Shown here: piece after piece, positions 1 to 64,000 of the stretch
How the letters are laid out: each line of letters starts with the position of its first letter
How positions within the stretch are numbered: the first letter of the stretch is position 1
From: Mesostigma viride
Lineage: Eukaryota; Streptophyta; Mesostigmatophyceae; Mesostigmatales; Mesostigmataceae
DNA length: 64,000 nt
Assembly (NCBI GenBank): GCA_009746045.1
Contig: RPFO01000579.1
Location: 682,160-746,159, forward strand
Reading direction: 5' to 3'
Position numbers and translations under genes: made by a program
The notes under the pieces: generated by a model
Told to the model about the DNA's origin: nothing
What the model saw: the letters and a program-made list of their open reading frames with translations, nothing else
The model's database searches: none

Positions 1-304
1 GCTGTTCGTCGGTGCCATCACGGAGAATTTCGTCACCGCCAGCAAGGTCGGCTTCACGGCCGCCCTCGTTGATGACATCGAGACAGCGGGTGCAGCTGCA
101 CGTCCGCGTCGCATACCGCATCTTGTGGGAAGGGCCTCCTGGCGGGCAAAGTGTGCAGTTCTGATTGTTGCTCTTGTTGATAGGGCCGTTGCGGGATACC
201 ACGCGTGAATAAGCATCAGCCCGCTCCCTGGCCGTTGCATAATCCACTAATGGAGGCAGCGCAGACAAAAATTCTGCGTGCTGCCATTGCTCATGTTCGT
301 CCAT
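1..304 (-). CDS. 5' end of an unidentified gene with a Cys-rich putative zinc-binding motif (partial)
   Basis: An open frame starts at the ATG at 304-302, just after an in-frame TGA, and stays open to the window edge (101 codons). Residues 50-74 hold C50-x2-C53, H60, then C69-x-C71-x2-C74, with the basic stretch HKMRYATRTCSC between them. This spacing looks like a small zinc-binding module of the kind found at the N-terminus of some transposases and regulatory proteins, but I do not recognise the family. The preceding 45 residues are acidic to neutral (MDEHEQWQHAEFL). The gene could be a mobile-element gene or a host gene. The real start could lie in an upstream exon, since an acceptor could be hidden near the ATG. 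Confidence 0.4.
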   Translation of the reverse strand, partial: MDEHEQWQHAEFLSALPPLVDYATARERADAYSRVVSRNGPINKSNNQNCTLCPPGGPSHKMRYATRTCSCTRCLDVINEGGREADLAGGDEILRDGTDEQ

Positions 305-2761
305 CTCATAACATCAATGATGCATTTTGTACTGTAGGCTTTCCTATTCTAGCCCGCAAATGTCCCGACTGACAGCAATGCCATTAAAAAGCCAAAGCTA
401 CGGAGCTTCGTCGGTTCACTGGCGTCACAATCCGCTATTCTTAGTATTCAGGAAGGCTCGCACAACAGCAGCCATCGACGCGGCAAAAGGCCTTAAAGAG
501 TGCGCGATGAATTCATGAAATAATACAGAGGTACTCAAGTGTACCGGCCGCCATCTCGCCAGCTGCTTATTGCTTATTCTCTTATATTCTCTTTTCTTTC
601 AGTAAGGTAAAGGATCCTGAGTTCCTGACTGATCAAAGCCAGTCACGCAGGCTGGCCGGTCTGCAAGCAGGTTTGCTTATTCTTCTAGCTGACACAACAG
701 TGAAAAATTCCGCTTATGCTGCCCGATTTCACCTTTGGCGACTAGGGATTCGCCTTTGGCGACTGGGAACCCATTTCTTTGGCGACTCCGGCCTTCCCCT
801 CAAGGTTACCCACTCCTCGTTTTCTGCGTGTCTCATGAACGCCATTTTTTAAAGTGAACTGGCGTTAGTACAAGTGGAGTCGGCCAGTCGGGTCGCTCAG
901 TGCTGAATTCACAGCATGCATATCTGGCATTAGACCCTAGCCTCAATTGAAAAGGCCATGGCGTCCTTGTGTGGAGACGGTTCCGGCGATGCGCGAGGTA
1001 AACTACCTACAGTAGGTGATATATCCGTCCTTTAAAAAATCTTGGGATTTAGACAAGACCCTCAAACGCCTGCGGGACATAGGAGGAATGGATGCATCGC
1101 CCAGGCATCTTCCTTATTCCATTTTTATCAGGCGGAGCCAATTTTCGGAAGAACCGTTAGGTTCGCCAGAATTGGCGAAGCTTATAAGGCCGTACACGTG
1201 AGAAAACATAGGAATAGGGGATGAAAATCCGTCAATCCATCCATACATCCATCCATCCATCCATCCATCCACCGAATTTGTCCCGAATTTGCAAGCATAA
1301 GGGTGAGGTTCTTCCGAAAATTGGCTCCGCCGTAGAGTTTCAACGGGCAAGTTGCAAACACGCACGTTACTTGATATTGTATATTTCGGGATCCAAAAAG
1401 ACGTATACTGTACGGGCTTCGCGCCAGCCGCCAAGCCGCCAACGCTTGGCAAAGTATGAGGTACGCAGTATGAACTGCAGTATGTAGGTCAGGCTGTGAT
1501 GATGTCAGGGAGCGCTAAAAAGCCGGCTGAAGCTGCCGTGCGCGTGACGTACCGCGCGTACTGTTGCGCCACGCGTCATGTGTCAACGTAGTCAACGTCA
1601 TCCAATGCAGTGGGCAGGGAGGCAGGAAGATGACTGGCACTTAAATCTACCAGTACTCAAATCAGTCAAATGCATTATCGCTTTCGGTCAAGCATAATTA
1701 CGCCATCTCCCGATGAATAACAATTAGCATTGCATGGTGGCTGATTTGAAAAGCGTCGTCACTCGTCCGTCGTGACGAAATGAGCCAACAAGGGCAAGGT
1801 CAGGCGCTGCGATGGCAACTCGCGCCAGTGGACGGCGCGTACTGCAGGGGAGTGGCGACTGTATACACAAGCTTCAATCATGATTAATGAGACAAGACTA
1901 GCGCATAATGGATTTCGTATTGCTTTTTCGTAAGTTACTGCACGGCGTATGTATGCGAGTCAAACATCAGACTCAGACGGTCTACGCGACGGTGCCCACC
2001 TAATGTGGTGTTTGGCCACAGGACGCCACGGCGCCGTGGCCTGGAGCTGGGTGACCTTCTTGCAGGCCGCTTCGATAGGCTGTGATGACGGTTCGCTCCC
2101 AACACACCGCTTAATGAAGGTGGGGAAGTCTGACGGGCGCTCTATGCGAAGCAAGATATTGCCTGATGCCTAGAAAAGACTTGAAGGCGCCGGGTCTAAG
2201 ATCTGGATACGGAAAGTACGTTTTCGTGAGCGTGGCCCGCACTGTCACCAGTTTTTGTTACTTATGCCATTTCCAGAAACGTACAGCGTCGCTCTGCAAT
2301 GTTTAACCTCGTGTGGACGGCTATCTCGGCATGGGAACACTTTTCTGTGTATATCCACCATGTTTGCGTTGCTCCGTTTTCATCAGCCTTGTAATCTGAA
2401 CCATAAATGTCCTGTGAATTTGGCCTACTGAGGGTTCACTGCTACGTGTCGCCTGGCATGACCCGGGTTCCTTTTTTTGGTTTCTTTTTCCTTTCATTTT
2501 TTGGGTTTCTTTTGCTTTTGTTCTTTACCACTTGCACCCGTTCACCTTCCACTGATTTGATTGCCTGAGCTGGCCCTAGATCCTAGCAAACCGACCCCTT
2601 GTTGTCCTTTCAGACTTTGAAAAGCCGGCAATAATTCTGGCACACCTGTAAAACCCCTGCCCGTCGAGACGGCCTTCCCACTCCCTGACACCCCTCCCTC
2701 ACACCCTGTCCCTCCTCCTCTGCACTGCAACGTGGCACCATCTGATTGGTCGGCACTAGAC
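305..2761. other. No gene seen; short repeats and one perfect inverted repeat
   Basis: No open frame here has convincing composition or recognisable content. The stretch holds a triplicated motif around ttggcgact (728-790), a CATC microsatellite (about 1238-1272) and a perfect 25-bp inverted repeat at 1131-1155 and 1307-1331. The rest looks like unique intergenic DNA. Confidence 0.5.
1131..1331. repeat. Perfect 25-bp inverted repeat around a 151-bp spacer
   Basis: The arm at 1131-1155 begins ggcggagccaatttt. The arm at 1307-1331 is its exact reverse complement. The spacer carries a CATC microsatellite. This may be the ends of a small MITE or fold-back element, but I see no clear target-site duplication outside the arms. 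Confidence 0.6.
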
Positions 2762-3125
2762 CCCCCAATTAATTAATTAATTAATAGACACGTGACTGCG
2801 TCACGTGAGCATAAGTCCTCAGTGGGAGGGGAACATGGGATGGAATGGATGGTATAAGCTATCTAGGTCCTAGTTACAGGGGTGTGGGCACCGCGGCCCG
2901 AATCGCTATGAATGCCATACTTGGTCACACGCGGAGCCCCCACAGGCTTGGGGGTGGTCTCCTTCATCACTACTTGCCATATATCCTTGCGCACCATCTG
3001 CCTCCATATAACAGACAAACCAGGAGGCTGCCCGGGGGTGAGCCCGTCACGTCTAGTGTAGCACATGTCCATGCCGAGTCTATCACGAAAAGTCCACGGG
3101 TGGCGGCCCTGCGCGGCCGGGGGAC
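2762..3125 (-). mobile_element. 5'-truncated LINE copy (3' end only)
   Basis: The stretch is nearly identical to the 3' ends of the LINE copies at 59589 onward and, in reverse complement, up to 63356. On the minus strand it holds the C-terminal coding remnant, then the 3' UTR with the hairpin CACGTGAC-GCA-GTCACGTG (plus-strand positions about 2790-2809), and ends in an (AATT)n tail at about 2766-2785. The copy is broken off at about 3125 within the C-terminal region. Confidence 0.85.
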
Positions 3126-3550
3126 CCCCCAAACAGGCTGTCAAAACGCAAAAAGCCCCCGCCTCACCCTGTTTTGGGTGACGACGAGGGCTCTCTGTGT
3201 CCGGATTCCAGCAGAAGGGGCCCGTGTCCAGCCAAACGGGACACCGGCCCCAGTGTCTGCAAAGGGTCTGGACCTTGGCCAAAGTGGCAAGGGTCTCGGG
3301 AAGCCACCAAACTTGAGCACTGTGCACCCACTCGCGGCTCGCGGCCCTTCCCGACCGCAGCGGCGTGGATACGTGACGAACCCGTTTTTTCCCCACCCAC
3401 TATCCACCTTAATCGTCGGCCCACCCGCCCTTGCCGCCCGATGAAGGCAGATTTAGACCGTTTTTGACGTTCCAACGAGTGGCGTCGAGAAACCCTTCTC
3501 GTTGGGCGCCATTCGGGGCATGCCTAGAGACACGGGTGCCGACAAGTGCC

Positions 3551-3733
3551 GGCGGATGGTCACTTTTGGATAGTGGTCTTTTTTTTACACCAAAAGGAAA
3601 TTTATTTTATGGTAGTGCAAAATGAAAAGGACTTAGCCGTATACAGCATACACCTGTACGCATGCATCACCTCCACAGAAATAAACTTGGAGACGGGGTT
3701 CAAAAAGACGCACTATCCAAAAGTGACTATCCA
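3551..3733. mobile_element. MITE with about 30-bp terminal inverted repeats and 9-bp TSD
   Basis: The left end (3554-3586) and right end (3702-3732) are inverted copies sharing the core gtcacttttggatagtg and a T/A run. The 9-bp direct repeat ACAAGTGCC flanks the element at 3542-3550 and 3734-3742. There is no coding capacity. A 9-bp duplication suits Mutator-like elements (inference). Other tggatag motifs at 3398, 3811 and 3877 hint at relatives or nesting. Confidence 0.7.
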
Positions 3734-3742
3734 ACAAGTGCC

Positions 3743-4699
3743 ATCGATAACCTCACCGCGACAGGTGCCAGTAGCGCCACCCTCTGAAACGCACGTGCCG
3801 GGTCGCGACAGTGGATAGGCAAAAAGGGCGTTTTTTTACCGTTGACCTGCGAGAAGCCCGTGCCGGCCAGGGAAGTTGGATAGGCACGCGCCAAAATTCA
3901 GCATCCAAGCCGGCGACTCCTGCCCACCTGCCCACCTGCCCACGCGACGTGCACCGCTGCCAACTGCTGCCAACTGTCAACCAGCACGGGGGGCAACACG
4001 CGCGGAGCCTAGCCAAGTCCAGCGTCGACTCTGTTGGGGCCGGGGGGATACCGGTAACCGTGGGAGCTCAAACTAGCTACAAGCTGCTAGGTGTGGGTGG
4101 GTTATGGCTGCGTGTAGACCTTTTGCAGGGCCTAGTTCCCTGTTCCCTGGCGTCGCTGTTTCCTGGAACAGGGCGGCTGGCCCAAGATGTGACAGGGGAT
4201 GCCTGAATCATTTCGACGGATCCGATTGAGCACCCTGTGGCATCAGGGAAGGGGGGGGGTCTCTGCCCCCCTGCCCGTTGCGCACATTCAGGGATTAAAA
4301 ACACTCCGGTGCTCTGTGACTCCCCACCGGGAGCACGTGTTTAATTAATTAATTGAACGTCGGATCGATCGCGTATGCACGATCGAGAGACAACCAGCAC
4401 AGGCCAATTAGATCTGGAAGATTCGGACAATGGCAATGTGTAGTATGGCATGTAGCCTGCAATTTCCCAGCGCCAGAAAGCGTGTGTGTGCATGCCCGGG
4501 TAAATCAATGTGACAGCCATGCATGCCTGTCATATGGTGGTTGATAGGAAGGAACATCCAGAACACATGGAGTTGTGGTACTCATGGAAAGGGACGCGCT
4601 GAATTCATCAAGCATACAGAAAAACTCATCCAAGCATACAAGGTGTGCTTTACTGCGAACTTGTGACTGTAGGTTCACACACATATTGCATCAGCCTAG
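3743..4699. other. Intergenic stretch, no gene seen
   Basis: No supported coding region. It holds a short inverted repeat (ccctgttcc / ggaacaggg, about 4138-4173) and a short TTAA run after a cacgtg core (about 4335-4354), which may be a relic LINE tail. The last part is the 3' flank of the minus-strand gene ending at 4700. Confidence 0.4.
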
Positions 4700-7600
4700 T
4701 TACAGGAGAGACTCCTGCTCATCAGACGGGAACAGCCCCGTCCCTGGCCCAGTCATGTTAGACTGCGACCTGCTCGCACCGTCCTGCCACCCCGGAGCTG
4801 GGACAGCCTCTCCAAAGGGAGGCTGGCTGGGATCGCCCACATCCGCCCATCCCACCAAAGGAGTTGGTTTCTCGCCCACCTGGCCACCCAGCACATGGCC
4901 TCCTGTGCCCATCTCTAGGGAAACCACGCTCCCGCTGGTAGGGGCACCCCATGCCGTGCTGTCAAAGATTCCTTGACCGGCACTCCCCGCCATTGCTGGC
5001 GATTGGTTCAATGGGAAAGGGTCCACTGAAGGCATCGGGGGCTGGTCCGTAGAAAAAGCTGGCGGCACACCGACACTAGTAGCAGCATTGGTGCCGTCGC
5101 CAGCAGAAACCATGGATGGGAATGACGGCGGCGAAGGCAGCATGTCAGCAAAGTCTTCTGGGGTCGCCTCGGCTGACGTGGCCCCAGCAGCTTGTTCTCT
5201 AGTCCCGGCCGTCTCACCGGCATTGTAGAGATAGGCAGGAGCAGAGCCAGTGTCAAAGGCAGGGGCAGAGCCAAATCCAGAGGCAGACTCAAAGCCAGGA
5301 GTAGGGTCAAAGCCACGGGCAGGGTCAACGCCAGGGGTACTGTCTAAGCCCGAGTTAAACGCAGGGGCAGAGGGAGAGATAAGAGCAGGGCCAGCGTCGA
5401 CGGTGGGCCTAGTGGCGGGCGTCGACGCAGAGTAGGACATGGAAGCAGAGGGGGTGAAGTAAGCGGAGCTGTCCCCGATGGCGGCTACGGGGGTGCCGAC
5501 CGGGGTGACAAAAGGGGCAGATACGGGGGCTGTGGGTGGGGCTGATACGGGGGCAGCAATGGGGGCTGAAAAAGGGGCAGTAGCGGCTTGAACCGTGCCA
5601 CCTGTAGCGGCCGCACCGATAGCAGCATTGCCACCAATACAAGTAGCGCCAGGAGCAGCAGTACTGCCGGCAGGAGCAGCGGCAGCGGCAGCAGCAGCAG
5701 TAGTAGTAGCGGCATCATCAATGAGCACCGCAGCGATGGCCTGCGTGAGCCGGACCAGGTCCTCCTCAGCGACGCCGCAGGGGCCCAGGACGCTCTCGGT
5801 GGCCCTGCGCAGCGCGTCCGCCATAGAACCATTGTCTGCCATTGAGCGAGAGCCAGAACTGCGGAATTCGACCCCTTCAAAGCCAGGCCCAGGCCAGTGT
5901 TGAGCAGAACCACTGTGCGATGATGAGGGCGGGTGCGGTTGACCAGGGTAATGTGAGGATGGGAGTGGGGGCGGGTAGGGAGCAGTAGGCGCCGTGGCTA
6001 AGCTCTGCCGCAGCTCCGCGATTAGCTTCTCCGCTTGCTCCAATCGTTGACGTGCCGCGCAGGCTTCTTTGTGGGCTGACTCAGCCCGCCTGTTTTCCTG
6101 CAGGGTGCATACGGGTGCCAGGTGGCGCAAGATTACAGGAGGCACTTACGCGATTTTTCAGTCGAGTGAAGAAGGATACCAAGTGATCAGTAATGCTGGC
6201 ACTTCCATGGCGTCAACTGGTCTCTGCGTACTCTAGATTTGTGAGACGCTCAAGTGAATGATACAAATGAAAATGTGCCGTAAAATATCGTCGAAGCAGG
6301 CAGTAATTGAAACCATCTACTAGAGCTATGAAATATGTGTACTACGTAGTTACATGAAATAGAGCTATGAAATATGTGTACTTCGTTGTGTAGTATGCTA
6401 CTAAACAATATGCCTGCATCAAACACACGCGTTCTGGCCTGCGCTGGTTGTCTCTTTGATAATCAAACATATGTCATTGCAAATTGCTGGGGCTAATTTG
6501 AAGGAGACAATACCCACCACCCCGCACATCATATCAAATGAGAACAATACATTTACTGAAGGAGAAAAATGAAAGAACCCACTGATACACGCGACCACAC
6601 AAACACCACACAGCGACATCCAACGCATGAAAGTTATACCAAGCACAATATGTAAAAAACTACCTGGTCCAGCGCCACCACAGCGCGGTCCCGGTCCCTT
6701 CGCAGCGCCTCCACCTCCGCCTCCAACCGCGCGACGTCCATGCGGTTCCCCCGGAGCGCCACCGCAGCCGCCTCCTCTATCCCTCTGGCCTTCCTGTCTG
6801 CGTCCCCCGCCTTCCTCTCCATCTCGACCACTCTCCGCTCCGCCTCAGCGGACTTCCTTTCCAACTCAGCGACCTTTCTCTCGGCATCGGCCGCCCTCTT
6901 CTCCGCGGACGCAAGCTTCCTTTCGGCGTCGGCGAGTAATGCTCGCGTCTGGCGGGAATCGGAGACAGCGGCCTCACGCTGCGCATGTGCCGCTGCCACC
7001 GCCGCCACATCACCCCCACCGCCAACCCCAGTAGCACCACCACCAGCCCCGCCAGAGGCAACAGCACCAGCGGACCCGCCTACGGCCGCCTGCCGCTTCT
7101 CCTGGAGGGAGAGCCGCTCCTCCATTTCTCGGCACGCCCGCGCGCACCGGTCGGCAACGGCGGCTGCGTCGTGGGCCGCGTTGCGTGCAGCAGCTGCTAC
7201 TGCCTGCGCGTCCTTCAGCTCCTGGTCGCGGCGGGAGAGGAGCGCCAGAAGGGCCTCTTGGCTGGGTAGCGGGTTGCCGGCCTGCATCGACATCAATGGG
7301 ATACACGAATAAGACGCAGCAGCATGAGCAGAATGCATGAACAAGTTGCTATCGAAATCAGCACTAGGCCGAACAGCATGCGTGCATCAATAGCATGCAG
7401 CACTGTGGACGGCATGGACAGCGGTCAGCATCACTATACATTTGGCACCATGGATTGCCAGTATTCGTCCACCCCCCAAATGCTTGATGGCAGTAAGCCA
7501 TTGACCTTAGTTTCACACTACATTCACACTACCTAGTCGTGTGAATCTAAGGTCATCAAAAACTTCATCACACGCTGGAGAACCAATGACCACATGAGCT

Positions 7601-8686
7601 CGTTACGCCCAGTTCTCGTGCCATGTGCAAGTCCTCACTCCTTCCTACCAGCATGGCTGCCCTTCCCCGCGGAGGCTTCTTTGGCCGAACAAAAGCTTGC
7701 CGCGAGCAGAAAAGAGACACCCATTGGAAAATTGAGACCCAAGAAACCCTCGACAACCACCTCTTAACCTTCCCCTTTTCCCCCTCCCCCCTTCAGGTTT
7801 CCCACCCTTCAGTTCCAAACAAGATAGATTAGATATCCATCCCCCCCGAGATACCGCCTGCCCCATCTAAAAATATGCACCAGAATGAAGACACAGAGAC
7901 ACCAAAAGACATGTCTATCTGGCGATGCATTCACACGACAACTTGAAGCACTACCAACAGCACCACACACAGACACACAACCACCCACACACCACCCGTG
8001 CACATCCAACCTCAACATGTACACGCGAGTGCAGCCACACACAGCCAATGACAACAATAACCCACCGCATCGAGAGCTCCCTGCACGGGCGTGGCTGACC
8101 CCGTGGATGACGGTGAGGTCAGATTCGCGGCGTCCTCCGCGCCTGCCAACGGACTTCTCCCATCCACGCTTGTTGAGGAACTTCTGGCATCCCCGTGCCT
8201 GTCCACCGCATCCCTTGTCGCCCCTGCCGCCGCCGCCGCTGTCGCTGCCCCGGCTGCCGCAGCCAATGATGAGGAAGAGGAGGACGCGGAGGATGACGAG
8301 GAGGAGGATGCGGAGCGGGCACCCATGAGCGCCGCGGTGATCAGAGCCTGCCTCGCCTCCTCGGTGAGGTCATTGCTCACCTCCCCGGAGGACACCGAGG
8401 AGGGCGGCGAGGTTTTCCTGGCGACTTGGTGGCTGGGTTGAGCGGAGGCGGAAGAAGGGGGCGGTTCTGAAGACTGGCCGTGTGAGCCGGAAGCATGGGG
8501 CCCCCGTTGGGGGTCGGCTTTTTGAGAGGTCACGGTGGAGTAAGGCGGGGGCTGTGGTGCAGCGTTGGCGTGACCGGAGAGTACGCGACCTAATACCTGC
8601 GGGTGGACCGGGCGCTGTGGGGGGAAAGGGCGCTGCGGCGGCGGCTGCCCCTTGAGTGCTGCGACCGCGACCTCATGTTTGCCCAT
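4700..8686 (-). CDS. Coiled-coil, Ala/Pro/Thr-rich protein of unknown function (3 exons, 878 aa)
   Basis: The exons (minus) are 8686-8066, 7281-6664 and 6097-4700. They total 2637 nt, all introns are phase 0, and the borders are GCG|GTGGGT, ATGCAG|GCC, GACCAG|GTAGTT and CTGCAG|GAA. The start is MGKHEVAVAALKG. Residues 1-207 are Pro/Ser-rich with a short helical stretch (NDLTEEARQALITAALMG) and poly-Ser and poly-Ala. Residues 208-413 are a long charged coiled coil with heptad-like AERK repeats, continuing into exon 3 (ENRRAESAHKEACAARQRLE). The rest is low complexity (poly-Ala, TPV/SAP, and imperfect GF-x-P repeats) apart from one ordered patch (DALRRATESVLGPCGVAEED). I do not recognise a family. 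A structural or scaffold role is only a guess. The start lies about 30 bp from a giant purine tract, so a 5' UTR exon may exist beyond it. Confidence 0.62.
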
Positions 8687-8754
8687 GATGGACACTACCG
8701 CCCTGGGGGGGAGGGGGGGGCAACAGGGGCCAGAGGGATAGAGGGAAAGAAGGG

Positions 8755-10658
8755 GGGGGGGCAAGGAGGGAGGGGGGGGAGGAGCAAGGAGAAAGAGGGA
8801 AAGAGGGAAAGAGGGAAAGAGGGAAAGAGGGAAAGAGGGAAAGAGGGAAAGAGGGAAAGAGGGAAAGAGGGAAGGAGGGAAGGAGGGAAGGAGGGAAGGA
8901 GGGAAGGAGGGAAGGAGGGAAGGAGGGAAGGAGGGAAGGAGGGAAGGAGGGAAGGAGGGAAGGAGGGAAGGAGGGAAGGAGGGAAGGAGGGAAGGAGGGA
9001 AGGAGGGAAGGAGGGAAGGAGGGAAGGAGGGAAGGAGGGAAGGAGGGAAGGAGGGAAGGAGGAGGGAAGGAGGGAAGGAGGGAAGGAGGGAAGGAGGGAA
9101 GGAGGGAAGGAGGGAAGGAGGGAAGGAGGGAAGGAGGGAAGGAGGGAAGGAGGGAAGGAGGGAAGGAGGGAAGGAGGGAAGGAGGGAAGGAGGGAAGGAG
9201 GGAAGGAGGGAAGGAGGGAAGGAAGGAGGGAAGGAGGGAAGGAGGGAAGGAGGGAAGGAGGGAAGGAGGGAAGGAGGGAAGGAGGGAAGGAGGGAAGGAG
9301 GGAAGGAGGGAAGGAGGGAAGGAGGGAAGGAGGGAAGGAGGGAAGGAGGGAAGGAGGGAAGGAGGGAAGGAGGGAAGGAGGGAAGGAGGGAAGGAGGGAA
9401 GGAGGGAAGGAGGGAAGGAGGGAAGGAGGGAAGGAGGGAAGGAGGGAAGGAGGGAAGGAGGGAAGGAGGGAAGGAGGGAAGGAGGGAAGGAGGGAAGGAG
9501 GGAAGGAGGGAAGGAGGGAAGGAGGGAAGGAGGGAAGGAGGGAAGGAGGGAAGGAGGGAAGGAGGGAAGGAGGGAAGGAGGGAAGGAGGGAAGGAGGGAA
9601 GGAGGGAAGGAGGGAAGGAGGGAAGGAGGGAAGGAGGGAAGGAGGGAAGGAGGGAAGGAGGGAAGGAGGGAAGGAGGGAAGGAGGGAAGGAGGGAAGGAG
9701 GGAAGGAGGGAAGGAGGGAAGGAGGGAAGGAGGGAAGGAGGGAAGGAGGGAAGGAGGGAAGAGGGAAGGAGGGAAGGAGGGAAGGAGGGAAGGAGGGAAG
9801 GAGGGAAGGAGGGAAGGAGGGAAGGAGGGAAGGAGGGAAGGAGGGAAGGAGGGAAGGAGGGAAGGAGGGAAGGAGGGAAGGAGGGAAGGAGGGAAGGAGG
9901 GAAGGAGGGAAGGAGGGAAGGAGGGAAGGAGGGAAGGAGGGAAGGAGGGAAGGAGGGAAGGAGGGAAGGAGGGAAGGAGGGAAGGAGGGAAGGAGGGAAG
10001 GAGGGAAGGAGGGAAGGAGGGAAGGAGGGAAGGAGGGAAGGAGGGAAGGAGGGAAGGAGGGAAGGAGGGAAGGAGGGAAGGAGGGAAGGAGGGAAGGAGG
10101 GAAGGAGGGAAGGAGGGAAGGAGGGAAGGGGGAAGGAGGGAAGGGGAAGGAGGGAAGGAGGGAAGGAGGGAAGGAGGGAAGGAGGGAAGGAGGGAAGGAG
10201 GGAAGGAGGGAAGGAGGGAAGGAGGGAAGGAGGGAAGGAGGGAAGGAGGGAAGGAGGGAAGGAGGGAAGGAGGGAAGGAGGGAAGGAGGGAAGGAGGGAA
10301 GGAGGGAAGGAGGGAAGGAGGGAAGGAGGGAAGGAGGGAAGGAGGGAAGGAGGGAAGGAGGGAAGGAGGGAAGGAGGGAAAGAGGGAAAGAGGGAAAGAG
10401 GGAAAGAGGGAAAGAGGGAAAGAGGGAAAGAGGGAAAGAGGGAAAGAGGGAAAGAGGGAAAGAGGGAAAGAGGGAAAGAGGGAAAGAGGAAAGAGGGAAA
10501 GAGGGAAAGAGGGAAGAGGGAAAGAGGGAAAGAGGGAAAGAGGGAAAGAGGGAAAGAGGGAAAGAGGGAAAGAGGGAAAGAGGGAAAGAGGGAAAGAGGG
10601 AAAGAGGGAAAGAGGGAAAGAGGGAAAGAGGGAAAGAGGGAAAGAGGGAAAGAGGGGG
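8755..10658. repeat. 1.9-kb pure homopurine microsatellite, GGGAAGGA core flanked by GGGAAAGA
   Basis: The plus strand is almost entirely G and A. A central block of the 8-mer GGGAAGGA (about 8870-10376) is flanked on both sides by GGGAAAGA blocks (about 8785-8868 and 10377-10655), with a few one- to four-base slips. Long open frames run through it in several frames because the unit has no stops; they are not genes. The tract lies directly 5' of the gene starting at 8686 and could affect its transcription through triplex or G-rich structures (inference). Confidence 0.97.
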
Positions 10659-13600
10659 GATTTTTTTTGGGGGGGGGAGAAAGAAGGGAAAGAAAGGGGG
10701 AAAGCGTGTGAGCGAGGGTGTGTGGGGTGGGGAAGGAGGACTTGGAGAAAAGCCGCAGAAGCACAAATGGCCATGGAAGTGAGCGCAGGGGGTGTGAACA
10801 GGCATTGGAACAGGAAGAACAGCGGTCGTATACTATAGCAATGAATACATCATAACAATGAAGATACATTAGTGCTAGAAGTATACTGTACATGTATACT
10901 ATGCTAAGAAGTATACTGTACTTGCATGAAGTATACTGTACAAGAGTGGCATGACGTGTTTCAGATCGCTTGAGAGGAAGCATTACTCACATGGATGAGT
11001 AAGGTGCCAACTGCCCCCCGTAATGGGCCCATCTGCCTCCCGTAATGAGCCCAGTTGCCTCCCGTAAATAGCCCAACTGCCTCCCGTAATTAGCCCAGCT
11101 CCCCACCGTAAATAGCCCAACTACCTCCCGTAATGAGCCCAGCTGCCTCCCATAATGAGCCCAGCTGCCTCCCATCACTGACGTTGGGAGCTATCTAACG
11201 TGCTGCAAACCATAATTAGACACCTACTATGTCATCCATTACGATAGATAGCAAGCATCGCAGCATCGACTTAGGTCATGTGCCTCCACTCATGAGGCCA
11301 AGAGCAGGGGAAGGACGCTGAAGCCACAATGTTGGCCCACTCACAACTGTATTTGGCTTGACAAATTGACTGACTAATCTAATCAGTAATCATGCGCGTG
11401 TCCCCGTTGGTGATTCATGATGCACGCTCAAGAAAGTGCTCATACAAATCGCTGTAACTATCGCCCTGTTGACAACCTGCAAAACAATGCCTCCATTGGT
11501 AGGCCATAACGCACCATCGTCGATCAAATGCGTTGTGAGCCTGATAGATCTCCTGTGGCTCTTGGCCTTGCCCCCCATGCTAAACTGCCCGCTCCTGCGT
11601 TGTGACTCGATCACTCTCAGTGGCCCCTTACCAGATCTTGTTAACCCATTCGGTGGCCAGCTCGGGCGTTTCGGCCGCCAGGAAATACTCCTTCCTCGCG
11701 CGTGGCACCGTGAAGTCTGCCGTGTGGAGGACCCATATTATTTTTGAATGGATGGTTCCGTAGTTGTGTTTTTTAAGGGATTCCCAAGGTTCGCCATTAG
11801 ACGGTTGAGAGTTGAGCGCCCATCACAAATGTTCGGGTAATTTCACACACAATGTGTTAAGGGTTCCAACAAGGATGTGGGGAACGCGCCGATCACAAAT
11901 GTTCGGTAATTTCACACACACAATGCGTTAAGGGTTCCAATAAGGGTGTGGGGAAAGTGCGCAGGTATACAAACAAGTGCAAAAGCACGTGTAACAGCGG
12001 GTGTAATTATGTGTGCGTAAGTGGATCAAAGGCATGTGGGGCGAACTGCACAATATTATGGATAATATTCGATATGAGACTATCTATTTATAAAAAGTAT
12101 CAAAATTCAATATAATACTTTCTATTCAATAGTATATATAATAGTAAGAGTGGTAGTAATACTGTAATAGTAACAGTAATATTCTATTCTTTAAATATAA
12201 TACACTATATATTAATCAATAATATTCGATGTAATCTTATTCGATTATTCAAGGTGGCACATGATATCAGGGGTCAGGTAAAGCCTTGCTCCAAAAATGT
12301 CATCCAGAAAATAAGAAAAAAAAATGCAGCAGTCCACACAATTTGGACACAACACATCACTCCCACGCTGGCCTAAACGGGTCTACACTTGCAAAGCAAC
12401 CCCGCACAACAACACAGAGGGAGGGAAAGTGTTCAAAACTTCTACAATCGAAACTTCTTCAAATCGAATTTTCTTCACACAAAATGTGCCCCCTTCCGCG
12501 CACGTGCGCACTGCTGACATGTACAGCGAGGCAAGTTCATGCATTCCAGATAGGCATTCGAAGAGGATACAAATGCAGCACCCCTCGTACTCAGGCCCGC
12601 CACTGGCATGCCGGGATAGTTAGCCGACCAACCAACGCCGCGACCCACCCGGGTGGCAACGCGGCACACGAGGTTGCAAGGTGGCAAGGTAGCAATGCAC
12701 ATTGTAACAAGATCAATAATTGGTTTTGTCACATATCAAGCAGAGCACCAGGATGTCACATGTAAGACAAGGTAAGACAAGGGACCGTTTTATGAGGGAA
12801 AAAGAATTTCAGTGAGGCCATCGCCACGATAGCATTGCAGCCACAGTCTTACTAGAATCACTGCTCAAGTGACAGGAATTAAGACAGGTAGGGTCCATCA
12901 ACAAGGAAACGACTAAACAGTTTGTACATCCAGGAGACAAGGGGAAGATCTGTTGGGGACAATGCAACAGATTTTTCCCAATTGAAGATTGGGGAGAATC
13001 CAAAAAAATCTCCCCAATCCATTCCACTCTCGGCTAACCGACACTGGAGTCTGTTACTTGTCCCTCAACGCAACCATAAGGAAACGAGTGCTGCAAGTTC
13101 CTTGCGTTCACAAAGCACGTCCTGAACATGACAAAACAGGGTTTGCGGGGACATAACGGAGCAGGTCTGATCAAAGACCATGCCGTGGTTGAACGCGAGA
13201 ATTCTGTCCGATAATTAAAATATTATGAAATAATACAAGTTACTAAAAAATTTAAAAACTAGAGGTTAAGGGCATCCACGAGACAGTGTCATATAACTAT
13301 TATTCATAAATACGAATGACTAAATATGTTAAAAAATAGAAGTAAAGGGCATCCACGAGACAGTTTCATTTTACTACTATTCATCTTATTACTTCAGCAA
13401 CTAACAACTGAACCAAATGATAAAAAAAAGAAACGAAGAGCTATAGGAAACAGGATTTTTGACGGGGACAAGAGTGACGAGCACCGAGTTGCTACAGGAG
13501 GTTCACTCCAAATAATTGGGCCGAATGAAGGTCGACCGTCTTGAAAACCACGTGGAAAGACAGAGAAAAGGAACGCACTGCAGGTTCATTGGCGACACGA

Positions 13601-14035
13601 TGACCGTGGTAGTGCCATCAAAGTTCATGTAGCCCTTAGGCTGCCGGTCGTTCTGGTTCACCCTGCAGGGTGCGTGAATTCATACAACCAGCCCGACAAG
13701 GGTTACCGGCAGGAAAGGGTTAGATAACGCAGCAACGCAGAAAGATAGCGTGTAATAAGGCAGCATGTGACAAGACAGCGAAGGGAAGCAGCATGAGACA
13801 AGATAAGAAAGAAGTATGAGACAACACAGGAAAGAAGCATCGTGGCGGGTGCGATGTTGGATACGCTGCTTGATGTCAGGGCAAAGGCGAAAGGAAGGAA
13901 ATAACAAACACGAGGGCGTGGTCTGGCCGTACCGGTACTCTATGCGGCCAAGGGTGGGATCCAGGGAGCACCAGCGCTTGTTCCATCTTCGGATCTGTGA
14001 ATACGGAAAAAGAGCGGGACAGCGAGGACTGGGTA
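10659..14035. other. Intergenic stretch with short tandem repeats, no gene seen
   Basis: Contents include a gaagtatactgtac repeat (about 10875-10940), a roughly 21-bp minisatellite around gcccagctgcctcccgtaat (about 11014-11176), a roughly 70-bp duplication with cacaaatgttcggtaatttc (11822-11955), an AT-rich block (12050-12250) and a duplicated agggcatccacgagacagt segment (13267 and 13347). Open frames at 11436-11747 and 12286-12765 have no recognisable content. Confidence 0.5.
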
Positions 14036-14055
14036 TGAGTGAGTGAACAGGTGTG

Positions 14056-14078
14056 CGTGTGTGTGTGTGTGGGGGGGG

Positions 14079-14143
<65 letters not shown>

Positions 14144-14155
14144 GGGGGGGGGGGG

Positions 14156-14247
<92 letters not shown>
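14056..14247. repeat. GT, G-run and GA microsatellite complex
   Basis: A (GT)n run passes into poly-G, then (GA)n, a second long poly-G run (about 14133-14157), then another long (GA)n. It is purine-rich on the plus strand. The Ser/Leu- and Arg/Glu-rich frames across it are artefacts. Confidence 0.97.
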
Positions 14248-14250
<3 letters not shown>

Positions 14251-16870
14251 GGTCGAGATATTTTTGCTGACACATCTGTGACAGATGAGAAGAATTACGT
14301 GAACGTGTACACGTGCCAGAGCGAGCTCGAGTAAACAAGAGAGATAGAAAGAGGCAGTAGGGGGGGAGGGAGAAAAAAATGGGGAAGTAGGGGGAAAGGG
14401 TTCAGGATGTGTTGAAGCGTTCACTGTGACGGGGGGGAATTCAAAGGACAAAAGGGCATGCCATCCAGGCGCTGCAGGCTATGCCCATTGCACTGAGACG
14501 ACAAGCCGCACTTCGGCTGTAATTGCCATCACAGCTGAGAATTCTTCCAACCCCGTCTTGGTCGTCAAATAATCAATTATGTTATGAATTTACTGAATGT
14601 CCTCATTTTAGGTACACGAGTTCGTGAAATCTGTTTGCTCATGTGCTTACAACCATCACCAAGGTGACGCGGTCTACGTGCTTAGTAATGAATCACCAAG
14701 GTGACGCAGTCTACGTGCTTACTAATGAACCACCAAGGTGACGCACTACCATGGGTCCATTTTCATTACAAACTTCCTGATAAAATGCCGTGGTGGAACG
14801 GAATCCCTGACCGATGGGCGGAACATCACTGCAAAACAAATTTCTTGATTGTTGACACAGGGGGAGAAAATTCATTACTAGCCAGCATGCACGTGACCTT
14901 GGCCCCCTTGGCTATCATGGCCTTCAGGCCCTGGCCACAGAATGGGCTTCATATCAACGAGACAATCAGCCCAGGCCTGACGTACGGAAGATCCCTACCA
15001 TGCAAGCTCGAGCCTGCCATTACTGGCATAGTGCGGCTCGGACCAGGTGGGGCACCAGGGTCCACAACAATCTAAATCATCATTATTATTGTTATTACTG
15101 TTCTTCTTGTTGTTGTTATTATTGTTGTTACTATTAATACATCCAGGCCTCCCCCCCCAAATAGTGATAAGTTCATTCAACAACAAATCTATGAACCATC
15201 TAGCGCTCTTCATAGCAGCCCATGAAACGAAAGAGTTCAAAAAAGTAAAAACCTTGGGCCCAGAAACTGGGGAGCCCAATCCCTCAGACACCTGTCAACC
15301 ACCGTTCATCAATTTGAAGATAACCCATGCTTCACAGAAAGCAACCTTGCACTGGCGCGAGTCACAAGTGGTCAAGGGTCGCCCTCACAAAGCCTAGCAC
15401 AGCAAAGACAGATGGGCATATGCTGCATGCCCATTATTTGAAGGCTTTGTTCATTGGGCGCCAGTGGTATCATTCTAACCTCAATACTTCCATTCTTTCT
15501 ACTATGATTCTTGTTCCAAAACGTCTGGAACAGCGAAAAGGGCTAAATTAATCTGCTACTAACACGGTATCGCAGTGTGATTGGTAAGATACAAGGCAAT
15601 TATGCACCCCTTCAAGCCACAGGCTGATGCAATACAATTGTTAAGCGCCAATCTGCAACTATTATGATGACATAGCCAGTCTCACAATGCTGGCATGCGT
15701 GATAGCCAACCAAAAACAACTGGGCCTGATGATCTCGGGTAGCGAAAAGCCTCCATTAAGACGACAGGCGGCCATGCAATTTGCCATTGCAGTTCACAAT
15801 TACAATTATGGGGTAGGCATCTGTATCCAAAACCGTCTGGTCGAAAATGCCTGGGCAACTGCGGCCTAAAAATTAAGGAAATTGCCGCCTCTAGGCGTGT
15901 AGCACGCCCTCAGCTCCACCGTCCTCAGTTCTCACAAACCCCTGGCATGCCGGCCAGATCTATATGAGAACTCACCGTGTCGGATCTCTTCAGCAAATAG
16001 CCGCTTATCAGCAGCGTTGCTGGCGGAGGTCCATCCCAATTCGATGCAAGGTTCTGTTAAGACAAGGCATCGACCGGCGCATAACATCCACGCAAACGAA
16101 CGTAGGTAAGATCCCGCTCACGGCACTACTATGGACGCTAAGGTCAAACTGCCCACCTAGCCAAGCTAAAGACTCAATGGCGCGCTAAAAGCGCGTAGAG
16201 CGAAAAATACAGCCCTGTATCCCTGGGAAAGCTCGTACCGAACTTTGCATGGCGGATTGTGCTGCCGACAGTTCAGGCCCAAATTGACAAGACGCGAAAA
16301 CGAGAGAACGTTAAAAAAAACGCGTGAAATCAATCTGGCTCTGCTGCACAACTATCTGATTGTTGAATTCATCCCGATACACAGCGCGAACGCTCCTCAT
16401 GGTGCTAGTAAACGCCATAGCATGCCAGCCTCGTGTGGATCTTGTGCAGCGCATCTTCTAGGCGGGTATGACGTGCTGCTCACCGCGTATGGGTATCGTA
16501 CCACGTAAGTTTTTACGCAGGGGAACCAGAAGGGGCGTGCAGCATGGCACGCACCACGTGGCAGGTAATCGAGAGCTTTTTCCGTACCAGTCACTTTCAT
16601 CGCTGAAGCTGACAGCGCCAGGTGGCAAGTGCCATGACAAGGTTCCCCGCAACTTGCCAATCGCACCGGGGGGTAAAAGGTTGGACAGGTGGCAGAAGAA
16701 AATCAGGTGGAGCTAATTATTACAGGCATGAGGCATTTGTGGATATTGCCATTTGCCAAGCACCGTCCGTAATTGTGGTAATTATCCGTGGCACATCCAT
16801 TATTGTATTTTACCACGCAGACCAGCAGATAAGCCAAAACGCCCAAGGAGTCCGTTAATTGTTTTGGGAA
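14248..16870. other. Intergenic stretch, no supported gene
   Basis: A 41-bp unit with caccaaggtgacgc repeats about 2.5 times at 14660-14750, and an ATT/GTT microsatellite lies at about 15076-15140. The frames at 14701-15075 and 15047-15397 do not resemble known proteins. A possible exon end at 16442-16506 (frame ending HLLGGYDVLLTAYGYRT before GTAAGT) could belong upstream of the next gene, but I could not link it in phase. Confidence 0.35.
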
Positions 16871-19856
16871 ATGGCAGCGCTGCTCCAAGCCAGGTCGGTG
16901 TTATCATGTGCTCATTTGCAGTCCTCATTTCCACACGGCAATCGCAAGCTTGTCCGGGCTGTCGCTGCCATCAACCGGACTTCCAGTGCGTCCCCAAATG
17001 CCGCAACAAATTGCCGACTGGATAGCCCCCCCGACGTGGCGCGTGGTAAAGGGCAGCTTGATGTCGACACAGAACCTCGGCCAGACGCTAAGCAATCCGG
17101 CAGCGTGCTCAAACACGCTGCTCTGGGGTTATTCACAGTAGGCTGCAGCCTTCAGGCCGGCACAGCATTGGCCGATGCAGGGAATTCGCTAACTCATGGG
17201 TTGTCGCAGGTACGTCTCGTGATCTGAATTCACGACATCTGGGCCTGGCTAGGACGCAAGCAATGCAATGATGTCTGCAGTTAGTTCTGACATGTTACAA
17301 CTTAAAGACACGAGCTCGTGATCGTAATGCATGCTCCCATGTACACCGTTGGATCGTCTGTGCGCTGTGCGTTGCCAACTGCAGGCGCTGTCCTTAGGTT
17401 TCCCAGCGCTCAACCCCGAAAGTACGGACTTTGTACGGACGATTGTCTGGCTCGACTTCTGGCTTGCCGTGCTGTTCAACGTCATCGCTCCCCAATGGAT
17501 TTTTGTGGGTGCCCTCAAGGCTGATAATGGGACGTTGAAAAGGGCAAACATCGCCTATTGGCAGGTTAGTTGATCCGGGAAAAAGTTATCAGATAAAAAA
17601 ATGCCAACCAGCCTGCTCTAAAGTTTGCAGAATAGCCTGTTAATCTACTAGCCTACTTATGATCTCTCTGTTTACCCTTAATCTACTAGTCTAGTCCATT
17701 AATCTACTAGCCTACATAGTCTCTCTGTTTACCCTGGGTTCAGTCATGACGATGGCATTGGCCAAGTACTGGCAATCTCTGCACGTTGTGACTGTGGTTT
17801 CAAACTGTCTGTCTGAGGGACTACGTGTGACAGGGTGAGATACGCTGGCACATGAGTTACAACGAGGCGCCGTGTGCACTATAAGTAAGTAGGTTTCTTT
17901 AGCTTGCGTTGTCCAAAGGGATGCTGCTTTGTCTTGGGGTCATAACAACTGGCATGTGGAACGTACTCGAGCCTCAGTGTGTAGCAGGTGCTTATGCATA
18001 CCGCCATCTGGGCACCGCTGCGGAAGGCTCCTACCGCTGCACAAGCCAAGCCTTTGATACTCTGACTCTGTCAGTTTATTGGTGGGAGACGAATGGGGTG
18101 AGAAGCCGGCATAGTGAGTGGGCATTTGGTCGGTGGGAGAGTGGGCAAGTGACAGATCAGGTGCGTGGCTGTGTGCAAGTGGGCTAGCATGTATCGCGCA
18201 TGCAGCATGCTCTACGGGGTGATGGTTCTTTTTGCCCATGCTTATGGGGAGGCAGACCCCTGGACAGCGGCTTGCCTCTGGTCCTCTGACAAGTGCGTGC
18301 ACGCACCTCCACACGCTAGTGCACACCGGAGCATGACACACTGTGTCGAGGTTGGCATGCTGCTACATGGAAGTGAATTGATCGAATTTCAGTTCGTCGA
18401 TTCAATGGTAGTGGGCAGTTATCCTCTAGTTTTTCAACATGTCTTCTCTGTTGTGCCTCTGGTCACCTTGTTCTGCACGGGCATGCTCCCTCATTGAAAT
18501 CGACGTCTACTCCCCTGACTGGCTAACAAAAGGCGATTAGATTACTTCTATGCTTTCTTTTTTTACACCTCTGGCTTCCCATATGTAACCAGGGCGCTCC
18601 CTCTTGATGACCGATCCGTCTACTGCCCAAAAACCATTAACGAGATCTCAAGTATTTCTTCATGAAAGTTGCCCTCCTTGGGGTGTCCTGGCTCTTTGCC
18701 ATGACAGGCCTGCTCCCTGTTCATGGTCACCGTCTAGCTCCCAACAACCGATAACGGGATCACATCTATACATACTTTGCCCTCCTGGCGTTCTGGGTGT
18801 CTGGACCAGGCCTGCTCCCTGTTCATGGTCACCGTCTACCTCCAAATCGGTGGCTGGTCGCCCGGCTTCAACACCGAGCTGGCGAGCGTGCTGGTCACGC
18901 CGGTCGCGCTCTGGTGGTGGAAGGACCTGGGGGAAGAGATCGATGGCGCGGATGACCCCCTGACCGCCACCTGGCGCACCTGGCGCAACGTGGCCACGGT
19001 CGTGTGCCTGTGGATTGCCGCCTCACAGGTGGGCATGGTGGCCCGGGTTGGGTAGATAACGTCGCAGATTGTGGCGCGTGGCCATGGAGGTGTGCCTGTG
19101 GATCAATTGCCGCCTCGCAGGTGGGCCAGCATTCGTAATGCCCAGGTGTTAAGGCGATGTGACGCATGACCGCTCGCATGTCCCTGTGGATCGCACCTTC
19201 TCGAGTGGGCATCGTGGCCCGGGCTGGGGTAATAGTTACAGTGATGGGCTTGGGTAAATAACTGCCAGTCACGGGCTAGCGGGCGTCCACTATAGCTTGG
19301 CAAGGCAACCTCCGTTCAGGTGATTGGCATCTTTCGTGATTCTTTTTCTGTACAGCGTACATGTCTTGGTCGTTGCATCGGGTCTGTCCTATTCGTTTAT
19401 CTAGTACATCAGAAGGGTATACACCTTATTTGAAATATGGTAGCGTACTACCCACGCGTAGGATGGAATGTCACTTTGCCAAAAGCTTACAAACCCTCAA
19501 CCCTGCCCATGCCAACCCCACCACCACGGCCACCACCCTGCCAGGTGTTCACGGGCAATCAACAATGCGCGCTCGAGCCTTCATTCGCCGGCGGGATCGG
19601 CGGACCGATCCTTGCAAACCCGACGTGCGCCGCATGGCTCGAGCCCGAGTACTACTTCAACCAGCTGCTGCACCCCTGGCTGGACCCTGGCGCAGCACGG
19701 GCGGCCGCGCAGGTGGGCCTGGTGGTCTATGCGGGCCGCTGGCTGCAGCTCTTGGCATTTGAGCTGCCCGCGTGTGGGCGGTTCACGTACAAGAATGAGC
19801 GATCGTCGTCGGTGTGGCTCACGCGGGTGCTCGGGTTCCTGGGCAAGGACCAGTGA
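16871..19856 (+). CDS. Probable plastid-targeted multi-pass membrane protein, function unknown (4 exons, 349 aa)
   Basis: The exons are 16871-17209, 17385-17564, 18810-19028 and 19545-19856. They total 1050 nt, all three introns are phase 0, and every exon ends in CAG before the donor (GTACGT, GTTAGT, GTGGGC). The start gives MAALLQARSVLSCAHLQ, followed by a Ser/Ala/Arg-rich, acid-poor stretch that resembles a chloroplast transit peptide up to about residue 55. Hydrophobic segments follow at about 83-105 (HAALGLFTVGCSLQAG), 129-157 (IVWLDFWLAVLFNVIAPQWI), 174-210 (ends PVALWWW), 231-248 and 300-318. The C-terminus is VWLTRVLGFLGKDQ then TGA. I do not recognise the family. An exon could be missing in the 1245-bp second intron. 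Intron 2 carries copies of the start of exon 3, and intron 3 carries copies of its end. Confidence 0.6.
18590..18850 (+). repeat. Echo of the 3' splice site and start of exon 3 (membrane protein gene)
   Basis: The stretch 18628-18740 is a diverged direct copy of 18745-18850. Both contain caggcctgctccctgttcat and the 18 bases after it. In the echo a TAG replaces the TAC codon, so the upstream copy cannot serve as the exon. The unit is about 113 bp and includes intron sequence as well as the exon start. Confidence 0.85.
18988..19230 (+). repeat. Echoes of the end of exon 3 and its donor (membrane protein gene)
   Basis: The true border (tgcctgtggattgccgcc then TCACAG|GTGGGC) is repeated in diverged form at 19089-19127 and 19178-19230, each with gtggatc...cgc and gtgggc. 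The third copy also keeps the following intron bases (gtggcccgggctgggg). Confidence 0.85.
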
Positions 19857-21297
19857 AAGAATTGTGTACTTATAGAAACTGATAGCATGATGAAAGAGCA
19901 TTATGCAGCGTGTCTGGGCAAGGACCGATGAAGGGAACAAGACAAGGGAGGAGAGTCAGGCGTAGGGAAGAGAGAGCCCTCAATGTGAGGTTTCTGAGCA
20001 CTTAGTCTGGTGACAAAGTTGTAGAAAGTAACCAGGGAGGAGGGAGCAGCATGCATAGTGTAGGGGTTCATGGGCAAGGACCAGTGAAGCGGTGAAATGA
20101 AGAAGTGAGAGGGAGCGCGTGGTTTCACCGAGATGGATTAAAGAAGCACTATCTTGACGTCAAGGGGAATCCGTCCCTTTACTATGTGCAGTACGCTATG
20201 CAGGTATGAAGAATCAAAGAGCAGGGAGCCCACCACCCTGAACCAGCTAAACTTATAACCCCAAACAATGGAGACCTGAGGACTTATGCTCACGTGACGC
20301 AGTCACGTGTCTATTAATTAATTAATTAATTAATTAATTAATTAATTAATTAATTAATTAATTAATTAATTAATTAATTAATGGAGACCTGGGTTCTTTG
20401 GGTGAGAACCAATTGAAGTACTATATGAAGTACTATATGATCACTCTGCCCAGGCGCACTGGGCACGGTCAAAGTTATCGGTATCAACAAATTGGGTATG
20501 TTGGTGTTTGTCAATGAGCTGTACAATAATCAGTCCCCATGCATATCACGATTGCAAATGTTATATTACACGTTATGTAGTACAATATAGTTAATTTTTT
20601 CTAAATATGAATTAATCTCGTGCTCCCGTTGGGGAGTCAAGTTTTCTAAATACATGCGTCATGACCAGCACGCAGACGATTTATGATTAGTAAAAAAAAA
20701 GTACACGTGACATGCTGCGAGATGCCCGCACGTGTGCAATGACACATGATCCCAAAATGCATTATAACATGTGCATGTTTGCTTTTCTCACATATACTTC
20801 AGAATGTTTTACAGTTTTCTGGGGTTGTTTGCATGAAGGGTATTCGAAACCCAGACACCATGCACGGGAAGACCGCACATGCACCACGTGCACGTTTATC
20901 CGCATGCCCCTTGTGCATCCAGGTGGCTTTCACTGGCGCCCCCGCAGCCATCATACATGCATGCTTGCTAATTAGGCGCACTGCAAAAAATGGTGCATGG
21001 TCACGCTATGCGCAAAGTCAGAGCAGAATCTGTGGCCCAAGCACCCGTCGCATCCTGTGCATACGGTTTACTGATTCAGCTTAGATGGAGCCAGGTAACC
21101 CTCGATCTACACCAGCGATAGTGCATAGTGTATACCTTGGCATCCCGCACAATTTCCTAGCCTGCACCAATTTCCTTATTGGGATAGCCAGGGAATGCTC
21201 AGTTGTGACGGCAGCAGCTAGGCACTTTGCAGTCGTAGAAGGCATCAATAGCCTCATTACACTACCTGCGACACAATACGCGAGAGATCAGTCAAGA
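19857..21297. other. Intergenic stretch between convergent genes; only a LINE tail
   Basis: A diverged repeat of gggcaaggaccagtgaa from the preceding exon end recurs at about 19915-19930 and 20071-20087, so the terminal exon also has echoes downstream of its stop. A LINE-tail insertion lies at 20279-20379. I see no supported gene. Confidence 0.5.
20279..20379 (+). mobile_element. LINE tail-only insertion with 12-bp TSD
   Basis: The insert has only the last 30-odd bases of the LINE 3' UTR, including the hairpin CACGTGAC-GCA-GTCACGTG, followed by about 70 bp of TTAA repeats. The direct repeat AATGGAGACCTG flanks it exactly (20267-20278 and 20380-20391). This is an extreme 5' truncation and defines the true 3' end and tail of the family. 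Confidence 0.92.
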
Positions 21298-24200
21298 CTA
21301 CGCCTCATTGACCGAAAAAGCTGCGAGCTTGCCCACGACTGACGCATGCACACCATCCATCACCTCGGCAAGACCCCCGGGGGCATCAGCAACGTCACCG
21401 CGTGGGCGTGCCGGGGGCAAACTACAGCCAGCGTTGTTGCAGCCAGCACAACTGTCAGCTGGCGTCGATCCATGATCACGGGCCTCCACGTGCTCTCGCA
21501 CCGCCTCCAAGTCCACAAAGGGCTTGTTCATGCCCCCTGGCTCTCGAAGTGCAGTGTGGAGGAAGGGCATGAAGCGGCTCGTGGCGTTGCCGTCGCCGTA
21601 GAGCAGCGTGGGCTCGAACCGCTTACCTGCGTGCGGGGTGGCCGCGGAGATGGTGACAGCATGGGAAAATGGGAGAGGATGAGAGGGTCGTACACTGAGA
21701 AAAAGGAGAGCAGCGCGGGCTCGAAACGCTTGCCTGCGGGACGGAACCAACCAAAAAAACGAGAGGCGGAAAGAAGCCAGAGTTGCAACTAATAAGCATG
21801 AAGAAATTACATCACGGGACATGGCAATGGAGCGTCCTTCCTAAAATATAGAGCGGACGACGGTGGCGAGGATGAGGGATGGAGCAGTACCAGGCCGGCA
21901 GGATAAGATTAAGCACAACGAGGGGGAAACCGAGGCGCTTACCCGGCAGGGAAGAACAACCCGGCAGAATGCAGAACGGAAGGCAGCCACTCTCATGAGG
22001 GCAGGGTAAAAACAGGCATTCAATTAGTCAAGGCATGCAAATCGAAGACGAATTCAGCTAAGCGAGGCAGTCGATCAGACTGCGCAGCCGACGTTACCTA
22101 TATCGGCCTCCCCTTCAGCCGAAAGCTTCATAAAGCAGCCCCTCACCAGGGGATTACTCCAGGAGTGGATTACGTTACTTCTATCACGAAATTCCCTCTT
22201 CTGCGTTAACACCAAGAAAAAAAAAAACACCACAGCTCAGAGAATATAACTCCACGATAAACCTCCAGCGTGCCTATAGGGCGAGGAGGTCAAGTAAATG
22301 CACAGCTCGCCACAAAATTCTCCCTGAGCGCCGCCCCCCCCACAACGAATGCTCATGCAAGAACTCTACAACGACCTTCAGCCTAAACTGATAGTAGTAT
22401 ACGTTATGTTTATAGTCTACAGTCACAGGGCCTCGCGCTTCTCAGTTCTCACCAAAATTGTCTTTCAGCGCCGCCTCCAGATTTGCCTCCGTCACGTTCT
22501 CCAGCCTCATTAACGACGCCCGCGCGCCCGCCCGGTTGGCCTGCCTGCCCCCGATGCTAATCGAAGGCACCCCCAGCGCGCATGCCTCCCTGGTCCCTGC
22601 GCTACTGTTGCCCACCATGCACCCGCAGCTGCGCATGAGGACTGCAAACTCGGGAAACGGCATCGTGGTCACGGGGCGGATGAGCTGCTGCGGCGCCGCC
22701 ACCCGGCCATCCACTGCCAGGAGGCCGTTCCCTCGTCCCCCCATGACATCTCTCCTGTCCGCCACCATGTCGAGCACATTTTCCCCAGAATCGGGGCCCC
22801 GATCGCGGCTCTCTTGTGCCCTGTTGGAGTCTCCCTCGCCCGCCCCAGTAATGGGCACATCTTTCCAGTCCAACCCCGAGTGGTCATTCCCTTCCGCACC
22901 CTGGGCGCACACATCCTGATCATGTCCCCCCAGATTGCCATTCCCTTCTGCACGGAAGGGCGCAACTCTCCCGGCCTCCCCTGTGTGTACATCGCTCTCG
23001 TCTGCTCCCACATGGCCGTAGTTCCATACCGATGGACCCGGCACCATGCCCGGCATCAAGTAGCCACTGGCCACGTCCCCACTGGCCAAGTTCCCAATGG
23101 CCAGGTTTCCGCTGGGCCCGTTTGCGCGGGGCATGTCTTCAGCGGGCACATTTCCCCCGGGCACGTTGATCCCTGGGATAGCACCATGAGATGCCGGGGG
23201 TTCCATGTCTGCCGCGCCGTCGAGGCCCCCACTTTCTGAGCTGGAGCCTTTCTCCCGCCTGGGACCGGAATGCTGCGCAGATTCTGGGTGGTACCCGTGC
23301 CCACCCCCATGTGGGTTCCGTGGAGCGCAATCATGGGCCGAGCGCCGTGACGGCTGCAAGAAGCGATGAATCTCCGCGATCAGCGCCTTATTCCCAGGGT
23401 CCGTGTTGGGATAGAATAGGAGCGTGCGGAGGCCCATGCGCGTGGCGACGGTCAGGATTATGCGGAACTCCCGCACGGACGCCTCCATGTCGTTCGTGTC
23501 CGGGTGGTGCTGCACGAGGAGGAACTTGCGCGGCTCCACACTGTAGTGCTGCAGGACCTCGTCCTCTGATCGGCTCATCGGCAGGTGGACGTTGCCCAGC
23601 AGGACGTCGTAGGAAGGGCACCCCGCCAGGCACACGCGCGACGGGTGCTCGCCCAGCTGGAGCACGCGCCGGCGCGCCTCCTCGTTGCAGACCAGGTGGA
23701 AGTGGGCCAGCTTTGTGATCGCGTGGCGGAGGACACCGTCGGCGCTCCCGGATAGCTCACCGCCCTCCAGGTGGAGCACGCGGATGCCTGACAGGGAGGC
23801 AGCGGAGACGGCCGCGAACGCATCGTAACGGTCCCTGTTTGGGGGGGGGGGGGGGGGGGGGGGGGCGTGTTACATGAATAAAATGTTACTACTGTACATA
23901 TGCGGTACATACACTGCGCATATACTGTACATAAACTGTAGTATTTGGATGAGATCAAATGGATAAGATGTTAATGTGTTCATGTTAAAGAGATTTGTGA
24001 GACTTGTTGTGCTTTGGTCATGGTGGGTGGGAAGGAGGGGGGGGGGGGGGAGTGGCATGGAGGGAGAGTGTGGGCATAGGGGTGTTGTCTCCTTGATAGG
24101 GGTGTGCTCATATTTATTATCAATTAGTGGTATGTTCTCGTGATGATGGTAATACTCTCATGGGTGGGGGAATATGAGAAAACGAGGATTGACAGCGCTA

Positions 24201-25772
24201 TGTTCTCATGGTAGTGATAGGGGTGGGGGGAATAGGAGGAAATGAGGTAATTCCTGGGTAATTAGGGTTATAAGTACTATGTTCTCATGGTGGTGGTATG
24301 GTATTGGTGAGCCAAGGGTACAAACGTGTTCCGAGAAGAGGCAGGAAGATTGTGTTCAATGGGATCGATGTCAGTCGATCTGTGGGGGCAGGGGGGCGCA
24401 TTTACGGATGTGAGGGGCGGTGCGGTGAGTTGGTCAGAAGCAATAAGACTTGCTTAACCCTTGGACTTTGTCCAACTCCCCCCTATAAACAGGGGCCAGA
24501 TGGAGTAGGTGTTGCTTCATAGGAGTTGCTTAACCCTTGCACTGAGTCCGAATTCCCCTCTGCAGATAGGGGCCAGATGGAATAGGAGTTGCTTAAATGG
24601 CGAGACAAAATGTAGTGTGGGGTAGCGGAAATAAATGCAGCTGAGCTGTCGCTAACAGATGGTGACAATACCACAAAAAGCTACTTGCGTCGTGACGACG
24701 CTTGGAGCTGGCTCCTGGGCACTGCGATGGCATCATGATTCATACATTATTCATTGCTGATGTGAGCTCATGATCCAGCCGAATCGATGACTTTGCTGTG
24801 ATTAAACGGCCGACTCAAAACTATAGCTCATTGATTGAACAAATGACTTCGCTGTGATTGAATGTGCTCAATTAAGCCATAGCTATGATGAAACGAGCAT
24901 GGGGATAACCTCATTCTAATCCAGTTGGGGCCCGATTGAATAGATGCTAGCAGTTAGCCAGCTGTTGTTTGCATGCACCAGGGTGAAGTAAGATGAATAA
25001 AAATAGAAACAGTTGGGAACTTACTGATAGTGTATAGGTGCCTGCGGTCGACTTATAAACATACTAATGAAACATACTAATGAAACGTACTAATGAAACA
25101 TAAAAACTTGCATGCGGACCAGCTCGAAGCATATACATGAAATTGTGACAATGGACACCTGTCGCTGCTGGAAGGCTCGTGTGATAGAGTGTAATCAATA
25201 ATTAGGATATAGTGCAATCATCAATTAGGGTGCTACAAATGCACATTCCATGAGCATTAGGAGACTCTGGTACACTAAGCACACAGCTAGCAGGGGACAT
25301 TAGGACAAGTGGATTGATAAATCAGTAGACCATCTACCCATAGACAATAGCATCGTCAAAGGCCCTGTGGGCACTTAATGGGCATAAAGCCCCGGTTGAG
25401 GATTGCAGCCTAGCTGGGCGATAAAAATAGCATTATCTATGGGGACACCTACCCGTGGACGACGACAATGTCCGGCCTCAGCTGCCGGAAATTGGACGAG
25501 AGTTTGATCATGGCCATCGCGACACTGTCCACCATGGACTCGGAGGAGTCGCCCGCGACCAGCGTGTTGGTGGCGATAGACACGGGATATCGGGCCCGAA
25601 TCGTCTCGACCGTCCAGCCGAACTCCATGAGGAGGTGGCACCCAATCACCAACAGCTGCAGCTCCACCTTGCTGTCCTCATGCAACGCGGCGACGAGCGG
25701 CTCGAGCTTGGACCAATCCGCCCGGTTGGACGTCACCACGCACACCCGGGAACGCTCGTGCTGCTGGCCCAT
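21298..25772 (-). CDS. GNE: Hydrolysing UDP-N-acetylglucosamine 2-epimerase (GNE/NeuC type) with a 219-residue insertion
   Basis: The family converts UDP-GlcNAc to ManNAc (or a related UDP-sugar) and UDP, the first step toward sialic-acid-like nonulosonates. The exons (minus) are 25772-25453, 23834-22453 and 21626-21298: 2031 nt, 676 aa, donors GTAGGT (phase 2) and GTGAGA (phase 1). Residues 9-23 (RVCVVTSNRADWSKL), HGDRYDA at 106-112, HLEGGE at 128-133, D139 and RHAITKLAH line up with human GNE epimerase. D108, E130 and D139 match human D112, E134 and D143, and QHHPDTND matches the QHPVTTD loop. LAGCPSYD, GCMVGNSSAGTRE and LYGDGNA are also kept. There is no ManNAc kinase domain. A 219-residue low-complexity insert (about 270-488) splits the C-terminal domain before MPFPEF. 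An upstream in-frame ATG (25916) could add 48 residues. The exact sugar substrate is inference. Confidence 0.93.
21608..21951 (-). repeat. Echoes of the start of epimerase exon 3
   Basis: The real border (minus) is CAG|GTAAGCGGTTCGAG at 21634-21608. Diverged copies of CAGGTAAGCGxxTCG lie at 21740-21716 and 21951-21926 in the preceding intron. Each keeps the AG and most of the GTAAGC, which looks like a 5' splice site. Confidence 0.8.
22691..23347 (-). other. In-frame 219-residue insertion in the epimerase
   Basis: This part of exon 2 has no counterpart in GNE or NeuC. It is rich in Gly, Pro, Ser and Asp, with short degenerate repeats such as NVPGGNVP and GNLASGDVASG. The frame is open with no splice signals needed, so it is probably translated as a disordered loop on the surface of the C-terminal Rossmann-like domain. 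A cryptic intron is possible but less likely. Confidence 0.7.
23835..25452 (-). other. Epimerase intron 1 (1618 bp)
   Basis: The acceptor (AAACAG|G) is preceded by a run of about 27 pyrimidines (poly-C on the minus strand, 23841-23867). The intron also holds a second poly-G run (24038-24050) and a roughly 100-bp duplication around ggggccagatggaataggag (about 24440-24600). Confidence 0.75.
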
Positions 25773-26444
25773 ATTGCCGGTAAACTTACCGCCTATATAA
25801 GATGTTTTCGACGCGTACACTAGCTGGGAAGGCGGCACTTCAGGTAGCCGGGGCTTTAGCCATGCTCGTCCCAACGCACGCGGATAGTGCTTCTCACGTA
25901 AAATGGCGCCAACCACACTGCGACGAGCTGAGCTGCCTCATTTGTAGGCGACTGTCAATTGTACTGGCCACACGATGCCCGTCGGTCTTTCATATCCCTA
26001 CATGTAAAGACTGTCAATGGTTAATTACGTCAGCGGCGCGCTGTCTCTGCAACCTGCCATTGTCCGCACAGAAGTCACTGCTGACAAGTTACCCAGGGTC
26101 AAATCCAAAGTAATGACCATGATTATCCATCAATCTGTTACGTGTTAATTAATCCATCAAACCAGAGACGAACAGAACGCGCTGGATGCGAGGTATATTT
26201 AGCGACAGGCTGATCCTGAGACGCGCTGCGCAAGCATTCCATTCAGCACGAAATACAGGAAAGCGACACTTTCTATTGCTTTCGACTACCGTAATCTTGC
26301 CCCTAGTGTACCGACCTCCAGTGTAGATAAATCTGTTCTCAATCTCAAATCAAGTGGAGCAATATGGAATTGTTTGAGGACGCCCCGTCCTCACAACCTG
26401 TTGTTGTGTTGTTGTACTGTACTGTAGGAGGTGCCCCACTCAGT

Positions 26445-26687
26445 GTCGGGTACAGGCATTCACGCCTTAAGTTGGGTTCGAGGTTTTGAGGGGGGTCAAC
26501 CCAACTTAAGGCGTGAACCCAACTTAAGGCGTGAATGATTCTACTAAATTCTACTAGTTTGAACTAAAGATACTTTAAAACTTTATTCTGAACTACTTTG
26601 AACTTGGAATGCCGAAACCCTATTTGACCCAACTTAAGGCGTGAACACAACTTAAGCCAACCCAACTTAAGGCGTGAATGCCTGTAC
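26445..26687. mobile_element. MITE with 30-bp inverted repeats and 10-bp TSD
   Basis: The arms at 26449-26478 and 26659-26688 are inverted copies (left arm begins ggtacaggcattcacg). Extra copies of acttaaggcgtgaa lie inside. CCCACTCAGT is repeated at 26435-26444 and 26688-26697. There is no coding capacity. Confidence 0.8.
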
Positions 26688-27667
26688 CCCACTCAGTCAT
26701 TCACGCCTTCAGGCGCGACTCACATCAGGCATGAGGCTTGGTGAACTGCGACGGTGAACTGTAGGTGAACTGGGTCGACGGCCGGGTCGTCGGTCCTATT
26801 ATAAGCACCGGCGCTTCACCGGCCCTTCACGTCTTCGAGTTCTCTGAATCACATGGGCGCAACTCACTGCGCAAGGGTCGCAACCACGTACGTCCAGTCG
26901 AGTACCTAGTGAACTGCTCGCTAGTGATCTGAGTGAACTGGCTCTGGAGGCGCGGGAAGTCGGCCCAGATTTCGCGGGAAAGGCGGGGCGCAAACGTCAC
27001 TGAAGCAAGTGCATGATGCATCCGGGCCAACATGCACGTGTTGTCCAGCCGGCTGTAAACCACTAATTTCTGCACCACTAATTTATCACAGCCGACTACA
27101 GAAATATGATAAAAACGCGCCGTTGACCTGTCGTGCATGTCGCTTCTCCAGCTACCTGTCTGCGTTCGCTTTTTTTGCAAGTTTTTCCAGGTGTTGGTGC
27201 GAGTGCTTCTCTGTCAATATTGTTTCAAAGCCGGTTTGTTTATTGGCTGGGGACGACCCCAGAGCCGCCCGCCGTCACATGCACAAAACATGGCACATGG
27301 CGCAAGAGGCGTTCGGTTATTTACTGGAGAAAATTGGCCCGATCAGCGAGCCGAATCTCCAGACAACAGCGGGCAAGGGCTCCGGTTGGACGTGGTAAGA
27401 CCCGAGCAAATGCTCATGGGTACATTATGAGAATGGCTTTCTCATAGCTGCGACTATGGTACCTTGGAGCGGGTATATGGCATCGCTTCAAACACGTGGT
27501 CCAAAAATGGGGAACGCCCTGGCATTCTGCGAGAACTTGTAGAAACAGCAAACAGCGGGCGTATGTTCCGGTTGGACGCCTATGGTAACCTGGACAGTGT
27601 ATACGTCGTCGCTGGCTCCCTGCAAACACAGTGCCCTGCCCACCCATACGTGCATGTGCACATGTGG

Positions 27668-28327
27668 CATGTGCGCATGCACACGCACATGCACTACACG
27701 CACACGCACACGCACACGCACACGCACACGCACACGCACACGCACACGCACACGCACACGCACACGCACACGCACACGCACACGCACACGCACACGCACA
27801 CGCACACGCACACGCACACGCACACGCACACGCACACGCACACGCACACGCACACGCACGCGCACGCGCACGCGCACGCGCACGCGCACGCGCACGCGCA
27901 CGCGCACGCGCACGCGCACGCACACGCACACGCACACGCACACGCACACGCACACGCACACGCACACGCACACGCACACGCACACGCACACGCACACGCA
28001 CACGCACACGCACACGCACACGCACACGCACACGCGCACGCACACGCACACGCACATCTAGAGTCCCTCCCTCCTCCCTCCCTCCCTCCTCCTCCCTCCC
28101 TCCCTCCCTCCCTCCCTCCCTCCCTCCCTCCCTCCCTCCTCCCTCCCTCCCTCCCTCCCTCCCTCCCTCCCTCCCTCCCTCCCTCCCTCCTCCCTCCCTC
28201 CCTCCCTCCCTCCCTCCCTCCCTCCCTCCCTCCCTCCCTCCTCCCTCCCTCCCTCCCTCCCTCCCTCCCTCCCTCCCTCCCTCCCTCCCTCCCTCCCTCC
28301 CTCCCTCCCTCCCTCCCTCCCTCACAC
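27668..28327. repeat. CACACG/CACGCG and CCTC microsatellites side by side
   Basis: CACACG-type repeats fill about 27690-28055, with a CACGCG island at about 27856-27920. After a short link come CCTC repeats with occasional three-base slips (28066-28323). The long His/Thr, Arg/Val and Pro/Ser frames across it, on both strands, are artefacts. Confidence 0.97.
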
Positions 28328-28540
28328 ACACATTCTTTTCATGGATGGGCATCTGATTTCCCATATTAGAGTGGGCATAAGCAAGAGTTTGTTTAATACC
28401 TTAACTCCTCACTTCATTTTGCAAATGTGAGTCAACTTTTCAGAATTATAATAATGGAAATTCCATTAGCTTACCAATCAGCCAATGTTTTCTAATGCAC
28501 ACGCGTGGCCACCAATGACCAACGACGAAGCAAGCAACGG

Positions 28541-30206
28541 CTACAAGTCATCGAAGAGCGCCTCATTGCCACCGTCATCATCGTCGTCATACCGCTTCCC
28601 CATGACCCCAATGAACTGCGAATAATCCTGCCCACCACTAACATCTGCGCTGCCATCATCCCCATCGTCCTTCTTGACATCCCTGTCTCTCCGCCGCGCC
28701 CGCTTGTCCTTAATCCCGACACCCGTCTCGCTCTCGCGGCCCCTCTCCTCGCCACTGGCCCCTCCCTCGCCCTCCGTCCCCTCCAGGGAATCCGATGACG
28801 GGGGCCGCGCCACGCCCCTGCCAGCTGTCACGATCGTGTCCCTCGGCACGAGCTTGACGGCGATCCGGCGGCGGCGGTTGAGCGTGTCGGGGTCGGCGCC
28901 CTCAGGGAGGACCTCGACGCGGCAGGGGCTGCGCAGGCGAGGCACAAAGTATTCGCCGCCGGCCTCCAGCTGCATATACCGGCGGGGAAAGAAAAAACTA
29001 GGCAAATCGGCAGGTTAAGTAGGCCTGCTACTAAGGTTAAGGTCAAAGTAAAGTTAAGGTTCAGGTGCAGGTTCAGTTTACCTAGACCGGCTTCTAACCG
29101 CAAACTCAAGTGGTTCCTTTCTGAGATAATTTGTCATACACAAGAGATGAAGCACGGTTACTTCAAAAGTGATGAACATGTTGTCGGAAAGGATAAGGGT
29201 GCCGCCATACGAGTTCACAGAACAACGAATCCATTCGTCAAACCTTGGTACTGAATATTTTCTAGGCCATACAAACCCAAACCCATCCTCGGCACCAGTC
29301 ACATGAGCATGAGGTAGAGTAGCATACTGATGAGAAACAATCACAATCACATTATAACCATGACACTTACCACCATTTACTAACCGGCCGACGCATAGCC
29401 ATCTCATCCTCATTTTAAGTATAATATTCACATCCTCGGCGGAGACCCCTTCTCAGTACCACACCATTCGACACTGTTATTACAATACCATGCCATTCGA
29501 CACTGTTATTACAATACCATGCCATTCGACACTGTTATTGCAATGATTGTTGTCATACTTACATCTTACATCCTCGGCGGGGACGTAGCCGTCCAGCTCT
29601 CACCCCATCTCCATACCATACTGACTATGACGATAGCAAATTTAAAACTAATGCTAAATATACTTTCGCTAGTACTGCTAAATATACTTTCACTAGTACT
29701 GCTAAAGATACTTTCACTAGTACTGCTAAATATACTTTCACTAGTACTGCTAAATATACTTTCAATACCACCGCTAAAATCACTACTGCAAATAATACTC
29801 ACATCCTCGGCGGACACGTAGCCGTCCAGCTGGCACCCCATCTCGACAAACATGCCGCCCCGGGGCTTGCCCGCCTCGAGCTCGTCGCTCTCGCTTCCGT
29901 CATCCGCCACAAACTTCTTCACCTTGGCCGCATGCACCTGTCCCTCCTCCAGATCCTGCCCGACAACATGTGTGGAGACATGAGACAAGCAAAGGGGTAA
30001 CAAGGGGCTTGAACAAGTCACAGGTAGACAACAAGGGACGAGGGACGAAAGGCCCCTTGCCTCATCCTGTGGGGTTCCGACCGCGAGCCCCATTGAGTGA
30101 CTCAGTAGAGGCAGAATGATCAACAAAGAGGGTCAGGGGATACCTGGCCCGTGGCCAGATCCTGCGTGTCCTCACGCAGGCACAAAATAATAATAATAAT
30201 AATAAC

Positions 30207-30238
<32 letters not shown>

Positions 30239-33200
30239 CAACACACAGTAGAAACAAGTATGAGTTGACAATGACAGCTGTATGATAAGTAAACACAGCA
30301 GAAACAACAAGGAAACAAGGTGATTAAGTCACAACAGTTACCGAAGGGCTCATCATGGGGTTTACCAAAGGGTGAGACATCAAGCCTCATGCAAGTCCTT
30401 CAGGACCGCACGTGCGGAAATACGCAGAGTACAAATTGCTTCAGGACCGCAAGTGTGAGGCATGAAAAGGTGCACAAAGTCACATACGAACGTAATCAAG
30501 GAATAGATTGACGTCATACAGGGTCAAAAGGCACCTGACATTCGCACCAGTCCTGCGTGTCCCTCGGGGACACTGGAGTCATGAATTAACAGCTAACACA
30601 CAGGCACGCAATAAGACACCCATGACCAGATGAGCAAGTAAACAATTCACTAAACAACTGACGTAATAACAAACTGACTAAGTCAATTAACTGACAAAGT
30701 CACAAATCAACCAAGTCCCCCTCGTAGTGGGCCCACACTCCACGCACAAGCACAGAGTCAGAACTCAGGCGACAAGGAACATTCCCAGTCATGAGCCGCA
30801 ACTTAGCAAAGTTGTTAACCTACGAACCTACGAAAGAGCATAGGGATCTAAAGACACTTACCACCCACCAGCCATCCAACCAACCATCTCCCCAATCCCC
30901 CCCCCCCCCCCCCCCACTCACCACCGCATGTACATTCGCACACATGCACGGATTAATTAACGCACACATATGATCAGCCACCAGCCATCAGCCACCAGCC
31001 ACCACCGTGTCTAAGCACACACACATGCACGCATGCCCCCCCCCCCCCCCCCCCCAAAGTTCTTGGAAAGAAACAAACTAGGCACCTTGAGGCGGAAGCG
31101 CCGCTGCTCCACCTTGCCGCCGCTCTTGAGGGAGAGCCGCAGCGTCTTGCGCCGCGCGTCGACCGCGATCACGCGCACACGCACACGGGTGCCGCGCTCG
31201 AGCCGCCGATCCGTCGGCTTACGCTCGCCGATCTCGCTCACGTGGAGCAGCCCGTCCTGTTATAGAGGGGATGGGCCCACATGCGCATATAAAATGGGTT
31301 GTTTCCCGTGTCAATGGCATGAATACACCCAATACCCATGTCACTCAGGTAGAGAGCCCGTCCTGTTAGAGGGGATGGGTCGATATGCATGAGGCAACCA
31401 TGAGGCAATAATGAGACCACTACTTATATATAACAATACACAACTACTTCTAGAGGCAACAATGAGACCACTACTTATATAACAATACACAACTACTTCT
31501 AGAGGCAACGATGAGACCACTACTTATATAACAATACACAACTACTTATATAGGCAACCATGAGACCACTACTTATACATAGCAATACACAACTACTTAT
31601 ATAGGCAACAATGAGACCACTACTTATATAACAATACACAACAAATACTTATACAGGCAACAATGAGACCTTTACTTATATATGTGTGTATCATGGGTTA
31701 ATACGTGTACCGGTTGAGAACCTTTTCAATGCAAATGACGACGATATAAACCGATCTCGCTCACGCGGAGCCAGCCATCCTGCTATAGAAAGAATGGGTC
31801 AATATGCGTGTACAGTATCATCCAGCGCACAGCTTGTAATGACACCGACACAAACCGATCTCGCTCACGCGGAGCCGTCCTGTCGTGATTCCAATATTTT
31901 GATAGTTTGTCATAAGGATCGCTGCGATGCAGATGTTCAGATGTTCAGATATTCAAAAGTTCAGAAGTTCAGAACACCTGGGAATTGCTTTACTACAATC
32001 GGCCTGGCAGGTGCGGCAGGCAGTCCTATTATATTCATGGGTCCTATTAAACTTTAGGGATCCTACTGTGTTGAATGGTCCTATTATAGTAGCAGTGCAT
32101 GAGTCCTACCATATTACATGGGTCCTATTTCTAAATGGGTCAATGCACGTATCGTTCGTTGGAGCAACGTTCAGGCCAACAGAAAACTGGGTGCTGCAAA
32201 TCTCTCTGTTGGCTCGGTTCACCAATCTCACCCACACGCAGCAGCCTGTGCTTTGCCGATTGGATGAATCGTTTGCAACTACGCCCAAGCAAGCAGACCC
32301 CTGACCCCATGGAGGCCGCCCTCCGGGAGCTAGAATAATACATAGAATAACTATTTGAATAATCATTGATAGCCCAGGGACGGTCACACAAACGAATTGC
32401 AGCGCGCTGGGTGTCGCAACGCCAATCTCAGTCACGGGGAGCTAGCCGTCCCTGATTGGGCGGGCGGGCAGCACATACTGGATAGATTGTGGGGATAGGG
32501 GAAGGTTAGTCTGTATACGGGTGTTTATTTTGTGCTCCCTACCGCCACACGAATGGACCCTGTTCGTCACCTTAACAAGAACGTGGCATCTGGGCACTAG
32601 CAAACCGTCCTGTTAAGATGGGCGGGCAGGCACGTGAAAGGATTGTCGCGAAGCTTTGTTGTAAGCTACTGTGGCATATAATGTTTATTGCAGTACACAG
32701 TGACTAAGCGACTGTTAGCGGATAGGGGGACGCTGTAAGGAAGCTCTGAAGCTTCAATTTTTCTTTCTTACCTAAAAGCTTTTTCATTCCATTCACAGTA
32801 TAACGCCCTTTCCTGCAGGATAAGGGGGACCATGGACATGGATCCATTAGAAACGGTAAGTAGGACCTACCATGTACAATGGCGAGGGGAGGGAAGATTG
32901 CTGTCCTGTTACCGCGGCACAAAGCACCGGATGGTGGCTCAGGATGCTGCCTCGCCCCCCTCCCAAAGCCCGAAAAAAAATAAATAAAAAATGATTGACA
33001 ATACGTATAGTAGCAGTAATGACGATAGTAATAGTGAAACAAAGAATGTGATAAAAGTAATAACAGGAATCTAGATAATAATATTAGGCATCCTTCAACA
33101 GGACATACTTAGGGCTTACGGAGTAGACATATTTGAAATTTTGAACTATGATGGTCCTGCACATGGCAACGATACGCATGACCGAGAAGAACCGGCCCGC

Positions 33201-35027
33201 AGTCCTATTCGATACATGAGCTATGTGAAGCGGCGAGGTAGATATGGTAGTTCAGGGGGTTGCCTTGCGGGGCCGTAGGGCAACCCACCTGGCTATTCAA
33301 TACACGAGCTCTTTGTGGCGGCGACCCATCTCGTCGTCAGAAAGCAACAACCGTGAAAACGCTAGCTGCCCAAATCCGAGATTCCGCGGAACACAGAAAG
33401 TAAGAAAACCTAGAAGCTACCAGCAAGGAATCGAACGTAGGACCTGTGGCATGATTTCGCGGCTGTGTGAGTCTCCCGATCCGAAGGCATCTCACTTAAC
33501 GTGTCGAAACACCCCAACTGCGAAAAACCTCTTTACCGGAGAGGGGTGCCAATATGTCCGATATTGCTGAATCTATAGAAGATGACTCACCACTAGACGT
33601 AAGTGCGCAGGTGTACTACGCACGGACCTACACGATATTCTAGTATCGCCGAAGTAGGCAGGTTGACCACGGCTGGAATCTGGTTTTAGTGTAACGTACA
33701 AACCTAGAGGACGTAGCCGAATCTAACTAATACCAACCGATCTTACATCGTCGTCAGAAAGCAACAACCGTGAAAACGCTAGCTGCCCAAATCTGAGATT
33801 CCGCGGAACACAGAAAGTAAGAAAGCCTAGAAGCTACCAGCTAGGAATCGAACATAGGACCTTTGGCATGATTTCGCGGCTGTGTGAGTCTCCCACCTGG
33901 CTATTCGCTACACGAGCTCTTTGTGCGGTGACCCACCTGGCTCGCGCCGACGTCGACGATGCACCCAAACGGGAAGCACGCGCGCACGCGCCCGTCCAGC
34001 ACCTTGCCGCGCCGGATCTCCTCCAGAGGGACACGGTCCGGCCCCTCACGCGTGATTGGCCCAGACTCCTCTACCCGTGCGCCAGCATTACTATCGTTGC
34101 CCTGCTTTCCGCCAGCATTATTGTTGTTTTTTACCTGCCTGGAGCCGCCTTGACGGGGGGGGGAGGAGGAGGCATTACCGCTGTCGTTGGTGGCGCCGTC
34201 GGCAGAGCCTGATGCTTTCGGGCGGCCCGCTGCGTCTTTTTTCTTGTTGTTGGGCTTGGCCTTGGGGGGGTTGTCGTCAAAAAGGGAGATGGTGTACCTG
34301 CAGGGGGGGGTGGGTGTGATGGTGGCATGTGTGTGTGCGTGTGGGGGGGGGAATCGATGAATTTCAAAAGGGGAGGAGGATTGTTCATGCAACCCCTTAG
34401 GGCACGACGAGCACAGCAACTTCCAGTCGGCCACTGCAGCGGTTGCCAGTATCCATGTTCAAGCAGCCACCAGGCGCTTGAGTGCGCGCCGAGGCTATGC
34501 TGCACGCTGAAGCTAGAGTGCACGCCGAGGCACGGGGTGGAGTGGCAGAGTGTGCGCCTGCAAACACGGCCTATATATCCCGACAGTTAGGGCGTACATT
34601 GAGCGTGGGCACAGGTATCATTACAGAGATATCCCGGGGACCCTGGGGCATTCATCATAATAGATTGAAGGATACGGGTTAAGTTGGACACGAAAAGGAG
34701 GAATGGGGCTGCCGGTAACGTGATAGCAACCTTTTAAATGTCGCAGCAGCGACGACAGTCGAGACCGCCGGCTGGCCTGGCTGGGACTTACCGAGTGCCA
34801 CGTACGGGTTTTGCCCCTGCAGCGCTCTTCTTTGCGTCGCTGCCGCCAGCACTGCAGATGCACCGGAGAGGTGCCTCGGTATGCTTCCGTAGGGGGGCTG
34901 TCAGCTGTCTGCTGGAGCTTTTCACTGCCCGGCCCAGACTAGACTTGAGCTTGGAGGGGGCCGCTGTCAAACAGCCAACTTGAGCAGATGCAGCATTTAG
35001 AAGCCCAATTGGATTCGCTGGGGCCAT
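28541..35027 (-). CDS. Two-S1-domain RNA-binding protein, probably plastid (5 exons, 449 aa)
   Basis: The exons (minus) are 35027-34792, 34297-33937, 31256-31086, 29955-29803 and 28969-28541. They total 1350 nt, and the donors GTAAGT, GTGGGT, GTGCCT and GTGAGT join in matching phase (2, 0, 0, 0). Residues 1-55 are Ala/Ser/Arg-rich (MAPANPIGLLNAASAQ), ending near RCICSAGG, like a chloroplast transit peptide. A disordered K/N/S-rich linker follows. S1 domain 1 (about 176-240) reads GKVLDGRVRACFPFGCIVDVG, is split by intron 2, and ends DGLLHVSEI with TLRLSLK. S1 domain 2 (about 257-350) has GQVHAAKVKKF, GGMFVEMGCQLDGYV and RRIAVKLVPR. The C-terminus is acidic (DDDDDGG). S1 domains are OB folds that bind single-stranded RNA, and plastid members act in RNA processing or translation. 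I cannot assign the exact orthologue. The gene is divergent from the Codanin-1 gene. Confidence 0.85.
29416..29840 (-). repeat. Echoes of the end of S1-gene exon 4
   Basis: The true exon end and donor (plus-strand actcac then atcctcggcgg, 29797-29813, with gacgtagccgtccagct-like bases after it) recur at 29561-29610 and, more diverged, at 29416-29445. Between them lies an array of actgctaaatatactttcac units (about 29640-29770). Confidence 0.85.
30151..30570 (-). repeat. Echoes of the start of S1-gene exon 4
   Basis: On the minus strand the true border GCAG|GATCTGGAGGAGG (29959-29943) recurs at 30183-30145 (GCAGGATCTGGCC, still followed by a GGCCAGGTA) and in weaker form at about 30567-30535. 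A (AAT)n microsatellite lies between them (30186-30240). Confidence 0.7.
31222..32452 (-). repeat. Echoes of the start of S1-gene exon 3 plus a 50-bp minisatellite
   Basis: The true border at 31222-31262 (plus: gatctcgctcacgtggagca, then gcccgtcctgt) recurs at about 31347-31374, 31752-31793, 31856-31884 and 32406-32452. Between them, a unit of about 50 bp with gagaccactacttatat repeats about five times (31400-31680). Confidence 0.85.
33331..33477 (-). mobile_element. tRNA-like SINE, copy 1
   Basis: This is a 147-bp unit, minus orientation, starting GGGAGACTCACACAGCC and ending TTTCTGACGACGA. It holds a B-box-like ACGTTCGATTCC. It matches copy 2 at 33748-33893 closely, and a third copy at 43585-43718. 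It has no A-rich tail. Confidence 0.7.
33748..33893 (-). mobile_element. tRNA-like SINE, copy 2
   Basis: This copy has the same organisation as copy 1, with TGTTCGATTCC as B-box-like motif (Pol III consensus GGTTCGANTCC). The part before it (CGCGAAATCATGCCAAAGG) does not fold as a normal anticodon arm, so it is not a tRNA gene. Confidence 0.7.
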
Positions 35028-35747
35028 TACTTCCCACAACAACTGGTACCAAGGTCCTGACAACCAAACACAGCTCAGTTTATAGAGAAACGGGGGCACA
35101 ACCAGAAAAAGGCAATAGATGCCGCTATTCAAATAAGCCGTAGCCCATTTGCATATACCAAGCGAAAACTCCACACGTTTCTAGCTTTTTCGGATTTTGG
35201 CAAGCCTGCCCTATGTCACAAAAGCATGCAAAGTGCTCACTTCGGCATGAGACGGCAAGATATCGTAAATTCCACGCATGAAATGGCCATTGCCACTGCA
35301 GTAGCAGAGATGCGCACTGTGGCAAGCCTGTGGTGTTACTCCAAGGAAAATGGATCGATCGATAGCCTAACGTGTCAAGACGTGGCAATCGGCAGAATTA
35401 ACAAAAAATCGATCACCATGGACGGCAGGTGGCCGCAAAAGCGCGCACGACGAGCCAAAACCTGTTTGAGTCGACTATCACCCACTTATTACTCGCCAGG
35501 TGGAGGCATGAGATGCGGCCAAATACACCGAATGCTGGCAGCCATGACAGTGCTGCCGGGCTTTTGAGAGAAATCAGAAATGCCTTAACCGGTGCGAAAA
35601 ATTCCAAGATTTTGCGGTTAAGTTTGAAAATCCATGGCCGGCCATATGGCCTAGCATACTGAGATCCAATGTCTGTGCGTGACATCATGTATATCTTGAA
35701 TAACATACACGTCTGGGACCTTTCTTTTTGGCGGGCGTCCCCGCAAA
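35028..35747. promoter_or_regulatory. Divergent intergenic region between the S1 gene and the Codanin-1 homologue
   Basis: The two start codons point away from each other across 720 bp with no repeats or mobile DNA, unlike most of the window. It must hold both 5' UTRs and probably both promoters. I see no strong TATA box or other named element, so regulation cannot be read from it. Confidence 0.5.
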
Positions 35748-38700
35748 ATGGAAGGGCCAAGTCGGTTTCTTCCCCTAGAATTATCGATGAAAGAAGCGGA
35801 ATGGGGATATGCTGACGAGTCGGCGATGGAAGATGCCGACGAAGATGCGCTGGAAGACTCCGCCAACACGGCAGAAGGAAAGCTATTGGAAGCTTTCCTC
35901 AAAGAAGAGGTATCTTTGAAGGCCCTTCTGCAGTGGGTGAAGTCACCGGGGTTCAACCTTCCCGAGCCCCACGCGTACCTCGGCAGCTCCCTATCTCGAC
36001 ATGTGTTCGCATCATACTGTGCAAATTTCATTGCTCAGTCGTGCGAACGAGCAATTTGGAGCAGCGCTAGCCAGTCGCCGTTCCCCCGAAGCAGTCTACC
36101 TAGCCACGACACGCCCGACGGGATTACCACCGCCGAGAATGTCTCCGCGTCTCCCGCAATCCCCCCGGACGGCCTCCGACAACGCAGCTGGGGCGATCTG
36201 CGTGCAAACGACACGCCACCACCTGCTTCAATCTCCAGGGCTGCACCAGGGAGGCCGCTCGCTTATGCTGGTGACGTCCAACAGCAGCCAGGCCCCAGCG
36301 GCGCTAATCCTGGAGCACGCCCTGCGACGGCCAGCGGCGCTCCCTCTCTGGCCCCAGGAACCGCGCGGATCAGCGCCGATGCCAGCGCACCATCCGCGAT
36401 CTCAAATGCTAGCAAGCCGCAGTGGGCCAGCCTGGCCAACCGCCCAGGGCATGCGCTGGTTCCTCCAGGCCTAGCCGCCAGAGACACCGCCTCGGGTGAT
36501 GTAGCACGGCCTAACACCAACCCAGGTGATGTCACACGGCCTCATGTCGCCCCAGCTGACGTGGCAATACCACGACCAACTGCCAATCCAGGTGATATGG
36601 CGCCGTCACGGCCTCGTGCCGCCCCAGGTGACGCCGGGCGGCCTACAACGACCTCAGCTCAGTGGCCGCTGCAAGGCAAGCCGGCCGTGACTTTGGACGC
36701 GCGCGCGGTTAGGCCTCACGCATCTGGAGGGGCTGGCAGGGACAGCGGCGCGCCCAGGGACGCGGCGGTATCCCTGGATGACCGGGACTTCCCCTCGCTG
36801 GGTGCTGCCGTCGTCACGAAACCCGCACGGGCGGGGGAGGCTCCTTGCAGCCGCAACCAGGCAAGGGGTGCTTGCTATCGTTACAACTTACACAGAAACA
36901 TGCTTCCTAGTGTGTATACTTTCTATAGTAAGCATGTGTTCTATTAAGTATAAAAATAAAATGACTAGCCAGTTCATTTAAGTTATGGGGTCGCTTTGCC
37001 CAGTTCTAGTTTGGAGAAGAGAACAAGTTGCTGTCTCCCACTCTAGCTTAGTGTTGTTGAATGAGTACATGTGATTATCTGTGTGAACATGATCTGCTAT
37101 GGCAGAGACTAGGCGTATATTTATGGTATATCTATTTATGGCAGAAACTAGGCGTATATTTATGGTATATCTATTTATGGCAGAGACTATCTGTCTATTT
37201 ATGGTTAGTTGATATGGTGGCTGCAAAGGAATCCTGTGCTGTGTCATGCACAAGTGGCTAGCCAGGTCGATCCCATCGTACTCTGTCTATCTATTTGAAT
37301 AGCCAGGTTGATCCCATCTTACTCTGTCTATCTATTTGAATAGCCAGGTTGATCCCATCTCACTCTGCCTGTCTATTTGACTAGCCAGGTCAACCCCATC
37401 TCACTCTGTCTATCTATTTGACTAGCCAGGCCGATCCCATCTCACTCTGTCCATCTCCTGTACAGGTGCTGCTTGCACCTGGGTTGCGGGCTGCACTAAG
37501 GCGTAGAGGTCTGATGCGGTGTTTCCCTGCTTCTAGCCGTGTGGCGCGCTTCTTAGTGGTACCGTTGAGTCATCATATCCAAGACCTGCCTTTGAATGGA
37601 AGCAGCAGCGGGGGCCACAGTGCGGCGCAGACAGGTGCAGAGAGGGGCAGAGAGAGGCAGAGGGGGGCAGAGAGAGGCAGCGAGAGGCAGCGAGAGGCAG
37701 CGAGAGGCAGAGAGAGGCAGAGAGAGGCAGAGAGAGGCAGAGAGAGGCAGAGAGAGGCAGAGAGAGGCAGAGCGAGGCAGAGAGAGGCAGAGAGAGGCAG
37801 AGAGAGGCAGAGCGAGGCAGAGAGAGGCAGAGCGAGGCAGAGAGAGGCAGAGAGAGGCAGAGAGAGGCAGAGCGAGGCAGAGAGAGGCAGAGAGAGGCAG
37901 AGAGTGCCAGAGAGAGGCAGAGAGAGGCAGAGGAAGGCAGAGGAAGGCAGAGGAAGGCAGAGGAAGGCAGAGAAAGGCAGAGTGAAGCTGAGAGAGGCAG
38001 AGGGAGGCGGACAATGGCAGGAGGCAGATAGCTGACTGACTTGTATGGCCATCAAATGTACTTGCATCAAGTGTGGTAGTCACTTCATAGTAGTATGTTA
38101 GTAGCTTCATCCATTAACTGTGTATATATGGCAGCTGCGATAGTAGTTTCCTGTCACTTCTGATGTACCTATTTGTCTCTCGATATCGCGGCACTCCCGC
38201 TGCTTCCCTGTATTCTATTTTTGTCTCCACGGCCACCATGGGTGACGCTTTCCAGAAGAAACGCATCGCCCCCACGGCCACCGCGGAGCCCACGGTGAAC
38301 CAGGCCTTTGTGCGAGCGCAGACGCTGCCGCCGGAGACAGCAGCAGGGGTGGCCCCGAGAGCCAACGCCAATGCTAGTGCTGGTGCCACGGCTAGTCCTA
38401 ATGCTAGCGCTTCTGCCGACAATTCCACTCCCAATCCTTCTCCTAATGCTGTCTCCGCTGCTGCCGCTGCCGCTGCTGCTGCTAGTGCCAGCGGTAATGC
38501 TAGCACCAGTGCTACAGGTAATGCTAGCTCTGTTTCCAGCGTTGCGACGCGGACGCCAGAACCAATGGACTCCATCACAGCCTCGGGGCCTCGAGTTGGG
38601 GTTGGGACGACGGCTGCGCCAAAAGTTGAGGCAGGGACCGGGTCAACGGGGGCTGGGGCCGGGTCAATGGGGGCTGGGGCCGGGGCAGTGGGGGCTGGGG

Positions 38701-41700
38701 CTATTGGGCCTGGGGCTGCGCCTGGCTCTCAGGCACGTGATCCGAGCGGTGAGGCAGTGGCGTCAATGAATGGCTCCTCCCAAACTACCGGGCGCGGCCC
38801 GAGTGGGGTGCCAGAGCCCGTGGGTGCGGAAGATGCCAGCATTGACAGTCGTTCTGGTAATGGCGGCATGGATAGCAGCGGTGGTGGTGATAGTGGCGGT
38901 GATCACAGCTGTGGCGGTGAGAGCGGGGCGGGCAGATCGGGGGATGCTGCTGGCGGCAGTGGCTGTGGCGGCCGCAGTGGAAGTGGCAGTGGTGGCAGTG
39001 GTGGTGGTGGTGGCGGTGGTGGCGGCGGTGGTGATGGTGGTGGCGGGGGTGGCAGTGGCAGCAGGGATGGTGGCAGCAGCAGAATCTCTCGGGGGATTGT
39101 TGTCCTGGAGGATCTGGCGGCTGGAGTCGCGGGAGAGGGCACGGTGGAGCCTGCTGGCGACCTGGCAACGTCCCTGGATGCGTCTGGCGGTCCGTTTGCA
39201 CAGTGGCCTACGGCGGTCATGGTGAGTTCAATATAGTATGTGTGCGTGCGTATGTAAATTTAGTATGTGCCAGTGCGTGTGTACCAGGTTCGGGTATGGT
39301 TCGTGCATGAATTCTTTGATGAAGTGTCCCCAACATCAAACTGAAATGGGCGGGCTAGCCATTCGGCTGGGGGGGGCAAGCCTTTGCTGTGAATTATTTT
39401 AGTGCTAAACTTTGTGCTATCAATTCAAGAACATCCTAATTACTGAATTTTTCAATCTGGAGGACCCTCGTCACAGTATGCGACTCTCACCCAATAACTA
39501 ACCACCCACCCACCCACCCACCCACCCACCCACCCACCCACCCGCCCGCCGCCCGCCCGCCCACCCGCCCGCCCGCCCGCCCGCCCGCCCGCCCGCCCCC
39601 GCCCGCCCGCCCGCCCGCCCGCCCGCCCGCCGCCCCCGCCCGCCCGCCCGCCCGCCCGCCCGCCGCCCGCCCGCCCGCCCGCCCGCCCGCCCGCCCGCCC
39701 GCCCGCCCACCCACCCACCCACCCACCAACCAACCAACCAATCAACCAACTAACTAACTAACTTAAGTATGCATACTAGTATTCAACTGATGCAGTAATT
39801 GCATATTTGATCAGTTAAGTTACTGAAATCTACCCAGCATTGGTATCCTGGCCTGGCCACCACCATCTATCTAACTAGATACGTCGATCCCATCTCACTC
39901 TGCCTATCTATCTGAATAGCCAGGTCGATCCGCCGGCAGGATGGCAAGACCATCAACTAGCCAACCATACTGCCAATAGAATAAGCAAAAGTATTCAAAT
40001 GCTTGAACCTCGCCATCCCGCACCACGCCATACCACGATCACCCTGGCAGGCCGCCAAGCCCGTTGTGCCCCGCCGACCCACGCACCGGGTGGCCCGCCT
40101 GCATGCGGCCTTGCTCTCCCGCCGCCTGCTCCCCCACACGCTGGCCCAGATGCAGCAGCTGCTGCGATGGGTCGGGTCCTGGTCGGGGGAAGATGACAGA
40201 AGCAGAGACGGCGATAGGAACCAATGCAGGCACAGGGATGGAGGCCTGGATCAAGCCGGGGATATAGGCCGAGATGTAAGGCGGGATATAGGCCAAGCTA
40301 TAGGGCGGGATATAGGCCGGGACAGAGGCCAGGATGTAGGTTGGGATATAGGCCGGGAAGAAGATGGGGATAATAGCCGGGATAGAGATAGCCAGGATAG
40401 AGACCTGGATTACAATGACAAGCCTTTTATTCGTGAACATCGTGAGGTGCTGAACGGCAGGGACGGCAGGGATGGCGGTCCTGCTGGACCAGGTCCTGGT
40501 GCCAACCCTAATCGACTAGGTGGCAAGTGCGCCGAGGAGGGAAGGGCTGGCCAGGACAGCTCGGCATGCTGCGGGGAGGGGAGGGGAGGGGAGGGTGCAT
40601 GCGCGGAGGAGGGGAGGGCGGAAAAGGAGGGGAGGGGGTCAACGTGCACGGAGGACGGGTGGCGCGGGAACGGCGGGGCGGAGGGCGCTGAGGACAGTAT
40701 GGCGGGGAGGCGCGGCCCTGGGTGTGCGGGGGAGCCAAAGGAAGGAGAGGACGAGCCGGGGTGGGATGAAGAGCTGGAGGACCTGAGGGTGTATGCCAGG
40801 GACGCGCGGGAGGTCGCCCTGTACGCTTGCCTGGTCCTGGAGTCAACCGCGTGCTATCGGCTGGTGACGGCAGGTAAACCAACTCGGATTAAATCACGTG
40901 ACGGGAGTTAGGGCGCTACCAGCTTGTGACGGCAGGTCGGGCCACGCGCTACCGGCTGGTGGCGGCGGGTAGGGTATGATTTCTGCGACGATATACGTTG
41001 CAAGTGTTTGCGTTTGCAAATTGGCTACATTTCTTCTTAGCAGGGACATGAGAAATTGCCGGTGCTTTTATCAATTTAGGTCGGGCGCCCAGCGGCCGGC
41101 TTGTGACGGCAGGTAGGGCGCCGTGCTACCGGCTGGTTGCCCATCGTGGCGGATGGAGTGTGGTGCCCACACACAGTTTTTCCTGATTGTGGCACAAGAT
41201 TCTGGCATATCTTCCTGATTGTGGCACATGATTCTGGCAAAGCATCTGGCGTATGTTCCCGATTCTGGCATGTTTCGGTGGCATCCTTCGGCAGCGGGCG
41301 ACGCCCTCTCCAACCATCTATTTCCTAATCAAAATTACGACTCTATAATGTACAATATATATACCATGTTAGCGTTGGATTTGGTTATGTTTGGGTGCCT
41401 TCACTCTGCTGTAAATAATGATAATTTTTAACATATATATAAACCATACTAAGCATTATAGATACTGCTGCTACCTTTTGACCATGGTGGCATATGCATG
41501 GTCGTTGGCTTCCTTCCTTCCGCAGCGGGTGACGCCCTCCTGAGGCCACTGCTGGCAACCGCGGCAGTCCCACGGCTTCGGCCCGCTCTTGCGCACCGAC
41601 TGAGGCTGTCGCTGGACGAGTGGGAGGCGGCTGCACTGCGCTGTGAGGACTGGTGCAGTTGATATTACTGACCTAATGCTAGTAATGCTCCAGCCAGTAC

Positions 41701-44700
41701 TGTACGTTAGTTCTTAGCGGTATTCGGTGGATGAATAGGATGCCGCCCCTCTGTACCGTTAGAATGGCATTGTTTAATTATAGGGACATTGATAGTGATA
41801 CAGGTGCCAGTCCTACTCACTAATTCTTTTTTTTGTTTTACGTATACTGGTATTGCTAATAATACGGCTCCCAGCCGAGCTCACTAATTCTCAACATTGT
41901 GAGCTGGATGAACGGGAGGCTGCCGCTGTGCGCTCTGTGGGTTGGGTAACTATGCGGGGGAATCACCTTAACATTTTAGCGTCATTACTACCCATGCTAG
42001 GTTTTATTTGCCACCCACTGCATCGCACTGAGAGGGCTACTACCATGTGCTAGAGGTAGAACTGATTTTAAGGACCATGCGGCTACTTTTAAGTAGTATG
42101 ATTCTTACTAATTATTCTTCCTGTCCATTCTTAAGGACCATGCGGCTACTACCACGTGGTGTGGTTCTTGCGGATGATTGGATGATTCTACCTGTCCATT
42201 CTTAAGGACCACGCGGCTACTTCCACGTGGTGTGGTTCTTACTAATGATTCTACCTGTCCATTCTTAAGGACCACGCGGCTACTTCCACGTGGTGTGGTT
42301 CTTACGGATGATTCTACCTGTCCATTCTTAAGGACCACGCGGCTACTTCCACGTGGTGTGGTTCTTGCGGATGATTGGATGATTCTACCTGTCCATTCGT
42401 AAGGACCACGCGGCTACTTCCACGTGGTGTGGTTCTTGCGGATGATTCTACCTGTCCGTTCTTAAGGACCACGCGGCTACTTTCACGTGGTGTGGTTCTT
42501 AATAATGATTCTACCTGTCCATTCTTAAGGACCACGCGGCTACTTCCACGTGGTGTGGTTCTTGCGGATGATTCTACCTGTCCATTCTTAAGGACCACGC
42601 GGCTACTTCCACGTGGTGTGGTTCTTGCGGATGATTGGATGATTCTACCTGTCCATTCTTGAGGACCACGCGGCTACTTCCACGTGGTGTGGTTCTTGCG
42701 GATGATTCTACCTGTCCGTTCTTAAGGACCACGCGGCTACTTCCACGTGGTGTGGTTCTTGCGGATGATTCTACCTGTCCGTTCTTAAGGACCACACGGC
42801 TACTTCCACGTGGTGTGGTTCTTAATAATGATTCTACCGTTCCATTCTTAAGGACCATGCGGCTACTTCCACGTGGTGTGGTTCTTGCGGATGATTGGAT
42901 GATTCTACCTGTCCATTCTTAAGGACCACGCGGCTACTTTCACGTGGTGTGGTTCTTACGGATGATTCTACCTGTCCATGCTTAAGGACCATGCGGCTAC
43001 TTCCACGTGGTGTGTTTCTTACGGATGATTGGATGATTCTACCTGTCCATGCTTAAGGACCACGCGGCTACTTCCACGTGGTGTGGTTCTTGCGGATGAT
43101 TGGATGATTCTACCTGTCCATTCTTAAGGACCACGCGGCTACTTCCACGTGGTGTGGTTCTTGCGGATGATTGGATGATTCTACCTGTCCATTCTTAAGG
43201 ACCACGCGGCTACTTCCACGTGGTGTGGTTCTTACTAATGATTCTACCTGTCCATTCTTAAGGACCATGCTGCTTCTTTTTTAGTTAATTTCCTGGTCAT
43301 TAAGACATAAAGGCACACTCGAGGCACCCAGCCATCGAGCACGGGCTTGGTGGTGTTCCCGCCTTCCCCCGCCACGTTGGCCACCTGGCGGGCCAACGTG
43401 GCGGTGCGTGAAGTGATGACCACAAAGGGAGTTCTCATCTGTTGATCAACCTGCTTGATGATGTTTCCGCCCGCGCCAGGTGGCCGGGAAGGCGCTGAGC
43501 TGGCGGGTGGGGGCAGTGCATTCTTCCAACCCTTTGACGCGGAGCAAGATTCGAGACATCAGTTTCGATCCAACCAGGTAGGCCGCAAAATCATGCCAAA
43601 GGTCCTGTGTTCGATCCCTTGCTGGTAGCTTCTGAGCTTTCTTATTTTCTGTGTTCCGCGGAATCTCAGATTTGGGCTGCTAGCGCTTTCACGTTTGTTG
43701 CTTTCTGATCTGACGACAAGGTAGGCCCCCTATTTCCATTACAGTGGTATCTCTTCAGGCATCCATTTCAGTTCAACCAGGTAAGCCCCCTATTTCCATC
43801 ACAGTGGTAACTTTTCAGGCATCCACTTCAGTTCAACCAGGTAGGCCCCCTACTTCCATTCCAGCGGTATCTCTTCAGGCATCCATTTCAGTTCAACCAG
43901 GTAGGCCCCCTATTTCAATATCTCTTTAGAGTTCAGGCATTCGTTTTGACCCAACCAGGTACTCCATTCTCTGATGCTGGCCGTGTTTTTCGTCCAACCG
44001 GGTAGGCTGCCCGTCCATCATTTGAGACACCACTGCCAACTCATTTAGGTAGACGGTTCTTATCATTTGAGACACCACTGCCAATTCATTTAGGTAGACG
44101 GTTCTTATCATTCGAGACACCACTGCCAATTCATTTAGGTAGACGGTTCTTATCATTTGAGACACCACTGCCTGTTCATTTAGGTAGACGGTTCTTATCA
44201 TTTGAGACACCACTGCCAATTCATTTAGGTAGACGGTTCTTATCATTTGAGACACCACTGCCAATTCATTTAGGTAGAGGTTCTTGGAACCTCTGGGGGC
44301 ATCGAGTGCGTTCCAGCCAGGTACGCCATACTTGAATTGTATTTCTCCAGGCATCCGTTCCCATGTTGTTAGTGCACCCGTGTTGTTATAGTGTCCCCAT
44401 GTCGCTGCCGCAACTAGTTAGTACTCCTTGTTGAGTGCATACTGGGACTACTGCGACTACTTCGGGTGTTGGATTGCTAGCCACCCATCACCCACTACGC
44501 CTCCCAGGACCGTTTCCTCAACCGTGAGCGCAACCTCAAAATTTGACTTAGCGGGGATTTAAAAAGTGGAGGGATTTCAGGCTGACAAATCTATTATGCG
44601 ACTCTTCTTTGGCCACGTATCTAGGCACGTGCGAATAATATCCTGCCCTCTGTTGCTGCCACATCTCCCAGGACCGCTTCCTCAACCGCGAGCGGTGCCG

Positions 44701-47700
44701 CGACAATTTCTCCAGTGCCATCAACAACTGCGCGCCCTCTCTCTCCTCCACCAGCAAGGGGCGCGTGTTCTGGGACCTGCTCGCGGGCGGCAGTGCCATT
44801 GCTGGTGGTAGTGCCATCAGCCGCAGCGGGGGGGGAGATGTGGTGAGTTACGTGGTCAGTAGTCACGTGGTCAGGTGGTAATGCCGTTGCTGGTGGTAGC
44901 GCCATCAGCCGCTACCGGGGCACGGGCCACGGGGGGGGGGGGGGGGGGGGGGGGGGCGGGATGCGGTGAGGCAAAGCATGCTGTCCGTTTGTCCCGATTA
45001 CAACGTTCCTCATCGACCAGTGTTGAAAGCCGATTCAATAAGTAGAGCCTGATAGTCTATGCATTCTGTCATGATGTTCTGCCTTCCCGCCCCTTTGCCA
45101 ATGGGGGCACCTGCCTGGTACCCTGGGCCGGCTGGCGCCATGACGGCAGGTGGCGGCGGCGTTGAGCCAGGCGCAGGAGCAGTTCAGCTCTATCCAGGCG
45201 ATGGTGGGGGAGCTGCTGGCGGACCTGCGGCCGGACAACTATGCGTGGTTTGCGGGTGGGTGCCTCTCCGTTACAATCTCGGATTTATCTACACAAATGT
45301 GTCTAATGTGTTCTAGTAGTCCAGATAACTACGCGTGGTTCGTAGGTGGGTGCTGATTTAGGGCGTGCATGTAGTATTATAGAGGTAGGTAACAGTTGTG
45401 TAACGGCGGCTGGATAACCATGTGTGGTTCGCACGTGGGTGCTGCTTTATTGTGACCATGCATATCGAGTCGTAGTCAAATAGCAAATAGTAAATACTAC
45501 TATAGCTGTATGCATGAAGGTATTTACCGATAAGACAAATGCTACATACTTATTGTAGTATTTAGTTATAGTAGTGCATAGTAGTATATAGGTATAGTAG
45601 TACATAGTAGTAAACCATTATTGTAGGACATAGCAGTATACTACTATAGTTATAGTAGTATACTAGTATAGGTATAGTAGTTGTGGCCGGATGTCCACGC
45701 ATGGCTCGCAGGTGGGTGCTGCTCAGTTGTAATTGTGCATATATCCACACCAACATTTCTAATCTACGCTAATATTCCAGTACTCTACGCGTGGTTGGCG
45801 GGCGGGTGCTGCTGTGTAGTATTATCATTCCAGCATGTGTAGAAGTCGCAGTGGCCATGGCAGGTGGAAAGAGTCTAATCTTGGACTGGATGCAGGTGTG
45901 GATTTGAAAAGGAAATGACCAGCTTGGATGGAAAACTCTGTTCAACCAGTGCTGGTACGTCGGTGCCATACCAGCAAAGGCCTTAGTCTTGCTGGTTCTT
46001 TTCGACAGCTGAGCCTGCAGTCCGTAGCAACTCAAATTGTTTGCCCTGTTCGCGTCTCGATAGGCTGAGGCTGCAGTCCATAGCAACACCACTTGTCCGC
46101 CCTGTTTGCGATTCGATAGGCTGCAGTCCTCCATAGCAACACTCCCATTATTACGTTTACAGTTTGTGATGTTCTTCGTTCATGGTGTTGTTCGCAGACA
46201 CCGCGCCACTCTGGCACCTTGTTTCGATGATCGCGACGTTTATCCCTATGACAGACTTCTCGACATGCCTCATACCTACCCCTATAATCCCCCCCCCCCC
46301 ATTTCGATCTGCTTCAGACCTAGCCTGCCCCCCCCCCCCGTATCTCATATCTCCAACCACCACCAAAAACGCATCAACACGAAAACCGCATCACCACAAA
46401 TTATGCATCACCACCAAAAACTTCACCCTGGCAGACGTGTTCGTGAAGCGCATCCGCCAGGTCAGCCGCATGGGCGAATCAGACGAACAACTGCTCAAGG
46501 ACTTGGGCGCTGCTGCCACCTGCACGCCGTCCAAGCTGCTCTCCCTGCACAACCGCCTGATGGGTGGTGACCAGCTGTCGTCCTCCACTGCCGCCTTCCC
46601 CTCCTCCGCCGCCCCCTTCTCCTCCTCTTCTTCCTCGGGCTCTACTGCCACACCATCATCATCCTTGACTCGTGGGCCCAGGGGATCTATCCCCTCCTCC
46701 TCTAACCCCTCTTCCAACTCCTATAACCTGTCCTCTTCTTCCTTCCCTGCCCTCGGGGGGCCCTCGCCATCGGGGGCTGCGCGTGGGCCTGTCTCCAACG
46801 AGGGCCAGGTCTTGAAACAAAGCAAAGGGGGTGGGGCCGGGGGCAGGGGTGGGGCTGGGGGCGGGGCCGGGGGCAGCATAAGCTCTGCCTCCGAGTCCTG
46901 GGGGAGAAGAATTAATCCTGGGATGACGGCAGCTAGTGTGGTGGAGTTGCAGCGAGAGAACCAAGGGTCATTTCAGCCCCAGCTGGTCTCGCAATCAGGA
47001 CGGTCCTCCTCCACAGGTTCCGTCCGGCCTGCTGGCGCCGGTCACGCAAACACCCCGATGTCTGGTCACTCTAGCGCCCTCATACCCTCCACGGGCGGCG
47101 CGGCGAGCAGGAGGGTCAACCCCGCGCAAGCCTGGGGGGGGTCCGGGGGCGGGGGGGGAGGCGTTGGGGGAGGCAGTAAGGGTGCAAGTAGCACCGGGGG
47201 AGGGGCAGGGGCTGGGGGGCCCGGTGGGGGGGCCGATATTGGAAGTGGCGGAGCGGGAGGCATGGGCAAATCGGGTCCCAGTGGTTCTGCCCAAATGGTC
47301 AAGATGGTTAGTGGAAGTCAAAGGAACATTGGAGGCAGCGGAGGTGGTGGTGGTGGTGGCGGTGGTGGCGGTGGTGGCGGCGGTGGTGGTGGCGGTGGGG
47401 CGAGCCTGCGTGTGACGGCAGTAGCTCGGGTGGTGCGCCGGTTCCCTCCGTCGCTGCGGGTGTACGCGCTATTTTTGGAGGCGGCGGACAGCCACGTTCT
47501 CAACAGTCACATCAAGGAGGCGGTGGCACGGCATATGCAGGAGATGGTGGCGTACGTTTACGATTTCCCTTTTTCTTTCCCCCTTACTATATCGGAGTTT
47601 TGCTTAGTTAATACTTCTAAGTTAGCTTAGTTAAGCTTGCTTAGTTAATACTACTACGAAGTGACCACAGGCACGTGCAGAAGATGGTGGAGAACATTGG

Positions 47701-50700
47701 TATGTTCACATTAGATGAAGCTTTGGTTCTAGTTCTAGTTGGTTATTTGTCGGGCCTTTTAATCTGTGACCACATGCACATGCAGGAGGCGGTCGAGTAA
47801 GCTGATAGTGTTTGTTTCTTCTTTCTTTAAGTGGTTGGTGCTTTCCTTGCTCAACATGTACATGCAGGAGGTAGTGGAGTATGTTGCTAGCCTCCCTTTG
47901 GTCAAGTTTAAGGTTGGTGCATTGCCTGGTTAATTCTCGTGATTACAGGCACATATAGCTCATGGTCGGGTATATTGATTGGTTAAGGAGGCAGTCAACC
48001 CTACTTCCATCATCATCGTAGTCTGTTTATCCATGTTTTTGGTGTTTAATTACATCCGCGATATGGTATTTGCAGCTGGGGTCAGTGGACTTCGCCTTTA
48101 CAGGCGGAGTACAAAAGAGATGGTGCATCAGGCACTTCCTCCTCCTCCACCTCTTGGTGGCACTAAGTGCTAATGGATTCTACCGAAGATGCCCCTTTCA
48201 ACCGCCCATCATACTTTCGCGCACGTTTCCTCAACTACTCATTAGCCTTTCGAATATGTCTCTTGCGCCATACGTTCTCCTTCCTCCTTCCGCCTTCCTG
48301 CAGGGTGGCCAGTGGCTCCTCTGCCAGCCCTGCGCTGGCGTCGGCGTTCACCGAGTGTGTGCTCGGCCTCAAGGCGCTCGCGTGCCTGCTGGGGTGGGTG
48401 CAAGCATTTTCATTCTTACTGTGTACTCCTATACTACACTAGTGTGTATGATAGGATGATGCATGCCATCAATGCTCGGTGCCGAGGTGCTCGCGTGCCT
48501 GCTGGGGTGGGTGTCGAATAGCAATTAATGAATTAGTCAACTTAATCTTGTCGAAGCATGTATGCTCATGATGCTGGGCTAATGGCGCTTGCGTGGGTGC
48601 CGATGCTTCAGATTAATGATATTCAAGATTTTAACGTGCCCAGCATCGTTAAAATTTTTGACCATCTACCAGACAAACGAGTTTGGGTATGCCGATGGAC
48701 GAGTTTGGGTATGCCGAGTGGTTCTGCATTGTCGCTCTTGTCCGGCTCAACCTTTCATGAGGCACGAAACAACGCCACTTGTCGGTTTGCGTCGCGACGT
48801 CACGTCATCAAACCACCGCGATGAGACAAATTTGAATATCAGCTCGCTCCGCCATTCTCGCCAGTGCATGTACAACTTTGAGACGTTTTCTCTTCCACGG
48901 GTCTAGAATACACGCTCGCCATCTTCAGTGTGGTCACATAGCCATCGGCGCCGCGTCAACCTCCCACCCAGCACCTCCTGGCCTCTCCCTCGTGCCCTTT
49001 CCCTCTACTGCCATTAATCTGCTTGTGCTGGCCACCCTTGCCCTTCCCCTTCCCCATCACAAATCTGCTTGTGTCGACCGCTCTTTCGTCGTTGCCGTGA
49101 GCGTTTTCTGGTTTATCCCTTTTCCCCCCTTGAGCATTACCTCTCTCTCATGAGCTTACCTCTAATTTCTTGCATTACCTTTCTATGAGCTTACCTCTCA
49201 TTTACCTCTCATGAACCTCTCATTTACCTCTCCTTCATGGGCTTACCCCGTTACCCCCTGCCACACACCTGGGCATGGGCCTTCGCAGGTACCTGGCCTA
49301 CGGGGACACCGAAGCCGCCACCAGCGAGGCGCTGCCACCCAGCTTATGGCGTTCCAGCGGTCACCCGCCCACCCACCGCGCCACATCAGCATCTGCATGG
49401 CAGGCACCCCGCGCCCCCCCCGTGGATCTGGCGCTAGTTCTCAAGGAGGCGCTGCGTGAGGGGACCCTGACGCTGAACGTGCCCTGGGCGCTGGAGCTGC
49501 TGCGCTGGCAGGTGGTCAGTTGAAAGATTTGTTGCGAACCTGTGTGTGCCAGGTGGTGGGCGTGACCTCGGTAGCTCTCCGTCATTTGGGCTGTTCAGCG
49601 CGAGTATATTGTCGAGGCAAGCAGGATATATAGCAGAGCAAGTATATTCTACTATGCTACTGGCAGCCGGTGCTTTGGCTACAATGTGGACAGCTTGCTT
49701 ACCGACGATGCTTTCATATGGACACGCTCGCGCTATGATCTGGAGATAGCGTACCAACGCTGCCGCCGGTGGGGTTCAACCTGCTGTAGGCGCTGCAGAC
49801 CATGGATGGGTGTCCCGCTGCATGGGCTTATTTCATGTGTCCTGTTGGATGCTTTCCTGTCTTATGCGCCCTGTTTGATGTCACTGCGTCAGCCTTGTTG
49901 GGAATCGCACTCCTAGTGCTGCTTGCCTGTTGTATCTTTGTTTATACTAGTATATTTATTTGTTTTGTTTGTTTATAAGTAGATACGTGCGCATGCCGGG
50001 GTGGCTGTACCGATAAAACATTGTGCAAACATTCGCTGCCCCAGCCAGGAGAAGAGATTGCCTTTGCTACATCAATTTCTGTTCAGTTCAGTCAACACTG
50101 CTGTATTTATCCCTTACCCGCTGTGTGGCTAGTTCAACATCGTATAAAACGTCGCAGTGGCCCACACCTTGCGTGGCCCCTCATGCAGGCAAGGGAAGGG
50201 GCCCTGGTTTCTCGATCAGATGATTTACAGGTGTCTGTCTCATCACATACCCTTAGTATCCGGAATACAGACATCAGGAATAGCAAGTGATGTATAACAA
50301 GTGATTAACAGGCGTCTGTCTCATCACATACCCTTAGTATCCTGAGTACAGAAACCAGGGGCTCCTCGCCATGCCCCCTTTGGCCTGCAGCCAAGAGAAG
50401 GAGTCCTGGTCTCCTCACCAGAAAGCGCTGGCCCATTTGTCGCCGCGGTGGCGGATCAAGTGCCCGCCCTGATGGAGCTGATGCGCATCTACCGCCATCC
50501 GAGGCTGCGGCCAACGCACTCCTACTTCAACGTAAGTTCGGACCTTTTGGTAAGTGCAGGCTTCACCCCTAAGCCATTATAAGTTCAAACCTTTTTCAAC
50601 TGTAGGTGGTAAGCTGCGGCCCAGCGCACCCCTATGTCAGTGTAAGCCCACAGTTGTTGTCATGGTAGGTCGCGTCAGAGATGGGGCGAAAGCAGCATTA

Positions 50701-51528
50701 GTAAATACGTATATTTAGTCTTGAAGTAAATACATATATTTAGTCTTGAAGTAAATACATATATTAAGTCTTGAAGTAAATACATATATTAAGTCTTGAA
50801 GAAAATACATATATTTAGTCTTGAAGTAAATACATATATTTAGTCTTGAAGTAAATACATATATTTAGTCTTGAAGTAAATACATATATTTAGTCTTGAA
50901 GTAAATACATATATTTAGTCTTGGAGTAGATACATATATTTAGTCTTGAAGTAAATACATATATTTAGTCTTGGAGTAGATACATACATTTAGTCTTGAA
51001 GTAAATACATACATTTAGTCTTGAAGTAAATACATTATTTCGTCTTGGAGTAAATACATATATTTAGTTTTGGAGTAAATACATATATTTAGTCTTACTC
51101 ACTTAGTCTTGAAGAGATCCTGCTTACGTTGGATCCGGATCCGAATGTACCATATCCTGCCCATCTTGTCTGTGTTTTTAATTCATTTATTGACACGCAA
51201 ACTGCGTCACGTGAGCATTCACCCTCATGTCTATGAGAGACCCCAGGCTGTGAAACCTTTTTTTTTCCGTAGCGGTCACAAACAGCACTGGACAGCCTTC
51301 TAAACAGCGCGTGATAGCATTCCAGGGCCGCCCAGTGGGGGCTTGTGCGAGTCATCAAGGAAAGGCTGTGGAGCAGGCAGTGCTGTGCGGCAGGGGGTTG
51401 TGAAGGCAGAATGTTCTGCTGGCATACATTTGCACCGTGTTCTGCTGGCAGACCTTTGCAGCATGGGGAAACCCTCTTCATGCTTGAAGCATTATTCACA
51501 AGTATGTCCGTCATCGTCGTCATCGTCG

Positions 51529-51609
<81 letters not shown>

Positions 51610-51610
51610 G

Positions 51611-51656
<46 letters not shown>

Positions 51657-51681
51657 GTCATCATCATCATCATCATCATCG

Positions 51682-51760
<79 letters not shown>

Positions 51761-54630
51761 TAATAATAATAATGTGATACACTGCCATCACATAATAGAA
51801 GTTATCATCACATAATAGAAGTTATCATCACATAATGATAACGGTACACTGTCATCAAGCTTCGAGGCATGCGCCCAGTTCCTTTCGCAGGTGCGGCATT
51901 AGGAGTCATCCTTAGATGAGAACGATTACCCTTTTTACCTTTTCAAGCCTTCGGTGTGCTGCTATAAGATAGAGGTGTGTCAAAAGCGTTGGCCTACTTA
52001 GCCTACATTAGGTTCCTAACTTAAAATTAAAAATCGTTTGCTGGCCCTTTGCTTGTGCAGGCGAACGCGCTGTGCGTCACGGCGGCACTGGAGGGCTTCT
52101 TCCGGGAGGTGGGTTTGGACGCCGAGATATTCCGGATATTGGAGAGAGAAGACATGTCCAATGTCGAGGTGCTTCCTGGTAGCTCCCCTGGCGCATCGTG
52201 GTCTGAAGAGAGCAGCCGAGGCCCTCTAAAGAGGAGCCAGCTCTCCACCCAGGGCAAATTGGGCAGCCAGCACTCTCCAATTGCAGGGTCTCCCTCTTTG
52301 GAGCATCCGTCGGTGGTTGCCAGGACGGATTTGGCCGGAGGGTCTGCGAATGATTTGAGGAGGGGAAGCTCTGGCCGGAACGTGGTAGACGAGGAGCGCG
52401 AGGAACCCCATGCTGGAAGGGATGGCGAATTAGTCGATGATGAAGATGATGACGAGGAGGACGAGGAGGAGGTTGATGGGGATGGAAGTCGGTCAAACTT
52501 GCGGCACAGTAACAGCGGGCGCCTGATCAGCACAAAGGGCAAGAACGGCTCCCACGGCAGCGTCCGGTCCAGGGATGGCAGCATAAGGTCCTGGGACAAC
52601 CGGGCAGGCGACGGGGGCGGCGACAGTGACAGCAGCGACGACGATGGGGGCGGCGAGGACGGAAACATGCTGGACAACAACGAGGAGGAAGAGTGTGGCG
52701 GTGGTGAAGGGGTGGCTGAGAGCGTGAAAGGGCCAGCTGGCGGCTTTTATTCGCGGCTGCGGGGTGACAAGGAAGCCGCCGCTGGCGATGGGGATGGTGG
52801 CGTGCTGCCACCGCTTGGGCTGGACTTTGCAGAGGGCATCGTCGACCGGAGGTTTCGGCAGAATGTGTGCCCGTTGCTGGAGGTAATTTTTTTTTGTTTT
52901 TTTTTTTAATAGGAGAAGATTGTGCCAGTAGCGTGTGCCCCCTGCGGGAGGTAACTTGTTCTACTATATATTACCTAGTATATTACCTAGTCTATTACCT
53001 AGTCTATTACCTAGTAAATTACCTTGTATATTACCTAGGTACCAGTGGGTTCGGGTTATAGCACGGGGTCCTGATCCCACATAATAGGCATTTCGCTTCG
53101 TGGTAGTGGTTACATGGTACGCCTTATAAAGATAATGCTGCCTGCTTTTGCATGGGCGCTACCCTCTCCATAGTAGGGCGCCACCCTCTCCTGAGTTAGG
53201 GCGCTGCCCTCTCTTGAACAGGGCGTGACCCTGTCCTGGACTCAGTGCACTAGAACGGTCCTAGCCCCATTGCATGGGGCACGATCAAGGGATGCGCGTT
53301 TCTGGCAGGGATGGGCGGTGCAGCAGGAAAATTTGTGGGCTTGCTTGATCTTTTGAGATAGCCGAGGCCAACGTGGCTACCCTCTGATCTTATTCAACTG
53401 AGTCGGGCTTGGCTGATCCGATCAGATAGCCGAGGCCAACGTGGCTACCCTCTGATCTTATTCATTGAGTCGGGCTTGGCTGATCCGATCAGATAGCCGA
53501 GGCTAATGTGGCTACGTGTAAATTTTGTTCAGCCAAGTGGGGCTTGCTTGATCTGTGCACTTGTCCATGTCATTGTCGGTGCTGTTGTCACTGATGATGC
53601 TGTTGTTCTTCTTGCTGCTGTCATCAAGCGAAGTACTAAAACCGGTTGCTGCTTGTAGTCCTTGGCTTTCATCCATGACACTGCTGCTACTGTTTCATCA
53701 CCGCCATTTCTGTTTCCGTCATCACCATTGCGGCTCTTGTTTTATCATGGCCATTTCTGGGTCATGTCATGGCCAGTGTCGTTGCTGTTGTCATCAATGC
53801 CGCTCTCTATTCCATCTCCCGCATTCCTTGCTTCTCTTTGTTCTACCATAGCCATCCCTGTGTCATGTAGTGACCTTCCTCTCCCCCCCCCCTTCCATCT
53901 ATTCCCCTGGGTGCCGGTGGGCAGGGTCTTCGCACGACCCTCGCGAGAGCCAACCGCCACCCCACCGCGGGGCCGTCGCCCGCCGTGACCCCCTTTGCGA
54001 CTCCCCCAGTGGTTGCGCCGATATCCAACACCCCCGCGGTCATGCCACGGGCGCTTGGGCAGAAGCATCCGGGGGCCCACCCGCCGCCCCGCAAGATCGT
54101 CCCGGTGGCGCCACTGAGCGCGGAGAAGAGCACGGCAGGAGCAAGTGCGGCGGCAGCAGGAGACTCAATCAGCGACAACCGTCTGGTCGCGTCGGGGACT
54201 GGTTCCCAGTTATTGGTATTGGGCAGCAACAACCCATCCGGAAGCAGTGTGTCGGGGTCATCCACCGTGGCTTCGACATGGCCACCGCTGCTTCATCCAC
54301 CACCCTCGTCTGTGGGCCAAGAGTCAGTACAGTCAGCCCAGGTGGCCGGGCTGCCGGCTCCCTCCGCGGCCTCACTGCCTGCCCATCCATCGGCTGGGGG
54401 GGGGCGCTTGATATCAACGATGATAGGTGGTGGTTCCCAGGGTGTTTCCTTGATGCAGGGGAGCCCTGCTGGTAGCTCCCAGGGTGGGGTACCGAAGAGG
54501 GTCGGCACTGCCAAGGATGCCACATCAGCATCCTCCGCCTCAGCAGCACCAACAATAGCAGGAGCAGCAACAACTGCAGCAACAGCAACAGGAACAGCAA
54601 CAGCAACAGCTACAGCTACAGCTACAGCAA

Positions 54631-54662
<32 letters not shown>

Positions 54663-57600
54663 ACAGCAGCAGCAGCAGCAACAGCAACAGCAGCAGCAAC
54701 AGCAACAGCAACAGCAGGAGCAGGAGCAGGAGCAGCAACAGCCGCATCGTCATCGCCGTCGTCAATTGCGGCTCGGTCGTCATCGCAAGTCGGCACACCT
54801 CGCGCCGGTTGGGCGTCGTCACCTGAAGACATCGCAGCGATCAAGTTGCGGCTGCAGGTAATGGCAGTAGGCGACGTATTTTATTGGGAGTATGCTGGTT
54901 GCGGCTGTGTGTGACAGAAGTAGGAAAAGTATCTCGTGACCACATCAAATATTTTTCAATCAAGTTGCGGCTGCAGGTAACCACTCGATTGTTACCTATG
55001 TTTTGTTGTCCTGGCAACTCGAATAAGCAGTAGCTTGCCTCTTTTTTGAATAGCATGCGCTGGCCGCGGCTGCAGGAACCACTCCCCTTACCTCCAACTG
55101 AGACCATCCCCAGCCTTAAACCCAAACCCAAACCCAAACCCAAACCCAAACCCAAACCCAAACCCGAACCCAAACCCAAACCCAAACCCAAACCCAAACC
55201 CAAACCCAAACCCAAACCCAAACCCAAACCCAAACCCAAACCCAAACCCAAACCCAAACCCAAATCCAAAACCAAAAATAAAACCAAAACCAAAACCAAA
55301 AGCAAAACCAAAACCAAAACCAAATCCAAATCCAAACCCGCACTTAAACCCAAACCCAAACCCAAACCCAAACCCAAATCCAAACACAAACACAAACACA
55401 AACACAAACACAAACACAAACACAAACACAAGCCCCCATCCCAATCCCCACCTCGTCATTTGCATTTATGGACTAAGAGCCATTTCACTACTTTGAGTAG
55501 CTCTGGGCAAAGCATCTCTGGACACAGTTTGCCTCTGCACGCATTTCCGGGAATCTCATCAGCCCAATTCGAGTCATTATTCTCAGTGTTGCTACTACTG
55601 CTGATTCTCGTGAGTCTCTGAGCAACAGTCTTCCCCCCCCCCCCCCCCCCCCCCTTATTACAGCGCGTGTTTGTGGACCAGCAGCTGCAGCTCTCTGGCA
55701 TTGAACTACGATACCTGAAATGCATGCATGTCTCTCTTCCGTACCCCCCTTTAGTACATCCATCCGAGTGCGCGTTCATGGACCAGCAACCACAGCTTAT
55801 AACCAAGTATTTGATTACCTAAAACGAAAATATGTGCCCTCTGTGCGCATGCCTGTCTCCCCCCTCCCTCCCCACACCCCACACCCCTCCTCTTTATTGC
55901 ATCCATCCCAGCGCGCGTTCATGGACCAGCAGCCCCAGCTGCGCCCCGTGTACGACTTCGTCGTCAACACACTGCTGGCGAACGCGGTGGCGGCCGCAAG
56001 GGAGGCCGTGCTGCCCTCCATCGCCCTGCCAGCTGGCAGCATAGCATTGTTTGACACAGCTGGCAGCCTGGTACCCTCATTCACCACGGCATCAACTGTC
56101 ACTACCATGCCATCGCATGCCATGGCGTCTGCTGGCAGCACGATGCCCTTTGCCCCAATGCTTTCAGCTGCCACCGCGGTGACCGCTGCCTCGGCGATGC
56201 CGGCGGCAACCGCCGTGCTGCCCTCCACGGTCATGACGGCAGCTGGCACGACCGTGCCGTTTGCCAGAGTTGCACCGATGGCGCCGGCGCCGGCGCCGGC
56301 TGCCACAGCACTGCTGGCCACTCCGACAATGGCACCATCCGCCTCGGCCTCGCCTGCTGCCATGGAGGTGCCGGCGGGCAGCCTCATGGCCACGAGCAAC
56401 GCTGCTGCTGCCAATATCAGCAACGCTGCTGCACACATTGTCAGCGACACTGTCATGAGCGATGCCATCGCAAATCCCGATCGACTTCCGCCGGACCGCT
56501 GCACCCCCAGCGCCAACCCCTTGGAAGCACCCGACAGCAGAGTCTCCCCCCAAGACAGGCTGGTGTCCCCCGGCCCGCTTGACGCAGAACACCGCACGCC
56601 AATGGATGGCGATGGGGCTAGGATGGGAATCACAAGTCTGAAGGAGGCAGCAGGTGTGAGTGGGGCTGGGAGTGCTAATGCTGGCAAGCGCGCAGGCACC
56701 GCTGTTTCAAATCCTGCCATGGGATCCGGTGGCTCAGCACCCAACGCGGCCCTCGACTCTCCAAGTCGTGGCACAGTCCATAGTACCTTCAATTCTGGTG
56801 GGAGTTCCCATGCTATTCACTTGGGCGCAGGCCTCGTTAGTTCTATTCCTGCCCTACATCCTGGCACGGACCCTAGCAATTTTACATCTAATGGGGGTCA
56901 TATTGACCCTTATTCTGGCGCACCGGGAGGCTTTGTGTTCAGCCACCTGCCCGTCCTCGGCTGCCCCGGGGACCTGCTGGCGTCGGCGGTGGCGTCGCAA
57001 GCCCAAGTGTTCACGCTGAGGGACGCTGCGGCTCGTGCGCGTGCGGACGAAGGTCCGTCTTTCCCTCTTTCGTTTCCCGTTCTTGATGTCGCCGTGGGTA
57101 TGTGTGTGCTTTCTTGATTTCTTCGTGTGTGTGAATGATAATGTGCGTATGCGAAGGAAGGTCCCAACGTTCTTCTTTTCCTTCCAAGGACTTGGTGTGC
57201 GTCTCTATCTGAGCCTGTGTGTGTATGTGTGTGCATGTTCATGCATGCTGAGGATGGGGGTGGAGAAGGGGAAGGGGATGAGTGGTGTACAAAATTACAA
57301 TAATTTATACAGAAAGTTCCTGTTTCATCGTGTCTTTTTTTTTTTTTTCTTTTCTTTTGCCTAAGCTTTTTCCTTTTTGTAGAGCTTGTGTATCCTTTTG
57401 AGTGTTTCTGGTTGTTTTGAAGGGGGAGGGTGAAGGGAGGGATTTTTCCCAAAAAGTGGGTCTAAACCTTGCGTTAAGCAAGATTACAAAAGGGTGAAAG
57501 TAATAACACACCAGGGGGAGGGGAAGGGGCCAGGGGAGCTCAGTCTATTATACTAATCAACTTGGCACTGCGCCATATTTTGCTGTACATATTTGGTAAA

Positions 57601-58655
57601 GCAGTAAGTTGAAGGGATTTTTCACAGCCTCATATATGGCTGTATGCATGTTCGGCAATGCAGCACAATCATGTACTAAAGCTGGATTTGGCATGGTATC
57701 CCGTTTTTAATTTGGTATATCGCAACGCCCTAAAGTTGCTATTGCAGCATCCTAAATTTGCTATTGCTTCTATATGCATTTGACACCTTGCCCCGACCCA
57801 AACCCTGCAGGTGGGGAGGATGCGGCGGACGCCAGCACGGGACTCCCCGACATCTCTCCCGCATCCATGCACCGCCAGCTGGCGGCCAAGCGGGAGGAGA
57901 TGCGGCTGCAAACAGTCGCGAACAAGGCAAGTGGCCAAGTTTCTGACGTGCTAGCGAGCAAGGCAAGCGGTTAACCATGGTGCAAGCAGTAGTGAAGAAG
58001 GCCAGTGAACACCTATTTGCCTCTACTAGCAGACACGGAAAGTGTATATGTCATGATAGTGCTATTGCTATTGCAATCGCATATGCGAGCAAGGCTGTGT
58101 CAAGCACTCAAGCTAAAACCATTGTCAGTGCTAGCCCAAGTGCTAACAGTCACTGACAAACTGCTGGACGACTGCGGACAAGTGCCGACAATTGTTAATA
58201 AGATTTTTTTTAATGCCGATAAATGCTCAGTTTCTGACCTTGCCGTATACGTGCACTGGCATGCACGCACTCACGAATACACACTCCCCCCCCCCCCTCG
58301 ATCTCCCCATGGTTTCTCCCCTGACCATCCACCTCCCCCTTTCTGTCTCCCTTCCTATGCCCAGGATATTGCTGCGGTCATCAAGGCCACACTGGCGTCC
58401 GCCACCGCCTTCGCCCTCGACCACTTCACCTCCAATGTGCGCCCAGCGCTCCGCTCCCTCTCGCCCCCTACTGTGCTTGCTCAGCGCCAAGTCCTCCCGA
58501 CCGCCCTCGCGATGGCCGTAGAGGCCGCGCAGGCCGCAATCTCGTCCAGGCTGCAGGCTGCCCTCCAGGGGGAGGTGGCGCGTCGGATACAGGAGGAGGC
58601 CGAGCGCCAGGCGAGGGCGGCGCGCCAGCAGCTACTTCGACAGGGCAGCAGATGA
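35748..58655 (+). CDS. CDAN1: Codanin-1 homologue (16 exons, about 2755 aa)
   Basis: Exons: 35748-36860, 38256-39221, 40051-40873, 41526-41642, 43480-43577, 44672-44842, 45150-45255, 46435-47551, 48304-48393, 49289-49511, 50391-50531, 52061-52882, 53925-54857, 55912-57052, 57811-57926, 58365-58655. They total 8268 nt, with every junction in phase. Colinear matches to human Codanin-1, in order: LLEAFLKEEVSLKALLQWV (46-64); DFPSLG then KKRIAPTA (372-), in the place of human EEFPPVG...RRINPTP; EVALYACLVLE; FFQPFDAEQDSRHQF; NRLM after LKDLGAAA; FTECVLGLKALACLLG; LTLNVPWALELLRW; GLDFAEGIVDRRF; FMDQQPQLRPVYDFV. Animal Codanin-1 (1227 aa) sequesters the histone chaperone ASF1 through a basic B-domain motif and partners with CDIN1. 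Two further motifs (RRINP, RRVNP) lie in exon 8. The extra length is Gly/Ala/Ser/Pro-rich filler. Introns 1 and 15 are GC-AG. The protein stops where human Codanin-1 runs on for almost 200 residues. Exon 3 contains a suspicious IGRD-type repeat that might be intronic. Confidence 0.82.
37060..38036 (+). repeat. Tandem repeats in Codanin-1 intron 1
   Basis: There are three blocks: a 38-bp unit with ggcgtatatttatggtatat (37092-37205), a roughly 44-bp unit with tagccaggtcgatcccatct (37258-37450, with a relative in intron 2 at 39870-39932), and a 9-bp purine-rich unit gagaggcag (about 37637-38010). The Arg/Glu and Leu/Ser frames across the last block are artefacts. Confidence 0.9.
38256..38276 (+). 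other. Codanin-1 B-domain-like motif 1 (KKRIAPT)
   Basis: These are the first codons of exon 2, directly after the phase-0 GC-AG intron. The context DFPSLG ... KKRIAPTA lies in the same order and spacing class as human EEFPPVG ... RRINPTP, the ASF1-binding B-domain. The basic-basic-Ile-x-Pro core also resembles B-domains of HIRA-type ASF1 partners (family knowledge). Function is inferred. Confidence 0.65.
39500..39765 (+). repeat. CCCA/CCCG microsatellite in Codanin-1 intron 2
   Basis: CCCA repeats (about 39503-39542 and 39707-39726) flank a CCCG core (about 39543-39706) with three-base slips, then grade into CAAC and TAAC repeats. The block is nested in the same symmetric way as the purine tract near 8.7-10.7 kb. 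Confidence 0.95.
40851..41140 (+). repeat. Echoes of Codanin-1 exon 3 end
   Basis: The true end (gctatcggctggtgacggca then G|GTAAAC, 40853-40879) is followed by diverged copies at 40912-40941, 40945-40976, 41091-41120 and 41122-41140. Most keep the gacggcaGGT core, so decoy AG|GT sites follow the real donor. Confidence 0.9.
41280..41945 (+). repeat. Echoes of both borders of Codanin-1 exon 4
   Basis: The exon start (ccgcagcgggtgacgccctc, 41520-41539) has a copy at 41286-41308 (gcagcgggcgacgccctc). The exon end (ctggacgagtgggaggcggc onward) has copies at 41725-41755 and 41907-41945. The last would read LDEREAAAVR against exon LDEWEAAALR, so translated similarity survives. Confidence 0.85.
42060..43280 (+). 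repeat. 61-71-bp minisatellite, about 18 copies, in Codanin-1 intron 4
   Basis: The unit core is tgtccattcttaaggaccac followed by gcggctacttccacgtggtg and tggttcttgcggatgatt. Some units carry an extra 8-bp gattggat. Copies run from about 42063 to 43265 with high identity. The usual unit is 63 bp, so repeated peptides appear in open frames on both strands; these are not genes. The unit contains the palindrome ccacgtgg. Confidence 0.95.
43560..44330 (+). repeat. Array of exon 5 end/donor echoes in Codanin-1 intron 5
   Basis: After the true border (tttcgatccaaccag|gtaggc, 43563-43583) come three roughly 58-bp units with cagttcaaccaggtaagccc or gtaggccc (43762-43910), then related caaccaggtac and caaccgggtaggc sites (43950-44008), then a roughly 59-bp unit with cattcatttaggtagacgg repeated about six times (44020-44285), and a last ccagccaggtacg at about 44312. 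Most units keep an AGGT. Confidence 0.88.
43585..43718 (+). mobile_element. tRNA-like SINE, copy 3, with 9-bp TSD that duplicated the splice donor
   Basis: This matches the two S1-gene copies in the opposite genome orientation, starting at gcaaaatcatgccaaagg and ending at tctgatctgacgac, with B-box-like tgttcgatccc. AGGTAGGCC flanks it exactly (43576-43584 and 43719-43727). The duplication spans the exon 5 AG|GTAGGC site, so a second copy of the donor now lies after the SINE. Confidence 0.8.
44504..44990 (+). repeat. Echoes of both borders of Codanin-1 exon 6
   Basis: The exon start (cccag|gaccgcttcctcaac, 44667-44686) has a copy at 44503-44540 (cccaggaccgtttcctcaac). The exon end (ggtagtgccatcagccgc ... 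gatgtg|gtgagt) has a copy at 44891-44968, expanded by a poly-G run, ending gatgcggtgagg. Confidence 0.85.
45231..45816 (+). repeat. Echoes of Codanin-1 exon 7 end, five copies
   Basis: The true border reads gacaactatgcgtggtttgc then G|GTGGGTGC (45234-45262). Copies lie at 45321-45352, 45402-45444, 45685-45722 and 45780-45816. The third and fourth copies also share the intron bases that follow, so the unit includes both exon end and intron start. A TAGTA-rich microsatellite (45540-45680) sits between copies. Confidence 0.92.
46905..47123 (+). other. Codanin-1 B-domain-like motifs 2 and 3 (RRINP, RRVNP)
   Basis: RRINP is at 46905-46919 (residues 1289-1293, context WGRRINPGMTA). RRVNP is at 47109-47123 (residues 1357-1361, context SRRVNPAQAW). 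Both lie in the low-complexity half of exon 8 and are the only ordered-looking patches there. RRINP equals the human core exactly. They could be duplicated ASF1-binding motifs. Confidence 0.6.
47507..47977 (+). repeat. Echoes of Codanin-1 exon 8 end, five copies
   Basis: The true end (catatgcaggagatggtggc|gtacgt, 47531-47557) has copies at 47665-47700, 47768-47806, 47852-47887 and 47942-47977, with intron bases such as ggttggtgc between them. At the donor position they read GAACAT, GTAAGC, GTATGT and GTATAT, so some copies could still bind U1. Confidence 0.88.
48349..48602 (+). repeat. Echoes of Codanin-1 exon 9 end
   Basis: The border ctcgcgtgcctgctggg|gtgggt (48378-48399) is repeated almost exactly at 48490-48512 and more loosely at 48574-48602. 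Confidence 0.85.
50170..50650 (+). repeat. Echoes of both borders of Codanin-1 exon 11
   Basis: The exon start (ctgcag|ccaagagaaggag, 50385-50403) has a copy at 50184-50220. The intron bases upstream (gtctgtctcatcacataccc) are also duplicated (50233 and 50312). The exon end (aggctgcggccaacgcactc ... AAC|GTAAGT) has a copy at 50610-50646 ending agtgtaagcc. Confidence 0.85.
50692..51105 (+). repeat. 25-bp AT-rich minisatellite in Codanin-1 intron 11
   Basis: The unit aagtaaatacatatatttag plus tcttg is repeated about 16 times head to tail with few changes. There are no unique spacers, so it is not CRISPR-like. Confidence 0.95.
51178..51216 (-). mobile_element. Degenerate LINE-tail relic in Codanin-1 intron 11
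   Basis: The segment attcatttattgacacg followed by ctgcgtcacgtgagcat matches the LINE hairpin and tail in minus orientation with several substitutions. Confidence 0.55.
51506..51772 (+). repeat. ATC trinucleotide microsatellite in Codanin-1 intron 11
   Basis: About 85 ATC units with rare GTC or AGC changes, ending in TAA repeats. The poly-Met, poly-Asp, poly-Ser and poly-Ile frames are artefacts. Confidence 0.98.
52858..53045 (+). repeat. Echo of Codanin-1 exon 12 end plus ATTACCTAGT repeats
   Basis: The border aatgtgtgcccgttgctgga then G|GTAATT (52862-52888) is copied at 52921-52957 (gcgtgtgccccctgcggg then AG|GTAACT). An array of about 11-bp attacctagt units follows (52967-53040). Confidence 0.8.
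53140..53530 (+). repeat. Tandem repeats in Codanin-1 intron 12
   Basis: A unit of about 30 bp with gggcgctaccctctcc repeats four times (53154-53240). A unit of about 72 bp with agatagccgaggccaacgtg repeats three times (53355-53515). Confidence 0.85.
54836..55080 (+). repeat. Echoes of Codanin-1 exon 13 end
   Basis: The border atcaagttgcggctgcag|gtaa (54840-54861) recurs at 54958-54981 (caatcaagttgcggctgcag|gtaa) and, with a lost GT, at 55062-55078. Confidence 0.85.
55118..55431 (+). repeat. AAACCC hexamer tract in Codanin-1 intron 13
   Basis: Long runs of AAACCC (GGGTTT on the other strand) occupy 55118-55265 and 55344-55380, separated by AAACCA and AAATCC variants and followed by AAACAC units. 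It resembles but does not equal plant or algal telomere units (TTTAGGG, TTTTAGGG). Confidence 0.95.
55661..55950 (+). repeat. Echoes of Codanin-1 exon 14 start, three copies
   Basis: The true start (cccag|cgcgcgttcatggacc ..., 55907-55945) has copies at 55661-55699 and 55758-55800, each with gcgcg.gtt..tggaccagca. Both also repeat the intron bases before it (pyrimidine-rich, then cccctcc and catcc). Confidence 0.9.
57905..58103 (+). repeat. Echoes of Codanin-1 exon 15 end with GC donors
   Basis: The true border gtcgcgaacaag|gcaagt (57915-57932) is followed by ctagcgagcaaggcaagcgg (57951-57970), a gtgaagaaggccagtgaa form near 57992 and gcgagcaaggctgtgtc near 58086. The echoes have GC where a normal donor would have GT. 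Confidence 0.75.
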
Positions 58656-58907
58656 ACAGCAGCACACTCCGTTATTGATGTGTCACGCACATAGTTACAA
58701 TCAAGAGTAGACCTGGAGTGGAAATGTTGATTCCGCAGACAAGTCAGTACCCAAGTTTCGTCGATTTGATTATGCTTAGCACGGTTGCTGTGAGTAGTGA
58801 TGCATACGATATTTGTAACTTTCGTGTAATTATTTTCTAATGAGATTAGCATAGTACTCCGTGGCATGCCCATGTGCATGCAAGTACTTACTTACTGTGA
58901 GTAGTGA

Positions 58908-59588
58908 ATTACACATGCATCATTGCCAAGGTCATCCGCATCGGCCTGGCCTGGGCCAGGCTCCGTTCGCTCAACACCTACTGGCGCTGGAAGGGCCTGG
59001 GCGAGCACCGTAAGCGCATCCTCTTCAAGGTCCTCGTCCTCACGGTGCTTACGTATGGCGCCGAGGCATGGACACTCACGGACACACTGGCGGCTAAGCT
59101 AGACGGCACGGTTTACAGGATGCTCTGACAGGTCCTGAATGTAGGGTTTTCCAAGCATAGGTCATTAGAGTCTTTGTATCAGGGTATGCCTCGCATTAGG
59201 ACGAGATTAGGCAGCGTAGGATAGCATTTGTAGGACATCTTGCTCGCACCAGTCAGGTCGACACCGCCCTTGGTCTGGCCGGCCGGCCCCCATGCAGCGG
59301 CTTGGCCAACCAGGGCGGCACATCCTGACCTGGCCTGGCCCCAAGGACATTCCTAGAAAGCTAGGTAAGCCTGCCATGAACTACATCCAGATGTTGCTGG
59401 CCGACCATGTGGTCCCAGCTTAGTTTGAACACCGCATTCACTCCCTCTCTCTTCTTTGGACTGCCATGCAGAACAAGAAGCGGTGGCAGAACATTGTCCA
59501 GGCTCACACGCCAGCCCCTGTGGGCAAGCCCCCTCCCCCCTAGCGGAAGGGGCGTTTTGCTTAATAGTGTAGTAAGGGTTTTTCTAGA
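58908..59588 (+). mobile_element. 3' fragment of a second LINE subfamily
   Basis: Broken frames encode the LINE C-terminal region: AWARLRSLNTYWRWKG, then FKVLVLTVLTYGAEAWTL, then a stop, and further on HLARTSQVDTA in another frame. It is clearly related to but different from the LINE at 59589-62392. It begins just after the Codanin-1 gene and ends in a TTAA run shared with the next copy. Confidence 0.85.
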
Positions 59589-60149
59589 CTAGATTAATTA
59601 ATTAATTAATTAATAGACACGTGACTGCGTCACGTGAGCATAAGTCCTCAGTGGGAGGGGAACATGGGATGGAATGGATGGTGTAAGCTATCTAGGTCCT
59701 AGTTACAGGGGTGTGGGCACCGCGGCCCGAATCGCTATGAATGCCATACTTGGTCACACGCGGAGCCCCCACAGGCTTGGGGGTGGTCTCCTTCATCACT
59801 ACTTGCCATCTATCCTTGCGCACCATCTGCCTCCATATTACAGACAAACCAGGAGGCTGCCCGGGGGTGAGCCCGTCACGTCTAGTGTAGCACATGCATG
59901 TCCATGCCGAGTCTATCACGAAAAGTCCACGGGTGGCGACCCTGCCGCGCGCGGCCGGGGGCACGCCAGGTGAGGACATATCGCCCAGGCTGGGCGGGCT
60001 TGGTGCCAGCTAGTCTATCTGATGTATCTACCTGATCTGTGCGGGCCAGGTGCCCGGCTAGGCCCAGGCGCCTGTGCCTAATAATGTGGGAAACATAGGG
60101 CAAATCAGCGTACAAATCCTCATTACTAATGTGCAAACCAAAGGGGATG

Positions 60150-62177
60150 TTAAGGGCCTTGCGCAGCATCTTGGTGACGGCGCCGTCGAGTCGTTGCTCC
60201 AGCTGAATCCTGCATCAGTGTCCACGTCTCGGCGCCGTAGGTCAGGATCGTCAGAATGACGACCTTGAAGAGGTCACGCTTGACGATCCGGGGTAGGGCG
60301 GGGTTGCTCCACCAGCGGCGGTGGTCATGGAGGTGCGCCCACGCCATGCCGATCCGTGTCGTCATGTCGTCCTCGCAGTCGGGAAGCCAACTGCCGAGCA
60401 GCTTGAAGCGGCCTGAAGGAGGGTAGTTGACCTCGGCATCGTCTAAGAGGCGGAGTGTGGGTGGGGGCCCTGCCATGCCGAGGGCCAGGGCCTCCGTTTT
60501 GGGGCTGATTTCTAGACCAACCGCCCGAGCCTCGAGCGCCAGGCAGTCCAGCCAAAGTTGGGCAGACTCCGGCTTCTCGATGAGCGTGATGTCGTCGGCA
60601 TAAATGAGGTCAGCTAGTAAATTCTGCTTGTTAGTCGGCCCCCCTTCCCCAAGCTCGTTCGTGATCGCTAGGCCAGGGGCACGGCCTGCAATGCTAGCAA
60701 AGCGAGCACGTGCCTGGCGCATAACATAATCCACTACAATAATAAACAGGTACGGCGACAGGACGCAACCCTGCCAGACGCCGGTCTGCAGTGGGCATGG
60801 CGGGGTAATGCCGTGTTGAGTGCGCACCGAAGTGGTCGACCCCTCATACAGCGTGCGGATGACGGTAATCAGGGGAGTGGGGACGCGAGCGCGAGCAAGT
60901 ACAGCCCATAGAGCGTCCCAGAGGACAGAATCAAAAGCCTTGATGAAGTCGACGAAGATCAGGATTGCGGGAAACTCACCAGGTTGCAGGAGAGCGATTT
61001 CCTCGAAGAGGCGACGCGCGACGAAGATGGCCATGACGGTGTTGCGCCCAGGACGGAAGCCCATTTGACTTTCCCCAAGGTGACAGTCGAGAGCAGAACG
61101 AAGGCGGTTGAGGATCATGCGCATGAACAACTTAAGTGCGGCGCTCTGGATGCAGACTCCTCTGTAGTTGGCGGGGTCGTCAGGGGAACCTTTGTTTTTG
61201 TACAGCATAATACGGTAGCTGTGCTGCCACTCAGGAATCGGCGGCGCGTCGGCAAGCAGGATCCGGTTGCAGACGTCAAGCAGGAACCCCGTGAGCGCCG
61301 TCAGCTTAATCACCGGGGCTGGGAGCTGGTCAGGTCCAACGGCGGCATAAAAGCGGAGTTGCTTGGCGGCGGTGCTCAGCTCGAGCTCGGTGAACGGCGG
61401 GAGCTCGTTGGGGTCGGCCAGGGGTTCCGTCAGGGCTGGGTACGTGTAGTCCTGCTCAGCGGCGGGCGGCGTGGGCGGCGCAGGGACGTCCGCCGGTGCT
61501 ACTGCCAGGCGTGCGGCCGCCAGAGGGCCAAGCGGCGGAGGCGGCGGGGGGGCGCCGAGCAGCCGGGACTGGGAGGAATACCACTGGTCGAGCTGCTGCT
61601 GCGGTGAGCCAGAGAGCGTCCGCGGCGCCGGCTGCGCGCCGCCGGCGGGCCGTTGGGCGTGACGCAGGCGGGTCCAGGCGTACTTGCCGTGCTGGTCCTT
61701 GAGGTGGGCGAAGTACTCGCGGACATGAAGGTCCTCCTGCTCCTTGGTCGCCTGCCGGATGGCCGAGTGGTAATCGGCTTTGAGGCGGGCGTAGCGGGCG
61801 GGGTCGCTGTTGTCGCGCAGGGCTTGCCGGGCCTGGATGACGGCGGGGAGCCGGTGCAGGCTGGTGAAGCGGGGCGGGCGGCGGGGGGGCAGTAGGGCCC
61901 CGGCCGCGGGCAGCTTGTCAGCGAGGTGCCGAAGGGCCGATGCCGGGCCGGCAGCGAACAGCTGGGCGTGGCTGGCCGGGATGTCCAGCGCGTCGACGAA
62001 CGCCTCGTTGGGGGCGTGCTGACAATGATCCGCCAGTACCCGGTGGTAGCGTGGCGTTGGCGTCCAGCAGCAGAGCGAGGTAGTTGCGACCAGGGATGCC
62101 GTTCGCCAGGTTCTCCAGCGCTGCAAAGAAGTCCTTGCGGTCTTGTTCTGGGTGGCCGGAGTGGGGTGCGTAACCAA
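60150..62177 (-). pseudogene. LINE reverse transcriptase open frame (inactive copy)
   Basis: This is the longest open frame of the LINE (675 codons). The first 40 or so codons are an out-of-frame reading of the endonuclease part, and the last 20 or so are out of frame after the insertion near 60208. The middle holds the seven RT blocks, including catalytic Asp residues in FVDFIKAFD and YADD. Confidence 0.9.
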
Positions 62178-62354
62178 CGCCCACCGCCAGGGCGTAGGTC
62201 GAGTGGCCCTCCATCGAATGAAAAGTGGCCACGAGGAGCCGAGCGTTGACCAGCTGGGGTTTGCCCATGTGGCGTACGGCGAGCGGGGAGCAGAGGAGAC
62301 CGACGCCCCCGTTCCCGGTGCCGTCGCCGCCTCCGTAGTAGAACCGCCAGCCGG

Positions 62355-62386
62355 ACTCTAAGCTATCTAGACTAGATAGCTTAGAG
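62355..62386. repeat. Perfect short palindrome at the LINE 5' junction
   Basis: ctctaagctatctag is followed directly by actagatagcttagag, an inverted repeat of about 15 bp per arm with almost no loop. It sits where the minus-strand LINE copy is cut off. Confidence 0.8.
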
Positions 62387-62392
62387 TTAGGT

Positions 62393-62652
62393 TCGTTCAA
62401 CTACGCGGCTTCGCCCACCTCGATCCACCCATCCAGCAAGGAATATGTGCTACATGATCTCCCAACGGAGACATGTTATAATTTTAATTTAATTGCCAAG
62501 GTGATGTAATAAAGAACTGGCCAGCGCTCACAAAGTTGTCCACATGCAAAATTCGCCCATGGCATGCTTCCTGTTTTTGATCCCGTACCAGTAACACATT
62601 AGATTACTTGTGTGCTTGAATTTAATCTTAGATAGCTAGCATCCATCCATCC
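62393..62652. other. Spacer between two head-to-head LINE copies
   Basis: This is 260 bp of AT-rich sequence with no gene, ending in a CATC microsatellite (62638-62652) at the start of the next LINE copy. Confidence 0.5.
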
Positions 62653-63356
62653 TGGTGGAGCAACCCCGCCCTACCCCGGATCGTCAAGCGTGACCTCTTC
62701 AAGGTCGTCATTCTGACGATCCTGACCTACGGCGCCGAGACCTGGACACTGACGCAGGAGCTGGAGCAACGACTCGACGGCGCCGTCACCAAGATGCTGC
62801 GCAAGGCCCTTAACATCCCCTTTGGTTTGCACATTAGTAATGTGGATTTGTACGCTGATTTGCCCTATGTTTCCCACATTATTCGGCACAGGCGCCTGGG
62901 CCTAGCCGGGCACCTGGCCCGCACAGATCAGGTAGATACATCAGATGGACTAGCTGGCACCAAGCCTGCCCAGCCTGGGCGATATGTCCTCACCTGGCGT
63001 GCCCCCGGCCGCGCGCGGCAGGGCCGCCACCCGTGGACTTTTCGTGATAGACTCGGCATGGACATGTGCTACACTAGACGTGACGGGCTCACACCCAGGC
63101 AGCCTCCTGGTCTGTCTGTAATATGGAGGCAGATGGTGCGCAAGGATAGATGGCACGTAGTGATGAAGGAGACCACCCCCAAGCCTGTGGGGGCTCCGCG
63201 TGTGACCAAGTATGGCATTCATAGCGATTCGGGCCGCGGTGCCCATGCACACCCCTGTAACTAGGACCTAGATAGCTTACACCATCCATTCCATCCCATG
63301 TTCCCCTCCCACTGAGGACTTATGCTCACGTGACGCAGTCACGTGTCTATTAATTC
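62653..63356 (+). mobile_element. 5'-truncated LINE copy with intact C-terminal frame
   Basis: This is the same family as 59589-62392, opposite orientation. The open frame begins WWSNPALPRIVKRDLFK and runs to a TAA at 63262-63264 without breaks, giving the family's C-terminus (LTYGAETWTLTQELEQRLD ... HRRLGLAGHLARTDQVDTS). The 3' UTR with the hairpin (63328-63347) and a short TATTAATTC tail follow. Confidence 0.92.
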
Positions 63357-64000
63357 ATCCATCTATTCTAATTAATCCATCCATCCCATTCCACTCGACT
63401 GTCCTGAGGACTTATGTTCACCAAAGGCTGTTACGTGCTTCATTGAATTTAATGGCTGTACGCCCCCCCTATAGGCCGTGGTGCCCGCAACCCTGCATCT
63501 ATGAGAAGCTAGCTAGGTAGTAATCCATCCCATTTCGTTTCCATCTCACTGATCAGGACTTATCCTAGCGCATTATCCATTCCATCCCATGTTCCCCTCC
63601 CACGTACTGATCGAGGACTTATGCTCACGTGATGCAGTCAGGTATATATTTATTAATTCATTCTCTTCGCTAGCGTGACGATTACGTCTACGTTTAATTT
63701 CCTCCCGGGGTCAGATTGAGAGCTCAGATGTGAATACATGCCCATGACAGGGTCAATAGTTTGATCAAATGATACAGCTCAATTGCTCACTTTGCACGTT
63801 AGAATGTTACTTGACCAAAGCTGTTGTGAAACATTTGGCACAACAATTCATGATAATTCAGAATGGCCTGGGCGGAACGATTCCCATATAGGCCGGTTCA
63901 TACTAAATAGAATAGTAACTAGACAAGTACCTATAAAATTTGACTGCGCAAAATGCAAAGAAACCTCAGCACGTGTGGCCGTCCACCCTCTCGTTCTCTC
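63357..64000. other. Right-edge stretch with degenerate LINE tails; no gene seen
   Basis: Partial copies of the LINE 3' end recur at about 63376-63425 (ending cctgaggacttatgttcac) and 63567-63658 (gaggacttatgctcacgtga, then a TTTATTAATTC tail). The rest shows nothing I can support. Confidence 0.5.

What the first reader, a model, noticed from the sequence alone, without database searches (positions are those of the whole stretch)
18590..58103. Exon-border echoes: introns filled with tandem copies of their own splice-site regions
In four of the five split genes, introns contain two to six diverged direct copies of the adjoining exon border. Copies of exon ends keep the 5' splice site, and copies of exon starts keep the 3' splice site. 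Clear cases are Codanin-1 exon ends 3, 4, 5, 6, 7, 8, 9, 11, 12, 13 and 15, exon starts 4, 6, 11 and 14, S1-gene exons 2, 3 and 4, epimerase exon 3 and membrane-protein exon 3. Units often include intron bases, so each is a local tandem duplication spanning the border. Tandem duplication of AGGT-bearing exon sequence is a known route to intron gain. Here it seems repeated and ongoing, and may explain how introns grew. Whether the process is genome-wide is inference.
Basis: seen in the sequence. Interest (0 to 1): 0.88.

Follow-up and report, generated by a model that had tools for sequence, protein, structure and literature searches.

The report
Introns grown by tandem self-copying
In several genes of this alga the introns are in good part built from worn tandem copies of their own neighbourhood, and the copying runs over the exon edges, mostly at the 5' splice site, leaving exon-end echoes that look like passive debris rather than a splicing device.

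Summary
In 22 introns of four window genes, the 50-nt exon edge matches its own intron better than all 21 others at 20 of 44 borders (one rests on a simple-repeat array). A kinesin gene on another contig has the same echoes. Copies are direct only and lie only in the adjoining intron; 148 of 191 direct copies of intron windows lie within 300 bp. This marks local tandem duplication.

Centring on splice sites is not supported: duplicates are as common inside introns (99 of 349 windows) as at exon edges (19 of 58). Donor edges (14 of 29) exceed acceptor edges (5 of 29), as expected if duplications across acceptors are harder to splice around. Echo 5' splice sites are kept about as neutral decay predicts, and there is no intron-gain signature. 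The process is uneven: ordinary genes in random loci show 4 of 69 intron windows and 0 of 7 donors. Best explanation: intron growth by neutral local tandem duplication, tolerated when the outermost splice sites stay in use.

The parts
40874..41525 (+). Intron 3 of the long 16-exon gene: donor echoes with borders near 40935, 40968 and 41112; acceptor echo about 41268-41309
41643..43479 (+). Intron 4: donor echo with border near 41934; also holds a 63-bp tandem array at 42068-43278
43578..44671 (+). Intron 5: train of donor echoes (borders near 43780, 43840, 43900, 43958, 44001, 44138), some within 60-bp and 45-bp tandem arrays; acceptor echo with border near 44508
44843..45149 (+). Intron 6: copy of exon bases -57..-18 at about 44874-44912 and a weak donor echo near 44965
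45256..46434 (+). Intron 7: four donor echoes (borders near 45345, 45434, 45711, 45801); one copy keeps homology to the source for about 80 nt across the border
   Evidence: no dispersed relatives except at one AT-rich repeat
47552..48303 (+). Intron 8: three donor echoes (borders near 47691, 47796, 47878)
48394..49288 (+). Intron 9: donor echo with border near 48506 (35/40), a second weaker one near 48604
49512..50390 (+). Intron 10: acceptor echo with border near 50189
50532..52060 (+). Intron 11: donor echo with border near 50641; also a 25-bp tandem array 50700-51096
54858..55911 (+). Intron 13: donor echo identical over 22/22 bases (-18..+4) with border at 54976 and no homology beyond either end; acceptor echoes near 55664 and 55769
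   Evidence: 54858-55085 matched only itself in the genome
31257..33936 (-). S1 gene intron 2 (acceptor at 31256/31257): copies of the first 25-47 exon bases with borders near 31362, 31780, 31883, 32250 and 32451
28970..29802 (-). S1 gene intron 4: donor echoes with borders near 29570 (42/47) and 29432
21627..22452 (-). Epimerase intron 2: donor echo near 22313 (GT lost) and acceptor echo near 21733
19029..19544 (+). DUF3177 gene intron: donor echoes with borders near 19120 (42/46) and 19204
19857..20090 (+). Copies of the DUF3177 stop-codon end in the 3' flank, at +58..+75 (16/18) and +208..+231 (23/24): an echo at a border that is not a splice site in this model

Best explanation
Non-coding DNA in and around these genes gains short local tandem duplications, most copies lying within about 300 bp of their source, which then decay neutrally. 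Repeated inside introns, this makes introns grow. When a duplicated stretch spans an exon border, the intron receives a copy of the exon edge plus the splice site. The change is tolerated if splicing keeps using the outermost sites: the first donor and the last acceptor. The copy then stays as an echo. Exon edges only show what happens throughout the intron, and they show it longer because the exon original is conserved. Donor echoes outnumber acceptor echoes, probably because a duplication across an acceptor puts a new AG upstream of the true one, which the spliceosome tends to take. Shown: direct-only, same-side, distance-decaying copies spread over whole introns, and near-neutral retention of echo donors. 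Inferred: the molecular source (slippage or repair-linked tandem duplication), the growth of introns over time, and the splicing reason for the donor bias.
For: Direct, not inverted: exon-edge copies scoring >=30 at 18 of 58 borders direct and 0 of 58 inverted (one inverted at >=26). Same side only: 0 of 44 in the intron on the other side of the exon at >=28 (one at >=26). Foreign introns: 2 of 174 at >=30. Intron windows: 102 of 339 direct versus 4 inverted. Distance of direct copies: 83, 47, 18, 11.5 and 4.4 per 100 bp at 0-100, 100-200, 200-300, 300-500 and 500-750 bp, and 1.0 or less beyond; 19 inverted copies show no steady decline. Reach into exons: 19 of 58 edges in the first 50 nt, 0 of 54 in the next 50 nt. 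GT/GC kept in 17 of 21 donor echoes (0.81) against 0.76 expected by simulated neutral decay; +1..+6 score 1.46 against 1.96 +/- 0.54 simulated. Use of an echo donor with GT would shift frame or meet a stop in 15 of 16. Kinesin introns on other contigs: 25 of 75 windows, echoes at two donors of L049. Intron 7 and part of intron 13 show no dispersed family other than one AT-rich repeat (that search skips simple repeats and very common words).
Against: Donor tails alone (14 of 29) exceed interior windows (99 of 349, P = 0.03), although an edge whose original is conserved is easier to recognise. In one search, 19 of 27 border-crossing donor alignments stop at +3..+11 and only 8 reach +26 or more; plain tandem copies should run on. 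Double decay of intron bases explains old copies but not intron 13, where 22/22 identical bases have no homology on either side. Donor echoes also extend less far right (mean identity 0.32-0.33 at +9..+33) than interior duplicates (0.49). The neutral test is sensitive to its assumption: if the splice-site bases are taken to decay 10 points faster than the exon part, GT retention exceeds expectation (P = 0.04). Exon-interior windows also show local copies when coding targets are allowed (31 of 209 direct, 9 inverted), against 3% of 191 when only non-coding flanks are searched. The density is very uneven between genes, and nothing here explains why.
Confidence: 0.78

Rival explanations
1. A splice-site-linked process copies exon tail plus 5' splice site (about -45 to +8) and inserts it downstream, for instance through breaks or nicks tied to transcription or to the 5' splice site, with a staggered-end duplication flanking new filler.
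For: 19 of 27 border-crossing donor alignments end at +3..+11. Intron 13 echo is 22/22 identical (-18..+4) with unrelated flanks, and the surrounding 228 bases matched only themselves in the genome. Donor bias 14 of 29 versus 5 of 29, P = 0.02; donor edges above intron interior, P = 0.03.
Against: Pooled edges equal the intron interior, and the intron bases next to borders are not richer. The splice-site end of old alignments is expected because +1..+6 of the true site is conserved. Eight alignments run to +26 or beyond. A border that is not a splice site in this model (DUF3177 stop) is also echoed.
Confidence: 0.13
2. Echo donors are functional decoy, recursive or alternative 5' splice sites kept by selection.
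For: The 16 echo donors with a GT score almost as high as true ones (median 4.88 versus 5.29; 290 random intronic GT -0.88). With the strictest decay assumption GT retention exceeds expectation (P = 0.04).
Against: With the divergence of the exon part itself, retention of GT and of the hexamer score equals simulated neutral decay (P = 0.39 and 0.82). Use of them breaks the reading frame or meets a stop in 15 of 16. Four of 21 echoes lack GT/GC at the projected border.
Confidence: 0.04
3. Introns were created by tandem duplication of AGGT-bearing exon sequence (intron gain), and the echoes are relics of that birth.
For: The model is established in print (PMC3443670, PMC4974935, passages read).
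Against: In that model the intron's 3' end copies the upstream exon tail and its 5' end copies the downstream exon head. In 29 introns the best scores there are 18 and 21, at background level. Echoes carry bases from both sides of an already existing border.
Confidence: 0.02
4. Mobile introner-like elements or transposons deliver the copies.
For: A dispersed element (38 scored places at 75-90% identity, of 159 candidates) sits inside the echo-bearing kinesin intron 2.
Against: Copies are local, direct and derived from the adjoining exon. Intron 7 and a segment of intron 13 have no dispersed relatives except at one AT-rich repeat. The kinesin element only lies between two echoes.
Confidence: 0.03

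Closest known systems
Internal gene duplication (Gao and Lynch 2009; recalled, and cited in the passages of PMC4974935)
   Same: Short tandem duplications inside genes, which can cover exon-intron borders.
   Different: Here up to six successive copies of one donor region per intron, donor-biased, and making the intron longer rather than adding an intron or exon.
[quoted passage not shown] a potato RdRp duplication across an intron-exon border (PMC4974935 passages; review PMC3443670 passages)
   Same: Same class of mutation, and in the potato case it spans a border.
   Different: No new intron is seen here; the gain signature is absent in 29 introns.
Intron-rich tandem repeats of Chlamydomonas and Volvox, densest in introns and more frequent near intron-exon junctions (PMC3887541, abstract and passages)
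   Same: Introns as the main site of tandem repeats in green algae.
   Different: The passages seen speak of tandem-repeat motifs, not of copies of exon edges; here degenerate long-unit copies include exon edges and are not denser in the intron bases next to borders.
Introner elements (Amoebophrya, PMC7789003 passages; wider survey PMC9860276, search listing only)
   Same: Repeats connected with introns and direct repeats at borders.
   Different: No dispersed family or mobile unit in the two segments searched.

Membership tests
Local tandem duplication / internal gene duplication | Copies in direct orientation | tested here: met
   18 of 58 direct versus 0 of 58 inverted at >=30
Local tandem duplication / internal gene duplication | Copies adjacent, falling off with distance | tested here: met
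   wrong-side introns 0 of 44 at >=28
Local tandem duplication / internal gene duplication | The whole period between source and copy is duplicated | tested here: inconclusive
   8 of 27 border-crossing donor alignments run to +26 or more; 19 stop at +3..+11
Intron gain by AGGT tandem genomic duplication | Intron 3' end copies upstream exon tail, intron 5' end copies downstream exon head | tested here: not met
   best scores 18 and 21 in 29 introns
Introner / transposon | Dispersed family of similar sequences | tested here: not met
   intron 7 and a segment of intron 13 only; the search skips simple repeats and very common words
Polymerase-theta-type templated insertion (recalled) | Inverted as well as direct local copies | tested here: not met
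   0 of 58 inverted edge copies at >=30; 4 of 339 intron windows
Functional decoy or recursive splice sites | Splice sites of echoes conserved beyond neutral decay | tested here: not met
   at the divergence of the exon part; P = 0.04 for GT only under the strictest of three assumptions
Functional decoy or recursive splice sites | Use in RNA | not testable with these tools
   no RNA data

The most novel reading that the evidence does not exclude
A duplication process tied to the 5' splice site itself, perhaps linked to transcription or splicing, repeatedly copies the last 15-45 exon bases plus the first 4-10 intron bases into the intron, so that introns grow from their donor end.
Probability: 0.12. 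Interest if true: 0.82.

Novelty: new variant of a known kind. Interest (0 to 1): 0.46.

Why it matters
Exon edges act as conserved rulers inside otherwise fast-decaying introns, so the echoes record how introns lengthen. Each echo is also a natural experiment in splice-site choice: a near full-strength donor next to the true one that must not be used. The donor-over-acceptor bias gives a testable statement on which border duplications splicing can survive. It also warns gene finders: 14 echo donors with a GT, at near full strength in the median, lie in the 22.7 kb of the window's introns studied.

Tried and rejected
ORF ends of 20 LHC loci as non-splice controls: 0 of 20 echoes; one of them (L026) probably ends inside an intron, so 19 are stop codons by my reading. 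An earlier run picked the antisense frame in most loci and was discarded. LHC acceptors: 1 of 13 at >=28; four of 17 attempted were dropped for lack of a clear AG, three loci were not attempted, and L009-L013 are close paralogues. Since LHC genes show few echoes of any kind, they cannot separate splice from non-splice borders. Window stops: 1 of 3, starts 0 of 3.

Random 10-kb loci (20; L031 and L041, mostly repeat, were skipped for gene finding): a home-made gene finder recovered 16 of 16 exons of the long gene, but was trained on it. In random loci its predicted donors gave 1 of 51 at >=30 and 2 of 51 at >=28, acceptors 0 and 1 of 51 (53 introns, some probes dropped as masked). Many predicted genes there read like mobile elements. 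Seven introns belong to recognisable cellular genes by my reading (L029, L030, L040, L043), with 0 of 7 donors and 0 of 7 acceptors; a doubtful HDAC intron (L045) and the predicted introns of L047 were left out of that seven. Nucleotide-level repeat search of random loci mostly found what look like mobile elements and protein repeats.

The name Codanin-1 could not be confirmed: no Pfam match for the pieces tried (proteins 4 and 5, proteins 3-6) and no solved relative for a joined set of pieces. A second haplotype of the window was sought to see echo polymorphism: none for intron 7; the kinesin locus has a nearly identical second copy, two bases shorter.

Literature: nine searches, seven on the topic (one search returned nothing) and two on the organism. 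I saw no description of multi-copy exon-border echoes in those listings, but the library lacks most subscription papers.
Full report
WHAT WAS CHECKED. The window lies in a 440-Mb, 2243-contig genome of a photosynthetic green-lineage organism (light-harvesting genes). I rebuilt the split genes from the sequence. The long + strand gene has 16 exons at 35748-58655, reads open from end to end, and all 15 introns are GT-AG or GC-AG. The S1 gene (-), the epimerase gene (-) and the membrane gene (+) give seven more introns. Pfam supports three of them: S1 (4e-13), Epimerase_2 (2.4e-57), DUF3177 (2.6e-24). The name Codanin-1 for the long gene found no support. All borders rest on reading frame, splice consensus and domain continuity, not on RNA.

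THE ECHOES ARE REAL. The 50-nt exon edge was aligned to its own intron, to the other 21 introns and to shuffled introns. The own intron won over all 21 others at 20 of 44 borders and over all 60 shuffles at 19 of 44; chance predicts two of 44 for the first (P about 1e-15). One of the 20 (start of exon 3) rests on a simple-repeat array; with arrays masked, 18 of 58 window and kinesin edges still score 30 or more. With a probe that includes six intron bases, 18 of 29 donors carry at least one echo, 34 echoes in all, one to six per intron (unmasked; several in intron 5 lie in 60-bp and 45-bp arrays). Seven of the 34 differ from the source by 0-11% over the aligned part, the rest by 12-28%, which makes assembly doubling unlikely.

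THEY ARE NOT CONFINED TO THE WINDOW, BUT NOT EVERYWHERE. A kinesin gene on another contig (exons found by PF00225; frame open and kinesin-like across the borders) has echoes at two of its four donors. Two further partial kinesin genes give one borderline case in three introns. By contrast LHC loci show 0 of 20 at ORF ends and 1 of 13 at acceptors. The fifth window gene shows none in its two trusted introns, though two matches occur in doubtful parts of the predicted model. Seven introns of ordinary genes found in random loci show none. In intron-wide terms the share of 50-nt windows with a direct local copy is 99 of 349 in window introns (8 inverted), 25 of 75 in kinesin introns (7 inverted, all in the intron that holds a dispersed element), and 4 of 69 in introns of ordinary random-locus genes (0 inverted). 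Random 10-kb loci overall give 222 of 2901 direct and 97 inverted. Window non-genic windows give 48 of 478 direct and 12 inverted.

WHAT KIND OF COPYING. Copies are direct: 18 of 58 edges at score 30 or more, against 0 of 58 inverted. They lie only in the adjoining intron: 0 of 44 in the intron on the far side of the exon, at score 28 or more. Direct copies of intron windows crowd close by (83 per 100 bp within 100 bp, falling to 4.4 at 500-750 bp and 1.0 or less beyond), while the 19 inverted ones show no steady decline. This is the pattern of local tandem duplication. It argues against templated end-joining repair that also yields inverted copies (recalled) and against mobile elements; intron 7 and a 228-base segment of intron 13 matched only themselves in the genome apart from one AT-rich repeat (that search skips simple repeats and very common words).

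ARE THE COPIES CENTRED ON SPLICE SITES? By offset (score 28 or more), the exon tail -50..-1 has copies in 14 of 29, the next 50 exon bases in 0 of 27, and intron windows between +1 and +400 in 19-42%. At the acceptor the exon head has 5 of 29, the next 50 bases 0 of 27, and +151..+200 1 of 17. Pooled edges (19 of 58) equal the intron interior (99 of 349, P = 0.53); donor edges alone are above it (P = 0.03) and acceptor edges not (P = 0.28). Intron bases +1..+100 are, if anything, poorer (10 of 52) than +151..+400 (44 of 124, P = 0.05), and -100..-1 (9 of 54) poorer than -400..-151 (36 of 116, P = 0.06) (the windows between were left out). So the process fills introns and laps up to about 50 bases over exon edges; it is not focused on the border. 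Edges are also favoured in detection, because only one of the two copies decays. Exon-interior windows give 31 of 209 direct and 9 inverted when coding targets are allowed, and 3% of 191 when only non-coding flanks are searched. A border that is not a splice site in this model, the DUF3177 stop codon, is echoed twice in its 3' flank, though an unrecognised intron there cannot be excluded.

DONOR BIAS. Donor edges exceed acceptor edges, 14 versus 5 of 29 (P = 0.02). A duplication across a donor leaves the true donor first; one across an acceptor places a new AG before the true one. From general knowledge of 3' splice-site choice the second should be harmful more often. This is inference.

DO THE ECHOES DO ANYTHING? 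The 16 echo donors that keep a GT score nearly as well as true donors (median 4.88 versus 5.29, random intronic GT -0.88). But when each of 21 echoes is compared with neutral decay at the divergence of its own exon part, the retained GT/GC (0.81 versus 0.76 simulated, P = 0.39) and hexamer score (1.46 versus 1.96 +/- 0.54) show no extra conservation. If the splice-site bases are assumed to decay 10 points faster than that, GT retention is higher than expected (P = 0.04), so a weak effect is not excluded. Using the echo donors would shift the frame or meet a stop in 15 of 16. I see no positive evidence of a function. The intron-gain model is not seen: its two signatures reach only background scores, 18 and 21, in 29 introns.

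WHAT DOES NOT FIT. Of 27 donor alignments that cross the border, 19 end at +3..+11 and 8 go on to +26 or more; two purely intronic alignments were left out of this count. For old copies this is expected, because the true 5' splice site is conserved while the following intron decays on both sides. For the young intron 13 echo (22/22 identical, no homology on either side) it is not. Either another event replaced the neighbouring bases, or some copying really ends at the splice site. Interior duplicates also extend further (right-hand identity 0.49 for 59 duplicates) than donor echoes (0.32-0.33, baseline 0.25), though by my reasoning interior pairs are younger at equal identity. I keep a splice-linked process at about 0.12.

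HOW MUCH OF THE INTRONS. The 22 introns total 22,737 nt. About 23% was masked (arrays, simple repeats) or left over at window ends, and a further 22% lies in windows with a direct local copy, so up to about 45% of the intron sequence is recognisably local repetition.

RELATION TO KNOWN WORK. Tandem duplication of exon sequence as a route to introns is reviewed in PMC3443670 and exemplified across a border in PMC4974935 (passages read). Green algae (Chlamydomonas and Volvox) have their densest tandem repeats in introns, more near junctions (PMC3887541, abstract and passages). Seven searches of the held library on the topic listed nothing that I recognised as multi-copy exon-border echoes; the library is partial and most listed papers were seen as listings only.

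VERDICT. Real, strong and informative, but best read as neutral intron growth by local tandem duplication that laps over exon edges, unevenly distributed among genes, rather than a splice-site-centred or intron-creating process.

Noticed in passing
window 60150-62177 (-): Open frame of 675 codons with a reverse transcriptase domain (PF00078, 5e-25); probably a non-LTR-like retroelement (my reading) next to the long gene.
   Followed up: partly
window 42068-43278: A 63-bp (and higher-order) tandem array of about 1.2 kb fills most of intron 4 of the long gene.
   Followed up: no
window 8733-10656: GAGGGAAG array of about 240 copies giving long open frames on both strands.
   Followed up: no
window 19857-20090: Two copies of the DUF3177 stop-codon end in its 3' flank (23/24 and 16/18).
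   Followed up: partly
L049 (C622) and C2:6330536-6334134: The kinesin locus exists twice in the assembly, essentially identical over 3.6 kb, so C622 is probably an unmerged haplotype or recent copy.
   Followed up: yes
L049:2077-2501: Dispersed element of about 420 bp, 38 scored places at 75-90% identity (of 159 candidates), lying between two echoes in a kinesin intron.
   Followed up: partly
L038 (C446:1000001-1010000): Frames resembling a ribonucleotide reductase next to a highly repetitive protein; identity is my reading only.
   Followed up: no
L009-L028: Antisense frames of LHC genes are often as open as or longer than the sense frame, a trap for ORF-based annotation in this genome.
   Followed up: yes
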